Assembly (NCBI GenBank): GCA_946413815.1 | Contig: CAMKMD010000026.1 | Coordinates: 1 to 48,441 of the forward strand | Source: an uncultured Ruminococcus sp. | GTDB taxonomy: Bacteria > Bacillota > Clostridia > Oscillospirales > Ruminococcaceae | Length of the DNA: 48,441 nucleotides | Reading direction: 5' to 3' | Position numbers and translations under genes: made by a program | Notes under the pieces: model-generated | Database searches by the model: none | Told to the model about the DNA's origin: nothing | What the model saw: the letters and a program-made list of their open reading frames with translations, nothing else | Shown: positions 1-48,441 of the stretch, piece by piece | How the letters are laid out: each line of letters opens with the position of its first letter | Position numbering within the stretch: position 1 is the first letter of the stretch

Positions 1-19
1 AGTTTTCGGAAAGGAGTTT

Positions 20-51
20 GAGGAAAACCCTTTTTCAAAAGGGTTTTCCTC
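20..51 (-). terminator. Terminator-like hairpin after hydG
   Basis: Perfect 11-bp inverted repeat (GAGGAAAACCC with GGGTTTTCCTC) around a 10-nt loop, about 50 bases past the hydG stop codon. There is no good T-run on the minus side, so this may be a weak terminator or an mRNA 3'-end stabiliser. Confidence 0.5.
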
Positions 52-99
52 AATAGAATGTGCAAAGCCGCTATACAGGCAGCACCCATACGGCGTTTA

Positions 100-1548
100 T
101 CAGAAGCGGAAATCTCTTTCTCCGTTCCTTATGCGATTGAGGTAATCGAGAGCCTTTTCGCGGCGCTTGGGATCGGGCACCTTCTGTATCTCGCGGTCGA
201 TGAGGGCCTCGCCGACCTTCTTTGTCTCAGGGCTTGCGTAGTCCTGGAGGTACTCCTGGAGTGTGAGAAGAGCGTTGGGGTGGCAGCAGTTCTGTATCTG
301 GCCAACCTTGCAGAGCGCCATGAAGCGGTCGCCTGTACGTCCCTCACGGTAGCAGGCTGTGCAGAAGGAGGGGATATAGTCCATATCCATGAGCCACTTT
401 ACAACCTCGTCAAGTGAACGCTGGTCGGATACATCGAACTGCTCTGTGTCGTGGGGCCTCTCCTCGGGGGTATAGCCGGCATAGCCGCCTACGGAAGTTC
501 TTGAGCCGCCGGATATCTGGGATATACCCAGCTTCATTACCTTCTCACGGCAGGTCTCGTTCTCACGGGTGGAGATGATCATGCCGGTGTAGGGTACTGC
601 GATACGGATGCAGGCGATGATCTTTGCGAAGGTATCATCGTCTATGCTGTTGTCGAATACATTTGGATCGATGTCGGAGGCCTTCTTTACTCTCGGTACG
701 CTGATGGTGTGTGGGCCTACGCCGTGAACAGCCTCAAGGTGCTCAGCGTGCATGAGAAGGCCGGCGAACTCATAGCGGAAGAGGTCAAGGCCGAAGAGAA
801 CGCCGAGACCGACATCATCGATGCCGCCCTCCATAGCTCTGTCCATAGCCTCTGTGTGGTAAGCGTAGTTGTGCTTGGGTCCGGCGGGATGGAGCTTCTC
901 ATAGCTCTCCTTGTGGTATGTCTCCTGGAAGAGGATGTAGGTGCCGATGCCTGCATCGTGGAGCTTCTTATAGTTTTCAACAGTCGTTGCCGCAATGTTG
1001 ACATTAACTCTGCGGATAGCGCCGTTCTTGTGCTTTATGCTGTAGATGGTATTGATACATTCAAGGATGTACTCTATGGGGTTGTTTACCGGATCCTCGC
1101 CGGCCTCGATAGCAAGTCTCTTGTGTCCCATATCCTGAAGAGCGATGACCTCATCACGTACTTCCTCCTGAGTCAGCTTCTTTCTCGGAATCTCCTTGTT
1201 CTGTACGTGGTAGGGGCAGTATACGCACTTGTTCACGCAGTAGTTGGAGAGATAGAGAGGAGCGAACATAACTATTCTGTCGCCGTAGAATGCCTCCTTG
1301 ATCTCATTTGCAAGAGCGTATATCTTCTCCGTCATCTCAGGCAGGTCGCAGGCCAGGAGAACGCTTGCCTCACGGTGTGAAAGGCCGGAACATTCAACGC
1401 CTCTGCCTGTCTTCTTCGGGCGGGCCTTCTCGAGCAGTGCCTCAATGAGCTCCCTGTCGTGCTTATGCTCATCGGCATAGGCAAGAGTGGCCTTTATTTC
1501 CTCGTCGCTGATGAATTCCTCAGCCTTTAATGATTTTATATCGTACAT
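100..1548 (-). CDS. hydG: FeFe-hydrogenase H-cluster maturase HydG (radical SAM)
   Basis: HydG cleaves tyrosine to supply the CO and CN- ligands of the H-cluster of FeFe-hydrogenase in the cytoplasm. Seen: the radical-SAM cysteine motif CX3CX2C at about residues 104-111 (CVNKCVYC), and a C-terminal CX2CX22C set (Cys396, Cys399, Cys422) that in HydG binds the auxiliary Fe-S cluster; this distinguishes it from ThiH. The length of 482 aa is normal for the family. ATG 1548 is chosen because GGAGG lies 8 nt upstream; the ATG at 1554 is only 2 nt from GGAGG. It is the last gene of a minus-strand operon behind a flavin-binding-like protein and a TM1266-type regulator. HydE, HydF and the hydrogenase itself are not in the window. 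Confidence 0.96.
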   Translation of the reverse strand: MYDIKSLKAEEFISDEEIKATLAYADEHKHDRELIEALLEKARPKKTGRGVECSGLSHREASVLLACDLPEMTEKIYALANEIKEAFYGDRIVMFAPLYLSNYCVNKCVYCPYHVQNKEIPRKKLTQEEVRDEVIALQDMGHKRLAIEAGEDPVNNPIEYILECINTIYSIKHKNGAIRRVNVNIAATTVENYKKLHDAGIGTYILFQETYHKESYEKLHPAGPKHNYAYHTEAMDRAMEGGIDDVGLGVLFGLDLFRYEFAGLLMHAEHLEAVHGVGPHTISVPRVKKASDIDPNVFDNSIDDDTFAKIIACIRIAVPYTGMIISTRENETCREKVMKLGISQISGGSRTSVGGYAGYTPEERPHDTEQFDVSDQRSLDEVVKWLMDMDYIPSFCTACYREGRTGDRFMALCKVGQIQNCCHPNALLTLQEYLQDYASPETKKVGEALIDREIQKVPDPKRREKALDYLNRIRNGERDFRF

Positions 1549-1588
1549 ATTCATTACCTCCGTTTTTAATTTTAAAATCAGAACTGCA

Positions 1589-2068
1589 TTACTTAGCCTT
1601 GCAGCTCATTTTTTCCACTGTAATACAGAACAGCGCCGTTTTACCAAGCATACCGTCCGTATAACTCCATTCGGTGCGGCCTGTCTGATGGCCCATGATA
1701 CAGTCCATCGCTGCCTTCTTCTCGTCTGTATCCTCTATGAGGAGGAGTCTGCCGGTGCCGACAACGCTCTGAAACTCCGCTGAAAAACCACAGGCTGTTT
1801 CGCTTTCAAGCAGCCTGAACCTGCCGTCTATCTCGAAGCCTACCTTCGGGGATGTCTTCGCAAGCTCATATTTCCTGCCTGCTTCCGCACCGTGAAAATA
1901 CAGGGCATATCCGCTGCCGGTACGCTGAAAGCCGTAGTTTACAGGCACAATATAGATATCGCCGCTGTCATAGAAGGCAACGCGCATTATCTTTTCTTCC
2001 CTGATGAAAGCCTCGATAGCGGAAATATCCGTTATTTCCCTGTCACTTCTTCTCATTTCCGTCCTCAT
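1589..2068 (-). CDS. Pyridoxamine 5'-phosphate oxidase-fold (NimA-like) flavoprotein
   Basis: A protein of about 155-159 aa resembling the small split-barrel PNPOx-like/NimA family, which bind FMN or related cofactors; NimA members reduce 5-nitroimidazoles. The N-terminal MRRSDREI and the IYIVPVNYGF segment are typical of the family, and the GHQTGRTEW stretch near residue 130 is a usual late motif. ATG 2068 overlaps the previous stop codon (ATGA), giving translational coupling. An internal ATG at 2056 (MRRSDREI) is equally plausible because family members usually begin there. Its place between the hydrogenase regulator and hydG suggests a redox or oxygen-protection role, but that is inference. 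The substrate is unknown. Confidence 0.8.
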   Translation of the reverse strand: MRTEMRRSDREITDISAIEAFIREEKIMRVAFYDSGDIYIVPVNYGFQRTGSGYALYFHGAEAGRKYELAKTSPKVGFEIDGRFRLLESETACGFSAEFQSVVGTGRLLLIEDTDEKKAAMDCIMGHQTGRTEWSYTDGMLGKTALFCITVEKMSCKAK

Positions 2069-2313
2069 TTCTTGGATATTGCAGCCTTGACAGATACTCC
2101 CTGTATCTGTCCGAGTCTTCCGGTCAGGCAGCTTATCCTGTCCGGCGTTGCATCGAGTGCCACCGAGATGAGCGATATCCCGCGCTCCTTGTAGGGCAGC
2201 CCCATGCGGCCTATTATTATGTCGCTGTAGTCATGCAGCACACGGTTGACCTCCGTTACCGCCTCCTGCTCGTCTATCACGACGGCAGCCACAGCTATGC
2301 GTTTTTCCTCCAA
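2065..2313 (-). CDS. TM1266-family iron-only hydrogenase system regulator
   Basis: An 82-aa ACT-like protein. The sequence (EKRIAVAAVVIDE at the start, then IIIGRMGLPY and SLISVALDATPDRISCLTGRLG) matches the small family annotated as putative iron-only hydrogenase system regulator (TM1266), generally found beside hydG/hydE/hydF. The family has no proven mechanism; an ACT-like ligand-sensing role is inferred. The start codon is TTG at 2313, two bases after the lipase stop, with GGGGA about 8 nt upstream inside the lipase end. The 3' end overlaps the NimA-like gene, so the genes form one transcript. Confidence 0.88.
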   Translation of the reverse strand: MEEKRIAVAAVVIDEQEAVTEVNRVLHDYSDIIIGRMGLPYKERGISLISVALDATPDRISCLTGRLGQIQGVSVKAAISKK

Positions 2314-2315
2314 GC

Positions 2316-3149
2316 CTAAAGTCCCCTTTCTTTCAGCTCTCTGATGAGCCGGATGTACAGCTCCGTGATGTCGGAGATATGATGTTCGTCCTGAGGCTTC
2401 TTCCTGCTTAGTCTCCTGCGCCTGAAGTCCACCTCATCGCAATGGGATATGCCCCTCCTGCCGGTACCCGTGAAGGTGCCGAGGAATTCGCCGTACTGTA
2501 CCTCCTCCGGTGTCAGGAACCCGTCGCTCTGAGCGCTGAGAGCCTTCACTGCAGTATAGGGAAAGATAAATATCCCGTCACTGAAAGCGTTCTTCATAAC
2601 AAAGGCACAGCTCCGGTAAACTACCCTGTCATCAGCCGGGTTCTTCCTGCCGAACTCCTCCATGTACTCCCTTGTGAGCTGCCTGATACAGGTCCAGGTG
2701 TCGGGCTTTTTGTCGCCTGACAGGAGATGGAAGAAGTCGGTTATCTTTGCCCCGATGAATATGAGGGCTGTGAACGGCTTCGGCAGCTTCATTACCTTCG
2801 ACAATGCCCGGGAGCCCGTGTGCGGAGTGCTTATGGTGGTCAGAGAAGCTATCTTTCCGCCGTAGCCCATGGTGGATATGAGGTATCTGGTCTCAAGGCC
2901 GCCCTTGCTGTGCGCAATGACGTTCACCTTCTCTGCACCTGTCTCCCTGAGTATCCTGTCAACAGCCCCGGCAAGTATCCCTGCGTTGTACTCTATGGAG
3001 GCATTTCCGTCCTGACCGCCGTGGAAGATGCGGGCGCCGTTCTTCCTGAGTACAGAGGGTATCCTTCCCCAGTAGCCTATTTTTCCGTCACGGAATCCCA
3101 TTCCGTGTACCATAAGTATCGGGTAAACCGTTGCGCAGCTTTCAGCCAT
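2316..3149 (-). CDS. Alpha/beta-hydrolase, lipase-like
   Basis: A 277-aa esterase/lipase of the alpha/beta-hydrolase fold. Seen: an oxyanion-region HGMG at residues 15-18 and the nucleophile elbow AHSKGG with the catalytic serine at about residue 81; candidate Asp and His lie in the last third (QSDGFLTPEE, GISHCDEVDF). No signal peptide is visible, so it is likely cytoplasmic. The start is set at ATG 3149 because GGAGGTGGGAT precedes it directly; the longer frame upstream runs into the leader RNA and is not used. It is the first gene of the hydrogenase-maturation operon, behind a structured leader. A link between lipase activity and hydrogenase maturation is not known. The substrate is unknown; PHB depolymerase- or PGAP1-like relatives are alternatives. 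Confidence 0.82.
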   Translation of the reverse strand: MAESCATVYPILMVHGMGFRDGKIGYWGRIPSVLRKNGARIFHGGQDGNASIEYNAGILAGAVDRILRETGAEKVNVIAHSKGGLETRYLISTMGYGGKIASLTTISTPHTGSRALSKVMKLPKPFTALIFIGAKITDFFHLLSGDKKPDTWTCIRQLTREYMEEFGRKNPADDRVVYRSCAFVMKNAFSDGIFIFPYTAVKALSAQSDGFLTPEEVQYGEFLGTFTGTGRRGISHCDEVDFRRRRLSRKKPQDEHHISDITELYIRLIRELKERGL

Positions 3150-3166
3150 ATCCCACCTCCGACAAT

Positions 3167-3192
3167 AAAAAAGTCCGCCCGTGGGCAGACAG
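3167..3192 (-). terminator. Attenuator-like terminator in the lipase leader
   Basis: On the minus strand GTCTGCCC pairs with GGGCGGAC across two bases, followed by TTTTTT (plus-strand A run 3167-3172). It lies between the promoter and the lipase ribosome binding site, so it would stop transcription before the gene. Its 5' arm overlaps a sequence (3185-3192) that can pair perfectly with 3298-3305 instead. Confidence 0.75.
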
Positions 3193-3328
3193 AAACAGCT
3201 TGTTTGCAAGCGTCACAGTGCCCTCCGGAAACAGAGCCTCGCCCTGCTGCCCGAAAACAAGTGTAGGTTGTGATGCCGGCAGCCGGATGCAATCCGCCTG
3301 TCTGCATATCAGCAGTATCCTACTGCCT
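3167..3328 (-). ncRNA. Structured 5' leader / riboswitch-like RNA upstream of the lipase operon
   Basis: About 160-180 nt lie between the promoter and the lipase start. On the minus strand GCAGACAG (3305-3298) is an exact complement of CTGTCTGC (3192-3185), forming a closing helix. Inside it, CTTGTTT (3261-3255) pairs with AAACAAG (3205-3199), and smaller hairpins such as GGAT-TGC-ATCC are present. The closing helix uses bases of the terminator's 5' arm, so the two folds exclude each other. This is how ON-type riboswitches and attenuators work. I do not recognise the class; a free-standing small RNA ending at the terminator is an alternative. Confidence 0.5.
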
Positions 3329-3334
3329 GTTAAT

Positions 3335-3363
3335 ATTATAACACACCGCGCAAAGGAAGTCAA
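3335..3363 (-). promoter_or_regulatory. Sigma-A promoter of the lipase-hydG operon
   Basis: TTGACT (3363-3358), 17-bp spacer, TATAAT (3340-3335) on the minus strand. This is near-perfect consensus and gives a start near 3328. Confidence 0.85.
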
Positions 3364-3419
3364 ATCAATAAGTTAGTAAAAGCTAATGTGGCAATTTCTG
3401 ATAAATTTACTGAAACTAC

Positions 3420-3448
3420 TGGACAAATCGCTGTCAGTATGTTATAAT
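3420..3448 (+). promoter_or_regulatory. Sigma-A promoter of the Cys4 coiled-coil gene
   Basis: TGGACA (3420-3425), 17-bp spacer, TATAAT (3443-3448). Divergent from the lipase promoter and about 70 bp upstream of the next start codon. Confidence 0.8.
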
Positions 3449-3520
3449 ACATTATAGATATGTTCACAGAAGAACGATTTTCACATCTGTGTTACTATAA
3501 ATTAAACGAGAGGTGTTATC

Positions 3521-4180
3521 ATGGATCTGTTATCTATTTTCAAGGGCGGACGCTATTTCGACAAGAGTATCGCACCCAAGTGTGATTACTGTCAGTACGG
3601 AAAGCGTGCAAGAGACGGCAATAAGGTGCTCTGTGAAAAGAGAGGTCTTGTTGACCGTGAGTATTCATGTACAAAGTTCGTATACTCTCCCCTGAAGCGT
3701 ATCCCCGTAAAGCAGCTCCGCTTTGTAGGAAGCCTTGCAGACGAGGATATCTACATCGAGTCACTTGGCGAGCGTGCTGAGAAGGAAGCTGCTCAGAAGG
3801 CGGAAGAGAAGGCAGAGATGAAGGCCAGAGAGGAAGCAAAGAAGGCTCAGGAGGCTGCCAGAAAGGCTGCTGAGGAAGCAAGGAAGGCCGCCGAGGAAGC
3901 TGCAAAGCAGGCAGAAATGGCGGAGAATGCTCCCGAGGAACCCAAGGCTGAAGATGCTCTTGCTGCATTAGCAAACGATGCTCTCCAGTCACTTGCCGAG
4001 ACTCCAGCAGAACAGCCCGCAGCTCCTGCATATGCCGGCCAGTACGAGGCTGCCGCACCGGAGCAGCGCTACGTAGGCAGACACGAGGCTCCCGGCCCGG
4101 AGATCCCCGCAGCCCCGACAGAGGCTGAGAGGAATTACGTAGGTCTTCACGAGGCATCTCCCTACGATAATCAGGAATAA
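3521..4180 (+). CDS. Four-cysteine protein with Ala/Glu/Lys coiled coil
   Basis: A 219-aa protein I do not recognise by name. The N-terminal 55 residues contain Cys21, Cys24, Cys38 and Cys50 (CDYC...C...C), likely a small metal-binding (zinc or iron) site. Residues of about 83-135 are a highly charged Ala/Glu/Lys/Arg stretch predicted to be coiled coil. The tail is Pro/Ala-rich and carries a repeated motif: YVGRHEA and YVGLHEA, with a weaker AGQYEA copy. There is no signal peptide or membrane segment, so it is cytoplasmic. AGAGGTG precedes the ATG at 3521. It is a single gene with its own promoter and a hairpin after the stop. The function is unknown; a metal-binding scaffold is only a guess. 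Confidence 0.8.
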   Translation: MDLLSIFKGGRYFDKSIAPKCDYCQYGKRARDGNKVLCEKRGLVDREYSCTKFVYSPLKRIPVKQLRFVGSLADEDIYIESLGERAEKEAAQKAEEKAEMKAREEAKKAQEAARKAAEEARKAAEEAAKQAEMAENAPEEPKAEDALAALANDALQSLAETPAEQPAAPAYAGQYEAAAPEQRYVGRHEAPGPEIPAAPTEAERNYVGLHEASPYDNQE

Positions 4181-4189
4181 TCATGATCA

Positions 4190-4218
4190 CAGCCCTGCCT
4201 GTGCGGCGGGGCTGGTTT
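4190..4218 (+). terminator. Hairpin after the Cys4 gene
   Basis: CAGCCCTGCC pairs with GGCGGGGCTG, followed by a short T-containing stretch. It lies just before the split tRNA and probably ends the Cys4 transcript. Confidence 0.5.
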
Positions 4219-4220
4219 AT

Positions 4221-4255
4221 GCGGGTGTGGTGAAATTGGCAGACACGCAAGATTT
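4221..4255 (+). pseudogene. tRNA-Leu(UAG) 5' half, cut in the anticodon loop
   Basis: The first 35 nt of a tRNA-Leu: acceptor strand GCGGGTG, D-arm region and 5' anticodon strand CAAGA, then TTT. It stops after position 34. The matching 3' half (anticodon strand TCTTG, acceptor strand CACCCGC, CCA) is at 25131-25180. Together they make 85 nt, the same length as the intact tRNA at 4433-4517, and both split stems pair perfectly. Confidence 0.9.
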
Positions 4256-4274
4256 CGTTCACGCTACGTCATTG
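4256..4274 (+). repeat. Element left-end sequence, copy 1 (attL side)
   Basis: CGTTCACGCTACGTCATTG follows the split tRNA-Leu 5' half directly. The identical 19 bp occurs at 4360-4378 after another tRNA-Leu 5' half, so it marks the element side of the junction. Confidence 0.85.
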
Positions 4275-4324
4275 AATTATAAAACAGCTTATTCTTTTGT
4301 GCAAAATCAACAAAATTTAATATT

Positions 4325-4359
4325 GCACCTGTGGCGAAATTGGCATACGCGATAGATTT
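4325..4359 (+). pseudogene. Second orphan tRNA-Leu 5' half
   Basis: GCACCTG acceptor strand, D-arm and the anticodon 5' strand up to GATTT; again exactly 35 nt and cut at the same base as 4221-4255. It comes from a different tRNA-Leu (acceptor GCACCTG). No 3' half ending CAGGTGC-A-CCA was found in the window. Confidence 0.85.
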
Positions 4360-4378
4360 CGTTCACGCTACGTCATTG
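4360..4378 (+). repeat. Element left-end sequence, copy 2
   Basis: Same 19 bp as 4256-4274, directly after the second tRNA-Leu 5' half. Including tRNA bases the match between the two junctions is about 25 bp. Confidence 0.85.
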
Positions 4379-4432
4379 GTTTTATAATACTGCTCTTGTC
4401 GGCAGTCCAAATCGACAGTAAAAATTGAATAT

Positions 4433-4517
4433 GCGGATGTGGTGAAATTGGCAGACACGTTAGATTTAGGTTCTAATACCGAGAGGTGTGCAGGTTCAAG
4501 TCCTGTCATCCGCACCA
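4433..4517 (+). tRNA. tRNA-Leu (anticodon UAG), intact
   Basis: 85-nt class II tRNA with encoded CCA. Acceptor GCGGATG pairs with CATCCGC; anticodon stem TTAGA/TCTAA encloses the loop TTTAGGT (anticodon TAG); the long variable arm CCGAGAGG is typical of leucine; the T-arm is GCAGGTTCAAGTCCTGT. It lies inside the element boundaries, reads the same codon as the disrupted gene and could compensate for its loss. Confidence 0.95.
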
Positions 4518-4520
4518 TTC

Positions 4521-4547
4521 AAAAAGTCCGATTATTCGGACTTTTTT
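4521..4547 (+). terminator. Terminator of tRNA-Leu
   Basis: AAGTCCGA - TTAT - TCGGACTT stem-loop followed by TTTT, three bases after the CCA end. Confidence 0.85.
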
Positions 4548-4628
4548 CTTTTGCTCTCTTCTATTTCTATCTTGGTACCGGAGAATGGGGCGCGGAAGGT
4601 GTATTTCGAGTGTATGCCTAAGAATAGC

Positions 4629-4653
4629 AAGCCGCAGGTTTCCCTGCGGCTTT
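4629..4653 (+). terminator. GCCGCAGG hairpin, copy 1
   Basis: GCCGCAGG (4631-4638) pairs with CCTGCGGC (4643-4650), followed by TTT. A near-identical hairpin lies at 7123-7147, so the two bracket the zinc-ribbon gene. Confidence 0.6.
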
Positions 4654-4681
4654 GACTTTACGATTCATTATAGAAACGACA

Positions 4682-7000
4682 CTATTCTTTTTCTTTATCA
4701 TCATTATCGGTCTTATATTTCCATATAAAACCACCTGCTGTCTTTCCTTCACCTCTGCATACCTTATGGATTGATTTTATTCCTGTTTGCCTTTCAGCTT
4801 CCATAGCACTTGGGTATTCAGCGATTACTGTTCCGTCTAAAGATAATTGTACAACACACTTTGCATTGTGGATTATTCTGTTTTCCTTACTACATTGCGG
4901 ACAACCTCTTTTTAAAAAGCTTCGGTTACTAACAGATGCTTTCCACTCATAACTACAAATATGACATTTCCACCAAACTGTTTTATTTGAGCCTTTAACC
5001 ACATCATCAGGAAGTAAAGGTGAGTTTTTTTCGTAATCCCAGTCCAGAGCAATTTCAGGGAATAATGTAGCTAAATCATTATACCCTTTCAGCACTCTAT
5101 GTCCAGAACAGTACGGGCATCCTCTGCCATTTGCTTTATCTCGTACTATCATTTCATATTCATTGCCACAATCAGGGCAATACCACAAGGCTTTCTTATT
5201 AGAACCACTTATAATTTTAGTTGGATCTATTATATTACTCTTTGACCATAATGGGATCAGCTCTGGGTTGGTGGTAAACAAATCATTAAACCCTGATAAT
5301 GCTCTACGTCCCGAACAGCACGGACACCATGGGTGTGAAGCGAAATTACTTACAATTGCTTCCCATTCATGACCTGCTTCGCATTTGAAAAATGCTTTTT
5401 TAACACTTGCATGAGATATTTGTTCCGGTGTAATCTTTCCGTTCTTTTCATAATCCCAGTATTGTATAATCTCTGGGCAACAACTCGCAATTGAATTCTC
5501 TTTTTCAGAAAGATTCATTTTATTCAATATGTCTATTCTATCTCTGTCAACATCAATATCAGCTTCAATGTTCAATTGGAATTTCTGATTAATGAAATCA
5601 AAAATGAAAAGAATTGAATCTTTTAATTGCTGCATATCATAAGGTGGAATATAATGTTTTATCGATTCACTATGGTAATCAGCACAACCATTTTCTCTTA
5701 TTCTAATTAAAATAATGCTGTGCTTTTGGCAAACAATATCTTTCTTTACATCTCTGTCTACATCCTTATGCCAAGCTACACCATCATACTCAATTGCAAC
5801 TTTTAAGTCTGGTATAAAAATATCAAGTTCCTTTCTCCCCAAGAAAGCACTACGATAGTTTTCCATTGCCTTATCAAAATACTGTTTAATATAAAAGAAT
5901 ATCGCCTTTTCTGGAAATGATGTGTGTGTCTCCATCGAGCAAATAGGACAATTTGATCCCTTCTTTCTACTCAAAGGTGTAGCTTGATAACTATGTCCTT
6001 TAGGGCAAATAAACCAGTATTTTTTTATATTGCTTCCTGCCATAACCTCATCTGGATTGCAGTCATTTTTATCATAGTCCCATTCTTGAGCTATTTCAGG
6101 ATTCGTAGTTAAAAGATCATTTTCATTCTTCATTAGGATATTATGACTGCATATTCCACATCCTGAACCAGTTCTTATTCTGCGATGAGCAGCGGCTTGA
6201 TATGAATGACCCTTAGGACATTTCCACCATAAAATTTTAGCACTTCCAATAGTGACATCTTTCATAGAAAAGCCGTTCTTTGCTTCGTCAAATTCATTTA
6301 TTAAATCTTCTCTGTTATTATTGATACAATAGGTATATAAATCATTGTAGCCCACCAGAACTCTCTTATTTGAGCAATAAGGGCAGTTTTGACCTTCACT
6401 CCTGCTTTTGACTTCCGCTTTCCAACTATGTCCTTTGGAGCATTTCCACCAAACTTTCTTATGTGATCCAGCCAATACATCAGATGGCATTAAGTCACCA
6501 TTATTTTCATAGTCCCATTCTGTTATCAATTCTGGATTCGTTGTAGCTAAATCATTATAGCCTGCCATAGCCGAAAAGTTACTGCAATATGGACAACCGT
6601 GACCTTTACTTCTATTAAATACATAAGCTTCCCATTCATGACCGTTCGGGCATTTCCACCATACCTTAATGTTCGCACTATACTTTACCTGGTCAGGAGT
6701 TAGATTACCATTCTTTTCATAGTTCCACGCTGCTGCCACTTCTGGATTAACAGTAGCTAAATCATTAAAACCAGAAAGAAACTTATGATTAGAGCAGTAT
6801 GGACATGGCTTTCCCTCAACTCTGTCTCTTATAATTGCTTCCCATTCATGCCCTTTCTGACACTTCCACCACACTTTCTTATGCGAGCCAGGAAGTACAG
6901 CTGATGGTCGTAATTCTCCGTTTAGGTCATAATTCCATTCTTCAGCTACTTCGGGACTGGTAGTTTGAAGATCATTTATACCTCTTTCAAGTTTAGTCAT
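4682..7000 (-). CDS. Eight zinc-ribbon repeats with embedded endonuclease-like domain and NUMOD-like tail
   Basis: A 772-aa protein built from about eight ~65-residue repeats of the form PE-a-WdY-kNg...GS-kkvWWkC-kGHeWea...R..g..CPyCs...GfNDL, each with two CxxC/CxxGH-type metal sites, resembling the DUF4379 probable zinc-ribbon family. Between repeats 5 and 6 lies a ~100-aa domain with E (FPEKAI), LDIFIPDLKVAIEYDG and WHKD...K, a PD-(D/E)XK or Vsr-like nuclease core. The C-terminus (VVQLSLDGTVIAEYPSAMEA...IHKVCRGEGKTAGGFIWKY) resembles the NUMOD1 DNA-binding helix of homing endonucleases. Start 7000 follows GGTGGAGAT. It is AT-rich relative to its neighbours and flanked by twin hairpins, suggesting separate acquisition. 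A nuclease acting on DNA, perhaps for defence or homing, is inferred. Confidence 0.75.
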   Translation of the reverse strand: MTKLERGINDLQTTSPEVAEEWNYDLNGELRPSAVLPGSHKKVWWKCQKGHEWEAIIRDRVEGKPCPYCSNHKFLSGFNDLATVNPEVAAAWNYEKNGNLTPDQVKYSANIKVWWKCPNGHEWEAYVFNRSKGHGCPYCSNFSAMAGYNDLATTNPELITEWDYENNGDLMPSDVLAGSHKKVWWKCSKGHSWKAEVKSRSEGQNCPYCSNKRVLVGYNDLYTYCINNNREDLINEFDEAKNGFSMKDVTIGSAKILWWKCPKGHSYQAAAHRRIRTGSGCGICSHNILMKNENDLLTTNPEIAQEWDYDKNDCNPDEVMAGSNIKKYWFICPKGHSYQATPLSRKKGSNCPICSMETHTSFPEKAIFFYIKQYFDKAMENYRSAFLGRKELDIFIPDLKVAIEYDGVAWHKDVDRDVKKDIVCQKHSIILIRIRENGCADYHSESIKHYIPPYDMQQLKDSILFIFDFINQKFQLNIEADIDVDRDRIDILNKMNLSEKENSIASCCPEIIQYWDYEKNGKITPEQISHASVKKAFFKCEAGHEWEAIVSNFASHPWCPCCSGRRALSGFNDLFTTNPELIPLWSKSNIIDPTKIISGSNKKALWYCPDCGNEYEMIVRDKANGRGCPYCSGHRVLKGYNDLATLFPEIALDWDYEKNSPLLPDDVVKGSNKTVWWKCHICSYEWKASVSNRSFLKRGCPQCSKENRIIHNAKCVVQLSLDGTVIAEYPSAMEAERQTGIKSIHKVCRGEGKTAGGFIWKYKTDNDDKEKE

Positions 7001-7122
7001 ATCTCCACCTCGTCTCAATGTGCTTTAATAATATTATAACATAATTTTGCTTATATGACAATATGTCCCCGATTTCATGTTCTTTTGAATCAAATCGAAT
7101 CAGCTGTTTATTAACAAATTTT

Positions 7123-7147
7123 GCCGCAGGTCTCCCTGCGGCTTTTT
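7123..7147 (+). terminator. GCCGCAGG hairpin, copy 2
   Basis: GCCGCAGG - TCTC - CCTGCGGC followed by TTTTT. It lies just beyond the recombinase stop; the T run is on the plus strand. It differs from the 4629-4653 hairpin mainly in the loop. Confidence 0.65.
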
Positions 7148-7152
7148 CTGCT

Positions 7153-8727
7153 TTAATCGTTAATCTCAAAGCACCCAGTGCTTGTATCTTTGAAGTCTCC
7201 GTTGAATTCAAGTGTTACATCAAGGCTTCCGTCCTTGTTTTCGTGGACATTTATCTTCCGAACGAGCAGGCGCATATTTGCATCCGAGATGTACGGCTCC
7301 AGTAGCACCTCGTCCAGCAGCTCTGCTGTGGACATCAGTTCGTCGCGGCGCTTCTTGCTGAGTTCGTCGAACTTCCTGCAATCCTCTATCTTCTGCGTCA
7401 GCTCCGCTATCTCGGCTTCACGCTTTTCGATCATGGAATTGTAGACTTTGGCGTGTTCGCGGTCACCGATACGCTCCATTATCAGTTCCTCGATCTGCCC
7501 GTTAAGAGTAACTATCTTTTGCGAATATTCTTTTATCATTTTATCGTATTTAGGCTTCTTTTTGTTCCAGTCCTTTACGATCTCATCGTACTTCTGACTG
7601 GAATCCAGTATCTCCTGACGGAGCATTGCAAGCTCTGTGTGTATTATCTCATCGAGTTGAGGCTCGCGGATAGTGTGAGCAGTGCAGTATTCGTTGCCAT
7701 AGCGATGATTGCTGTTGCAGGTATATTCCACCCATGAGTGCCCTGCTACTGTCCGTTTCTTAGCTATGAGGCTCGCTCCGCACTCGGCACATTTAATCAT
7801 GCCACAGTACCTATGGATAACGCTTCCAAACTTTGCCCTCACCTGCGTACTCTGTCTGCTTTTTAGCAATATCTGTGCCTGCTCGAAGGTCTCTTTGTCA
7901 ATTATCGCAGGCATGAAGTTTTCGTGGCGGTACTGTTCCTCGGGCGGAATGACATCAACAGTCTTATATATCTTTGATGTAACAGTCTTGTGGTTGACAA
8001 GTGTTCCTGTGTACGCCTCGTTCTGGATTATGCGCTTGACCGTTGTTTGCACCCACAAGAATTTCTTGCACATCTGTGTTCTTTGTGCTCCGACCTTTCT
8101 GTGTGAGAAGTATTCCGGCGACTTTATACCGCGGCGGTTGAATTCCTTGGCTATAGTGCTCAGTCCGTATCCTTCAAAGAACTTCTCGAATATCTCTCTG
8201 ACTATCGCTGCCGCCGTTTCATCGACCAGTATCTTACCTGTGAATTTGTCCTTATAGTATCCCATCGGAAGGTTCACAGGCATTCCTGTTTTCTGCTTCT
8301 GGCGAATACCTGCACGAACCTTCTTGCCGATATCCTTAGCGTAGAAATCATTGACGAGCTGCTTGAAGCCGATTATCATATCGTCATTCTCGTTCGATGA
8401 GTCGATGCCCTCGGTCACCGAGTACACCTTGACGCTGTTCTCGCGCAGGTAGTCGATGAACAGCGCTGTTCGTGTTCTATGTCTACCAAGTCGGGACAAG
8501 TCCTTGACCAGCAGGACGTCGACCTTTCCGTCCTCGACTGCAAGCTCTATCTGGTGCAGTCCCTTTCGTTCAAACGTCATACCAGATACGTTGTCATCGA
8601 AGCTCTCGCCGACGATGTCATAACCATTTTGTTCAGCGTAATCTGCAAGTATCTGACGCTGATTCTGAAGACTGTTCATCTCGGCGTCCTCGTCGCGTGA
8701 CAGTCTGTAATATAACCATGCTTTCAT
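7153..8727 (-). CDS. Large serine recombinase (TnpX/TndX type), element integrase
   Basis: A 524-aa site-specific recombinase. The N-terminal resolvase domain has Arg8 and catalytic Ser10 in YYRLSRDED, and the later conserved LLVKDLSRLGRHRTRT segment. The recombinase domain follows (GYYKDKFTGKILVDETAA...IFEKFFEGYG), then a zinc ribbon (CGMIKCAECGASL...CNSNHRYGNEYC) and a coiled-coil region at about residues 390-470. This architecture cuts and joins DNA through a two-base core at att sites and would catalyse integration and excision of the island. GGAGGTATATAA precedes the ATG. A hairpin (8753-8780) sits in its upstream region. Use of a tRNA anticodon loop as target is unusual for this enzyme class; no tyrosine integrase was seen in the element. 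Confidence 0.95.
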   Translation of the reverse strand: MKAWLYYRLSRDEDAEMNSLQNQRQILADYAEQNGYDIVGESFDDNVSGMTFERKGLHQIELAVEDGKVDVLLVKDLSRLGRHRTRTALFIDYLRENSVKVYSVTEGIDSSNENDDMIIGFKQLVNDFYAKDIGKKVRAGIRQKQKTGMPVNLPMGYYKDKFTGKILVDETAAAIVREIFEKFFEGYGLSTIAKEFNRRGIKSPEYFSHRKVGAQRTQMCKKFLWVQTTVKRIIQNEAYTGTLVNHKTVTSKIYKTVDVIPPEEQYRHENFMPAIIDKETFEQAQILLKSRQSTQVRAKFGSVIHRYCGMIKCAECGASLIAKKRTVAGHSWVEYTCNSNHRYGNEYCTAHTIREPQLDEIIHTELAMLRQEILDSSQKYDEIVKDWNKKKPKYDKMIKEYSQKIVTLNGQIEELIMERIGDREHAKVYNSMIEKREAEIAELTQKIEDCRKFDELSKKRRDELMSTAELLDEVLLEPYISDANMRLLVRKINVHENKDGSLDVTLEFNGDFKDTSTGCFEIND

Positions 8728-8752
8728 TTATATACCTCCATTCTTATTGGCA

Positions 8753-8780
8753 GTCGCAGCACCTTGATTGGTGCTACGAC
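8753..8780. repeat. Inverted repeat upstream of the recombinase
   Basis: GTCGCAGCACC pairs with GGTGCTACGAC (10 of 11) around TTGATT, between the small upstream gene and the recombinase ribosome binding site. It could be an attenuator, an operator or a recombinase-binding site. Confidence 0.55.
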
Positions 8781-8800
8781 ACACCATACCACAGACCTCC

Positions 8801-8998
8801 TCAGAAGTCTACTGATTTCTCGTTCGTTCCTGAAATTTCGACCTTATCAACAACATCTGTCTGTGGACATTTGTCTACATCACCCGAATGGAGATAGTCG
8901 CTGAGCAGCGATTTTATGAACAGGTCGAAGCCCTGTGCGTCTCCATTGAATCTGACGTTGATGTTTCTGATTTTCGGTTCTTTGATCTTTCTCCCCAA
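8801..8998 (-). CDS. Small hypothetical protein upstream of the recombinase
   Basis: 65 aa, starting with TTG at 8998 preceded by AAAAGGAG at a 9-nt spacing. Acidic C-terminal half; the stretch INVRFNGDAQGFDLFIKSLLSDYL looks like a folded core. There is no signal or membrane segment and I recognise no family. It is 73 bp upstream of the recombinase on the same strand and may be a small DNA-binding or directionality partner, which is inference only. A second frame overlaps its start (8914-9057). Confidence 0.5.
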   Translation of the reverse strand: MGRKIKEPKIRNINVRFNGDAQGFDLFIKSLLSDYLHSGDVDKCPQTDVVDKVEISGTNEKSVDF

Positions 8999-9057
8999 TA
9001 TACCACGCTCCTTTTATGTCTTACGTTTGTGTTTCTGATGTGAACTGCATTGTTCAT
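8914..9057 (-). CDS. Possible 47-aa basic peptide overlapping the small gene
   Basis: ATG 9057 has AAAGGAG at 9-nt spacing. The peptide is Arg/Lys/Ser-rich (MNNAVHIRNTNVRHKRSVVYWG at its start) and overlaps the TTG-start gene in another frame. It may be a leader peptide that couples translation, or simply a chance frame. Only the ribosome binding site supports it. Confidence 0.22.
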   Translation of the reverse strand: MNNAVHIRNTNVRHKRSVVYWGERSKNRKSETSTSDSMETHRASTCS

Positions 9058-9085
9058 GTTACATTTCTCCTTTGAATTATTTTGA

Positions 9086-9553
9086 AGGGTACGGTGCCTT
9101 GCCGTACCCTTGTTGTACATAAAGGGTATCGTGAAACGTGATACCCTTTGATTATTGTGATGAGGTAACGTTTCGTGACGCTTTCCCCTGGCCGAACGTA
9201 TCGTTCTGTCAGCTCATACCTTCCGTTATGGATGATTTGAAGGTGCTGCCGTTTTGGCAACGCCTGTTAGGTACTGAAAGTTTCGTTCTGCACCTACAAA
9301 GGGATGACCGTCTCGTTCACACCTGTCCCACTTTATGGCAGGTGTAGTACGGTGAACCCTTTGTTCACCGTGTGCTTACAGCGTGTTTCCCTTACATCAG
9401 GACTGTCCGTTTTGGACACCCCTTGCTGAGCCTGCGATTTGTCGGCTCAAGTATATGAGGTGGTGGTTTACCACCTCAAAATTATGACGGGATATTTCAT
9501 CCCGTCATACCAAATTCCCATTTTGGTAACTCGTGGCAGTCACGTTTCGTTAC
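9086..9553. repeat. Array of about 15 consecutive hairpins
   Basis: 468 bp between the relaxase stop and the small gene consist almost wholly of back-to-back inverted repeats with different stems. Clear examples: 9086-9110 (AGGGTACGG/CCGTACCCT), 9121-9149 (AAAGGGTATC/GATACCCTTT), 9190-9210, 9242-9264 (GGTGCTGCC/GGCAACGCC), 9268-9296, 9319-9345 (ACACCTG/CAGGTGT), 9351-9369 (GGTGAAC/GTTCACC), 9404-9418 (TGTCC/GGACA), 9422-9451, 9456-9478 (TGAGGTGGT/ACCACCTCA), 9483-9509 (TATGACGGGAT/ATCCCGTCATA) and 9508-9528 (TACCAAA/TTTGGTA). Loops are short and T-rich on the plus strand (TTT, GTTTT, GGTTT, ATTTC). A CGTTTCG/TTTCGTTC motif recurs, also found at the element's left end. No open reading frame or CRISPR-like spacing explains it. 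Confidence 0.85.
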
Positions 9554-10884
9554 CCCATGTGCATACCGAGTTCTTCCTTTTTCCTGAGCTCCTTCGCGAG
9601 TGCCTTGCTGTCAACGTGTTCCCGAGCGTACTCGGTATCGTCGGCAGGCTCGTCCTCGATTATCGAAGCCACAGCTGTAACGCCGCCGACAATGCTATCA
9701 AGACTGACTGCGAGATCACTATCCACTTGGCTACTTTCAATCTTAGCTTGTGCTTGTATTCGTCGAGCTCTTTCAGCTTCGAGCCATATTCCTCGTTCAG
9801 TTTCCCAGCCTGTGATGACAGGTCCGCTGTTGCTTTCTTCAACTGCTCGACTGCTAAAGTCGCGGTTTCCGACGTTTGATCCAGCAGCTCCCGACAGGTC
9901 GCTATGGTATCTCTCTGCTCGGAGCGGACTGTTTTCAGCACCTGTTCCGTTTCGGCTTTCGTCGCCAGCACCGAGAGTCTGGTGAGTATTTCCAGCTGCT
10001 CCTGCGACATCAGCTTGTTCAATTCTATCAGCGCTCTCCAGTTGGAATCGAGCACCACCACTGTCGGCTGAGTGTCCGCCGCTGCCGACAATTCCTTGTC
10101 GTACATCTGCTGCAATTCTTCTTGCTTTGAATTCATACTCCATATTCTCCTTTCTGTACTTCTCACCGTGAAGCTTATTGTCACGGCATCTTCTGCCATT
10201 AGGACAAGTGTAGGTGATATACTTTCGGTTGTCCTCCCACCTGACATCATAGCCCTGCTGCTTCATCAGGAAGCAGAACTGCTTCTTGGTCTTTGCTTGC
10301 TTCATGACTTGATTTATGACGTTCATCAGCTCCCACTTGAAGCTCTCGCCACGCTTGGCTGACCTGTATTCGCTGTCGGACAGGTAGTCCCTGTTCATTT
10401 TCTTCTTTGGAGTGTCGAGGACATGAACTCCGTACCGCTGACAAATCTCATCGCTGAGTTTCATCAGCTGTTCAACACTCTCCTTGTTTGAATGATACTT
10501 CTTTCCGTCCTCGAAGCTGACAGAGTTCAGTACCAAATGGCTGTGGATATGCTCCCTGTCGATATGAGTTGCGACTACAACTTCGTATTTGTTGAAGGCT
10601 TTCTCCGCAAGCTCCACTGCTATTTTGTGTACGAGCTCAGGGTCAATCTCATATCCGCTGGGGAAGCTCTGCACCAGATGATAGTACAACCGACCGTCAG
10701 GCTTGTGATACAAGTTCTTGGTCGCTGTCATTTCGTCGAGTGCAGTTTCTGGCGAGCAGTTGACTCCTGTCACGAAACGCTTGTCCTCGGACACGGTCTT
10801 TTCCTTTCTGCTGACGTAGTTAATGACGTTCCTCATGCCGCCAGCGGTCTGAGTTTTGTTGTTTATGAAATGGATTATAGGCAT
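9550..10884 (-). CDS. mobA: MOBP-type relaxase / mobilization nuclease
   Basis: A 444-aa relaxase that would nick oriT and pilot single-stranded DNA during mobilization. Seen: the N-terminal catalytic tyrosine region NYVSRKEKT (Tyr23), YYHLVQSF near residue 68 and the metal-binding three-histidine motif THIDREHIHSHLVLN (His112, His114, His116). Residues of about 260-445 are Gly/Ser/Ala-rich low complexity, and this part overlaps another gene in a different frame. ATG 10884 shares bases with the mobC stop codon (TGATG), so translation is coupled; the earlier GTG at 10887 is less likely. No VirB or coupling-protein genes are nearby, so the element depends on a helper. Confidence 0.93.
   Translation of the reverse strand: MPIIHFINNKTQTAGGMRNVINYVSRKEKTVSEDKRFVTGVNCSPETALDEMTATKNLYHKPDGRLYYHLVQSFPSGYEIDPELVHKIAVELAEKAFNKYEVVVATHIDREHIHSHLVLNSVSFEDGKKYHSNKESVEQLMKLSDEICQRYGVHVLDTPKKKMNRDYLSDSEYRSAKRGESFKWELMNVINQVMKQAKTKKQFCFLMKQQGYDVRWEDNRKYITYTCPNGRRCRDNKLHGEKYRKENMEYEFKARRIAADVRQGIVGSGGHSADSGGARFQLESADRIEQADVAGAAGNTHQTLGAGDESRNGTGAENSPLRAERYHSDLSGAAGSNVGNRDFSSRAVEESNSGPVITGWETERGIWLEAERARRIQAQAKIESSQVDSDLAVSLDSIVGGVTAVASIIEDEPADDTEYAREHVDSKALAKELRKKEELGMHMG
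9660..10136 (-). CDS. MobB-like coiled-coil membrane protein encoded inside mobA
   Basis: A 158-aa protein read from a different frame within the relaxase 3' half. ATG 10136 has AAAGGAG about 10 nt upstream. It is helical throughout (NSKQEELQQMYDKEL..., TLAVEQLKKATADLSSQAGK), consistent with coiled coil, and ends in one membrane helix (WIVISQSVLIALSAALQLWL). In IncQ plasmid RSF1010 the mobB gene likewise lies inside mobA in another frame and its product has a membrane segment needed for transfer efficiency; the same arrangement here suggests an analogous role. The overlapping relaxase tail is of low complexity, as if the inner frame were the one under constraint. Confidence 0.72.
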   Translation of the reverse strand: MNSKQEELQQMYDKELSAAADTQPTVVVLDSNWRALIELNKLMSQEQLEILTRLSVLATKAETEQVLKTVRSEQRDTIATCRELLDQTSETATLAVEQLKKATADLSSQAGKLNEEYGSKLKELDEYKHKLRLKVAKWIVISQSVLIALSAALQLWLR

Positions 10885-11195
10885 CACTTCACCACCTTTG
10901 CTATGTCGCAGACTGCCGCTGTCACCGCCCTGTGCTGTTCAATAAGCTCGTCCAGTCTGACAGAGTGGAGCCGTCCTTCGTGTGCCAGCATTGCTATCTG
11001 ATTGAGATTCCGCCCGATAGCTTTCTGCTGCTTTGCGACCTCGTCCAATCCGTCAGCCACGATTATCTTTTTGTCCATAGCCGACCTGAGAACAAAGTCA
11101 CTGAGGGACAGCTTATGACGCTGAGCCTTGCTGTGTATCCGCTCATACTCGTCATCGGTACAGCGGATTGTGATCGTTCTGTTTCTCTTTCGCAT
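10884..11195 (-). CDS. mobC: MobC-like relaxosome accessory protein
   Basis: A 103-aa protein with an N-terminal ribbon-helix-helix (RTITIRCTDDEYERIHSKAQRHKLSLSDFVLRSAM) and a helical C-terminus (VAKQQKAIGRNLNQIAMLAHEG...), as in MobC proteins that bind and open oriT for the relaxase. AAAGGAGG precedes the ATG. It overlaps the relaxase start by one base and is the first gene of the mobilization operon. oriT probably lies just upstream (11230-11400). Confidence 0.88.
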   Translation of the reverse strand: MRKRNRTITIRCTDDEYERIHSKAQRHKLSLSDFVLRSAMDKKIIVADGLDEVAKQQKAIGRNLNQIAMLAHEGRLHSVRLDELIEQHRAVTAAVCDIAKVVK

Positions 11196-11259
11196 GTTTC
11201 GACCTCCTTTGCTTCCGTTTCGTTTTTGTAGGGACGCGCCGACATTGAGACTTTATGTC

Positions 11260-11360
11260 CGTTTTGACTATGCGGAGGCGCCATTGGGCGCGGCACCTCG
11301 CCGCAGGGGGTTCGGGGCACTCCCTGACCAGCAAGCGTTCGGCGGACTGCCGAATGCGAT
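11260..11360. other. Candidate oriT upstream of mobC
   Basis: The 366-bp gap between mobC and the RepA-like gene holds a GC-rich stretch with an imperfect inverted repeat at 11335-11357 (GCGTTCGGC/GCCGAATGC, 8 of 9) next to a G/C-run (CCGCAGGGGGTTCGGGG at 11301-11317). An inverted repeat beside a conserved short run, directly upstream of mobC/mobA, is the usual layout of MOBP oriT sites. I cannot identify the nick site. Confidence 0.4.
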
Positions 11361-11537
11361 GCTGGCATTTCATACCTCCGCCGCCTGTACTGCTCCGTCA
11401 GCGGTAGTTTTTCTCCTTATGCCAATGCCGCCACACTCGCTCGACGTTGCGCGACAACCGCTTTCACCGCCGCAGGTGGGATACCTATCCGCTTTTGGTA
11501 TTGGCGGCAAAAACGGCGCGTTTTGTGCGTGGCTTTA

Positions 11538-11703
11538 CCGTCACCCGAGACCGTTATACCGTCACCCTGAGACACCTATGCCGTCACCCGCATTTTTACC
11601 GTCACCCGCCTCAAACAAAGGTAAATAGATGTTTTCAGAACTTCGGGTGCCGGCATGGTCAGCAATTTCTACCCACAGCAGGCTTCCATTTTTACTGTCA
11701 CCC
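11538..11703. repeat. Iteron-like direct repeats CCGTCACCC
   Basis: CCGTCACCC occurs at 11538, 11559, 11581 and 11599 (spacing 21, 22 and 18 bp, about two helical turns), with a diverged copy CTGTCACCC at 11695. They lie at and just past the 3' end of the RepA-like gene and overlap its last codons. This is the expected form of initiator-binding iterons. Confidence 0.65.
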
Positions 11704-12692
11704 GACTGGTCATAAATGAGTTCCAGTATTCGAGCTCCGTGACTTCTGCGCATACTGAATTGCACACCGTACACTTTTAATTCTTCGGTATGCTGAACAA
11801 GATTTCGCGTGATCCAGTTCGGAGCATACTCGCGACCGAAGTGTTTGTACATCAGCTTGCAGAGTTCAGTTGCAGAACCTGTGAAACGTTTCTCATCTAC
11901 CATGAGATCATGTATGGCAAAAGAGAAAAGGTCTGGCTTGCGCTCCGGCACATCGTCAACCACATTCCACCTGTGATTTGCGAACTCCAAATTCAATTCA
12001 AGGTGTTCGATGTCACGACCTGCGCAGTGCAGTTTTGCTTTACCGCTGCCGCGACGCTCTTCTATCATCACCATGATACCGTCAACGCTTCCGATGATAC
12101 CAGTTGAACCTGATACCATATTGAACGGATCACTGTCATAGCACTTGCGCGTATGATGCACGACAAGTATTGCGACTTTCAGTTTGTCCGCAAGCGCTTT
12201 CAGCACAGATAGTTCTTTGTAGTCAGAGCCGTAGTTGACATCAGTGCTGCATCTGACCTTCTGCAACGTATCGATGACAATTACCTTTAAGTCAGGAAGT
12301 TCCTGTTTACTTTTTTCAAGTTCTCCTTCAAGACCGTTGCCTATCGACTGCGCTTCGATTGCGAAGTTGAGATTCTCAGAAGGTTCATCTGTGAGTTCGT
12401 ATATCCTGTTCTGCAAGCGCAGGAGGTTGTCCTCGAGACTGAGATACAATACCTGACCAATATTTGTATCATGTTTGAGGAACTGCTCGCCGTTAGCGAC
12501 AGACAAACATAAGTCCAATGCTAACCACGACTTGCCTATCTTCGGTGCGCCTGCAAGGATATACAGACCGGGATACATCATTTTGTAGATGATGAAGTCC
12601 TGCTTTTCCAGCGGAGTTGTCATAATGTACTCGCTGTTATAGATCGTTAATTCGTTACCTATAAAACCATCTCCTTCTTTTTTCTTGGACAC
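11562..12692 (-). CDS. RepA-like AAA ATPase (hexameric helicase family)
   Basis: 376 aa. Walker A GAPKIGKSW at about residues 48-56, Walker B-like VIVIDTLQKV near residue 140 and VHHTRK near residue 178 match the RecA-like AAA_25/RepA family, including plasmid RSF1010 RepA helicase. It probably unwinds the element's origin or supports replication after excision. The frame opens with GTG at 12692, which has no clear ribosome binding site; ATG 12623 (MTTPLEKQDF) is an alternative start that keeps Walker A. The C-terminal residues (GDGKNAGDGIGVSG) are encoded by the iteron repeats, so the gene end and the repeat array overlap. Confidence 0.8.
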   Translation of the reverse strand: MSKKKEGDGFIGNELTIYNSEYIMTTPLEKQDFIIYKMMYPGLYILAGAPKIGKSWLALDLCLSVANGEQFLKHDTNIGQVLYLSLEDNLLRLQNRIYELTDEPSENLNFAIEAQSIGNGLEGELEKSKQELPDLKVIVIDTLQKVRCSTDVNYGSDYKELSVLKALADKLKVAILVVHHTRKCYDSDPFNMVSGSTGIIGSVDGIMVMIEERRGSGKAKLHCAGRDIEHLELNLEFANHRWNVVDDVPERKPDLFSFAIHDLMVDEKRFTGSATELCKLMYKHFGREYAPNWITRNLVQHTEELKVYGVQFSMRRSHGARILELIYDQSGDSKNGSLLWVEIADHAGTRSSENIYLPLFEAGDGKNAGDGIGVSG

Positions 12693-12939
12693 AGCCGACA
12701 GCTTTTTTCATTACGGGCAACCATGAAAGAGTAACGCTAACGAAAATAGTGGGTTACCGAGCCAGTAATTAATAGCTTAGAAATAATGTACCACGATTCT
12801 GCCAGCAGGGGCTCCCCGCCGCGCGAACTATTTGTGTTGGCTGTGTCGGGCGGATATTTGCTCTACCAAGTGAAAAATGTGGGAGCAGTATCCTTTTTGC
12901 ATTTTTAGCATTTTAATCACCTCCTGAGCAAACAAAAAA

Positions 12940-12977
12940 AGCGCACAGCAGTCCGTGACGGACCACTGTGCGCTTTA
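12940..12977 (-). terminator. Strong terminator hairpin
   Basis: AAAGCGCACAG pairs with CTGTGCGCTTT, with an inner GTCCGT/ACGGAC. On the minus strand it is followed by TTTTTTT. It is a second stop after the large RNA. Confidence 0.8.
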
Positions 12978-12996
12978 AATTTATTTTTTGACAATA

Positions 12997-13036
12997 TAAA
13001 AAGGCAGAGTGATGCCTTCGCATTACTCTGCCTTTA
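12997..13036 (-). terminator. Terminator of the large RNA
   Basis: GGCAGAGTAATGC - GAAG - GCATCACTCTGCC stem-loop on the minus strand, followed by TTTTT. Confidence 0.85.
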
Positions 13037-13616
13037 TCAACTTTAATACGAGCATGATAGTCTGCAAAATGGCATAGTTAGCCCCTTGATCACCATTTTT
13101 ACAAACTAAACATCTAACAACTGAACCATCATAAGTGATGGTTCGTACCCCCGCGGAGGTACCTTATCATGACTATGCGCCATGACGTTTTCCTCATTCC
13201 GAGGCTTCTGATATTCTCCTACAAGCATACGCCTGCACCCTCCGAAGCCGGGAACACATCAGCCGAAGGTCGTCCTCAACCTTCACATAGCTCTTTGTCT
13301 CTCTGTCCTTACGGAGTCAGAGCCGCACGTACGGATGGGCGCGCAAGTCAGCTGTCATCGCCATTATAGGAGCGGCGTGGGGAGTCCACAATTTTGTATT
13401 TGAGAGTCCCGTATCACTCAGCTAAGTACTATCGGTCGTCCTTGACTCGACTCGCTGAGTCTCTCCTACCGCCTTCACGTAATGATCAATGATCGCTCGC
13501 TCTTTCGAGGTCGTGGCGTACGGAAGCTCGCGGCTTGTCGGTTTTTGCCGGCACTGGTCTTGCTGCACACTGATGTGTTGATATTCAATTTTCAAGCTGC
13601 TATCCCATTAAGGGAC
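12997..13616 (-). ncRNA. Large structured non-coding RNA (~620 nt), ROOL-class candidate
   Basis: No plausible reading frame, yet it has a consensus promoter at 13623-13651 and a strong terminator at 12997-13036. The minus-strand transcript has many local hairpins: CACA-TCAG-TGTG, CTC-GAAA-GAG, GATC-ATT-GATC, GACTC-AGC-GAGTC, GAAGGT/ACCTTC, GTACCTC/GGGGTAC and CCATCA-CTTA-TGATGG. Size, promoter/terminator packaging, host group and location in a mobile element near tRNAs fit the large ornate RNA classes of Firmicute elements, ROOL (mean size near 580 nt) in particular. I cannot confirm the class by consensus sequence; GOLLD or an unnamed class are alternatives. Confidence 0.6.
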
Positions 13617-13622
13617 ATTATC

Positions 13623-13651
13623 ATAATAACATAGAACGTAAGTTCTGTCAA
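13623..13651 (-). promoter_or_regulatory. Promoter of the large RNA
   Basis: TTGACA (13651-13646), 17-bp spacer, TATTAT (13628-13623) on the minus strand; start near 13616. Confidence 0.8.
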
Positions 13652-14061
13652 GGATTTTCAAGAAGCTTTGTTCGATTGCACAAACGTTCGATTTTTGAGG
13701 GAGGTCCTCAATATGCATTGCGCACAAAATATAACTATGCTTATACAAGAATGACAAGCTCCCTCATTCTACCAAGCACGGTCAAAGCACATGATACAGA
13801 GCTTTTTCGGCGTTAGCAAACTGCTGTCGCCGAACTAACAACTAACGCTTTTGCTATCAGCGGAAATGAAAATATATCGACTTTTGCACCTGCATGGTAG
13901 CAAGTTAACAATTATTTTGCATAAGCCCTTGCGCAGTACCGTTCCTTCCGTTCCGCCTTGCGTGACGTGAGCGAAGTATCTCACAGCTCGATGCGCTACG
14001 GTGGGAAACAGTAAATACAGGAATAGACCCAAAATGTGACCTTTTTTATCTCTGATCAAAA
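13652..14061. other. 410 bp without a supported gene
   Basis: Between the large-RNA promoter and the terminator of the DUF6055 gene. Short frames exist on both strands but lack ribosome binding sites and look like chance. GAGGGAGGTCCTC at 13697-13709 is a short palindrome. I see nothing else supportable. Confidence 0.5.
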
Positions 14062-14096
14062 AAGCGATACCGTCTTGGGGAACGGTATCGCTTTCG
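14062..14096 (-). terminator. Terminator of the PL1-DUF6055 operon
   Basis: AAAGCGATACCGT pairs with ACGGTATCGCTTT around a CCCC-containing loop, followed on the minus strand by TTTTTT, directly after the stop codon at 14097. Confidence 0.85.
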
Positions 14097-16799
14097 TCAT
14101 ATTCTCACAAGCTCCTGCCTCATAAGCACAAAGTCAAATACGTCGAGCCTGCCGTCATCGCACAAGTCGCCGGCTTTCCAGTCGGGGAGTTGAGTATCGT
14201 GAGCTCCGAGCAGCCATTTATTAAGAAGTACAAGATCAGCTGCACTGAAATATCCGTCTGCGTTAACATCGCCTCTGACAGATGAAACAGTCTCTTTTTC
14301 TGTATAATAGTATTCAGCATCTTCGTGATCCTTGTTGAAGACACGAAAATAGTCCATAGAGCCGTTCATTCCTGAACCGATAAGATAAACTGAATCGTCA
14401 CTGATGACGTCAACCGGATCAGTTGTAAATACTCCGCTTTCTGACTTTATGTCTGTTCCGTTGTTGACTTTCAACGTAGCTTTATCATCAGAGATGAGAA
14501 CACTTACAGTTACCCATTCGCTCGGAATGTAAGCATTATCCACTGAAACGCTATTATCTCCTCCGGTCAGCGAAACAGAACCGTTTTCAGCTGTCAGAGA
14601 GAGCTTTTTGTCCGAACCAAAACTGAAGATCTCGTTTCTGCTGTTATCCCGGAGCAGCACCGCTGTCTGATACTCAGCATCATGAAGTGCAGAATAGGAA
14701 CTGTCTGCGATAATATACTGCCGTTTAGAACCGTCAAATGTCAGAACGCCTTTCCCGGAAATTGTATTTTCGCTCCATGTCGGAGCTCCCATTGTGATAC
14801 CGAATGTAGATGTGTAAACGTCCTCCGCGATCTCAGAGCTGTCTGCCGAGAATTCCAATGCTGCCACTTGTCCGTCAGTGTATGGACGGTTCAGTGCATA
14901 ATCGTCATAGCACGCCCAGCCATAGATCGAACCTTTTTGGACTGATCTTCCGGAATCGTCATAATAGTCTCCGTCCGGCATTGCCTGACCACTCGCAGAG
15001 CCGTTGCTAAGGCAATATGCAACACCCTTTACAGCAGCATTTCCGCTCACAGTATAGTTATTGAATACAAGTCCGCTTTCGATAACTCTTGCGTTGTCCG
15101 AGATAACCGCCTGTCCCATAACTCCTGCGTAATCGGCGATAATAGCATTATCCTTTACAACAGCGTTTTCTGCAACTATCGCATGACCTGTTACTATTGC
15201 ATTATCGGAAACTTTTGCACTGCCGGTAACTACTGCATGACCGTCGATAACTGCGTTTCCTGAGACAGTAGCATAGCCGAGAACTTTTGCGTTCGGACCG
15301 ACATATACAGAAGAATCGACCTTAGCTGTTGAGGCAACAAATCCGCCGCCGTTAGAGTGACGAGTTCCGCCTGATGCATCATTGCTGTATTGCTCCTGTT
15401 TGATGCCTGCCCCTGTAATAGTTGCTGCCCAGGGATATCGTGTTTTACTGAGGAATGGGCAGTTGCTTTCATCAAATTCTCCTGTTCCGTATGCCCACGG
15501 AACTCCTATCTGCTGCCATGCCGAGCTGTCGGGAGTTGCAGTTACTGTGAGATATGCAGCTTCATCGCTTCCGCTGATGAAATCCATAGTCATAGTCTCA
15601 CCGGACTTGAAAAGGTCAGAATAACGGGTAGTACCGTCCTTCTGCTCAACGACAATACAGGCTCTCCAGTCTGCACCTTCAACACTTGTAAGCCCCTCAA
15701 GAGTAACTGATATTTTACTGCCGCTGACTTCAAGCGGAACTATATTCACTCCGAATTGCTGCGGAGCTCGCTCTGTCGGAACGGTATAGAAATTCTCTCT
15801 GCCGGACGTATTTTCAAGGATAGTATATATTTCTCCCCAGTTCCATTCTCCCCGCGCTAAAAGCTCATGCTGACGTGCCTGATACTCTTTTTTGTGAGCC
15901 AGATCAAGAGTTGCAAGTCGCTTTGCATAGTTTCCGAGAGTTTCTTTCATATCAGCCCCGGAGATACGCTCTATTTCGGCGTATGGATATTCGTCACGCT
16001 GTCCCTGCTGCATGAGGTCTTTGACAAAGCTGCTTCCGTATCCGGGCAAATCGTCGGGATTTTCGGTGATGTACTGCAAAAATGCCCATGAAGCATAATT
16101 GTCACGTCCAAGTATCGGCGTAAAGCAGAGATTCTTCATATACGTCTCGAAATAATCGGTTATACCGTTCACACTGCCCCATTGCTTGCTGTAATAATCG
16201 GAATAAAGGAACTGCTCCCTGTACCAGTTAGCGATAGCCTCCCACCACGCCTGAACATATTTGTTCTCGTTCCAGCCAAGCTGATGAGCTGTTACAACGT
16301 GTCCGAACTCATGCGGAAGTACCCATGAAGGATTGGGCGAATTCTGCATTGCTCCCACGCAGCAGAACATAAAAGCGTAGCCCTGACTGTCGTATCCCAT
16401 ATAAGCCCAGTCATCAGTAAAAGGCGAAAGACCGGTGCCTGAAATATAGAAATTGACCTTATACTGATTTCCGTCACGAAGGCTCATATTTACAGACTGC
16501 GTCGGTGCTTCCATTGACAGGTCGTTCATATAAACGTCCCAGCAGGCTTCAAGATTCTTTGCGTTCTCCTCAAGGAAACTCTGCGTTATTTTTGCTGAAT
16601 CAGCTCCGTTTTTCCCCCATATGAACTGAAAATGCTCGGACTCCCAGCGGTTCACGTCCTCATTTGCACACCATACGTCACGGGTAAGCAGTTTCTCTTC
16701 CGCAACAGCAGTTTCAGCATACGAAATATAGGGTATAGTTGTCAGCGTCAAAGCTGAAGCCAAAAAACTTGCTGTTGTTTTCTTTGCAAATCTAAACAT
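14097..16799 (-). CDS. Secreted DUF6055-like metalloprotein with beta-helix, LamG-like domain and dockerin
   Basis: 900 aa. A signal peptide (FAKKTTASFLASALTLTTIPYIS) is followed by a DUF6055-like domain with a metallopeptidase motif HEFGH (about His163, Glu164, His167) and a downstream Glu in WWEAIANW near residue 187, a gluzincin-like arrangement. Residues of about 500-620 are hexapeptide repeats (GNAVIDGHAVVTGSAKVSDNA...), a left-handed beta-helix. About 650-835 look like a LamG/concanavalin sandwich. The last 62 residues are a dockerin (RGDVNADG...DWKAGDLCDDGRLDVFDFVLMR) for cohesin binding. The start is ATG 16799 behind GGAGGGG; the upstream ATG at 16832 overlaps the previous gene. It is 22 bp from the PL1 gene, so both are cotranscribed. 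The substrate is unproven; the context suggests pectin-associated glycoprotein or polysaccharide. Confidence 0.8.
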   Translation of the reverse strand: MFRFAKKTTASFLASALTLTTIPYISYAETAVAEEKLLTRDVWCANEDVNRWESEHFQFIWGKNGADSAKITQSFLEENAKNLEACWDVYMNDLSMEAPTQSVNMSLRDGNQYKVNFYISGTGLSPFTDDWAYMGYDSQGYAFMFCCVGAMQNSPNPSWVLPHEFGHVVTAHQLGWNENKYVQAWWEAIANWYREQFLYSDYYSKQWGSVNGITDYFETYMKNLCFTPILGRDNYASWAFLQYITENPDDLPGYGSSFVKDLMQQGQRDEYPYAEIERISGADMKETLGNYAKRLATLDLAHKKEYQARQHELLARGEWNWGEIYTILENTSGRENFYTVPTERAPQQFGVNIVPLEVSGSKISVTLEGLTSVEGADWRACIVVEQKDGTTRYSDLFKSGETMTMDFISGSDEAAYLTVTATPDSSAWQQIGVPWAYGTGEFDESNCPFLSKTRYPWAATITGAGIKQEQYSNDASGGTRHSNGGGFVASTAKVDSSVYVGPNAKVLGYATVSGNAVIDGHAVVTGSAKVSDNAIVTGHAIVAENAVVKDNAIIADYAGVMGQAVISDNARVIESGLVFNNYTVSGNAAVKGVAYCLSNGSASGQAMPDGDYYDDSGRSVQKGSIYGWACYDDYALNRPYTDGQVAALEFSADSSEIAEDVYTSTFGITMGAPTWSENTISGKGVLTFDGSKRQYIIADSSYSALHDAEYQTAVLLRDNSRNEIFSFGSDKKLSLTAENGSVSLTGGDNSVSVDNAYIPSEWVTVSVLISDDKATLKVNNGTDIKSESGVFTTDPVDVISDDSVYLIGSGMNGSMDYFRVFNKDHEDAEYYYTEKETVSSVRGDVNADGYFSAADLVLLNKWLLGAHDTQLPDWKAGDLCDDGRLDVFDFVLMRQELVRI

Positions 16800-16821
16800 T
16801 ATTATCCCCTCCAAAAAACAC

Positions 16822-19809
16822 TTACCGCTCAATTAGTTCCCGTCTCATAAGCACAAGATCAAACACATCAAGCCTGTCATCTTCGCATAAATCGTCGGCC
16901 TTCCAGTCGGGAAGCTGTGTATCGGGAACTCCGAGCAGCCATTTGTTAAGAAGTACAAGGTCTGCAACATCCAGTCTGCCGTCTGCATTGATATCTCCGC
17001 GCACAGAGGAAATATCTTTTTCCGATGCAATAACGATGTAATTCATGCAGCTTGCTGACTGCCCGTTTGAACCGAGCTTCACTACTTCACCAGCCTTGAC
17101 AGGCTTTGCATACAGCTCAAAAGTCACATCGTTGGTGGTTTTAATCACACTGTTCGTTTTCGTAAAGTCTGACATCCACGCAGGGACGTTCTCCACACGG
17201 CTGTCCAGTCCGACTATGAGTGTTATGTCCTTCTGAGCTGTCAGCACAGCCTGTTCGTTTGACGATGCCTTAGCGTCACATGGCGTCAGTACGAGCTCTG
17301 CACCGCTTAGCTTATCGGGGAGCTCGGAAACTGCACATTTCTCAGCAGTCCTGTCGCCGAACAGCGAATCTCCGACAGCAAGTGTATTGTCAATGCCCCA
17401 GCTGCTGTAATATGACGTATCGAGCACATCAACACTGACAAGTCTGCCTGTTATAGCGTCATATGTGACGGGAGTGCCATTGTACTCAACAGGGTCGCCT
17501 GCAAGCTCGTTCAGGTACATTTCGAGGTTGGTATAATCATCGCCGGAGAGGGAGACTATTGCGCCGTCCTTTGCATCATTCGGATTCAGACCATGTGCAG
17601 ATTCCCATGCGTCAGGCATACCGTCACCGTCAGTATCAGTCGGAGCTGTACCACCCTTGAAATTGCTGCTGTTCGGATAGCCGCCGGCATCGTTCTGACT
17701 GTCGATGATGCCTTTTAGTTTCTGTTTGGAGCCGGTGTAAGTGTACTTGCCGTTTGTGACCTCACTGATATAGCGCGAGTCGATATAGTCCCATTTCGGA
17801 TAATTTGCACCGACACTTGCGATAACGCTCCTGTACGCGTCCTCTGCGGACTGAGTGTTCACATACGGCTCAAACCACGGCGAATTGCTGCGGACTGTAT
17901 CGTTCGTGGAATTCTTGCCGCCGGACTTAGCCTTGCCCGAGCTCCATTCATCAACATTTGCGCCGATAAGTGTCTGTCCGTTTTGCGCTACTTTCATGTT
18001 TCCGCTTGCGTAGAGTTTCTGCATATCTCCTGTATTTAGTTCATTTCCGTCCACGGACACAAGATGCAGACTGGTATTTGATTCTGCTCCTGCCTTGTAG
18101 TAGTTATTGACGAACTGCACGAATCTTGCACCGCCGTCTGTGGTGCGGTCACGCCAGTTATATACTACATTGTTTCGTATATCGAGCGCACCGCCGTATG
18201 TCACGCCGTCCTGTTCCATAGCGCCTGCAAGCGACCAGTTGCGTCCTGTATTGTTAATGAGGAGATTATGGTGGAACGAGCCGACATAGCCGCCAATAGA
18301 TGCCGCAAATGCGTGAGTTTCGGTACCGCTGCCACGGTCGCCTGCATCATAATGTACGGAATCGTGCAAGGATTCGCCGATGATGTTCCACTGGAACGTG
18401 ATGTTGGACGCGCTTCTGGAGGAAAGTCCCTCGTCCGTAGCCCATGATACAGAACAGTGGTCAATTATCGTGTGGTCGCAGGAGCTTATGCCCATACCGC
18501 CCATAGATTTTCCCGAAACATCGCCGACGCGGGTACGAATATCGCGGATAATGACATCGCTCGAGCCCATTGCTCCGAATGTATAGTTGATAAGCGTTAT
18601 GCCGTCTCCAGGAGCAGTCTGACCTGCAACATACACATCTCCGCCGTCGTCAGGTATGCACAGAACGGATTTCAGCGCTATAACTCCGCCGACATCGAAA
18701 ACGACTGTCCTTGCGCCTTTGAGCGTTTCAAGTCCGTAGCGCAGAGAGCCCTCGCCGCTGTCATTCAGATTGGTGACATGGTAAACGTAGCCGCCCCTGC
18801 CGCCTCTTGCAAAACGTCCGTAGCCCTCGGCTGTCGGGAATGCAAGGCGGCTGAGCATGAACGAGTATACCGCGCCTTTGACTGTACCGTTTGCGCTTAC
18901 CTCGTCCACTCGCCAGTAGTATGTCGGGATCGAAGAATAGCTGTCATCGAGAGCATATTTCGTTGCCGTCTGATTCCCTTTAAATTCGGCAGAATTATGA
19001 TTGGCATTGAACACTGCATCGTAGCTTGTTCCGATATAGACATCGTGCGACTTCGCATTCTTTCCGGCAGTCCACGAAAGTCCCTGTGAGCGGTCAAGGT
19101 GGGCTTCCTTATCGGCAGGAGTCATTTTCGATACACCGTTGAAAGGGTCACTGCCGTCCAGCTCGAAGCCGTTGAGCCACGCAACGTCCATTCGACCACC
19201 GCCCTCCGGTGAGATAAGGATAGTAACACTGCTGCCCGTCCATGTTACGTAAGATATGCCGGCAGCATTTTCATTGGTGACATTGATCGGGCAGTTCACA
19301 CCGGACATGACCTTTTTGCCGTTGACGGAGATACTCAGTTTGCTGTTTTCGTAGCCGTCCGTGTTGCAGTGCCACATCTGTAGCGAGTGATTTCCATTGG
19401 ACAATCCGCTGATTTCGAGTTTCAGCACGCCCCCGTTATCACCGTCTTTTATTTTTGCGCCGTCCATTGTAAGTCGCGGATAAATACCGCTCTGAAGCTG
19501 TAACTTTTTATTGTTAGCGCCCGTTACATTACCGCCGACTGACCCACCGTTGGAAAGCTTGAATGTCACATTTCCGACCTTGTAAGTTGGCGCAGAGCCT
19601 TCCTCAAGTATCCAGTTGTTGGCATTTTTTGAGTATGAAGCCTTTCTGCCGTCATTCTTGTTGATATCGACACGGATTCGTGAGCCGGTGTCAGCTGCCT
19701 GAGCGGCTATAGCATACGGTGTCTGCTGTGATGAAGGGATTTGAACACCTCCAGCCAGTACCGCAAGTGCCGCTGCAAAAGCTGCTGCTTTTCTTCTTGT
19801 AACTCCCAT
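16822..19809 (-). CDS. PL1 pectate lyase with dockerin
   Basis: 995-aa secreted lyase that would cleave polygalacturonan by beta-elimination. A signal peptide ends near residue 39. About 45-235 is a beta-sandwich of carbohydrate-binding type and about 235-330 is fibronectin-III-like. The right-handed beta-helix catalytic domain runs from about 333 to 640 (AFPTAEGYGRFARGGRGG..., VYVAGQTAPGDGITL, IRDIRTRVGD, DHCSVSWATDEG), matching polysaccharide lyase family 1. A calcium loop DTDGDGMPDAWE follows. Residues of about 795-933 form a module shared with the PL11 enzyme, and residues 934-995 are the dockerin. ATG 19809 follows GGAGGG. It is transcribed from the promoter at 19877-19904, with an AraC-type operator next to it, and followed by the DUF6055 gene. 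Confidence 0.92.
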   Translation of the reverse strand: MGVTRRKAAAFAAALAVLAGGVQIPSSQQTPYAIAAQAADTGSRIRVDINKNDGRKASYSKNANNWILEEGSAPTYKVGNVTFKLSNGGSVGGNVTGANNKKLQLQSGIYPRLTMDGAKIKDGDNGGVLKLEISGLSNGNHSLQMWHCNTDGYENSKLSISVNGKKVMSGVNCPINVTNENAAGISYVTWTGSSVTILISPEGGGRMDVAWLNGFELDGSDPFNGVSKMTPADKEAHLDRSQGLSWTAGKNAKSHDVYIGTSYDAVFNANHNSAEFKGNQTATKYALDDSYSSIPTYYWRVDEVSANGTVKGAVYSFMLSRLAFPTAEGYGRFARGGRGGYVYHVTNLNDSGEGSLRYGLETLKGARTVVFDVGGVIALKSVLCIPDDGGDVYVAGQTAPGDGITLINYTFGAMGSSDVIIRDIRTRVGDVSGKSMGGMGISSCDHTIIDHCSVSWATDEGLSSRSASNITFQWNIIGESLHDSVHYDAGDRGSGTETHAFAASIGGYVGSFHHNLLINNTGRNWSLAGAMEQDGVTYGGALDIRNNVVYNWRDRTTDGGARFVQFVNNYYKAGAESNTSLHLVSVDGNELNTGDMQKLYASGNMKVAQNGQTLIGANVDEWSSGKAKSGGKNSTNDTVRSNSPWFEPYVNTQSAEDAYRSVIASVGANYPKWDYIDSRYISEVTNGKYTYTGSKQKLKGIIDSQNDAGGYPNSSNFKGGTAPTDTDGDGMPDAWESAHGLNPNDAKDGAIVSLSGDDYTNLEMYLNELAGDPVEYNGTPVTYDAITGRLVSVDVLDTSYYSSWGIDNTLAVGDSLFGDRTAEKCAVSELPDKLSGAELVLTPCDAKASSNEQAVLTAQKDITLIVGLDSRVENVPAWMSDFTKTNSVIKTTNDVTFELYAKPVKAGEVVKLGSNGQSASCMNYIVIASEKDISSVRGDINADGRLDVADLVLLNKWLLGVPDTQLPDWKADDLCEDDRLDVFDLVLMRRELIER

Positions 19810-19876
19810 GAGATACCCTCCTTGTAAAAACGCAAATATATCTGATATGTTTTATACACAGTTTACTCATATTTTT

Positions 19877-19904
19877 ATTGTAACATAACAACTAAAAATG
19901 TCAA
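19877..19904 (-). promoter_or_regulatory. Promoter of the PL1-DUF6055 operon
   Basis: TTGACA (19904-19899), 16-bp spacer, TACAAT (19882-19877) on the minus strand, with the shared operator adjoining upstream. Confidence 0.78.
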
Positions 19905-19944
19905 TTCACAAATCGGATATAAAATTGCACTTTTTGGATATTGT
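19899..19944 (-). promoter_or_regulatory. AraC-type operator upstream of PL1
   Basis: On the minus strand two direct half-sites, ATCCAAAAAGTG and ATCCGATTTGTG, are spaced 21 bp start to start; the proximal one abuts the -35 box. The same ~43-bp block occurs at 22191-22234 before PL11 with only a few differences. The geometry is that of AraC-family activator sites. Confidence 0.75.
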
Positions 19945-19965
19945 ATCTGAAATGAGTAATATTTC

Positions 19966-19995
19966 TTGACGAAGCGAACTGCATTGTTGTATAAT
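19966..19995 (+). promoter_or_regulatory. Promoter of the AraC-type regulator
   Basis: TTGACG (19966-19971), 18-bp spacer, TATAAT (19990-19995), divergent from the PL1 promoter. Confidence 0.7.
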
Positions 19996-20027
19996 GAAAG
20001 AAAGCATACTAAAAGGAGCGTGTGAAG

Positions 20028-22181
20028 ATGAAGTTCGGAAATATCGGTGTCGTTGCAGGAAGCATTTTCGGCACAATGGCAAAGGAATATCTGCGTGGCA
20101 TTTCTCAGGCTGCAAAGGAGAAAAATCTGAAAGTCTTAGTCTTTGCATCGCTTGAATCCTTTGAGATAGAGGAGGATTATGAAAAAGGCGAACTCGCTCT
20201 CCTGGAAAGTGTAAACTACGGTGTATTAGACGGTATTATCTTTATTCCAAACAGCTTCACGCTTCGTTCATTCGGCGACAAGGTGTATGAAATCTTGCAG
20301 AAACGCTGTACAGTACCAATAGTCATTATGGACGACGTGCTTACTTATCAGCCTGATGTTATCGCCGATCATGAGAAGGCGTTTGCTGCTTTGACATCTC
20401 ATATGATTGAAGCACACAACTGCACTGACATTGTACTCATTGCAGGTCCGGAGGGTGAAGTCCTCTCGGAGCAGCGCATTTCCGGTTTCAGGAACAGTCT
20501 TGCAGAACACGGTCTGAGCTGTGCAGAGGATACTATCATCTATGGTGATTACTGGCTTAATGCACCCACTTCGTATGCTGAAAAGCTGGTTTCAGGTGAG
20601 ATTCGTAAGCCACAGGCAGTTCTCTGTGCCAATGACATTATGGCGATAACGCTCGCAAGGGCGTTAGCCAAAAAAAGCTGGGAAGTACCACAAGACCTGG
20701 CAATCGCAGGCTATGACGGAACTGACTATGCCTTCAACAGTCACCCCCGTATCACAAGCTGTCTGCCAGCCTATGCAGAAGCCGGACATGAAGCAGTCCA
20801 AACGCTGATAGCCAAGATCAACGGTATCAAAAATGAACCCCAAAGAATAAATGCCGGAAAGCTCATTATTGGCGAAAGCTGCGGCTGTCTGCACTGTAAC
20901 TTAGGAGAAAATGCAGAAAGGAATCATGAGCTTTATTATGATTCACTGTTTGATGAGTTCTATGATAACCGGAATATGCTCATGCGTGTTGCAACTGCGC
21001 AGTCTCTGAGCGAATTTATGCGAAAGCTGTATCGGAATATGATACCGTCTGTAATGATACATAAACTCTGTCTGCGGAAGAACTGGCTGAATGAAGCGAT
21101 ATCCTCTCCGCTTCAGGAAAATGAGATACTTATGGAAATGCAGCCCGACGGCTCGTACATAGAATTCCCTGCTTCATCGCTGTTGCCGCCGGATTATCCG
21201 ATACTCAACGAGAACCGCCTGATATTCTTCACCTCGCTTCATTTCGGTATGGATTTCTATGGCTATTCCGTGGCTCAGAGCGGTGAGGGAAAGATCACGT
21301 TTGAATCGGTATATCGTAGATTCTGTCATGAGGTCAATGTGGCTCTTGAAGAAATACGAATGCGTAATCGACTGAAAACATCTGTGTATAAAATGCACCT
21401 TGCTTCGATACGCGATCCGCTTTCCGGTTCTATCGACTGGGGAGCTCTGCTGAACTTCATGATGTGGCTATCCGAGAACTCACAGCTCAGCACAGAGCGC
21501 TTTGCAATTATGCTTGTATTTGTCAAATCCCGCGACAGCAATAGCAATATCCAGCTAAAAGTCAAAAAGAGCATACAGAATTCGATCTCTAAGGAACTTA
21601 GCTATATCCGGATAAATGATTCCACATACTGTATCTTCGGTATGACCGAAAATGATAAGATACTGACCATGATCGAGGATAGCATTTCTCAGGAGCAGCA
21701 AAATGAAAACTGTTCGCTCGGCTTCTATCACGAATACTTCAAAAGCGGTATAAGCCGTGAGGAGTTCCTCAGCAATATGAACCGTCTGAGGCAGATGTTT
21801 GAGCCAAAGACGATCAGTGAAGAGCTTGCGCCTGTTCACAGCCGCTATGTCAAAATGCTCAAATTTATACGCAAGGAGATATATGAGCACCCACAGGCTG
21901 AATACAGCAAGGAGAGCTTCGCAGAATCCATGTATGTCAGCACAATGTATTTCCAGAAGCTGTATAAGCAGATGTTCGGCATTCCGTTTACCCGGGATCT
22001 GATCGAAGCGCGTATCGCTATGGCAAAGGAGCTGCTTTCGGAAACCAATCTTCCGGTCGCTGAGGTGGCTGAGGCGTGCGGCTATAAAAACCTTCCTTAC
22101 TTTATCCGTCAGTTCAGTCATGAGACTGGTGACACGCCGAATCATTTCAGAAAGCATAAACGCTCTGAGAACACTGACTGA
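20028..22181 (+). CDS. AraC-family regulator with LacI-type sensor domain
   Basis: 717 aa. Residues of about 1-285 resemble the LacI/periplasmic-binding sugar sensor (GNIGVVAGSIFGTMAKEYLRGI..., ALLESVNYGVLDGIIFIPN, VLCANDIMAITLARAL, IAGYDGTDYAFNSHPRIT). About 440-570 look like a degenerate GGDEF fold (RDPLSGSIDWGALL) without the GGDEF motif. The C-terminal ~100 residues are an AraC double helix-turn-helix (SKESFAESMYVSTMYFQKLYKQMF...VAEVAEACGYKNLPYFIRQFSHETGDTPNHFRK). ATG 20028 lies 9 nt from GGAG; the GTG at 20022 is too close. Flanked by two lyase promoters with identical tandem sites, it is the probable activator of both in response to a pectin-derived sugar. Confidence 0.88.
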   Translation: MKFGNIGVVAGSIFGTMAKEYLRGISQAAKEKNLKVLVFASLESFEIEEDYEKGELALLESVNYGVLDGIIFIPNSFTLRSFGDKVYEILQKRCTVPIVIMDDVLTYQPDVIADHEKAFAALTSHMIEAHNCTDIVLIAGPEGEVLSEQRISGFRNSLAEHGLSCAEDTIIYGDYWLNAPTSYAEKLVSGEIRKPQAVLCANDIMAITLARALAKKSWEVPQDLAIAGYDGTDYAFNSHPRITSCLPAYAEAGHEAVQTLIAKINGIKNEPQRINAGKLIIGESCGCLHCNLGENAERNHELYYDSLFDEFYDNRNMLMRVATAQSLSEFMRKLYRNMIPSVMIHKLCLRKNWLNEAISSPLQENEILMEMQPDGSYIEFPASSLLPPDYPILNENRLIFFTSLHFGMDFYGYSVAQSGEGKITFESVYRRFCHEVNVALEEIRMRNRLKTSVYKMHLASIRDPLSGSIDWGALLNFMMWLSENSQLSTERFAIMLVFVKSRDSNSNIQLKVKKSIQNSISKELSYIRINDSTYCIFGMTENDKILTMIEDSISQEQQNENCSLGFYHEYFKSGISREEFLSNMNRLRQMFEPKTISEELAPVHSRYVKMLKFIRKEIYEHPQAEYSKESFAESMYVSTMYFQKLYKQMFGIPFTRDLIEARIAMAKELLSETNLPVAEVAEACGYKNLPYFIRQFSHETGDTPNHFRKHKRSENTD

Positions 22182-22190
22182 ATGTTGTAT

Positions 22191-22234
22191 ATTATCCAAA
22201 AAGTGTAATTTTCTATCCGATTTGTGGATTGACA
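22191..22234 (+). promoter_or_regulatory. AraC-type operator upstream of PL11
   Basis: Direct half-sites ATCCAAAAAGTG and ATCCGATTTGTG with 21-bp spacing, the second abutting TTGACA. Nearly identical to the block before PL1 (19899-19944) but on the opposite strand. Confidence 0.77.
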
Positions 22235-22257
22235 AGTATCCAGCACTGCTTTATAAT
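22229..22257 (+). promoter_or_regulatory. Promoter of the PL11 gene
   Basis: TTGACA (22229-22234), 17-bp spacer, TATAAT (22252-22257). It leaves a leader of about 170 nt. Confidence 0.82.
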
Positions 22258-22324
22258 GAAAATATGATTTAGCCGTGAATAACGAAACATATTTTAAAAT
22301 TCGCAAGTAAATTGGTGCCTATGG

Positions 22325-22413
22325 ATAATGCTCCGCTGAACGGGGATTATCATAGAAATTGTTCTGTAAGGGGGACAATTCGGGTAAGGCTGGCTAATAA
22401 GCCAGCCTTTATC
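22325..22413 (+). other. Hairpin-rich 5' leader of the PL11 mRNA
   Basis: Three stem-loops in the untranslated leader: GATAAT/ATTATC with CCG/CGG (22324-22351), AATTGT/ACAATT (22357-22380) and GGCTGGCT-AATA-AGCCAGCC (22388-22407) followed by TTTA. The last resembles an attenuator with a weak T-run; transcript stabilisation is an alternative. Confidence 0.45.
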
Positions 22414-22435
22414 AAAATAAGGAGGATCACTTGTC

Positions 22436-25012
22436 ATGAAGAAAAAAAGATTACTTTCTGCATTTTGTGCTGTCTGCATTGGCGTATCTGCCTTGAATGT
22501 GCCGACAGCCTGTTTGTCCGTCAATGCTGCAACAGCAAACAACACTGCCTTCAACAATACGGCTGGTATGACCGTGGAGTACCTTGACCGTGGTATCTGT
22601 GCAGTCAACACCGGCAGCGGAATGCTTGTTAACTGGCGTTTCCTTGCGACTGACCCTGACAATGCCATATTCAAGCTGTATCGGGACAATACGCTCATCT
22701 ACACCTCGACAGAAAAGGCGAATGGTGCGACTTGTTTCCTCGACAAGTCCGGCAATGCAAACTCTGCTTACAAAGTTGAGACATACAACGGAACACAGCT
22801 CATAGCAAGTGATAATTGCACAATTAAATCATCTAACGCCTATTTTGACATCAAGCTCGACCAGCCGGGCAAGGGCTCTGACGGTGGCACCTACTCGCCG
22901 AACGACATGAGTGTCGGTGATGTGGACGGTGACGGTGTGTATGAACTGTTCGTGAAGTGGGATCCCTCCACATCGAAGGACAACTCACAGAAAGGCAAGA
23001 CCGACAAGGTCTATATCGACTGCTACAAGCTCGACGGCAAGAAGCTTTGGCGCATTGACCTCGGCGTGAATATCCGTGCAGGAGCGCACTATACGCAGTT
23101 CTATGTGGCAGACTTCGACCTTGACGGTAAGTGCGAAATGACCTGCAAGACCTCGGACGGAACGGTTGACGGAACAGGCAAAGTCATTGGTGACAAATCT
23201 AAAGTCTATCGTGACAGCAGCGGTCTGATCTACTCAGGCAATGAATTCTACACGCTGTTTGACGGCGCGACCGGTGTGGCACTGGATACGGTTAATTACG
23301 AGCCGGGGCGCGGTGATCCGACCAAATGGGGCAAGTCCTCCGATAAGTTCAACCGTGTGGAGCGCTACTGGGGCAGTGTTGCCTATCTGGACGGTGTGCA
23401 TCCAAGTGTTATCACAGGTCGTGGCTATTACGGAAGATTGACTGCAACGGCATATTCCGTGGAGAACAAGAAACTCAAGAAGCTCTGGACATTTGATACA
23501 GGCACAAGCTCCTCCAACGCAGGATACGGCGACGGTAATCACAATTCTATGGTCGCCGATGTAGATAATGACGGCAAGCACGAAATTATTACCGGTTCAA
23601 CGTGTATCGACCATGACGGTAAATTGAAATGGAACACCAACACCGGTCACGGAGATGCACTCCATGTGGGTGACCTTGACCCGAGCAATCCGGGTATTGA
23701 AGTCTGGACTTGTCATGAGGACAGTCCTTATGGTGTGTCACTCATTGATGCAGATACGGGAAAAACGCTCTTTAGAAACAACGGCTCCGGCGATACGGGA
23801 CGCTGCTGTGCGGATAATGTCTGGGCAGGCAATCCCGGTGCAGAACTATGGGGTAACGGCAACGAAGTCAAGGGTGTGAATGGTGCAACTCTCAACTGCC
23901 GCCGTCCAGCTATAAACTTTCTCAGCTACTGGGACGGAGACTTGGAGCGTGAGATCTTAGACGGTTACACCGATTCTCCTGCGACTATCTCCAAACTGAC
24001 CGGTGATGCCGGCAAGACAACAATCACAAACCTACTGTCCACTGACGGCTATTACACCTGCAACACTACCAAGGGCACTCCTTGCCTGAGCGCCGATATT
24101 TTTGGTGACTGGCGCGAAGAGCTTGTCGTCCGCAAGGCTGACGGCAGCGGCATCCGCATCTATACGACTACCTACGACACGGACTACCGTGTACAGTGCC
24201 TGATGCACGACCCGCAGTACCGTGTACAGGTCTCCTCGCAGAACACTGCCTACAACCAGCCCCCTCACACTAGCTTCTTCCTCGGCACGGGTTATGATAT
24301 GCCGGCACGTCCTGCCTGCACTGTTCTCGGCGGTGGAAGCCGTCCTGACGATATTATCGAGGTAGAGCCGATAAAAGGCACGCTCATCAGTGAACTCAAT
24401 ATCAAGGATACAACATATTACAAAAGCTGGGGCATTGACAGCTCCCTTGCAGTTGGTGATACAGTTTTCGGAGACAGAGAGGCTGAGAGATGCGCTGTTT
24501 CTGAACTGCCGGCTTATCTTGAAGGTGCAGAGCTGATACTTACTCCCTGCGATGCAAAGAATTCTGATAAAGAACAGGCTGAACTAACTTTTGCCAAGGA
24601 CTGCACTCTCTATGTTGGACTGGACAGCCGTGTGGAAAATGTCCCCTCATGGCTTTCGGGCTTCACAAAGATTGAAGATACGGTCAATACTTCCAACGGC
24701 GTAACATTTGTGTTGTACACGAAGTCTGTCAGTGTTGAAGAAAAGTTGATACTCGGTGCAAACGGACAAGCCACAAGCTGTATGAACTACATTGTAATGG
24801 CTTCAACAGCAGAGCCTACTGCAATAATCCGCGGTGATGTCAATGCAGACGGTGAATCCAATGTTGCTGATTTAGTCACATTGCAAAACTGGCTTCTTGC
24901 TAAACCTGACTCTAAACTTGCTGACTGGAAAGCAGGAGATTTGTGTGAAGATGACAGGCTCGATGTATTTGATTTGGTTTTAATGAGGCGTTTGCTGGTT
25001 TCAATAGAATAA
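22436..25012 (+). CDS. PL11 rhamnogalacturonan lyase with dockerin
   Basis: 858-aa secreted enzyme that would cleave the rhamnogalacturonan-I backbone. A signal peptide ends near residue 32. Residues of about 45-640 match family PL11 (Bacillus YesW/YesX-like): MTVEYLDRGICAVNTGSGMLVNWRFLATD at the start of the domain, calcium loops such as VGDVDGDGVYELFVKWDPS, ADFDLDGKCEM and VADVDNDGKHEI, GNHNSMV, and the C-terminal QPPHTSFFLGTGYDMP. About 655-795 is the module also found in the PL1 enzyme (WGID-SLAVGD-FGDR). Residues of about 796-858 are a dockerin. AAGGAGG is 10 nt from the ATG. It is controlled by an operator shared with PL1 and lies next to the regulator. Confidence 0.93.
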   Translation: MKKKRLLSAFCAVCIGVSALNVPTACLSVNAATANNTAFNNTAGMTVEYLDRGICAVNTGSGMLVNWRFLATDPDNAIFKLYRDNTLIYTSTEKANGATCFLDKSGNANSAYKVETYNGTQLIASDNCTIKSSNAYFDIKLDQPGKGSDGGTYSPNDMSVGDVDGDGVYELFVKWDPSTSKDNSQKGKTDKVYIDCYKLDGKKLWRIDLGVNIRAGAHYTQFYVADFDLDGKCEMTCKTSDGTVDGTGKVIGDKSKVYRDSSGLIYSGNEFYTLFDGATGVALDTVNYEPGRGDPTKWGKSSDKFNRVERYWGSVAYLDGVHPSVITGRGYYGRLTATAYSVENKKLKKLWTFDTGTSSSNAGYGDGNHNSMVADVDNDGKHEIITGSTCIDHDGKLKWNTNTGHGDALHVGDLDPSNPGIEVWTCHEDSPYGVSLIDADTGKTLFRNNGSGDTGRCCADNVWAGNPGAELWGNGNEVKGVNGATLNCRRPAINFLSYWDGDLEREILDGYTDSPATISKLTGDAGKTTITNLLSTDGYYTCNTTKGTPCLSADIFGDWREELVVRKADGSGIRIYTTTYDTDYRVQCLMHDPQYRVQVSSQNTAYNQPPHTSFFLGTGYDMPARPACTVLGGGSRPDDIIEVEPIKGTLISELNIKDTTYYKSWGIDSSLAVGDTVFGDREAERCAVSELPAYLEGAELILTPCDAKNSDKEQAELTFAKDCTLYVGLDSRVENVPSWLSGFTKIEDTVNTSNGVTFVLYTKSVSVEEKLILGANGQATSCMNYIVMASTAEPTAIIRGDVNADGESNVADLVTLQNWLLAKPDSKLADWKAGDLCEDDRLDVFDLVLMRRLLVSIE

Positions 25013-25021
25013 ATATACTCC

Positions 25022-25054
25022 AAGCGCGCAGGTCATTGATAACTTGCGCGCTTT
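25022..25054 (+). terminator. Terminator of the PL11 gene
   Basis: AAGCGCGCA pairs with TGCGCGCTT across a loop that itself can pair partly (GGT/AAC), followed by TC-rich sequence. Confidence 0.75.
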
Positions 25055-25111
25055 CTGTCTATAACAGCTACCAATATTTTTAATTGATCGAATACCAACT
25101 TATTATTACCA

Positions 25112-25130
25112 ACAACGTTACATTACCATT
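25112..25130. other. Element right end (attR side)
   Basis: ACGTTACATTACCATT ends directly at the tRNA 3' half. Reversed, it shows partial symmetry with the left end, including ACGT at the same distance (bases 11-14) from the TT core. Confidence 0.6.
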
Positions 25131-25180
25131 AGGTTCTTGTGCCGAAAGGTGTGCAGGTTCAAGTCCTGTCACCCGCACCA
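25131..25180 (+). pseudogene. tRNA-Leu(UAG) 3' half
   Basis: Starts at AGG of the anticodon loop, continues with TCTTG, variable arm GTGCCGAAAGGTG, a T-arm identical to the intact tRNA-Leu, acceptor strand CACCCGC, A and CCA. It complements the 5' half at 4221-4255 exactly. Confidence 0.9.
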
Positions 25181-25186
25181 AACAAC

Positions 25187-25229
25187 AAATTGCCTGAATA
25201 ACGGTTTTATGCCGGTATTCAGGCAATTT
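25187..25229 (+). terminator. Original terminator of the split tRNA-Leu
   Basis: AAATTGCCTGAATA pairs with TATTCAGGCAATTT, with an inner CGG/CCG; T-rich afterwards. It marks the chromosome side of the right junction. Confidence 0.8.
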
Positions 25230-25232
25230 CTT

Positions 25233-25438
25233 TATGTCACGAGTCCCGCTGTGATTCCGTTTCTTTACTGAAAAAAGCAGAAAAATCACACGATTTTCCA
25301 TAAAAATCACACGAAAAATCACACGAAAACCGACTTAGTTAAGAGACCGGAAAGTGATACAGCACTGCATCAGCATGTCTGATCTGTGCTCTGGAAAACC
25401 CGTCTCCCTCCCCCTTGATATTATTCTTCAGAGCTTTC
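25233..25438. other. Gene-free stretch with three AAAAATCACACGA repeats
   Basis: AAAAATCACACGA occurs at 25282-25294, 25303-25315 and 25315-25327. Nothing else is recognised between the tRNA terminator and the sigma-factor promoter. Confidence 0.55.
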
Positions 25439-25467
25439 TTGTATCTCCGGTAAAAAAATGTTAGAAT
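25439..25467 (+). promoter_or_regulatory. Promoter upstream of ECF sigma factor 1
   Basis: TTGTAT (25439-25444), 17-bp spacer, TAGAAT (25462-25467). A later CTAATAAGTGAAAGGAATCC resembles the region around the -10 of the other two ECF genes, so a second, closer promoter is possible. Confidence 0.5.
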
Positions 25468-25539
25468 AAACTTAGTATAGACCGCAGTTCCCATCGTCTA
25501 ATAAGTGAAAGGAATCCATTCCGGAAAGGAGTCCCCGAT

Positions 25540-26094
25540 ATGGAAAACGGTGAAAGTAGCTACCGCCGTTTCCTTGCAGGTGATGATGAAGGTATGGTAG
25601 AGCTTATCCGCAACTATAAGGACGGACTGATTCTCTATCTGTGCAGCATCACCGGCGACATTGATTCCGCAGAAGAATGCGTTCAGGATACGTTCATAAG
25701 ACTTGCTGTGAAGAAGCCGCATTTTGCAGGCCGCAGTTCCTTCCGCACATGGCTGTACGCTATCGGCAGGAATATGGCTGTAGACAGGCTCAGAAGCCTT
25801 AAACGCCGCAGGCAGACTTCTCTTGAGGACGCTGCTGAGATAAGCGATGGCACTGACCTTGAACGCAGCTATCTTATGAGCGAAAGAAAGGTCACCCTCC
25901 ACCGTGCTATGCGGAATCTGAAAAAAGAATACCAGCAGGTGCTGTGGCTGACTTATTTCGAGGAGTTCACGGCTGCCGAAGCTGCTTCTGCTATGGGAAA
26001 GACAAGAAAGCAGACAGAGAACCTGCTGTATAATGCAAGGAAGGCACTCAGGACAGAACTGGAAAAGGAGGGCTTCAGCTATGATGAGTTATAA
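25540..26094 (+). CDS. ECF-type RNA polymerase sigma factor 1
   Basis: 184 aa. Region 2 includes AEECVQDTFIRLAVKKP and FRTWLYAIGRNMAVDRLRSLKRR (2.3-2.4, -10 recognition); region 4 includes LKKEYQQVLWLTYFEEFTAAEAASAMGKTRKQTENLLYNARKAL (-35 helix-turn-helix). There is no region 1 or 3, as usual for ECF (group 4) factors. It begins MENGESSYRRFLAGDDEG, very like the sigma factors at 34969 and 43212, so the three are paralogs. GGAAAGGAG precedes the ATG. It overlaps the anti-sigma gene by 14 bases. Presumed job: transcribe surface dockerin genes when the anti-sigma protein releases it. Confidence 0.93.
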   Translation: MENGESSYRRFLAGDDEGMVELIRNYKDGLILYLCSITGDIDSAEECVQDTFIRLAVKKPHFAGRSSFRTWLYAIGRNMAVDRLRSLKRRRQTSLEDAAEISDGTDLERSYLMSERKVTLHRAMRNLKKEYQQVLWLTYFEEFTAAEAASAMGKTRKQTENLLYNARKALRTELEKEGFSYDEL

Positions 26095-27136
26095 GGAAAT
26101 GGCTGCCAATGTACTTGAAGCCCGGGACAGATACGAAGAAAAGAAGAAACGCAGGAAGACGCTCATGCTTCGCTGTATCCCCGCTGCGGCAGGCCTTTGC
26201 CTGGCCGTTGTGCTGGGGGCAGCAGCAACAAAACACCCCCTGACCGATATACCTCAGCCGCCGGATATCGTTACAGAGACAGCACCAGTGACTGACGAAG
26301 AGCCTGTCACTGCGGTAACAGAAGCAGTAACGACCGCATCAGCGGCAAAGCCCGGCAGAACAACTGCCACCGCAGTATCACAGACCGTAACAAAGCCTGA
26401 AGTCACTGTGACAGCTGCCTCTGATGTTACGACTGTGCAGGGCAGTGAACCTTCTCACACAACGGCGGCAGCAAACAGCATAGTTACCGAAGCAGCTGTA
26501 CCTCAGACCTTACCGATTGCAACAGTGCCGGGAAAACAGGAGCAGACGGCTGCTGTAACTGCACGCACCGAAAAGGTAAGCCAGTCCACACAGGCCCCAG
26601 CAACGGTTACGATGCCCGTATCACCGGTCGAAAATATGCCTTCTCCTGTAGAGACTGCTCCGGCAGATCCCACGGAGAATGTTACTCCTACTCTTAAAGA
26701 AGGCGGTCCGGACGATCCCTACGGCATAAAGGCAGTATGCCGGAAGTATGGCTTTATAGATATCGCTCCGGCTAATATACCGGAGGGCTTTGAGCTGAAT
26801 GATATCGGATATGAAGAGCAGGAGGACGTAAACGTACTGTTTATCAACTTCAACCGGAAAAGAAGCAGACCTTACGGCGGCATCGGTGAAACGATCTACC
26901 TTATCTATTCTTTCAACAAGAAAGCGGAGCCGCCTGACAACTGGGATACTATAATCCCACCACCGGATGTGGAGAACATGACCAGCACTGTAAACGGATA
27001 TGAATTCAGGCATTACTACAGCAGTCTTGACAAACAGCTTTATGCCATATATACAGACAACAATCAGAGATTCACTATCATGGTCTGTGGCAGCGACCGT
27101 CAGACAGCTGAAAGCATTTTTACATCCATAGCGTAA
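26081..27136 (+). CDS. Membrane anti-sigma factor 1 with DUF4367-like sensor domain
   Basis: 351 aa. A short basic cytoplasmic part (about 28 residues) would hold the sigma factor; one membrane helix follows (CIPAAAGLCLAVVLGAAA). A Thr/Ala/Pro/Val-rich linker of about 165 residues probably spans the cell wall, and the C-terminal ~135-residue domain begins DPYGIKAVCRKYGFIDIAPANIPEGFELNDI in outline. That PxxIPEGF pattern resembles DUF4367. The start is ATG 26081 behind AAGGAGG, inside the sigma gene. The domain recurs at 33777 and 46391, and a further fragment is at the right edge. It likely senses something outside the cell; the ligand is unknown. Confidence 0.82.
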   Translation: MMSYKEMAANVLEARDRYEEKKKRRKTLMLRCIPAAAGLCLAVVLGAAATKHPLTDIPQPPDIVTETAPVTDEEPVTAVTEAVTTASAAKPGRTTATAVSQTVTKPEVTVTAASDVTTVQGSEPSHTTAAANSIVTEAAVPQTLPIATVPGKQEQTAAVTARTEKVSQSTQAPATVTMPVSPVENMPSPVETAPADPTENVTPTLKEGGPDDPYGIKAVCRKYGFIDIAPANIPEGFELNDIGYEEQEDVNVLFINFNRKRSRPYGGIGETIYLIYSFNKKAEPPDNWDTIIPPPDVENMTSTVNGYEFRHYYSSLDKQLYAIYTDNNQRFTIMVCGSDRQTAESIFTSIA

Positions 27137-27149
27137 AGGAGGGAATACT

Positions 27150-28256
27150 ATGAAAAAGATACTGATATCTGTTATTCTGGCCGCCATGCTACCTATGCCG
27201 TGTCCCACAACATACGCCGCAGATACTGCCGGATATCAGACTGCCCCTGTTTCAGATGACAATATGTATTATATCTTCTATAAGGACATTGACACGGCGG
27301 AGATTGACGAGGAAGTTGAAGAAAAGCGCCATGCCAAAATCTACGCTCTTTTTGATGAAGGCCTGAGCCAGAATGAAGTTGACCGGATAAGCAATGACTA
27401 TTGTCAGGAGATACGGCTGGAGCTTCTGAAAGCCGCCTACAGGGAGGCCTCTGCAAAAGTCATTGCGGAGCTTGGCATAGATGATCCCGGGATGTTCCGT
27501 TCAGCATTTGCGCCGCTTATTGTGTGCCGTCTGAGCGAAGAGCAGCTCCGCATAGCCGAGAGTTCCGAAAACATCTCTGATGTCACGGTATTTCATGATT
27601 TCAGTCCCTCACCCGATATTCTTTATGACAGGGACAGCTTTATCGAAATGCTTACTGTTGACAATGATGGAAAAAGTGTTTTAGGTGATGGGATAAAAAC
27701 CGATGCGATACTTAACAGCGGCGTAAATAATGATACAGATTTTCTTATCGTTTACGGACTGTCTGACACTGAAGAAATATCTCAGGTTATCAACCAGCTG
27801 AATACAATCAAAAAAGGAGAATGGGTCACGCCAATCGAAATAATGCCATTCAGCGGCCAGGATTTCGATTTTTCGGGCAGCAGCATCATATCCAATAACA
27901 GAATAAAGCTGATAGTATTTGTGAATGATGTTACACCTGGTCTGACCGCAGATAATATCGGAAGCTATTCAGCAGGTGTCGGGTTTGATGCAAGGCCATA
28001 TGTGATAAACCGAGGAGATACCAACGGTGACTATATCCTCGACGCCCGTGATGCCTCCGATATCCTGTCTGTCTACGCCGAACTTTCCACGAACAGCAGC
28101 ACAGTGCTGAGTGCAGAAGAAAAGGCTGTAATGGACGTTGACGGCGACGGCAAGGTAGATTCTGCCGATGCAAGCAAGATATTGTCATATTACGCATACA
28201 GTTCAACCGATGGAAAAGGTCTGTTCGGAGAATGGCTCAATGCACAGAAACCGTAA
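27150..28256 (+). CDS. Secreted dockerin protein, unknown function
   Basis: 368 aa with a signal peptide (MKKILISVILAAMLPMPCPTTYAA). Residues of about 60-160 (APLIVCRLSEEQLRIAESSENISDVTVF) recall the inhibitor-I9/propeptide-like pattern of subtilisin prodomains, a loose resemblance only. A second similar segment lies at about 195-275. The C-terminal ~75 residues are a dockerin with two calcium loops (GDTNGDYILDARDAS and DVDGDGKVDSADAS). It lies 13 bp after the anti-sigma gene and ends the three-gene operon. No enzyme motif is seen. Confidence 0.78.
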   Translation: MKKILISVILAAMLPMPCPTTYAADTAGYQTAPVSDDNMYYIFYKDIDTAEIDEEVEEKRHAKIYALFDEGLSQNEVDRISNDYCQEIRLELLKAAYREASAKVIAELGIDDPGMFRSAFAPLIVCRLSEEQLRIAESSENISDVTVFHDFSPSPDILYDRDSFIEMLTVDNDGKSVLGDGIKTDAILNSGVNNDTDFLIVYGLSDTEEISQVINQLNTIKKGEWVTPIEIMPFSGQDFDFSGSSIISNNRIKLIVFVNDVTPGLTADNIGSYSAGVGFDARPYVINRGDTNGDYILDARDASDILSVYAELSTNSSTVLSAEEKAVMDVDGDGKVDSADASKILSYYAYSSTDGKGLFGEWLNAQKP

Positions 28257-28280
28257 AACCCTGATCTCAATACAGATAAT

Positions 28281-28307
28281 AAGCCCTGACTTGGTCAGGG
28301 CTTTTGC
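28281..28307 (+). terminator. Terminator of the sigma 1 operon
   Basis: AAGCCCTGAC-TTG-GTCAGGGCTT followed by TT. Confidence 0.85.
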
Positions 28308-28373
28308 TTATTCATCATTAAATGACAGCGTCATAAAAACGGCCTGAGATTTGCAGATATGAATGATATGATA

Positions 28374-28532
28374 CAGCCGCCCGTGATGGGCGGCATAGTG
28401 AATAAGTCGCTGATATTGGCGTAGATCCCTTCACGGAGTGTTATTGTATACCGCTCACCGGTCGGAATACCGGAAGCTGATATATGAAATCCTCCCGGCT
28501 CGTTATGAACCGGGAGGATTTGGTAATTTAAG
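28374..28532 (+). repeat. Interspersed repeat, copy 1
   Basis: Contains CCGCCCGTGATGGGCGG, CGGAATACCGGAAG and a CCTCCCGG...CCGGGAGG hairpin, then TAATTTAAGGAGGTATTACT. A diverged copy is at 48081-48212 and part of it at 43875-43922. The last part lies downstream of the LRR-dockerin gene on the minus strand and would act as its terminator. Confidence 0.7.
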
Positions 28533-28538
28533 GAGGTA

Positions 28539-30137
28539 TTACTCGCTTACTATCTTATTTCTCATAGATACCATATCGAAGGAATCAACGGCGCTGTCGC
28601 TGTTGAGGTCGGCAGCGTTCCAGTCGGTGAGGACGGAATTCTTCTTTGCAAGCAGGAAGCTGTTGAGGGTAACTGCGTCCGCAACATTTACTGCGCCGTC
28701 GTTGTTGATATCGCCCTTTTCGCCGTCAAGTGCAACGAAGGTCATACCGTGTGATGTGGCATAGCGCTCTGCCTCGGTATTGCTGAATCCCTTGATAACG
28801 CAGTCCTTCTCAGCGATAAGTATTGCATTCTGGTCTGCAAGTGAATCGATCACTTCACCCAGTATAATACGAGCCGGTGAGATAGTACCGATAAGACCGG
28901 AGAGTTTCAATGAACTTGTGAACGCAAGCTCCTTTACTGCTGTGCCGATGAATGCGCCCTGTCCGACATACTCAAGATCCTTGGGCAGGTTCACGTTTTT
29001 CAGTGCGGGAAGGTAGCTGAATCCGTATGTAGGGATACGTTTTGATCCGGTAATGTTAATTGTTTCAAGAGCCTCACAGTCGCCGAATGCTATTCCGACT
29101 ATTTCCTTTACGTTGATATCCACCTTTTTCAGCTCAGGGCAACTTATAATGGAACCGCCGTAAAGTGTCATATCGGGTGAGTCGATAACAACTTCCTCGA
29201 GGTAAGGCAAATTCTTTACTCCGTTGATATAGCGTATATTCTCGGGAACAACGATTCGTGTGACACCTGTAAATGACAGAGCCTGGAATACACCTGTTAC
29301 CGGATGCCCGTCAAGCTCGGCAGGATATGTGATTGTTTCGTCTATCTTTTCCTCTTCAAACTTGGGAAGAGTTGAATCTGTGATAACTGCTGATCCGTCC
29401 GGAAGAAGCGCATAGACCCATATATCTGAGGTGTATGTCTCGTAGGCTGCTTCGCCTTCAATATAATACTCTGAGGTCACAACATAACTGCCGTCCGCTG
29501 CCTGGAAAACGCCGGGGGTCTTTTCTTCCTCGTCATATCTCATGCCCTCGGGGAGCTCGTCGGTGAAGAGTACCTTAATGATCTGGCTTGTGTCATCGAA
29601 GTTTAAGATAACACGTTCTGTTCCTTCATCGTTTAGCCAGTACTCAGATATATCTATGATTCGTTTTACAGGATCATTATTCTGTATATCCGGTAATATA
29701 CGGGGAATGTCTGTACGTGCGGAGTAGTATGCCGGAACAGGCTCAAGGATATTAAGGCACGGATCAGGATCATCCAATGATGCTCTTCCGACTGCTGTTC
29801 CTTTAAGCTCTTCTCTTGCACGAAGGCAGCAAGTGTTCATGTCGCTTGAACGCTCTGTCTTATAGATGAAGCGACAGAGCTCCTGCTGCTCTTCTGTTAG
29901 GGAGCCGAAGTCGGTGATCTCAAGGCTGTAGCGCACGAAGTCATCAAAGAGCGACATATCGACCTCTGTTTCCTCTGTCGGTTCTACATATTTCTTGATT
30001 ATGTACTCGTATACAGGTGTCATCTGAATCGGGCTGTAATCGAAATCGGAATAGTCACCTGCGCTTGCCGTCATACTTCCCGCGGGAAGCATTGCTGCGG
30101 CCATCATAGCCGCCAAAAATCTTTTTGTCTTTTTCAT
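28539..30137 (-). CDS. Secreted BspA-type leucine-rich repeat protein with dockerin
   Basis: 532 aa with a signal peptide (KTKRFLAAMMAAAMLPAGSMTASA). The central part (about 240-450) has BspA-like LRR_5 repeats (LDGHPVTGVFQALSFTGVTRIVVPENIRYI, YGFSYLPALKNVNLPKDLEYVGQGAFIGT in outline). The C-terminal 62 residues form a dockerin (GDINNDGAVNVADAVTLNSFLL... DLNSDSAVDSFDMVSMRNKIVSE). Such proteins are known on the surface of cellulosomal ruminococci; LRRs suggest binding to proteins or glycans. It is the last gene of the sigma 2 operon, 51 bp behind the previous gene. Its 5' leader is nearly identical to those before 37492-39963 and 45325-46314. Confidence 0.86.
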   Translation of the reverse strand: MKKTKRFLAAMMAAAMLPAGSMTASAGDYSDFDYSPIQMTPVYEYIIKKYVEPTEETEVDMSLFDDFVRYSLEITDFGSLTEEQQELCRFIYKTERSSDMNTCCLRAREELKGTAVGRASLDDPDPCLNILEPVPAYYSARTDIPRILPDIQNNDPVKRIIDISEYWLNDEGTERVILNFDDTSQIIKVLFTDELPEGMRYDEEEKTPGVFQAADGSYVVTSEYYIEGEAAYETYTSDIWVYALLPDGSAVITDSTLPKFEEEKIDETITYPAELDGHPVTGVFQALSFTGVTRIVVPENIRYINGVKNLPYLEEVVIDSPDMTLYGGSIISCPELKKVDINVKEIVGIAFGDCEALETINITGSKRIPTYGFSYLPALKNVNLPKDLEYVGQGAFIGTAVKELAFTSSLKLSGLIGTISPARIILGEVIDSLADQNAILIAEKDCVIKGFSNTEAERYATSHGMTFVALDGEKGDINNDGAVNVADAVTLNSFLLAKKNSVLTDWNAADLNSDSAVDSFDMVSMRNKIVSE

Positions 30138-30188
30138 GTTTTTTCCTCCTTTATATTAATGGCTGTATCACCATTTCATCCTTGAAGC

Positions 30189-31211
30189 TTAAAAATCCCA
30201 TGTCTCCGCATCTATCTTCTGAATGACTATAGCGTCTCCGCCGGTAATACCGTCCTCGCCGTCAATATCTGCATTGAACTGCGCCTGTTCTGAAAGTGGA
30301 TATTTCTCCTTGTTTGCAATGTACTGGAGAACTGCAACAGCATCGGCTACTGTGACTTTATCATCGCAGTTTGCGTCGCCGTCGGTGTAGTCTGAAATGT
30401 TGATGCCTCCACCTGAGTAATCGGGAAAATCGTGATGTCCCCATATATACCTGTACACGGCGTCTGTATCTTCTGACACCAGCACCTTGTATATCTCGTC
30501 AAAGAGGGCTAATTTTTCAAGCTGCGTCATCTCTTTTTCGGGGATAAACCGTATAGCCCTGCAAACCGCTGCATTGTCCTCGTTTTCGTATGGTTCGCTG
30601 TAGATGAAATCCTTCGTAACCCCGATTTTCTTCTCGGTAAGGTATTTTTCAACCCTTTCCTCATCGGCTGTCTGGAAGGAAAGAAAATCATCACTGATAC
30701 AGGCGGGGCGGAATTCAATTACTGTAAAAGCGGATGCGAACTTCACCGCTGTCTCGCTGATGAAACTGCTTTCTTTCAGGGCGCGGTATGCCTTTTTAAA
30801 CTCAGAGGTGCTTACTCTGTCTCCGTAAAATGCAAGACGGCTGTATTCCTTATTATGCGTTATGATGTGGGCGGAGGTGAGGCCAAGAGAATCAATAAGC
30901 GTCTCCGCATCTTTCTCATCTGCGCCATCGCTGAGATGATAGCTCAGCTTCATGCCACCGGAAAACTTTATCTTCAAACTGGCAGAGGTATCGCTGACAT
31001 ATATCTCTGTGCCGGGAAGGTAGACAGTATCGGTGTCGTAGTAAGCAAAGATAGGCTCAAGATTATCATACTTCCCTCTTTCAATCCTTGTGAATCCGTC
31101 TAGCTGACTGTCATCAAAGGGGATATCAACTGCGCCGGAAGACAGTGCTGACGGACAGAACATCATGGCTGCACCCATAAGCGCCGCAATTATCTTCCGT
31201 GTCTTTTTCAT
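30189..31211 (-). CDS. Secreted dockerin protein of unknown function
   Basis: 340 aa with a signal peptide (KKTRKIIAALMGAAMMFCPSALSSG). The body (about 30-270) is two or three alpha/beta repeats with no recognised family; the layout (strand, then ...ETLIDSLGL..., then AYRALKES) resembles the protein at 40993. The C-terminus is a dockerin of the type GDANCDDKVTVADAVAVLQYIAN...ADIDGEDGITGGDAIVIQKID. It is cotranscribed with its neighbours (38-bp and 51-bp gaps). Confidence 0.8.
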   Translation of the reverse strand: MKKTRKIIAALMGAAMMFCPSALSSGAVDIPFDDSQLDGFTRIERGKYDNLEPIFAYYDTDTVYLPGTEIYVSDTSASLKIKFSGGMKLSYHLSDGADEKDAETLIDSLGLTSAHIITHNKEYSRLAFYGDRVSTSEFKKAYRALKESSFISETAVKFASAFTVIEFRPACISDDFLSFQTADEERVEKYLTEKKIGVTKDFIYSEPYENEDNAAVCRAIRFIPEKEMTQLEKLALFDEIYKVLVSEDTDAVYRYIWGHHDFPDYSGGGINISDYTDGDANCDDKVTVADAVAVLQYIANKEKYPLSEQAQFNADIDGEDGITGGDAIVIQKIDAETWDF

Positions 31212-31249
31212 AATGCTTCCTCCTTCTCAGTCCGTCACTGATGTAGGTC

Positions 31250-32233
31250 TTATTCATCCCATACCGCTGCATCTATCATCTGTATAGCCCTTACGTCACT
31301 GCCTGTCAGACCGTCCTCGCCGTCGATATCCGCATTGGATATACCCTGCGCTGTCATAGGGTATTTCTCGCTGTTGGTCATGTACTGGAGAACTGCCACC
31401 GCATCTGCTATATCAACCGTACCGTTGCAGTTTGCGTCGCCGGGAGTACATACCTCCATCAGTGCTGCTGTTACATGATCTCCGCCTTCCCATTGAGCGA
31501 CCATGCCATAGTTTATCCTGTGCTCGACTCCGCTTTCAACAAGTCTTACCATAGCATCATAAGCCTTGCCGGGTTCTTTCATTCGCGGCCAGATGTTATT
31601 GCTCAGATCAAATACAAGGTCATATCCTTCAACCTGCATATCTGATTCTACCAATCCAAGTTCCGGATAGAGCGCTGCGAACTCTCCGGCAGTCATATCT
31701 GTATTTACAGCTATCCGTGAGATGCTGTCAAAGGGCCGAAACTGTTCTAAAGGTGTTACCATGCAGATCTCCCTGACAGCAGCAGATCTCTTTGCTTCCG
31801 CAACAGCCATTCTGACATCGGCTGTTTTAACGGCGGACAGATAATATCCAGAGCCTGCCTTATCGCCAAATAAAGCTTCAAGGTATTCGCGTCCGTTTTC
31901 CGGAAGTTTCTCAAAATCCACGTATCCTATCCTTGCATCTCCGCTGAGCTCAATATCCTCGGGGCCATAGCCCTCTCTGAATTCAACCTTTACTATAGGC
32001 TGTGATTCAGTAAATTCCCGTAATGAACATTCTTTTGTAAGCACAAGATATCGTGCTGTTTCCGGGTCTGTCGCCTTGTAATATGTATCAACGATAACAG
32101 CTCCTTCGCTCATATCTTCCAATGCGCTCTGAATATCAGGATATACCTTATATGCGCTTGCCGCTGCAGGAGTTGCTGTCAGCATCATGACTGCGGACAG
32201 CATAGCCGCAATTATCTTCCTTGTCTTTTTCAT
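31250..32233 (-). CDS. Secreted dockerin protein, paralog of 45325-46314
   Basis: 327 aa. The start is ATG 32233 (MKKTRKIIAAML) behind AAAAAGGAGGGG; the upstream in-frame ATG is ignored because the signal peptide starts here. The body begins YPDIQSALEDMSEGAVIVDTYY, aligned with YPDMQKALDECGEGAVVVNVAY of the 45325 protein, and the two stay similar throughout (REGYGPEDIEL versus RNGYTADDVEL; NTDMTAGEFAALYPELGL versus NTEMSAEDFIALYPELGL). C-terminal dockerin. Unknown function; no catalytic motif. Confidence 0.8.
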   Translation of the reverse strand: MKKTRKIIAAMLSAVMMLTATPAAASAYKVYPDIQSALEDMSEGAVIVDTYYKATDPETARYLVLTKECSLREFTESQPIVKVEFREGYGPEDIELSGDARIGYVDFEKLPENGREYLEALFGDKAGSGYYLSAVKTADVRMAVAEAKRSAAVREICMVTPLEQFRPFDSISRIAVNTDMTAGEFAALYPELGLVESDMQVEGYDLVFDLSNNIWPRMKEPGKAYDAMVRLVESGVEHRINYGMVAQWEGGDHVTAALMEVCTPGDANCNGTVDIADAVAVLQYMTNSEKYPMTAQGISNADIDGEDGLTGSDVRAIQMIDAAVWDE

Positions 32234-32262
32234 AGTCTGCCCCTCCTTTTTAAGGGAATCGT

Positions 32263-33708
32263 TCACACTATTCCTGCATCTATCATCTGGATAGCTATAG
32301 CATCTCCGCCGGTTATGCCCTCTTCGCCGTCGATGTCAGCGTTGAACTTCGCCTGTGCCGTAAGGGGATATTTATCCTTGTTTGCTATGTATTGCAACAC
32401 TGCCACGGCATCGGCTACATTCACCTTGCCGTCCGCATTGGCGTCGCCTCTTGTTCTTTTGGCTGCTATGGCAGTATCTGTAAGCCCGTAACTCATCATC
32501 ACCGGAAGCTGATTGCTGTCAGGCTCTGCCTCCGCTGCATCTGTTATAGCCGCCGCAGTCTTTATCCTTGTTTCCATATCCGTATCATCGGAGAACACAA
32601 GGGCAAAGCCCTCCTTGTAGGCGGACTGATATATGCTTATTACGCCTGTCATATCTGCATCCTTTATCTCTGCGCTGATACCGTTGTCCGCTATGTATTT
32701 CTCCGCAGCCTCTCTTGCCTCATGCTGGAAAGTAAATGGTTGGTCGCAGATGATATCAAGGTATCTAATCATGTCGTCCTGCTCATAGAATGCCCTGTAT
32801 TTCCTGCCGTCGGAAGAAGCGTATATCAAGGGAGCGTTCATGCCTGCGGTATTCCTGTCAAAGAGACCGTAATCATCACTGAGCCTTATCATACCTTCTG
32901 TATTTTCACTCAGCAGCTCATCGGGGACAAAGTCCGTCCATGGCGCACGGCGGTAGACCGTCTTTATTAGCCTGCTGCCGCTGGGGATCATGTCCGCTAT
33001 CTCGGCCGATGTGCAACCAAAATCAAATCTGTATCCGCTCTCTATAAGTCTCTTGACCGCTTCGTAGCCGCCGGGGTTGCTGCCTGTGTCATAAAAATAG
33101 GCAAGGGGTTTTTCAGTCATGAAGACATGGTCGTATCCGGCCGCTAAGGTGTTCTTATCCGGCGTCAGAGCTTTCAGGCCGAGCTCGGGATATTCTGCAA
33201 TAAAGGCCTCATCTTCAATGTCTCCGTCGATAAACAGATATGTGGTGGAGAAGGGACCGGAACTTCCTTCTTCCCTTTTCCAGATTTCATAGGTATCACG
33301 TATCTCGGCGATATCGCCGATGCTCCTGAGTATACGATAGGCTTCAGCGTTATCCCAGAATTTTATCTGCGCCCTGCATACTCCGTCTTCATATGCGGCA
33401 GTACCGAAGCTGCCGAGCTTTTTATTTATAATATTCGCATCAAGGGTCTTGCCGCTGACGGGGAGAAGCTCCGCATACAGCCTTACACACTGATACTTGT
33501 GAAGTATACCGTCCTCGGTTATGAAGTAAACTGTACCGTCATTGCCTCTGCTTATATTTATCCCGCCCCCGCCGTAGGAAGCGGTGATATCCTCCTCGCT
33601 GCTGTAGACCGGTTCATCGAGGAAATCCGCAAATGAAACGGCCGGAACTGCTGTTATCATCATACATGCGGCCATAAGCCCCGCAATTATCTTCCTTGTC
33701 TTTTTCAT
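32263..33708 (-). CDS. Secreted dockerin protein of unknown function
   Basis: 481 aa. ATG 33708 starts the signal peptide (MKKTRKIIAGLMAACMMITA); GGAGGAAGTATT precedes it. The body contains several repeats of an ~80-residue alpha/beta unit, one with EYPELGLKALTPDK as in the 31250/45325 family. C-terminal dockerin (GDANADGKVNVADAVAVLQYIANKDKYPL in outline). It is the first structural gene after the sigma 2/anti-sigma 2 pair and the longest of this protein group. Confidence 0.8.
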   Translation of the reverse strand: MKKTRKIIAGLMAACMMITAVPAVSFADFLDEPVYSSEEDITASYGGGGINISRGNDGTVYFITEDGILHKYQCVRLYAELLPVSGKTLDANIINKKLGSFGTAAYEDGVCRAQIKFWDNAEAYRILRSIGDIAEIRDTYEIWKREEGSSGPFSTTYLFIDGDIEDEAFIAEYPELGLKALTPDKNTLAAGYDHVFMTEKPLAYFYDTGSNPGGYEAVKRLIESGYRFDFGCTSAEIADMIPSGSRLIKTVYRRAPWTDFVPDELLSENTEGMIRLSDDYGLFDRNTAGMNAPLIYASSDGRKYRAFYEQDDMIRYLDIICDQPFTFQHEAREAAEKYIADNGISAEIKDADMTGVISIYQSAYKEGFALVFSDDTDMETRIKTAAAITDAAEAEPDSNQLPVMMSYGLTDTAIAAKRTRGDANADGKVNVADAVAVLQYIANKDKYPLTAQAKFNADIDGEEGITGGDAIAIQMIDAGIV

Positions 33709-33776
33709 AATACTTCCTCCTTTACAGACTAAGCATATTTTCATCCTTTTTTACATCCGTGTCATTCGCCCTGCTG

Positions 33777-34982
33777 TCATGAAACTGACATCAGTATCCT
33801 CTCCGCACCATGCTGCGTAAGTCCATCTATCTGAACGTACATAGCATATCTGCCGTCAAGGTGTTCCGCTACAAGCTTTTGGCTGTCATTGTCATAGCGG
33901 TATCTGAACTTGCGGCCGTTTATCTCCGTCACCTGTACCTCACTGGGGTCTGCCAGTGCAGAAAAGCCGCTGTTTTCCGGTATATCCGCTTCTTCGCTCA
34001 CTTTGTATACCAGCCACAGGTAGTTCGTCTTATTGTTATCATTTCTTATCCTTCGATATCCGAAAACCAGCTGTCTGCTGCCAGACTGCTCCTCGGTTAT
34101 AAGGCGGGTCAGTTCAAATCCGGGCATTATGTAGGAGGGGGCGATATCCAGATACCCCATCTTACTGCATACTGTCTTTATGCCAATCGGGTCTTCTTCC
34201 GAAGTTGGCAGTATGATGTTGCCATTCACCCTTATTATGCCGTATTCATCAGGTTCAGGTCTGCCGGTATACTCGGGTGTGGAGGTGCCTTTCTCCCATG
34301 TTGCCGCAGCTTCGGTGGCAAGCTGTGTTGCAGGCGCTGTAACAGGTGTTTCCGGCGCTGTAGCAGGTAAGGTAGCCACTTCTACTGCCTGTGTAGGGCA
34401 TTGCAGCGGAGGTGATGTCGCCAGTTCTTCACCCTCTTCCGGCTGCTGCACCGGTTCTGTAGGCTGCTGTTCCGGTTCTGTCGGCTGTTCCGGTTCTGCG
34501 GTGCTCACCGGTATCTCTGCTGCCGTCTGCGCTTCCGTAGCTGCCGCCGGTGCTTCTGTCACAGCCGCCTGTGTCTGCACCGCCTGAGGTGCTTCCGTTC
34601 TCACCGGAGCCGCTGATGCAGCTGCGGTGACGGTCTCCGGCGCAGGCGCTGCTGTTGTCGGTATGGCTGTGGCTGCCTCAGCGGCAGCCTCTGTCTTCTT
34701 CGGTTTTGTCGTTTTCTCCTCTGCCGGAGCGGTGGCCTGCTCTGTTGCGGGCTCTGTTGTCTCAGTCGCCTCAGTCGTCATAGTCTCAGGTAACTGCGGT
34801 ATCTCGGGGACACGATGAAGGGCAGGGCTCTTCCATATGCCGATGACGATAAGCGCCGCCGCACACAGTCCCGATACTGAAAACGATATACGTCTTATCA
34901 TTGTATTCTTTTTCTGACGATCCGCAATTATCCTGTCGCCGCGTTCCATGATCGCCTGTGCACGTCTCTCAAATCTGTCCAT
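33777..34982 (-). CDS. Membrane anti-sigma factor 2 with DUF4367-like domain
   Basis: 401 aa. Cytoplasmic part of about 30 residues (MDRFERRAQAIMERGDRIIADRQ), one membrane helix (FSVSGLCAAALIVIGIW), then a linker of about 215 residues made of Thr/Ala/Pro/Glu with PTEPEQQPTEPVQQPEE repeats. The C-terminal domain starts DPIGIKTVCSKMGYLDIAPSYIMPGFEL in outline and matches those of anti-sigma 1 and 4. AAAGGAGGGG precedes the ATG, and the first 14 bases overlap the sigma gene. It should hold sigma 2 at the membrane until an outside signal is sensed. Confidence 0.83.
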   Translation of the reverse strand: MDRFERRAQAIMERGDRIIADRQKKNTMIRRISFSVSGLCAAALIVIGIWKSPALHRVPEIPQLPETMTTEATETTEPATEQATAPAEEKTTKPKKTEAAAEAATAIPTTAAPAPETVTAAASAAPVRTEAPQAVQTQAAVTEAPAAATEAQTAAEIPVSTAEPEQPTEPEQQPTEPVQQPEEGEELATSPPLQCPTQAVEVATLPATAPETPVTAPATQLATEAAATWEKGTSTPEYTGRPEPDEYGIIRVNGNIILPTSEEDPIGIKTVCSKMGYLDIAPSYIMPGFELTRLITEEQSGSRQLVFGYRRIRNDNNKTNYLWLVYKVSEEADIPENSGFSALADPSEVQVTEINGRKFRYRYDNDSQKLVAEHLDGRYAMYVQIDGLTQHGAERILMSVS

Positions 34983-35520
34983 CTATGCCCCTCCTTTCCA
35001 TCTCATCCTTCAAAGCCTTCTTCGCGCAGTAGAGAAGCTGAGTTGTCTGACGTGGGCTCTTGCCCATGACCTTTGCAGCCTCAGCAACCGTCAGTCCCTC
35101 GAAATAAACAAGGAACAGCACCTGCGCGTATTCATTTTTGAGGGCTTTTATACACCGGCTGATAATGATTCTGTCTTCGCCTTTGATATACTCTGCCTCA
35201 ATATCCGTTTCATCCGAGATATAGCTGAGATCCTCCGCAGGGGAGAACCTGTGCCTTTTCAGTTTTTTCAGATAGTTGAGAGCCGTATTGCGCCCGATGG
35301 TATAGAGCCAGGTCTTGAATGAATACTCCGGCTTATACTTCGGCCTGTCCACATACAGCTTCATGAAGGCATCATCCGCGGCCTCTTCTGAGATATGTAT
35401 ATCGCCGACGATAGTGTTGATGAATAAAGTGAGACCGTCGCTGTACTCTCTGACCAGCTCCACAAATGCGTCATTATCACCGTCAAGGAAACGGAGGTAG
35501 CTACTTGCACCGTTATCCAT
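34969..35520 (-). CDS. ECF-type RNA polymerase sigma factor 2
   Basis: 183 aa. Region 2: SEEAADDAFMKLYVDRPKYKPEYSFKTWLYTIGRNTALNYLKKLKRHR (in two parts); region 4: YAQVLFLVYFEGLTVAEAAKVMGKSPRQTTQLLYCAKKAL. It is about as close to sigma 3 (43212) as paralogs can be while still differing throughout. It is the first gene of a six-gene minus-strand operon: sigma 2, anti-sigma 2 and four dockerin proteins. Confidence 0.93.
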   Translation of the reverse strand: MDNGASSYLRFLDGDNDAFVELVREYSDGLTLFINTIVGDIHISEEAADDAFMKLYVDRPKYKPEYSFKTWLYTIGRNTALNYLKKLKRHRFSPAEDLSYISDETDIEAEYIKGEDRIIISRCIKALKNEYAQVLFLVYFEGLTVAEAAKVMGKSPRQTTQLLYCAKKALKDEMERRGIDGQI

Positions 35521-35567
35521 GCGTAAACTCCTTTAGTGAGGAATCCGAAACTTTTCTTTCTTTACTA

Positions 35568-35597
35568 ATTATACAACGAAAAGCCGTACAATGTCTA
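35568..35597 (-). promoter_or_regulatory. Promoter of the sigma 2 operon
   Basis: TAGACA (35597-35592), 18-bp spacer, TATAAT (35573-35568). The stretch GTTGTATAATTAGTAAAGAAAG recurs before sigma 3 (GTTGTATAATAAGTAAAGAAAG, 43785-43806). Confidence 0.6.
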
Positions 35598-35683
35598 AGC
35601 GTGCTGCAAAATATTTTATATTTAACTATATAAATATCCCGGCTCGGTGTGAGCCGGGATATTTGGGGTAATTCAAGGAGGTC

Positions 35684-37252
35684 TTACTCGCTTACTATCT
35701 TATTTCTCATGGATACCATATCAAAGGAATCAACTGAGCTGTCGCCGTTCATATCGCCGTAGGCAGCGCCTGTGCTGGTATACCTACCGAGGAGGTGTCT
35801 CTGGAGAGTAACCGCATCGCCCACGTTTACCTGTCCGTCAAGGTTTACGTCGCCTGTCTCTGCTTCAAGGGCATTGAAATTAAGTCCCCACTCAGCCGCA
35901 TACCGTTCTGCTTCCGTTCCTTTGTAGCCTGTAACGACACAGTCCTTGTCAAATATGCATACGTCAGCATCTGTCAGCGGATGTGAAGGAAGACGCTCAA
36001 GTCCGGAGCCGTAGTAATGACCGTGTGGTTTTAAAACTGCTCCCATTATTTCAAGGGTATGATTCACCCTGACTCCGGCTGCACCGTCTATCCCAAAAAA
36101 CCAATTTCCCTCAAAAGCACCTTGTCCGAGAACACGCAGAGTATCAGGAAGCTCCAGCAATTCTATTTTCGGACAGCTGGAGAACGCTCTTGGTGCTATT
36201 GTATCGACCTTTTCGCCGATCGTTACTTCACTGAGGGAATAACAGCCCGCAAAAGCGTTTTCGCCTATATATGGAGCATTGACATTCAGTTTCTGTACTT
36301 CACTTGAATTAAATGCATGGCTGCCAATTATCAGTGAAGGACAGTCTATATCAACTTCTTTTATGCCTGACTGGAGAAAAGCACAGTTACCGATATATTC
36401 AAGCTCCGCCGGGAAGTTGATTTTTTCAAGCGTATCACAATTGATAAAGGCTTTATGATCAATTACTTTGAGAGTCTCGGGAAGTATTATCTCTTTATAC
36501 GGAGTGCTTCCAAAAGCTATATGTTCAATAGCCGTAACCGGACAGCCGTTTATCTCGCTCTCAACAGTAAAGGTCGTGCTCTCCGGTTCCGTTCCGGTGT
36601 AAAGGCATACATCAGCGGCAAATACAGCTGTATTATCGGGCTTTATGTAATAGAAACCGCCGTTCTTCTCGATATAGCCGTGTCTTTCGCGATATTCAGG
36701 ATTCATGCGAATATCAATGCCGGATGTTCCGATCATACTGTCTATCTGTATTTCACTTCCATCGGAGAGTTTAAAGCATTTCCATCCGGGAGCAAACATG
36801 ACCTTTTCGTTTCCTTCGTTATCAAGCCAGTATTCATCATAATATGTATCCTGAGGGTAAACACCGTCACCATCAAGATGCCGTATATCCGGAACGCAGT
36901 GGATATAATACTGCCAGCCCTGCTTGTCGTCGGAGTAGTTGTCCCATATACCCTCAGCAGTCTGTAGCTGTTCAAGGGTGACACGCTCACCGATGTGTGT
37001 ATCTCCTGCAAGAGTGCGCCTTGCACGCTCACAGCGGATAGTTTCATCGGTTGACTGTTCTGTATCGAAGATATAGTGACAGAGCTCCTTCTGCTCAGGT
37101 GTAAGAGCAGTATAGTCGGTGATACAGAGATCATATTTCAGGAACTTCTCCCAAAGGCTGTAGTCTGCTGCACTTCCTATCATCGTCATACTTCCCGCGG
37201 GAATCATTGCTACGGCCATGATGGCCGCTGTTATTCTCTTAGCTTTTCTCAT
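35684..37252 (-). CDS. Secreted BspA-type LRR protein with dockerin
   Basis: 522 aa with a signal peptide (RKAKRITAAIMAVAMIPAGSMTMIGSA). LRR_5 repeats at about residues 235-390 (IEHIAFGSTPYKEIILPETLKVIDHKAFINCDTLEKINFPAELEYI in outline). The N-terminal 35-120 region (LWEKFLKYDLCITDYTALTPEQKELCHYIFDTEQ) matches the 28539 protein (DFVRYSLEITDFGSLTEEQQELCRFIYKTERS), so the two are paralogs beyond the LRRs. C-terminal dockerin ending DSFDMVSMRNKIVSE, as in 28539. It has its own conserved promoter (37306-37334). Confidence 0.86.
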   Translation of the reverse strand: MRKAKRITAAIMAVAMIPAGSMTMIGSAADYSLWEKFLKYDLCITDYTALTPEQKELCHYIFDTEQSTDETIRCERARRTLAGDTHIGERVTLEQLQTAEGIWDNYSDDKQGWQYYIHCVPDIRHLDGDGVYPQDTYYDEYWLDNEGNEKVMFAPGWKCFKLSDGSEIQIDSMIGTSGIDIRMNPEYRERHGYIEKNGGFYYIKPDNTAVFAADVCLYTGTEPESTTFTVESEINGCPVTAIEHIAFGSTPYKEIILPETLKVIDHKAFINCDTLEKINFPAELEYIGNCAFLQSGIKEVDIDCPSLIIGSHAFNSSEVQKLNVNAPYIGENAFAGCYSLSEVTIGEKVDTIAPRAFSSCPKIELLELPDTLRVLGQGAFEGNWFFGIDGAAGVRVNHTLEIMGAVLKPHGHYYGSGLERLPSHPLTDADVCIFDKDCVVTGYKGTEAERYAAEWGLNFNALEAETGDVNLDGQVNVGDAVTLQRHLLGRYTSTGAAYGDMNGDSSVDSFDMVSMRNKIVSE

Positions 37253-37305
37253 ACTGTTTCCTCCTATATAAAAGGCGTGTCACACACGGTCATTCTGTCA
37301 CCCTC

Positions 37306-37334
37306 ATTATAGCATTTATCATCTTAAATGTCAT
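37306..37334 (-). promoter_or_regulatory. Conserved promoter box A
   Basis: ATGACA (37334-37329), 17-bp spacer, TATAAT (37311-37306), preceded by TTGACG and followed by GGTGACAG. It shares most bases with boxes at 40896-40924 and 45156-45184. Confidence 0.7.
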
Positions 37335-37403
37335 CGTCAATACTTGCCAATTACCTCCACTGCTTTTTGTAGAATTCGCCTATATACCGCTACTTTAGAA
37401 CAA

Positions 37404-37430
37404 AGGCTGCCGAAGCAGCCTTTGTCCGGG
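37404..37430. terminator. Terminator hairpin ACAAAGGCTGC
   Basis: ACAAAGGCTGC-CGAA-GCAGCCTTTGT, 11-bp perfect stem. An identical hairpin is at 45249-45275. Both lie downstream of minus-strand genes whose 3' flank carries a dockerin remnant. Confidence 0.7.
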
Positions 37431-37445
37431 TAATTTAAGGAGGTA

Positions 37446-37469
37446 TTACTTGCTTATTATCTTATTGCT
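37446..37469 (-). pseudogene. Remnant of a dockerin gene 3' end
   Basis: Minus-strand codons SNKIISK and a stop lie 22 bp past the LPQTG gene, matching the RNKIVSE-stop end of the LRR-dockerin genes, and are followed by the same TAATACCTCCTTAAATTACC flank and terminator. Confidence 0.6.
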
Positions 37470-37491
37470 CTTGGATGTCTGCTATTAAGAC

Positions 37492-39963
37492 TTATCTTTC
37501 ATTTTGCTTTCTTCGGTTGATAACGCCGGAGAACAATATTGCAGCAGCACCGAATGCAATCATCAGTATAGCTCCGATCGCTGTAAGCAGACTTCTGGTG
37601 GAGTTATTGCCTGTCTGAGGAAGATCAACTGCTTCGTTGGAGGAATTTGTACCGATACCTGTTTCAGGATCAATCGTATATGTATCAAGGATATTGCCGT
37701 CGGCATCCTTTAATATGATCTCATACTCTTCATCAGATACCGTCCTGATCTCAGCACTGGCAGCTGTAATGCCTGTTTTTTCCTGATAGTCATTGATCGC
37801 CCACTGAGCAAGTTCTTCATCAGATGCGATATTGACCTCAGCAGTACCTGTATCACCAGTGTTGTTGTCTCCGGTTTCAGAAGGTGTCTGATCAGAAAGT
37901 ATCTCCCAAAAAGAATCATTATCTGCGTTGAAGACAAGCCCTTCTGTCAGGTTAACGCCTTTTTCCTCAGATAGGCTTACATAATGACCGTTCTCTCTGT
38001 GCAGAATATAAACCTCTTTAGAACCGTTTTCGGGGTAAAGATACAGATCTTCACCTTTTCTCTCAAAAGGACCGACAATGGAAAATGAGTAGGAAGCCTT
38101 TCCAGTCATAACGAAAACATCTGATGCAAGATCAAGCCATATACCGCAGCCGTCATCTCCTGCTTCTGTGAACAGTCTATATTCATTCTGATCTGTAGGA
38201 GAAATATTATCTTTAGGATCGGTTGTTTCTATCTCTTCGGTATTATCATCTGCTTGGAAAATGACCCAAACCAACGAGGAGTCTATGGAGTTGATCTCAC
38301 AGAAGTTTCTGATTTCCTGAGTAAGTGCTGCGGCGTCGTATTCCGTCTCACCTTCAGCCTGCTTTTTGAAAGTAACCACTACCTTCTCATCAGAAGCACC
38401 TACCGTAGCGTTGTAGCCGTTTTCCTCTACAAAATCTTTAAGTTTCTGCTTGATGGCCTTAAGAGTTGTCGGACTTGTGATCGCATCGACATCACCGTTT
38501 GCCTCTTCAAAGGAAACGTACTCTTCATAGATATAGTATTCCTGCATATATTCTTTGATCTGAGGAATGACCTCTGCTTCGTCTTCCTTGTTGTACCGTA
38601 CTGTTACCTTATCTCCTTCGGGGAATTCTTCCGGAACAGTGATCCGTAATTCGGGATGACGGGCTGCATATTCTTTTAAAAGATCATAGGCTCTTTTGAG
38701 TGCCTTCGATGGATCGCTGTCGATATTGCCGGACTGAAGTACCAGAAAGAAAACAACGTCTTCATCAATATTATTCTCTTTCATGAAAGCCTTGACCGCC
38801 GGCAAGACTCTATCTTCATGACCGTAAAAGTATTCCATGACAATCTTATATCTGAATCTTCCCTCGGTAAGCTCCTCTTGTTCGACGAGCCTTATGTCAG
38901 AATGCTCGTCTGCATACTGTTTCAGAAGGTCACGCACCCTTTCAAGCTCCTCATCAGGAACTATCTCCGATTCATTCACCACTTCTTCGGACGTTACAAG
39001 ATAATTCGGAATACCTTCACTCTGCATAAACTCCAGGACTAAAGGCCAGGCCTCAGTATGGTCCTGCCAATGGAACTGCACTAATATCTTACCCTCGGGG
39101 CTGTCCTCAGGTTCGGCTATCCAGAACTTGGGGTACTGCTCTGCGAACTGCTTTAATGCTTCATACGCCTGTTTATAGCTCTTATATTCAGTTACACTCT
39201 GACGGTCAACTATCCTGATGCCGTCTTTTAACGGACACTTCCAGAAATTCCACTTTTCTTCATCGAGTGTCCAGTTTGTATCGGTATGCTCTTTCGCTTC
39301 ATCGATCATAGCTTTTTCATAATCGCAGAAATCAGCAAGTCTGAAAAGGTACTCTCCTGAGGTTATGCCGTTATAGTATACATATTCTCCGGCAGTCGTA
39401 TTGAAGTATATAGCCGTGCCGGTCATACTTGTCTTGCCGGAAAGATAATAGACATTCAGTAGCTTTGCATCCGGTGAGATATACTTCTTTACAAAATCCT
39501 GATCGGTAAGCCGCTCTATAGCCTTGTTTTCGATCACAGATGATAAACCGTCAGTGCTGTTCAGCTTTATAAGCCCTTCCTCTCCAATCCTGTAGTACTC
39601 GGTGGCTCTGTCGTAGTAATCGACAATGTAATACTCTGAGAGTACGCTGCCGGCAAGGATATCATCTATATTATCATTATCAGCAAAAGCAATCGGAGAA
39701 GCATTGTATATCTTCAGTATCCTCTTTGGTTCGCTGACAAGTCTGAGTTCGGGTTTTGTTTCGCTGTCTGAATATACTTCATAAGTACGGAATCTTTCCC
39801 TGATATCTTCTCTGATATTCAGAGAATCCTCCACTGCTGTCTCATCAACAGTCCCGGCAGATACAACTGTCTCCGCCGTTACTGCTGCTGGTACAGCAGA
39901 TATCGACAGCAAACACATCGCAGCGGCCATAACGGCCGCCGTTATTCTCTTAGCTTTTTTCAT
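37492..39963 (-). CDS. Sortase-anchored (LPQTG) surface protein with four repeats
   Basis: 823 aa. Signal peptide (KKAKRITAAVMAAAMCLLSISAVPAA), C-terminal LPQTG, hydrophobic helix (LLTAIGAILMIAFGAAAILFSGV) and basic tail NRRKQNER, so it should be attached to peptidoglycan by sortase. The middle has four ~75-residue alpha/beta repeats (YEALKQFAEQYPKFWI..., VRDLLKQYADEHSDIRL..., AYDLLKEYAARHPELRI..., IKQKLKDFVEENGYNAT...). There is no dockerin or recognised cohesin. A region near residue 720 resembles PepSY-like or DUF sequence (LKDADGNILDTYTIDPETG). Its 5' leader matches those of dockerin genes. Possibly a surface binding partner for the dockerin proteins; that is inference. Confidence 0.8.
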   Translation of the reverse strand: MKKAKRITAAVMAAAMCLLSISAVPAAVTAETVVSAGTVDETAVEDSLNIREDIRERFRTYEVYSDSETKPELRLVSEPKRILKIYNASPIAFADNDNIDDILAGSVLSEYYIVDYYDRATEYYRIGEEGLIKLNSTDGLSSVIENKAIERLTDQDFVKKYISPDAKLLNVYYLSGKTSMTGTAIYFNTTAGEYVYYNGITSGEYLFRLADFCDYEKAMIDEAKEHTDTNWTLDEEKWNFWKCPLKDGIRIVDRQSVTEYKSYKQAYEALKQFAEQYPKFWIAEPEDSPEGKILVQFHWQDHTEAWPLVLEFMQSEGIPNYLVTSEEVVNESEIVPDEELERVRDLLKQYADEHSDIRLVEQEELTEGRFRYKIVMEYFYGHEDRVLPAVKAFMKENNIDEDVVFFLVLQSGNIDSDPSKALKRAYDLLKEYAARHPELRITVPEEFPEGDKVTVRYNKEDEAEVIPQIKEYMQEYYIYEEYVSFEEANGDVDAITSPTTLKAIKQKLKDFVEENGYNATVGASDEKVVVTFKKQAEGETEYDAAALTQEIRNFCEINSIDSSLVWVIFQADDNTEEIETTDPKDNISPTDQNEYRLFTEAGDDGCGIWLDLASDVFVMTGKASYSFSIVGPFERKGEDLYLYPENGSKEVYILHRENGHYVSLSEEKGVNLTEGLVFNADNDSFWEILSDQTPSETGDNNTGDTGTAEVNIASDEELAQWAINDYQEKTGITAASAEIRTVSDEEYEIILKDADGNILDTYTIDPETGIGTNSSNEAVDLPQTGNNSTRSLLTAIGAILMIAFGAAAILFSGVINRRKQNER

Positions 39964-40014
39964 AATGATTCCTCCTTCATATCCATGTCTGTATCACCAT
40001 TTCATCCTTAAAAC

Positions 40015-40842
40015 TTAAATATCTGATATACCCGCATCTATCATCTGGATAGCTATAGCATCTCCGCCGGTTATGCCCTCTTCGCCGTCAATATCAGCAA
40101 GCCTTTTGCCAATAGTTCCGAGGGGATATTTCTCGTTATTTGCGATGAACTGTAATACAGCAACAGCATCAGACACCGTAACCTTGCCGTCTATATTTGC
40201 ATCACCTGCAATACCGGCTGTTCCGGAAGTGTTCTTCCTCCAATTAAATACTGTTTGGCCATCATGTTCCTTAACAATCGGGGAATTAATGACTGTAAGC
40301 TCACGGCGCATCACCTCATATTCGTCTACATCGTTTGGCTTCTTAACCGGTATTACCCTGCCTTGTTCATCATTTCCGATTATTGTCACAGGAGTTGTCA
40401 TAATATCCATATAGAACAATACTTCAAAGTGATCTTCAATCTCGTCTGTTCCGAGATTATCTGTCATAGAGTATCCTGCGGTCATCTGCGTTCCTGTACG
40501 TGACGGGAAACCGAAATATGTATATATATCATCTGTAAAATCTATTGTTTCTTTGTTTGCAAACACAGTGAGTTCCGCCTCGTATGGCCTGAGTATATAA
40601 TAATTTATAGAGTATCTGAGCAATTCAAGGGAATCATTATCAAACTCAGGATGGATTGTCTTATACTCTTCAAGTACTTCATCATTACTCAGCTGACAGT
40701 AATACTCGTAGTTCTTTACCGTTTCATCGGCTGCATCAACAGAAATAACATTTCCTGTTATAGTTGATACAAGCACAGCAATAACAGATGTCATGCTCAA
40801 TGCGATTGATACCATTGAAATTATTCTCATCGCCTTCTTCAT
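40015..40842 (-). CDS. Secreted dockerin protein of unknown function
   Basis: 275 aa. An N-terminal hydrophobic signal (RIISMVSIALSMTSVIAVLVST) precedes a ~170-residue body with no recognised fold and a C-terminal dockerin (GDANIDGKVTVSDAVAVLQFIAN...DIDGEEGITGGDAIAIQMID). It has its own promoter (box B) and is 51 bp upstream of the LPQTG gene, so the two are probably cotranscribed. It is one of the shortest dockerin proteins here. Confidence 0.77.
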   Translation of the reverse strand: MKKAMRIISMVSIALSMTSVIAVLVSTITGNVISVDAADETVKNYEYYCQLSNDEVLEEYKTIHPEFDNDSLELLRYSINYYILRPYEAELTVFANKETIDFTDDIYTYFGFPSRTGTQMTAGYSMTDNLGTDEIEDHFEVLFYMDIMTTPVTIIGNDEQGRVIPVKKPNDVDEYEVMRRELTVINSPIVKEHDGQTVFNWRKNTSGTAGIAGDANIDGKVTVSDAVAVLQFIANNEKYPLGTIGKRLADIDGEEGITGGDAIAIQMIDAGISDI

Positions 40843-40895
40843 AATGGTTCCTCCTTCATGAAAGTCGTGTCACATACAGCCATCCTGTCACCTTC

Positions 40896-40924
40896 ATTAT
40901 AACTTTTTTTGTCACATATGTCAT
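40896..40924 (-). promoter_or_regulatory. Conserved promoter box B
   Basis: ATGACA (40924-40919), 17-bp spacer, TATAAT (40901-40896), with the same TTGACG upstream and GGTGACAG downstream as box A. Confidence 0.7.
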
Positions 40925-40992
40925 CGTCAATACTGACCTATTTTTCATCCCGGTTTTTGTAAAAAACCGCCTATATTCCAGCGCTTACATGG

Positions 40993-41961
40993 TTATGTCT
41001 CATCCCAAATCGCTGCATCTATCATCTGGATGGCTCTAACGTCATCGCCGGTCAGGCCATCATTGCCGTCCATATCGGCATTGAACCGTCCCTGTGCTGT
41101 CATGGGATATTTCTCCCTGTTTGCTATATACTGAAGGACTGCCACAGCATCAGCAACAGTGACCTTATCGTCGCAGTTTGCGTCACCATCTAATGCATTC
41201 ATTATGTCAACTATCTCCTCTGTTGAAAGACTTGTATCCTCGGGCATCACACCGTAAAGCATAAGGCCTGTGGATGATACTATGTCATGAGCCATATCAA
41301 GACGTTCCGTTACAGTGAGTTTATTATCCGGAATGATCTGATAATAGTTTACTCCCTCAACGCTTTCCGTTTCAAGCCTCGCTTCCGTCCCGCTTCTTTC
41401 AAGCCAATCTGATAGCTTCTGCTCAGTCTCTTCGGCATTGGCAGTGTTCCAGTCGGCAACAAAGGCCGGTAAATGCCAGTATGAAGCATAATCGAAGACC
41501 TGTCTGCTGCTGTGATATTCAAAGCTCAGCACATCGTCTTCAAGCAGGCGATAGAGTTCCTTTGCGTCCTTAGCTGTAAGCTTATCATCTGATCTTACAC
41601 CGATACTGTAATAAGGAAATCCTCCCAGAGCCGGCCTGCTGTAGAAAACCAGCCTTTCATCGTAAGTCTTTACTCTATTTGCAAGTTCCTCGATATTCGT
41701 ATCATCAGGAGCGCTGAACCTGATATACTCTGGCATACTTCTTACAAAGTAAACCGTTACGTTGCTGTCCTCGTGCTCTTTTGCAAATACTTTTTCGGCT
41801 GAGCCAAAACTGTTTTCAAGCCACTCTATGTCTTCTATCTCCGTACAGTCTGCAAACATTCCATCAAAATAAGCCTGTGACGGCACCGCACTCGTGCAGA
41901 CCGGCATAGCCGCAGATACTGTCATCAGCATTGCTGTCAGAACACTTAACTTCTTTTTCAT
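40993..41961 (-). CDS. Secreted dockerin protein of unknown function
   Basis: 322 aa with a signal peptide (KKKLSVLTAMLMTVSAAMPVCTSA). The body has strand-helix repeats (TVYFVRSMPEYIRFSAPDDTNIEELANRV...; LTAKDAKELYRLLEDD) with a layout like the 30189 protein but low identity. C-terminal dockerin (GDANCDDKVTVADAVAVLQYIAN). It lies 16 bp after anti-sigma 3, so it is the direct output gene of the sigma 3 operon. No enzyme motif. Confidence 0.8.
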   Translation of the reverse strand: MKKKLSVLTAMLMTVSAAMPVCTSAVPSQAYFDGMFADCTEIEDIEWLENSFGSAEKVFAKEHEDSNVTVYFVRSMPEYIRFSAPDDTNIEELANRVKTYDERLVFYSRPALGGFPYYSIGVRSDDKLTAKDAKELYRLLEDDVLSFEYHSSRQVFDYASYWHLPAFVADWNTANAEETEQKLSDWLERSGTEARLETESVEGVNYYQIIPDNKLTVTERLDMAHDIVSSTGLMLYGVMPEDTSLSTEEIVDIMNALDGDANCDDKVTVADAVAVLQYIANREKYPMTAQGRFNADMDGNDGLTGDDVRAIQMIDAAIWDET

Positions 41962-41977
41962 AAATTTTCCTCCTTCC

Positions 41978-43219
41978 CTAAACGGGTGTATTGGCGCCGT
42001 CCTCTCCGGAAGGCGTTACAGTACCCCCGTAGTTGTCCGTTATCATCCTTATTATCTCCTCTGCCTTATCCGCACCGATATTGAAGGCGAGTCCTCCTGA
42101 GGTAAGATTCGTTGTTACATAACCCCGCCTGTTTATGCCGAATGCCCGACTCATCGGGAGTGCAGAGGACATATCACATATAAGCGTCAGATCAGACACT
42201 GTCTTATCGGAAGTCACCTCGCTGTAGCTATAGCATTCAGCCCCTGAGCATCCAAGCAGCATATCAATGACCTTCTGCGTGTCTATGCCCGTATAGTACC
42301 TTTCCTCATATCCGTTACTGAGATCGTAATAATAGGCTTTATCGAGTGACGCATACCTCGTTATACCCGCAGCCTCCATAAACTCCCCGAGGGTCGCAGG
42401 CTTATAGCTGTAGTTGCAGTAGACGGAGTAGGAGTCTTGGGAGCCGAATGTTACAGCAGTCATGACCTCCGGCGCTATGCCCTGAACAGAGTATATCGCA
42501 GCCCTTGACTGTATCTCTCCCTGTGATGACGTGCCGGTCAGCACAGTGTTTTTGATATGATCATCCACAAAGGCCGGGTCGATGCTGCTTGTCAATATAT
42601 ATGTGCCACCGAGTTCATCCATCGTGAAATAGTTGTATCCCTCTGTTCCGGGTTCTTCCGCCTCAACAGGGCTCTCCTGCTGTGATGGGGCAGACTCTCC
42701 GTCAGCGGGCGATGACTGCTTTTCTGTTGTCACAGCCTGAGTTGTTTCCTCTGCTGCCTGTGTTGTCTGTACAGGTGCAGTACTTGCAGCCGTGACAATC
42801 GTCTCCACAGCACCTGTCTGTGCTGCTTGCTGTACTGCTGTATTCACAGGCGCAGTATGGGTGCTCACCGGTCTGCTCTCAGATGCAGCAGCTGTGGTCT
42901 GAACTCCTGATGCCGAGTTATCAGATGTCCTTGTGGTCTTTACTTCTGCGGCGGTCGTCATACAGGCTGTAGATTTCGCTGGAGCAGAAGTTTCCGCAGC
43001 AGCGGTAGTAACAGCCGCTATCTCCGGCACCTGCGGTATCTCCGGCGGCTTCTGCAATGCAGGCGTTTTCCATATGCCAAAGCACAGGAGCGCCGCTGCA
43101 CACAGCCCCGATACTGAAAACGAAACTCGTCTTATCAATGCGCTTTTCTTTTTCTTCTCTTCGATAATGCTGTCACCGAGCTCCATGAGAGCTGCTGCAC
43201 ATCTGTCGTACTTATCCAT
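41978..43219 (-). CDS. Membrane anti-sigma factor 3 with a different sensor domain
   Basis: 413 aa. The N-terminus (MDKYDRCAAALMELGDSIIEEKKKKSALIRR) and membrane helix (FSVSGLCAAALLCFGIW) closely match anti-sigma 2. The linker (about 55-185) is Thr/Ala/Val/Gln-rich. The C-terminal ~220-residue domain (MDELGGTYILTSSIDPAFVDDHIKNT..., YDLSNGYEERYYTGIDTQKVIDMLLG) is unrelated by eye to the DUF4367-like domain of the other three, so the sensor has been exchanged. ATG 43219 overlaps the sigma 3 stop by 8 bases. The ligand is unknown. Confidence 0.8.
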   Translation of the reverse strand: MDKYDRCAAALMELGDSIIEEKKKKSALIRRVSFSVSGLCAAALLCFGIWKTPALQKPPEIPQVPEIAAVTTAAAETSAPAKSTACMTTAAEVKTTRTSDNSASGVQTTAAASESRPVSTHTAPVNTAVQQAAQTGAVETIVTAASTAPVQTTQAAEETTQAVTTEKQSSPADGESAPSQQESPVEAEEPGTEGYNYFTMDELGGTYILTSSIDPAFVDDHIKNTVLTGTSSQGEIQSRAAIYSVQGIAPEVMTAVTFGSQDSYSVYCNYSYKPATLGEFMEAAGITRYASLDKAYYYDLSNGYEERYYTGIDTQKVIDMLLGCSGAECYSYSEVTSDKTVSDLTLICDMSSALPMSRAFGINRRGYVTTNLTSGGLAFNIGADKAEEIIRMITDNYGGTVTPSGEDGANTPV

Positions 43220-43757
43220 TGCTGTCCCTCCTCTCCAGCTCCGCTCTGAGTGCTTTCTTTGCGCAGTAGATCAGGTCAGAAACCTGCTTTCGGGACCTGC
43301 CCATGACCTTTGAAACCTCGTCATTTGAAAGCTCCTCAAAGTAGACAAGGTAGAGCACCTGCGCATATTCAGTCTTCAAAGCCTTTATCGCCTGATGAAT
43401 AAGAAGATTCTGTTCGCTCTTTATATAATCCGCCTCGATATCTGTTTCGTCCGAGATATAGCAGAGGTCATCAACAGATGAATACGCCGTCCTTCTGAAT
43501 TTCTTCATGTAGTTGATGGCTGTGTTCTTGCCTATGGTATAGAGCCAGGTCTTGAACGAATAGCCCGCCTTGTACTTCGGCTTGTCAACATACAGTTTCA
43601 GAAAGACCTCGTTTGCTGCTTCTTCGGAAATATGTATATCGCGGATGATGGTATTGATGAACAGAGTCAGGCCGTCCTTATATTCTCTCACAAGCTCGGC
43701 AAAGCCTTCTTTTTCACCACTGAGGAAACGGAGGTAGCTACTTGCACCGTTTTCCAT
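43212..43757 (-). CDS. ECF-type RNA polymerase sigma factor 3
   Basis: 181 aa. Region 2: SEEAANEVFLKLYVDKPKY and FKTWLYTIGKNTAINYMKKFRR; region 4: YAQVLYLVYFEELSNDEVSKVMGRSRKQVSDLIYCAKKAL. A close paralog of sigma 2 with the same MENGASSYLRFLSG start. AAAAGGAG precedes the ATG; upstream is GTTGTATAATAAGTAAAGAAAG, shared with sigma 2. First gene of the operon sigma 3 / anti-sigma 3 / dockerin protein. Confidence 0.93.
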   Translation of the reverse strand: MENGASSYLRFLSGEKEGFAELVREYKDGLTLFINTIIRDIHISEEAANEVFLKLYVDKPKYKAGYSFKTWLYTIGKNTAINYMKKFRRTAYSSVDDLCYISDETDIEADYIKSEQNLLIHQAIKALKTEYAQVLYLVYFEELSNDEVSKVMGRSRKQVSDLIYCAKKALRAELERRDSNG

Positions 43758-43968
43758 ATATAACTCCTTTTCAGGGAATCAACTCTTTCTTTACTTATTA
43801 TACAACTTTCACGGTGCTTTTCTCGAAGTTCTGATATATATTTTTATATTTTAACTAAGCGCCGTATACAGAAACCTCCCGGATCGTTATGAACCGGGAG
43901 GCTTTGGTATTTTAAGGAGGTATGTGTTCTGTTTTGCTCAGACGTGGGGTACGCTTACGAAATAAGAA

Positions 43969-43993
43969 AACCGGAAGGTTATCCCTTCCGGTT
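43969..43993 (-). terminator. Terminator of the 43999 gene
   Basis: AACCGGAAGG / CCTTCCGGTT stem-loop followed on the minus strand by TTCTTATTT. Confidence 0.75.
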
Positions 43994-43998
43994 ATTCT

Positions 43999-45054
43999 TC
44001 ATCTTTCTCCGACCTTTCTGTACCCCTCGGGTATCTCAGCCGGAGCTTTCTTATGCTCCTGCGCCTCGTCATCGAAGCGGAGATCGTCAGTGTAAACATA
44101 GAATACAAGCTCGCCGTTTTCGTTGAAGCCCTGTAGTTTCATAATACAGCCGTTTTTCGTATTAACATACATTTCGTAGTTATGGATCCGTGTCTTGCCT
44201 GCATAGCTTGCCTCGGGAGTTCCGGTGATTTGAAAGCACTCGTTACCGTCAAGCTCTGTGATCTCTTCTATATTCCAGAGACTGAAATCATGCAGAGCGC
44301 CTGCTGTGAAGCCCTGCGGGAACAGGCTGCGGCTTGCAAGAGGAACTTTTGTAAGGTCAGCTCTGTAAGCAAGATTGACATTTCCCTCGTTATCCGTAGT
44401 AACTCTCTGTTCATCGGGAACTCTGTAATCAGCCATTTCATAATCAGGCTCGGTCATGTATGTCTTGTAAGTATGATCTATACTGATATGTGTTTCATTA
44501 TCATAGAAATCATCTGCGGAGTAAATGCGGTATTCATCAAGAAGGTCATCACAGGTTATATTGTATATATCGCTGACATAGTCGTATGAATGCTGATATG
44601 ACGAAGCATATCCGGTATCGAGATCTGACTGGAATGTTACGCAATTCGGTTTCTCGATGAAATCGGAAGAAATTATCACCGTTCCTGATACCTTGCTGAA
44701 GTAGTCTACCGTATTGAGCATCATGTGGAATATGCTCTCCTTTGTAGCTTCGCTGCTGCTTACTGCGACGCAGTGTTCTCTCTCAGAACGCTTTACAAGA
44801 ACGGGCATTATAGCCTCTGTTGTGCTTTCTGTAGGAGCTTCTGCGGTTTCTTCTGTAGCTTCTTCTGTCACTGCTTTTGTTGCTGTTTCGGTCATTATTT
44901 CTGTTACCGGTTCCGTCATTACTTCCTCTACAGACTTTTCTGAAAGCTCCGCTGAAGGAATACCTATATCAGCAACAGGCTTCGGCAGCATAATAGCAGT
45001 TGTTCCACCAATTACTGCAAGGATGCCTATTACACATATAACTTCTTTTTTCAT
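43999..45054 (-). CDS. Membrane-anchored protein with Thr/Glu-rich linker and LolA/MucB-like domain
   Basis: 351 aa. A short N-terminal anchor (EVICVIGILAVIGGTTAIML) is followed by a ~60-residue Thr/Glu/Ala linker (VTEEATEETAEAPTESTTEA) and a C-terminal domain of about 250 residues rich in beta strands (NYEMYVNTKNGCIMKLQGFNENGELVFYVYTDDLRFD), like the LolA/MucB-type lipid- or peptide-binding fold. It has the outer half of an anti-sigma protein without a cytoplasmic sigma-binding part. Transcribed from promoter box C. It could be a sensor or co-regulator, or a cell-envelope lipid handler; the function is unproven. Confidence 0.7.
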   Translation of the reverse strand: MKKEVICVIGILAVIGGTTAIMLPKPVADIGIPSAELSEKSVEEVMTEPVTEIMTETATKAVTEEATEETAEAPTESTTEAIMPVLVKRSEREHCVAVSSSEATKESIFHMMLNTVDYFSKVSGTVIISSDFIEKPNCVTFQSDLDTGYASSYQHSYDYVSDIYNITCDDLLDEYRIYSADDFYDNETHISIDHTYKTYMTEPDYEMADYRVPDEQRVTTDNEGNVNLAYRADLTKVPLASRSLFPQGFTAGALHDFSLWNIEEITELDGNECFQITGTPEASYAGKTRIHNYEMYVNTKNGCIMKLQGFNENGELVFYVYTDDLRFDDEAQEHKKAPAEIPEGYRKVGER

Positions 45055-45155
45055 ATTACCACCTCAAAAATTCAGTTTAACTTGTACGGCATCAGAGCCG
45101 AATTGTGTATTGAGAGTACTTGATGCATCTGCTTCACGGTCGTTCTGTCATTTTT

Positions 45156-45184
45156 ATTATAGCATTTATCACCTTAAATGTCAT
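45156..45184 (-). promoter_or_regulatory. Conserved promoter box C
   Basis: ATGACA (45184-45179), 17-bp spacer, TATAAT (45161-45156), with the TGACGATGACA tandem as in boxes A and B. Confidence 0.7.
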
Positions 45185-45248
45185 CGTCATTACTGACAAA
45201 TTGCCATCCTTCGCTTTGTAGGATTTGCCTATATACCGCTACTTTAGA

Positions 45249-45275
45249 ACAAAGGCTGCCGAAGCAGCCTTTGTC
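45249..45275. terminator. Terminator hairpin ACAAAGGCTGC, second copy
   Basis: Same 11-bp perfect stem and CGAA loop as 37404-37430, together with matching flanks. Confidence 0.7.
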
Positions 45276-45294
45276 TGGGTAATTTAAGGAGGTA

Positions 45295-45321
45295 TTACTC
45301 ACTTACTATCTTATTTCTCAT
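45295..45321 (-). pseudogene. Remnant of an LRR-dockerin gene 3' end
   Basis: MRNKIVSE and a stop codon, identical in protein sequence to the ends of 28539 and 35684, lie 3 bp past the stop codon of the 45325 gene, which has its own different ending (GIWDES). Confidence 0.75.
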
Positions 45322-45324
45322 AGG

Positions 45325-46314
45325 TCATGATTCATCCCATATACCCGCATCTATTCTCTGAATGGCACTTGCATCTCCGCCTGTGATGCCATCTTCGCCG
45401 TCGATATCGGCATTAATTATACCCTGATCGGAGAGCGGATACTTTGTGCTGTTGGTCATGTACTGGAGTACGGCTACTACATCGGCAACGTCAACTGTAC
45501 CGTTGCAGTTGGCATCGCCGGGAGTGCAGATCTCAGAGCGACCGAACGTATCTATAGCATTATCAGACTCCCATTCTGCCATTCCTACATTGAACTTATA
45601 ATCTGCATCGCTTTCTGCAAGCCTAATCATAGCCTCATACGCCTTTTCGGGCTCCTTCATACGTGGACTGATAGCATCGGCAAGATCAAGTACATAACTG
45701 TATCCGTTGCTTGCTGTATCAGACAAGGTTAAACCAAGCTCAGGATAGAGTGCAATAAAGTCTTCAGCAGACATTTCGGTATTGACTGCGATGTTTGAAA
45801 CACCCGCCCATGGGTACTTCTCTATCACTGTAACGGCATTAATCTGCTCTATCGCTGGAGAAGCTTTTATTGCGGCAAGTGCGGTCTTCTTATCATCGAA
45901 ATACTTGTAGTGCAGATAGTATCCAGGGGACAGGTCTATGCCGTCGGCACGCAATTTTTCGAGTTGTTTAATTGCAGCATCCGGATAATTGCTGTAATCT
46001 TCGTATCTGATTGATGTTCCCTCAGGAAGCTCAACATCATCAGCTGTATAGCCATTACGGAACTTCACAGAAACAATAGTCTCAACCTCGAAGAATCTTA
46101 CCATATTACCATTCTTATCAAGCACGTAATAGGTTGCAGCATCTTTATCGGTGGAAGTGTAGGCTACGTTTACGACAACTGCTCCTTCGCCGCATTCATC
46201 CAAAGCTTTCTGCATATCGGGATAGAACGATGTCGCTGATGCCAACGCAGGCATTGTGGAAAACATCATCGCTGCGGCCATCATAGCCGCCAAAAATCTT
46301 TTTGTCTTTTTCAT
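45325..46314 (-). CDS. Secreted dockerin protein, paralog of 31250-32233
   Basis: 329 aa. The signal peptide (KKTKRFLAAMMAAAMMFSTMPALASA) is nearly that of the LRR protein at 28539, while the body matches the 31250 protein (YPDMQKALDECGEGAVVV...; PELGLTLSDTASNGYSYVLDLADAISPRMKEPEKAYEAMIRL). C-terminal dockerin (GDANCNGTVDVADVVAVLQYMTN). It has a mosaic origin: LRR-gene leader and 3' remnant around a different body. Lies 76 bp after anti-sigma 4. Function unknown. Confidence 0.82.
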   Translation of the reverse strand: MKKTKRFLAAMMAAAMMFSTMPALASATSFYPDMQKALDECGEGAVVVNVAYTSTDKDAATYYVLDKNGNMVRFFEVETIVSVKFRNGYTADDVELPEGTSIRYEDYSNYPDAAIKQLEKLRADGIDLSPGYYLHYKYFDDKKTALAAIKASPAIEQINAVTVIEKYPWAGVSNIAVNTEMSAEDFIALYPELGLTLSDTASNGYSYVLDLADAISPRMKEPEKAYEAMIRLAESDADYKFNVGMAEWESDNAIDTFGRSEICTPGDANCNGTVDVADVVAVLQYMTNSTKYPLSDQGIINADIDGEDGITGGDASAIQRIDAGIWDES

Positions 46315-46390
46315 GTTATTTCCTCCTTTATATTAATGGCTGTATCACCATTTCATTCTTTAACCCCTGTCCTCTCTCACTGCCTTTGAT

Positions 46391-47254
46391 TCAGGAGTAG
46401 GAATTGAGTATCTTATCCGCCTCCGAATAATCAATATTAAAAGTGAAAACACTGCAAAATAGTCTGCCATCAATGTAATATGCTTTTAATTGATTATCCT
46501 CCTTTATAACTGTGAATAGTTTTCCATTAATGTTTGTTTCCTGAATATTAGTTGAATCCATAGGTATTCCAACTGATACATTATCTGTTCGATATAATGT
46601 ATAACAGATATTTATTATTTTCTCTTCTTTAACATAATGAAGAATGATATCCGTACAATGTCCTGTATCATCTTCATAATCTTCAACTAATTTAAAACCT
46701 TCTGGAATATAGGTTGGAGTCAAAGGATAAATCCCATATTTCGCACAAACCGCCTTGATACCATAAGGATCCCCCGGATAAGTCGGCAGCTCTATGACCT
46801 CCTCTTCCGGCGCTGATGCTTCTGTTGCAGGCGGGGCTGTGGGTGGCTCGGTCGGCTCGGTGTTCTCGCCTATCATTATGGTTATACCGCCCTTGGTGAA
46901 GTGATATGCCCGCTTGAAAACATTCTCACCATAGGCGTTGAGTGATGCCTGATTCAGTCCGAAAAGCAGGGCGGCACAGGCGGCAATGGCTGAGATGCGC
47001 CTGACGCTGATGCTCTTACGCCTCCGGCCTGTTTCAGTGACCTTGCCGGATATCTTACTGATGCTTTCATCGTTGCAGATGTTCTCTGTGCTGAATCCGC
47101 ATATCTCGGTGATCGCCCCTGTAAGCTCCGCTATCAGGGCGGCATCACGCTTCTTTACGGGCTTCTTCATCTCCTCGTCAAGCATCTCCCTGAGCTCGGC
47201 TTCCATTTCCGCATCCATGGTATTCAGTTTCTGAATAAACTCTTCCTTCTTCAT
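46391..47254 (-). CDS. Membrane anti-sigma factor 4 with DUF4367-like domain
   Basis: 287 aa. The cytoplasmic part is longer than in the other three (about 90 residues, AELREMLDEEMKKPVKKRDAALIAELTGAI), with one membrane helix (ISAIAACAALLFGLNQASL). The linker is short, about 30 residues (TEPTEPPTAPPATEASAPEEEV). The C-terminal domain starts DPYGIKAVCAKYGIYPLTPTYIPEGFKLVED in outline and is the clearest DUF4367-like copy. Unlike the others it is separated from its sigma gene by 110 bp containing a second promoter (47286-47314). Confidence 0.8.
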   Translation of the reverse strand: MKKEEFIQKLNTMDAEMEAELREMLDEEMKKPVKKRDAALIAELTGAITEICGFSTENICNDESISKISGKVTETGRRRKSISVRRISAIAACAALLFGLNQASLNAYGENVFKRAYHFTKGGITIMIGENTEPTEPPTAPPATEASAPEEEVIELPTYPGDPYGIKAVCAKYGIYPLTPTYIPEGFKLVEDYEDDTGHCTDIILHYVKEEKIINICYTLYRTDNVSVGIPMDSTNIQETNINGKLFTVIKEDNQLKAYYIDGRLFCSVFTFNIDYSEADKILNSYS

Positions 47255-47285
47255 ATTATCACCGCTTTCTCTCTGGTCTTATACA

Positions 47286-47314
47286 TATATGGCCGTATAA
47301 GCCCGTTTCTTACA
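47286..47314 (-). promoter_or_regulatory. ECF-like promoter before anti-sigma 4
   Basis: TGTAAG (47314-47309), 17-bp spacer, CATATA (47291-47286), with TTTGTGCAGTGCTACAAAG further upstream. The same three elements at the same spacing occur before sigma 4 (47950-47978). The GTAA-type -35 is usual for ECF promoters. Confidence 0.6.
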
Positions 47315-47364
47315 GATATTATCTGAACTTTGTAGCACTGCACAAATACAGGATACGTGAATTG

Positions 47365-47847
47365 TCATATTTCACTATTGATATACCTGACTATTTCCGC
47401 TTTCAGCCTTGATATCTTTGTATACAGATACCCAACAGAAACGCCGTATTTCTGCGCAAGTGCCTTTTTGTCATCTGTGCCGGTGCAGTCAAGATACTCT
47501 ATGAAGAGCTCCGCATCTTCGCTGTCAAGGCATCTGCGGATGATCTCCATGGGATCCTCCGTATGTACCGCCTTGTCCGGTATGATATCTGCAATCGCAT
47601 CAAGCGGGATATAGTTTACAGAGTTGCGCTTCCGGTAGTCCTTTATTACATTGCCTGCTGTATTAAAAAGCCAGCCCAGCATCTTATCCGTTACATCGAG
47701 CTTATGTCTCTTTCTGAAGAAAACAAGGAAGGTCTCCTGAGTGCAGTCATGCGCCGCATTTTCATCCTTCAGTACGGAGAGGCAGAACCTGTACACATCA
47801 GGATAGTATTTCTCCATAATAAGAGAGCATAGTTCTTTTTCAATCAT
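47365..47847 (-). CDS. ECF-type RNA polymerase sigma factor 4
   Basis: 160 aa, shorter and of a different ECF type from sigma 1-3. Region 2: ENAAHDCTQETFLVFFRKRHKL and MLGWLFNTAGNVIKDYRKRN; region 4: DKKALAQKYGVSVGYLYTKISRLKAEIVRYI. It starts a minus-strand group of sigma 4, anti-sigma 4 and a dockerin protein. Its own upstream region carries the ECF-like promoter pair element, suggesting autoregulation. Confidence 0.88.
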   Translation of the reverse strand: MIEKELCSLIMEKYYPDVYRFCLSVLKDENAAHDCTQETFLVFFRKRHKLDVTDKMLGWLFNTAGNVIKDYRKRNSVNYIPLDAIADIIPDKAVHTEDPMEIIRRCLDSEDAELFIEYLDCTGTDDKKALAQKYGVSVGYLYTKISRLKAEIVRYINSEI

Positions 47848-47949
47848 TGAATCACCTCAGTTATCCGTGACTTTCTTTAAATGTAACATATAATCGTATC
47901 TATGTCAATCATCGATAATCTTATCGGGAATGCCTTATTACCCTTTCTA

Positions 47950-47978
47950 TATATGGCGGATAAATGCCGGTTCTTACA
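47950..47978 (-). promoter_or_regulatory. ECF-like promoter before sigma 4
   Basis: TGTAAG (47978-47973), 17-bp spacer, CATATA (47955-47950), with TTTGTGCAAGGCTACAAAG upstream (48011-47993), matching 47286-47314 and its flank. Confidence 0.6.
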
Positions 47979-48080
47979 GTTTGGACTATGACTTTGTAGC
48001 CTTGCACAAAAGATGATGCGGGGATTTGTTGCATTTGGACAATTGACTTGCAGGAGCGGAACAACGCAAATCCGATATAT

Positions 48081-48212
48081 CAGCCGCCCGTGATGGGCGG
48101 CATGGTGAGTTCGTTGTTGAGGCCGGCACAAGAACTGCCGGAATACCGGAAGTGGATTTATGAAGAACCTCCCGGCTCAAACGAACCGGGAGGTTTTGGT
48201 AATTTAAGGAAG
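48081..48212 (+). repeat. Interspersed repeat, copy 2
   Basis: CAGCCGCCCGTGATGGGCGG, CCGGAATACCGGAAG and a CCTCCCGG...CCGGGAGG hairpin, as at 28374-28532. Together with the promoter region it fills the gene-free stretch 47848-48235. Confidence 0.7.
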
Positions 48213-48235
48213 CAAAGCTCCTCTGCTTGAAATTG

Positions 48236-48441
48236 TCACTTGCTGTCTGCTCCATCCGCGAATACATAGGGCATATAGCTGAATCCATAGGAGGCTGTCC
48301 ATCTTTCGTCGGTCATTTCATACATGAAGCCCGGTGCGGTCCTGTCGATCAGGAAGATGACTTCAAGTGAATTCCCGCTTTCGCTTGTTATCCTGTATTC
48401 TTCCTTCAGCGCTCCCGGCATATAAGTTGAACCGCTGTAGA
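48236..48441 (-). CDS. 3' end of a DUF4367-like sensor protein (partial)
   Basis: The last ~67 residues of a gene that enters from the right edge. It begins GSTYMPGALKEEYRI, recalling the PTYIPEGF start of the DUF4367-like domain, and ends FSYMPYVFADGADSK. Probably the outer domain of another anti-sigma or sensor protein, but too little is visible to be sure. The start and membrane helix are outside the window. Confidence 0.5.
   Translation of the reverse strand, partial: YSGSTYMPGALKEEYRITSESGNSLEVIFLIDRTAPGFMYEMTDERWTASYGFSYMPYVFADGADSK

Follow-up and report, generated by a model that had tools for sequence, protein, structure and literature searches.

An element within a host tRNA-Leu(UAG) gene

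The window, by which we mean the whole stretch of DNA analysed here (48,441 nt; uncultured Ruminococcus sp., assembly GCA_946413815.1, contig CAMKMD010000026.1, positions 1 to 48,441), contains a 35-nt 5′ half and a 50-nt 3′ half of one tRNA gene (Leu1), flanked by a Cys4 gene on the left and the gene of a sigma-70-family factor on the right (Table 1). The first-pass annotation had read these halves as a tRNA-Leu(UAG) that was cut in its anticodon loop and bounded a 20.9-kb element. The letters of both halves were as given there, and, when joined by script, they were called by ARAGORN as a tRNA-Leu(tag) of 85 nt. The unsplit tRNA-Leu with the acceptor GCGGGTG for which that annotation had proposed a search was indeed present in genome G365, where an uninterrupted tRNA-Leu(UAG) with 99% identity to the rejoined tRNA over 85 nt lies between the same two neighbours. 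The split is therefore not due to chance, and the host gene is truly broken, as had been claimed.

By BLASTN, positions 2062-4255 and 25129-28527 of the window mapped to neighbouring stretches of G365 whose overlap is exactly 2 bp, TT. This comparison with the empty site fixed the limits of the insert at 20,875 bp and its core at 2 bp, corresponding, in this one empty site, to tRNA bases 33-34 and thus to a cut inside the anticodon loop. A core of 2 bp would be as expected for a large serine recombinase. In a Pfam scan of nine large proteins of the element, the only recombinase was indeed of the large serine type, with Resolvase, Recombinase and zinc-ribbon domains, and S10, the invariant serine near residue 10 that we take to be the catalytic residue of these enzymes, was unchanged across 11 aligned relatives. 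A relaxase and a NikA/MobC-like protein were matched in the same scan, and no conjugation families were found among the nine proteins. With its own integrase, relaxase and mobilization genes, precise ends and an empty site (G365, TT), the element is likely an integrative and mobilizable element (IME) that was inserted by its own large serine recombinase.

Table 1. Features of the element and its surroundings, in window coordinates
Feature	Position	Strand	Basis or remark
Left neighbour, Cys4 gene (host)	3521..4180	+	left of the G365 tRNA too
Leu1 5′ half, host tRNA-Leu(UAG), to base 34	4221..4255	+	pairs 12/12 with 3′ half at 25131; intact in G365
Core TT	4254-4255 and 25129-25130		in G365 locus L209 at 9720-9721
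Inserted element, 20,875 bp	4256..25130	.	junctions against G365
Outer left end, 69 nt: 18-nt arm CGTTCACGCTACGTCATT and spacer	4256..4324	+	97.1% identity in G358
Leu2, second broken tRNA-Leu 5′ half, acceptor GCACCTG, same cut base as Leu1	4325..4359	+	identical 35-nt half in G358
Inner left end, 73 nt: same 18-nt arm CGTTCACGCTACGTCATT and spacer with TATAAT	4360..4432	+	
Carried intact tRNA-Leu(UAG)	4433-4517	+	ARAGORN; genome tRNA census
DUF4379 zinc-finger-repeat protein	4682..7018	-	PF14311; weak homing-endonuclease match
Large serine recombinase, predicted integrase	7153..8727	-	PF00239, PF07508, PF13408; family survey
Relaxase, MobA/VirD2-like	9550..10887	-	PF03432
NikA/MobC-like mobilization protein	10884..11195	-	PF21983, PF05713
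AAA_25 ATPase, RepA-like by resemblance	11562..12692	-	PF13481
Cargo: DUF6055 protein with dockerin	14097..16832	-	PF19527, PF00404
Cargo: large protein, TSP3 repeat, weak dockerin match	16822..19809	-	PF18884; PF00404 below cut-off
Cargo: regulator, sugar-binding and AraC-type DNA-binding domains	20022..22181	+	PF13377, PF12833
Cargo: family 11 rhamnogalacturonan lyase, weak dockerin match	22436..25012	+	PF21348, PF18370; PF00404 below cut-off
Element right end arm	25101..25130	+	relatives with similar right ends
Leu1 3′ half, host tRNA-Leu(UAG), 50 nt	25131..25180	+	
Right neighbour, sigma-70-family factor (host)	25540..26094	+	PF04542; 99% in G365

An intact tRNA gene behind stacked broken halves

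While the first interpretation held for the split host tRNA, the element and its serine recombinase, it had overlooked a complete carried tRNA-Leu(UAG) and a second broken 5′ half (Leu2), both at the left end, where the 18-nt element end occurs twice (at 4256 and 4360). The 3′ partner of Leu2 was absent from the window, and Leu2 is probably an older half that was broken by another insertion. In the tRNA census of the element's own genome (42 matches, 41 of them typed), the carried copy was the single Leu(UAG). The same carried sequence is present in R. flavefaciens Y1 (G310), G412, G394 and G343, with broken halves before it that differ among these four, the one in G412 being identical to the window's outer half. 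A TATAAT or TATAAA was found at a fixed place in the spacers of the window's subfamily and not of others (by simple scoring only); a putative spacer promoter is seen only in some subfamilies.

Stacks in relatives hold 27 distinct longer units, most with an ORF in the direction of the tRNA and none of them in the window. Some units contain single genes, spacers differ, and in several stacks the halves are regularly spaced at near 104-108 nt. The stack of G359 has four halves and that of R. bicirculans three; the element of R. bicirculans 80/3 is of the Leu(CAG) kind, that of R. flavefaciens Y1 of the Leu(UAG) kind. In G304 and G393, one and the same cassette precedes tRNA halves that are not alike, a hint that halves are exchanged to some extent.

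Right ends pair with broken halves

We scored 12 positions for pairing between 5′ and 3′ halves. The test covered 12 loci in which a broken half could be seen and both ends lay on a single stretch. Ten of these loci were chosen by hand, and G368 (L151; 12/12) and G340 (L099; 11/12) were added later; L102, L255 and L301, whose broken half is not in view, and right ends on contigs other than their stacks were left out. The 3′ half at the right end paired with a broken half at 12/12 positions in 11 loci and at 11/12 in G340, whereas pairing with the carried 5′ half reached 7-10 of 12 in the seven loci where that half differs (9/12 in the window, against 12/12 for the outer broken half). As a control, halves taken from other loci reached 12 in 7 of 162 comparisons.

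The partner of the right end was the inner half in G310 and L248 and the outer half in the window. No 3′ partner of the outer G310 half was found in the 66.8 kb beyond the right end, and the right end of G357 had no partner in view. Since the 3′ partners of Leu2 and of the outer G310 half are missing, the stacking described below rests partly on loss or block movement that we infer.

The same layout in relatives of the recombinase

We surveyed 80 proteins related to the recombinase, at 46-94% identity. In 59, an intact tRNA-Leu lay beyond the 3′ end of the recombinase gene, on the opposite strand (UAG in 30, CAG in 29). No tRNA-Leu was seen in the other 21; the stretch ends within 1.7 kb of the gene in 11 of these, not in the other 10. 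The one match of L247 in this survey was doubtful and was dropped. Broken 5′ halves lay outside the intact tRNA in 47 of the 59 loci, inside it in none and antisense in none, and 12 loci had no broken half within 4 kb. These locus counts were identical with one, two or three mismatches allowed (70, 70 and 71 halves, respectively). A looser search with four mismatches gave 49 outer, 6 inner-side and 9 antisense loci, and we therefore quote the stricter one. In 69 of 70 broken halves, base 34 was the one expected from the carried anticodon. On a tree of the 59 recombinases (without L290, which has its recombinase in two pieces, and with the in-frame stops of L240 and L262 read as X), the target switched between UAG and CAG three times, compared with a mean of about 20 after shuffling.

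Globally, broken halves were present in 42 of 125 genomes of the genus, a count that leaves out decayed candidates in G328, G405 and G373; a false left-end match in G376 (L057) was dropped as well. Each matching genome had one intact match, except G308. Plasmid and phage records contained only recombinase relatives below 60% identity, the best one on a plasmid, from Subdoligranulum variabile (48.5% identical), having no tRNA within 41.5 kb. Searches of viral contigs with the exact 24-nt left end and with a recombinase profile were both without a match.

A carried tRNA as the predicted replacement

As the same layout recurs in relatives and base 34 agrees, it is very likely that the element disrupts an essential tRNA gene and brings a full substitute for it. 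We assign a probability of about 0.86 to the reading that it sits in the anticodon loop of the host tRNA-Leu(UAG), likely through its own recombinase, and that the complete tRNA-Leu(UAG) it carries is the predicted replacement. The recombinase would cut the anticodon loop and so break the host gene, and the carried tRNA would take over from it, likely keeping host translation going. Because the carried gene lies close behind the broken half and in the same direction, transcription starting at the promoter of the host tRNA would read through into it, perhaps with help from a spacer promoter. Its anticodon loop is identical, and it could therefore be the attachment site for the next element, which would break the carried copy and bring another. 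The stacked halves are very likely a record of earlier insertions. Recombination between an outer left site and an inner right site would move a stack of halves as a single block; this would account for the right end in the window matching the outermost half and not the inner one.

Several other explanations have to be considered. The main selective reason for this arrangement could be hostage-keeping, in the manner of an addiction module: with the host copy broken, the cell would survive losing the element only if it were excised exactly. CUA decoding requires tRNA-Leu(UAG), of which the carried gene is the only copy found in its genome, and the single intact match in nearly all matching genomes of the genus points the same way. 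Such a role would be compatible with replacement, but it may be a mere consequence of it, and we regard it as unlikely to be the main reason, if still deserving some weight. Far less probable is that tandem duplication or gene conversion of the tRNA start produced the stacked 5′ halves with no serial insertion. The regular spacing in several stacks and the cassette shared by G304 and G393 would fit such a process, but every half breaks off where the recombinase cuts and runs into an element arm, the spacers vary and can contain different genes, and the inner half has a right end of its own in G310 and L248.

Mobile elements do carry tRNAs, and the carried gene could help to translate the codons that the element itself uses, a role proposed for phage tRNAs, and replace nothing. 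We consider this very improbable, as the carried anticodon matches that of the broken gene, UAG or CAG, with the one exception mentioned above, the carried tRNA lies directly behind the broken gene and is the sole UAG leucine tRNA found in its own genome, and CUA is rare, with 13 of 7,524 codons in the window's host genes. Ordinary restoration is more improbable still. On that view, nothing but a new 5′ half would come from the element, and the intact tRNA would be a hybrid of element 5′ and host 3′ sequence, as in islands that restore one tRNA end. The intact gene does look like a restored one in its position at the left end. However, the 3′ half of the host gene lies at the right end, 20.9 kb away, and its pairing with the outer rather than the carried half, a contrast repeated in the six other loci where the halves differ, already contradicts this view. 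Finally, the perfect pairing of the halves might suggest that they are transcribed apart and joined in trans, like the split tRNAs of some archaea, an idea to which we give almost no credence given the adjoining intact gene with the same anticodon, the uninterrupted gene in G365 and, to our knowledge, no trans-splicing of split tRNA halves in bacteria.

Comparison with known systems

Tn4451/TndX and other serine-integrase IMEs of Firmicutes are reported in PMC5704250 either to insert with little specificity or to hit genes that the host can spare. They share with the present element a single large serine recombinase, a relaxase, a mobilization protein, a 2-bp core and intragenic insertion, but the present element breaks a tRNA gene for which no second copy was found and brings a whole spare. 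Islander-type tRNA islands, as described in PMC4383910, use tyrosine integrases, have the gene restored by an attP fragment and include the anticodon-loop crossover as one recorded sub-site. They too have their attachment site within a tRNA gene; unlike them, our element has a serine recombinase only, with no tyrosine integrase among the nine large proteins scanned, displaces both host halves and delivers a separate, complete tRNA. The available parts of PMC5704250, PMC4383910, PMC10083194, PMC6907783, PMC12884075, PMC4701971 and PMC11476347 describe no serine integrase in a tRNA gene, apart from one case in S. meliloti, where an integrase at a tRNA gene is described as similar to a tyrosine integrase and also to a serine recombinase (PMC11476347).

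A broader reading, which we put forward tentatively and at somewhat less than even odds, is that of an integron-like tRNA platform run by a serine recombinase. Elements would break a tRNA-Leu, hand over a new one driven by the host promoter and leave units behind, and these could accumulate, move as blocks and be expressed under the tRNA promoter. A left-behind short unit would consist of an attachment arm, sometimes one gene, and a tRNA 5′ half. The essential tRNA would be both attachment site and hostage, and, since the crossover dinucleotide includes the wobble base, the anticodon itself would decide which isoacceptor is attacked. Integrons are arrays of single-gene cassettes between recombination sites, with an IntI-type tyrosine integrase and attC sites. 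The short units of the relatives, many of them one gene in one direction between repeated recombination sites, may resemble such arrays; the repeated site differs, being a tRNA 5′ half with a serine-recombinase arm, as does the apparent origin of the units, which would have been left by large elements.

Taken together, a whole family of recombinases appears to target tRNA genes by a different solution, namely to break a single-copy tRNA gene and bring along an entire replacement. One of the core genes of translation would thereby become a horizontally moving part, and the stacked halves would form a readable log of past insertions. Furthermore, the recombinases that separate UAG from CAG isoacceptors may provide a natural set for studying how serine integrases choose their site and core dinucleotide.

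Interruption of a tRNA-Leu gene in its anticodon loop

The window spans one entire contig of genome G000. The first-pass annotation had read window positions 4221–25180 as a tRNA-Leu gene split by an element of about 20.9 kb with a large serine recombinase. This was borne out: rejoined by script, the two halves gave an 85-nt tRNA-Leu(tag), the recombinase is encoded inside, and the uninterrupted tRNA anticipated between the Cys4 gene and the sigma factor is present in G365, a genome of the same genus. This intact tRNA-Leu(UAG) is 99% identical to the rejoined one. By BLASTN, window positions 2062–4255 align to 7484–9721 of the G365 locus (L209; 83%) and 25129–28527 to 9720–13123 (98.6%). The two stretches overlap on L209 by two bases, TT, which places the insert at 4256–25130 (20,875 bp) and a TT core at tRNA bases 33–34. 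Right ends of the UAG type read CCATT, CCCTT or GCATT ahead of AGG, and those of the CAG type CCCTC or TCCTC. On the simplest reading of these sequences, the core would be base 33 plus the wobble base 34, TT for UAG (as fixed by G365) and, by inference, TC for CAG.

Behind the left end come a second broken half, the 18-nt element end again, and then an intact tRNA-Leu(UAG), hereafter the carried tRNA, which was the sole tRNA that ARAGORN called on the window.

Features of the element and its insertion site in the window
Feature	Position	Remarks
First tRNA-Leu 5′ half	4221–4255	outer half
Left end	directly 3′ of 4221–4255	69 nt; begins CGTTCACGCTACGTCATT
Second tRNA-Leu 5′ half	4325–4359	acceptor GCACCTG; cut after AGATTT, as in the first half
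Carried tRNA-Leu(UAG)	4433–4517	intact; ARAGORN
DUF4379 protein gene	4682–7018	zinc-finger repeats surround a nuclease-like part; weak homing-endonuclease match
Large serine recombinase gene	7153–8727	
Inverted repeat, 47 nt	19899–19945 / 22188–22234	89% complementary; flanks an AraC-type regulator gene
tRNA-Leu 3′ half	25131–25180	

Recurrence and the only Leu(UAG) gene found

The left-end pattern matched 29 of 125 genomes of the genus (the match in G376 being false) and a variant pattern matched 14, 11 of them new; with three genomes added by other routes (G340, G317 and G396), the arrangement is present in 42 of the 125. At loci with the left-end pattern, between one and four halves, each broken in the anticodon loop, are stacked ahead of an intact tRNA-Leu(tag); the exceptions are G319 and G390, whose contigs break off at the left site, and the false G376. 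Decayed broken halves occur in G367 and G206.

RF00005 gave 42 tRNA matches in the element's own genome (completeness 95.6%), of which ARAGORN typed 41, leaving a short one on contig C3 uncalled. The leucine anticodons are UAA (twice, one of odd length), CAG, CAA, GAG (twice) and UAG (once), and the one Leu(UAG) found is the carried copy. The 74-nt tRNA called Leu(UAA) at G000:C3:108566-108638 falls below the length of a class II tRNA-Leu and is possibly mis-typed. Across the genus, an intact UAG anticodon-arm pattern was matched in 90 of 125 genomes, the remaining 35 being uninformative on copy number. Only four genomes had two matches, the second being a broken half reading AGGTTGC in G317, G396 and G415, and a chimeric tRNA-Leu in G308; the sole match in G402 is poor.

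Recombinase family and target anticodon

Among the best 80 of 161 recombinase relatives in GTDB genomes, 59 have an intact tRNA-Leu past the recombinase gene's 3′ end, on the opposite strand, at a median distance of 236 nt (at most 6,439 nt). Its anticodon is UAG at 30 loci and CAG at 29, with no other leucine anticodon beside the recombinase at these 59; tRNAs of all other kinds number 12 in the same 995 kb. For 11 of the 21 relatives lacking a tRNA-Leu, the sequence runs out within 1.7 kb of the gene; for the other 10 it does not. At 47 of the 59 loci the outer side has broken 5′ halves no more than 4 kb away; none of the loci has one on the inner side or antisense. In 69 of 70 broken halves, base 34 matches the anticodon of the carried tRNA; a looser search for halves was noisier. 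A tree of 59 recombinases, comprising 58 loci plus the window, needs three changes between UAG and CAG targets, compared with about 20 when shuffled. The complete chromosome of R. bicirculans 80/3 has three broken halves, then an intact Leu(CAG), with a right end about 8 kb on; the only other full-length match to this Leu(CAG) is one Leu(UAG). A family recombinase with broken halves and tRNA-Leu(CAG) also occurs in a metagenome bin labelled Alistipes, of another phylum (L265, JAMPAJ010000003.1). This bin is probably mislabelled, or it may reflect cross-phylum transfer.

Pairing of broken halves with right ends

Pairing was scored at 12 positions (seven in the acceptor, five in the anticodon stem) for twelve loci whose stack and right end fall on the same stretch; three more loci, with no broken half in view, were left out. 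In 11 of the 12, the right-end 3′ half pairs at all positions with a broken half; in G340, where the 3′ half has decayed, 11 of 12 positions pair. Halves from other loci reached the full score in seven of 162 comparisons. The carried tRNA's own 5′ half differs in seven loci and scores 7–10 there, whereas it is alike in the other five, where pairing cannot discriminate.

The right-end partner is the outer half in the window but the inner one in G310 (R. flavefaciens Y1), L248 and G340, which suggests two modes of insertion. An incoming element seems either to enter the tRNA of an element already in place or to arrive as a complete stack that inserts in a single block. In the window, a resident may instead have been lost later from between two right ends. 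One half (35/35) and its spacer (97%) are common to the window and G358 and lie behind different outer halves, which fits moving blocks.

The G308 chimera (L106 806-890, G308:C24) joins a 5′ half of one kind to a 3′ half of another; its acceptor stem has mismatches, yet ARAGORN calls it tRNA-Leu. Such a chimera would be expected from recombination between an outer left and an inner right site. At L102 (G357:C42), the distance from a right end to an intact tRNA-Leu(UAG) is about 3.4 kb; all that is left of the recombinase there is a fragment, and no broken half is in view. Another 3′ fragment lies near 9.4 kb of this reversed locus.

Predicted expression of the carried tRNA

The carried tRNA follows the broken half, where one was found, in the same orientation; the gap is often 68–74 nt in the window's subfamily and, for many CAG elements, 125–128 nt. 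Its transcript would most simply arise by read-through from the host tRNA promoter, and TATAAT/TATAAA in the window's subfamily may supply an additional putative promoter. The 125–128-nt CAG-type spacers (e.g. L272, L156) contain a conserved hairpin-like stretch, CCACCTCGG...CCGAGT.

Element content and single-gene units

Besides the recombinase, the element encodes a relaxase, a NikA/MobC-like protein, an AAA_25 ATPase, the DUF4379 protein, a regulator and cargo, and by this content is predicted to be an integrative and mobilizable element (IME). The cargo, which includes a family 11 rhamnogalacturonan lyase and has dockerin matches (two under Pfam's cut-off), is probably directed at plant cell walls. 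The inverted repeat around the AraC-type regulator gene perhaps consists of operators or marks where an inserted gene begins and ends. G342 has a DUF4379 protein copy, 81% identical, in the same place.

Relatives also contain longer units, 27 of them distinct. In most of these an ORF runs the same way as the tRNA, and some open with GGAGG and ATG directly past the arm. Ten unit proteins were scanned, giving two GNAT acetyltransferases, one rhomboid, one FMN reductase, one weakly PD-(D/E)XK-like protein and five with no family match. One cassette is common to G304 and G393 (97.7% over 308 nt), and the tRNA halves after it differ. Broken halves and units together possibly form an integron-like array.

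IMEs with site-specific serine integrases are described in an IME review (PMC5704250) as disrupting dispensable genes. The main text of a serine-recombinase survey has zero occurrences of tRNA (PMC10083194), and none of the open-access titles listed concerned a tRNA-breaking, tRNA-carrying arrangement. Within that scope, the arrangement is likely new, and its reading as a mobilizable element that occupies a tRNA gene in a new way is well supported.
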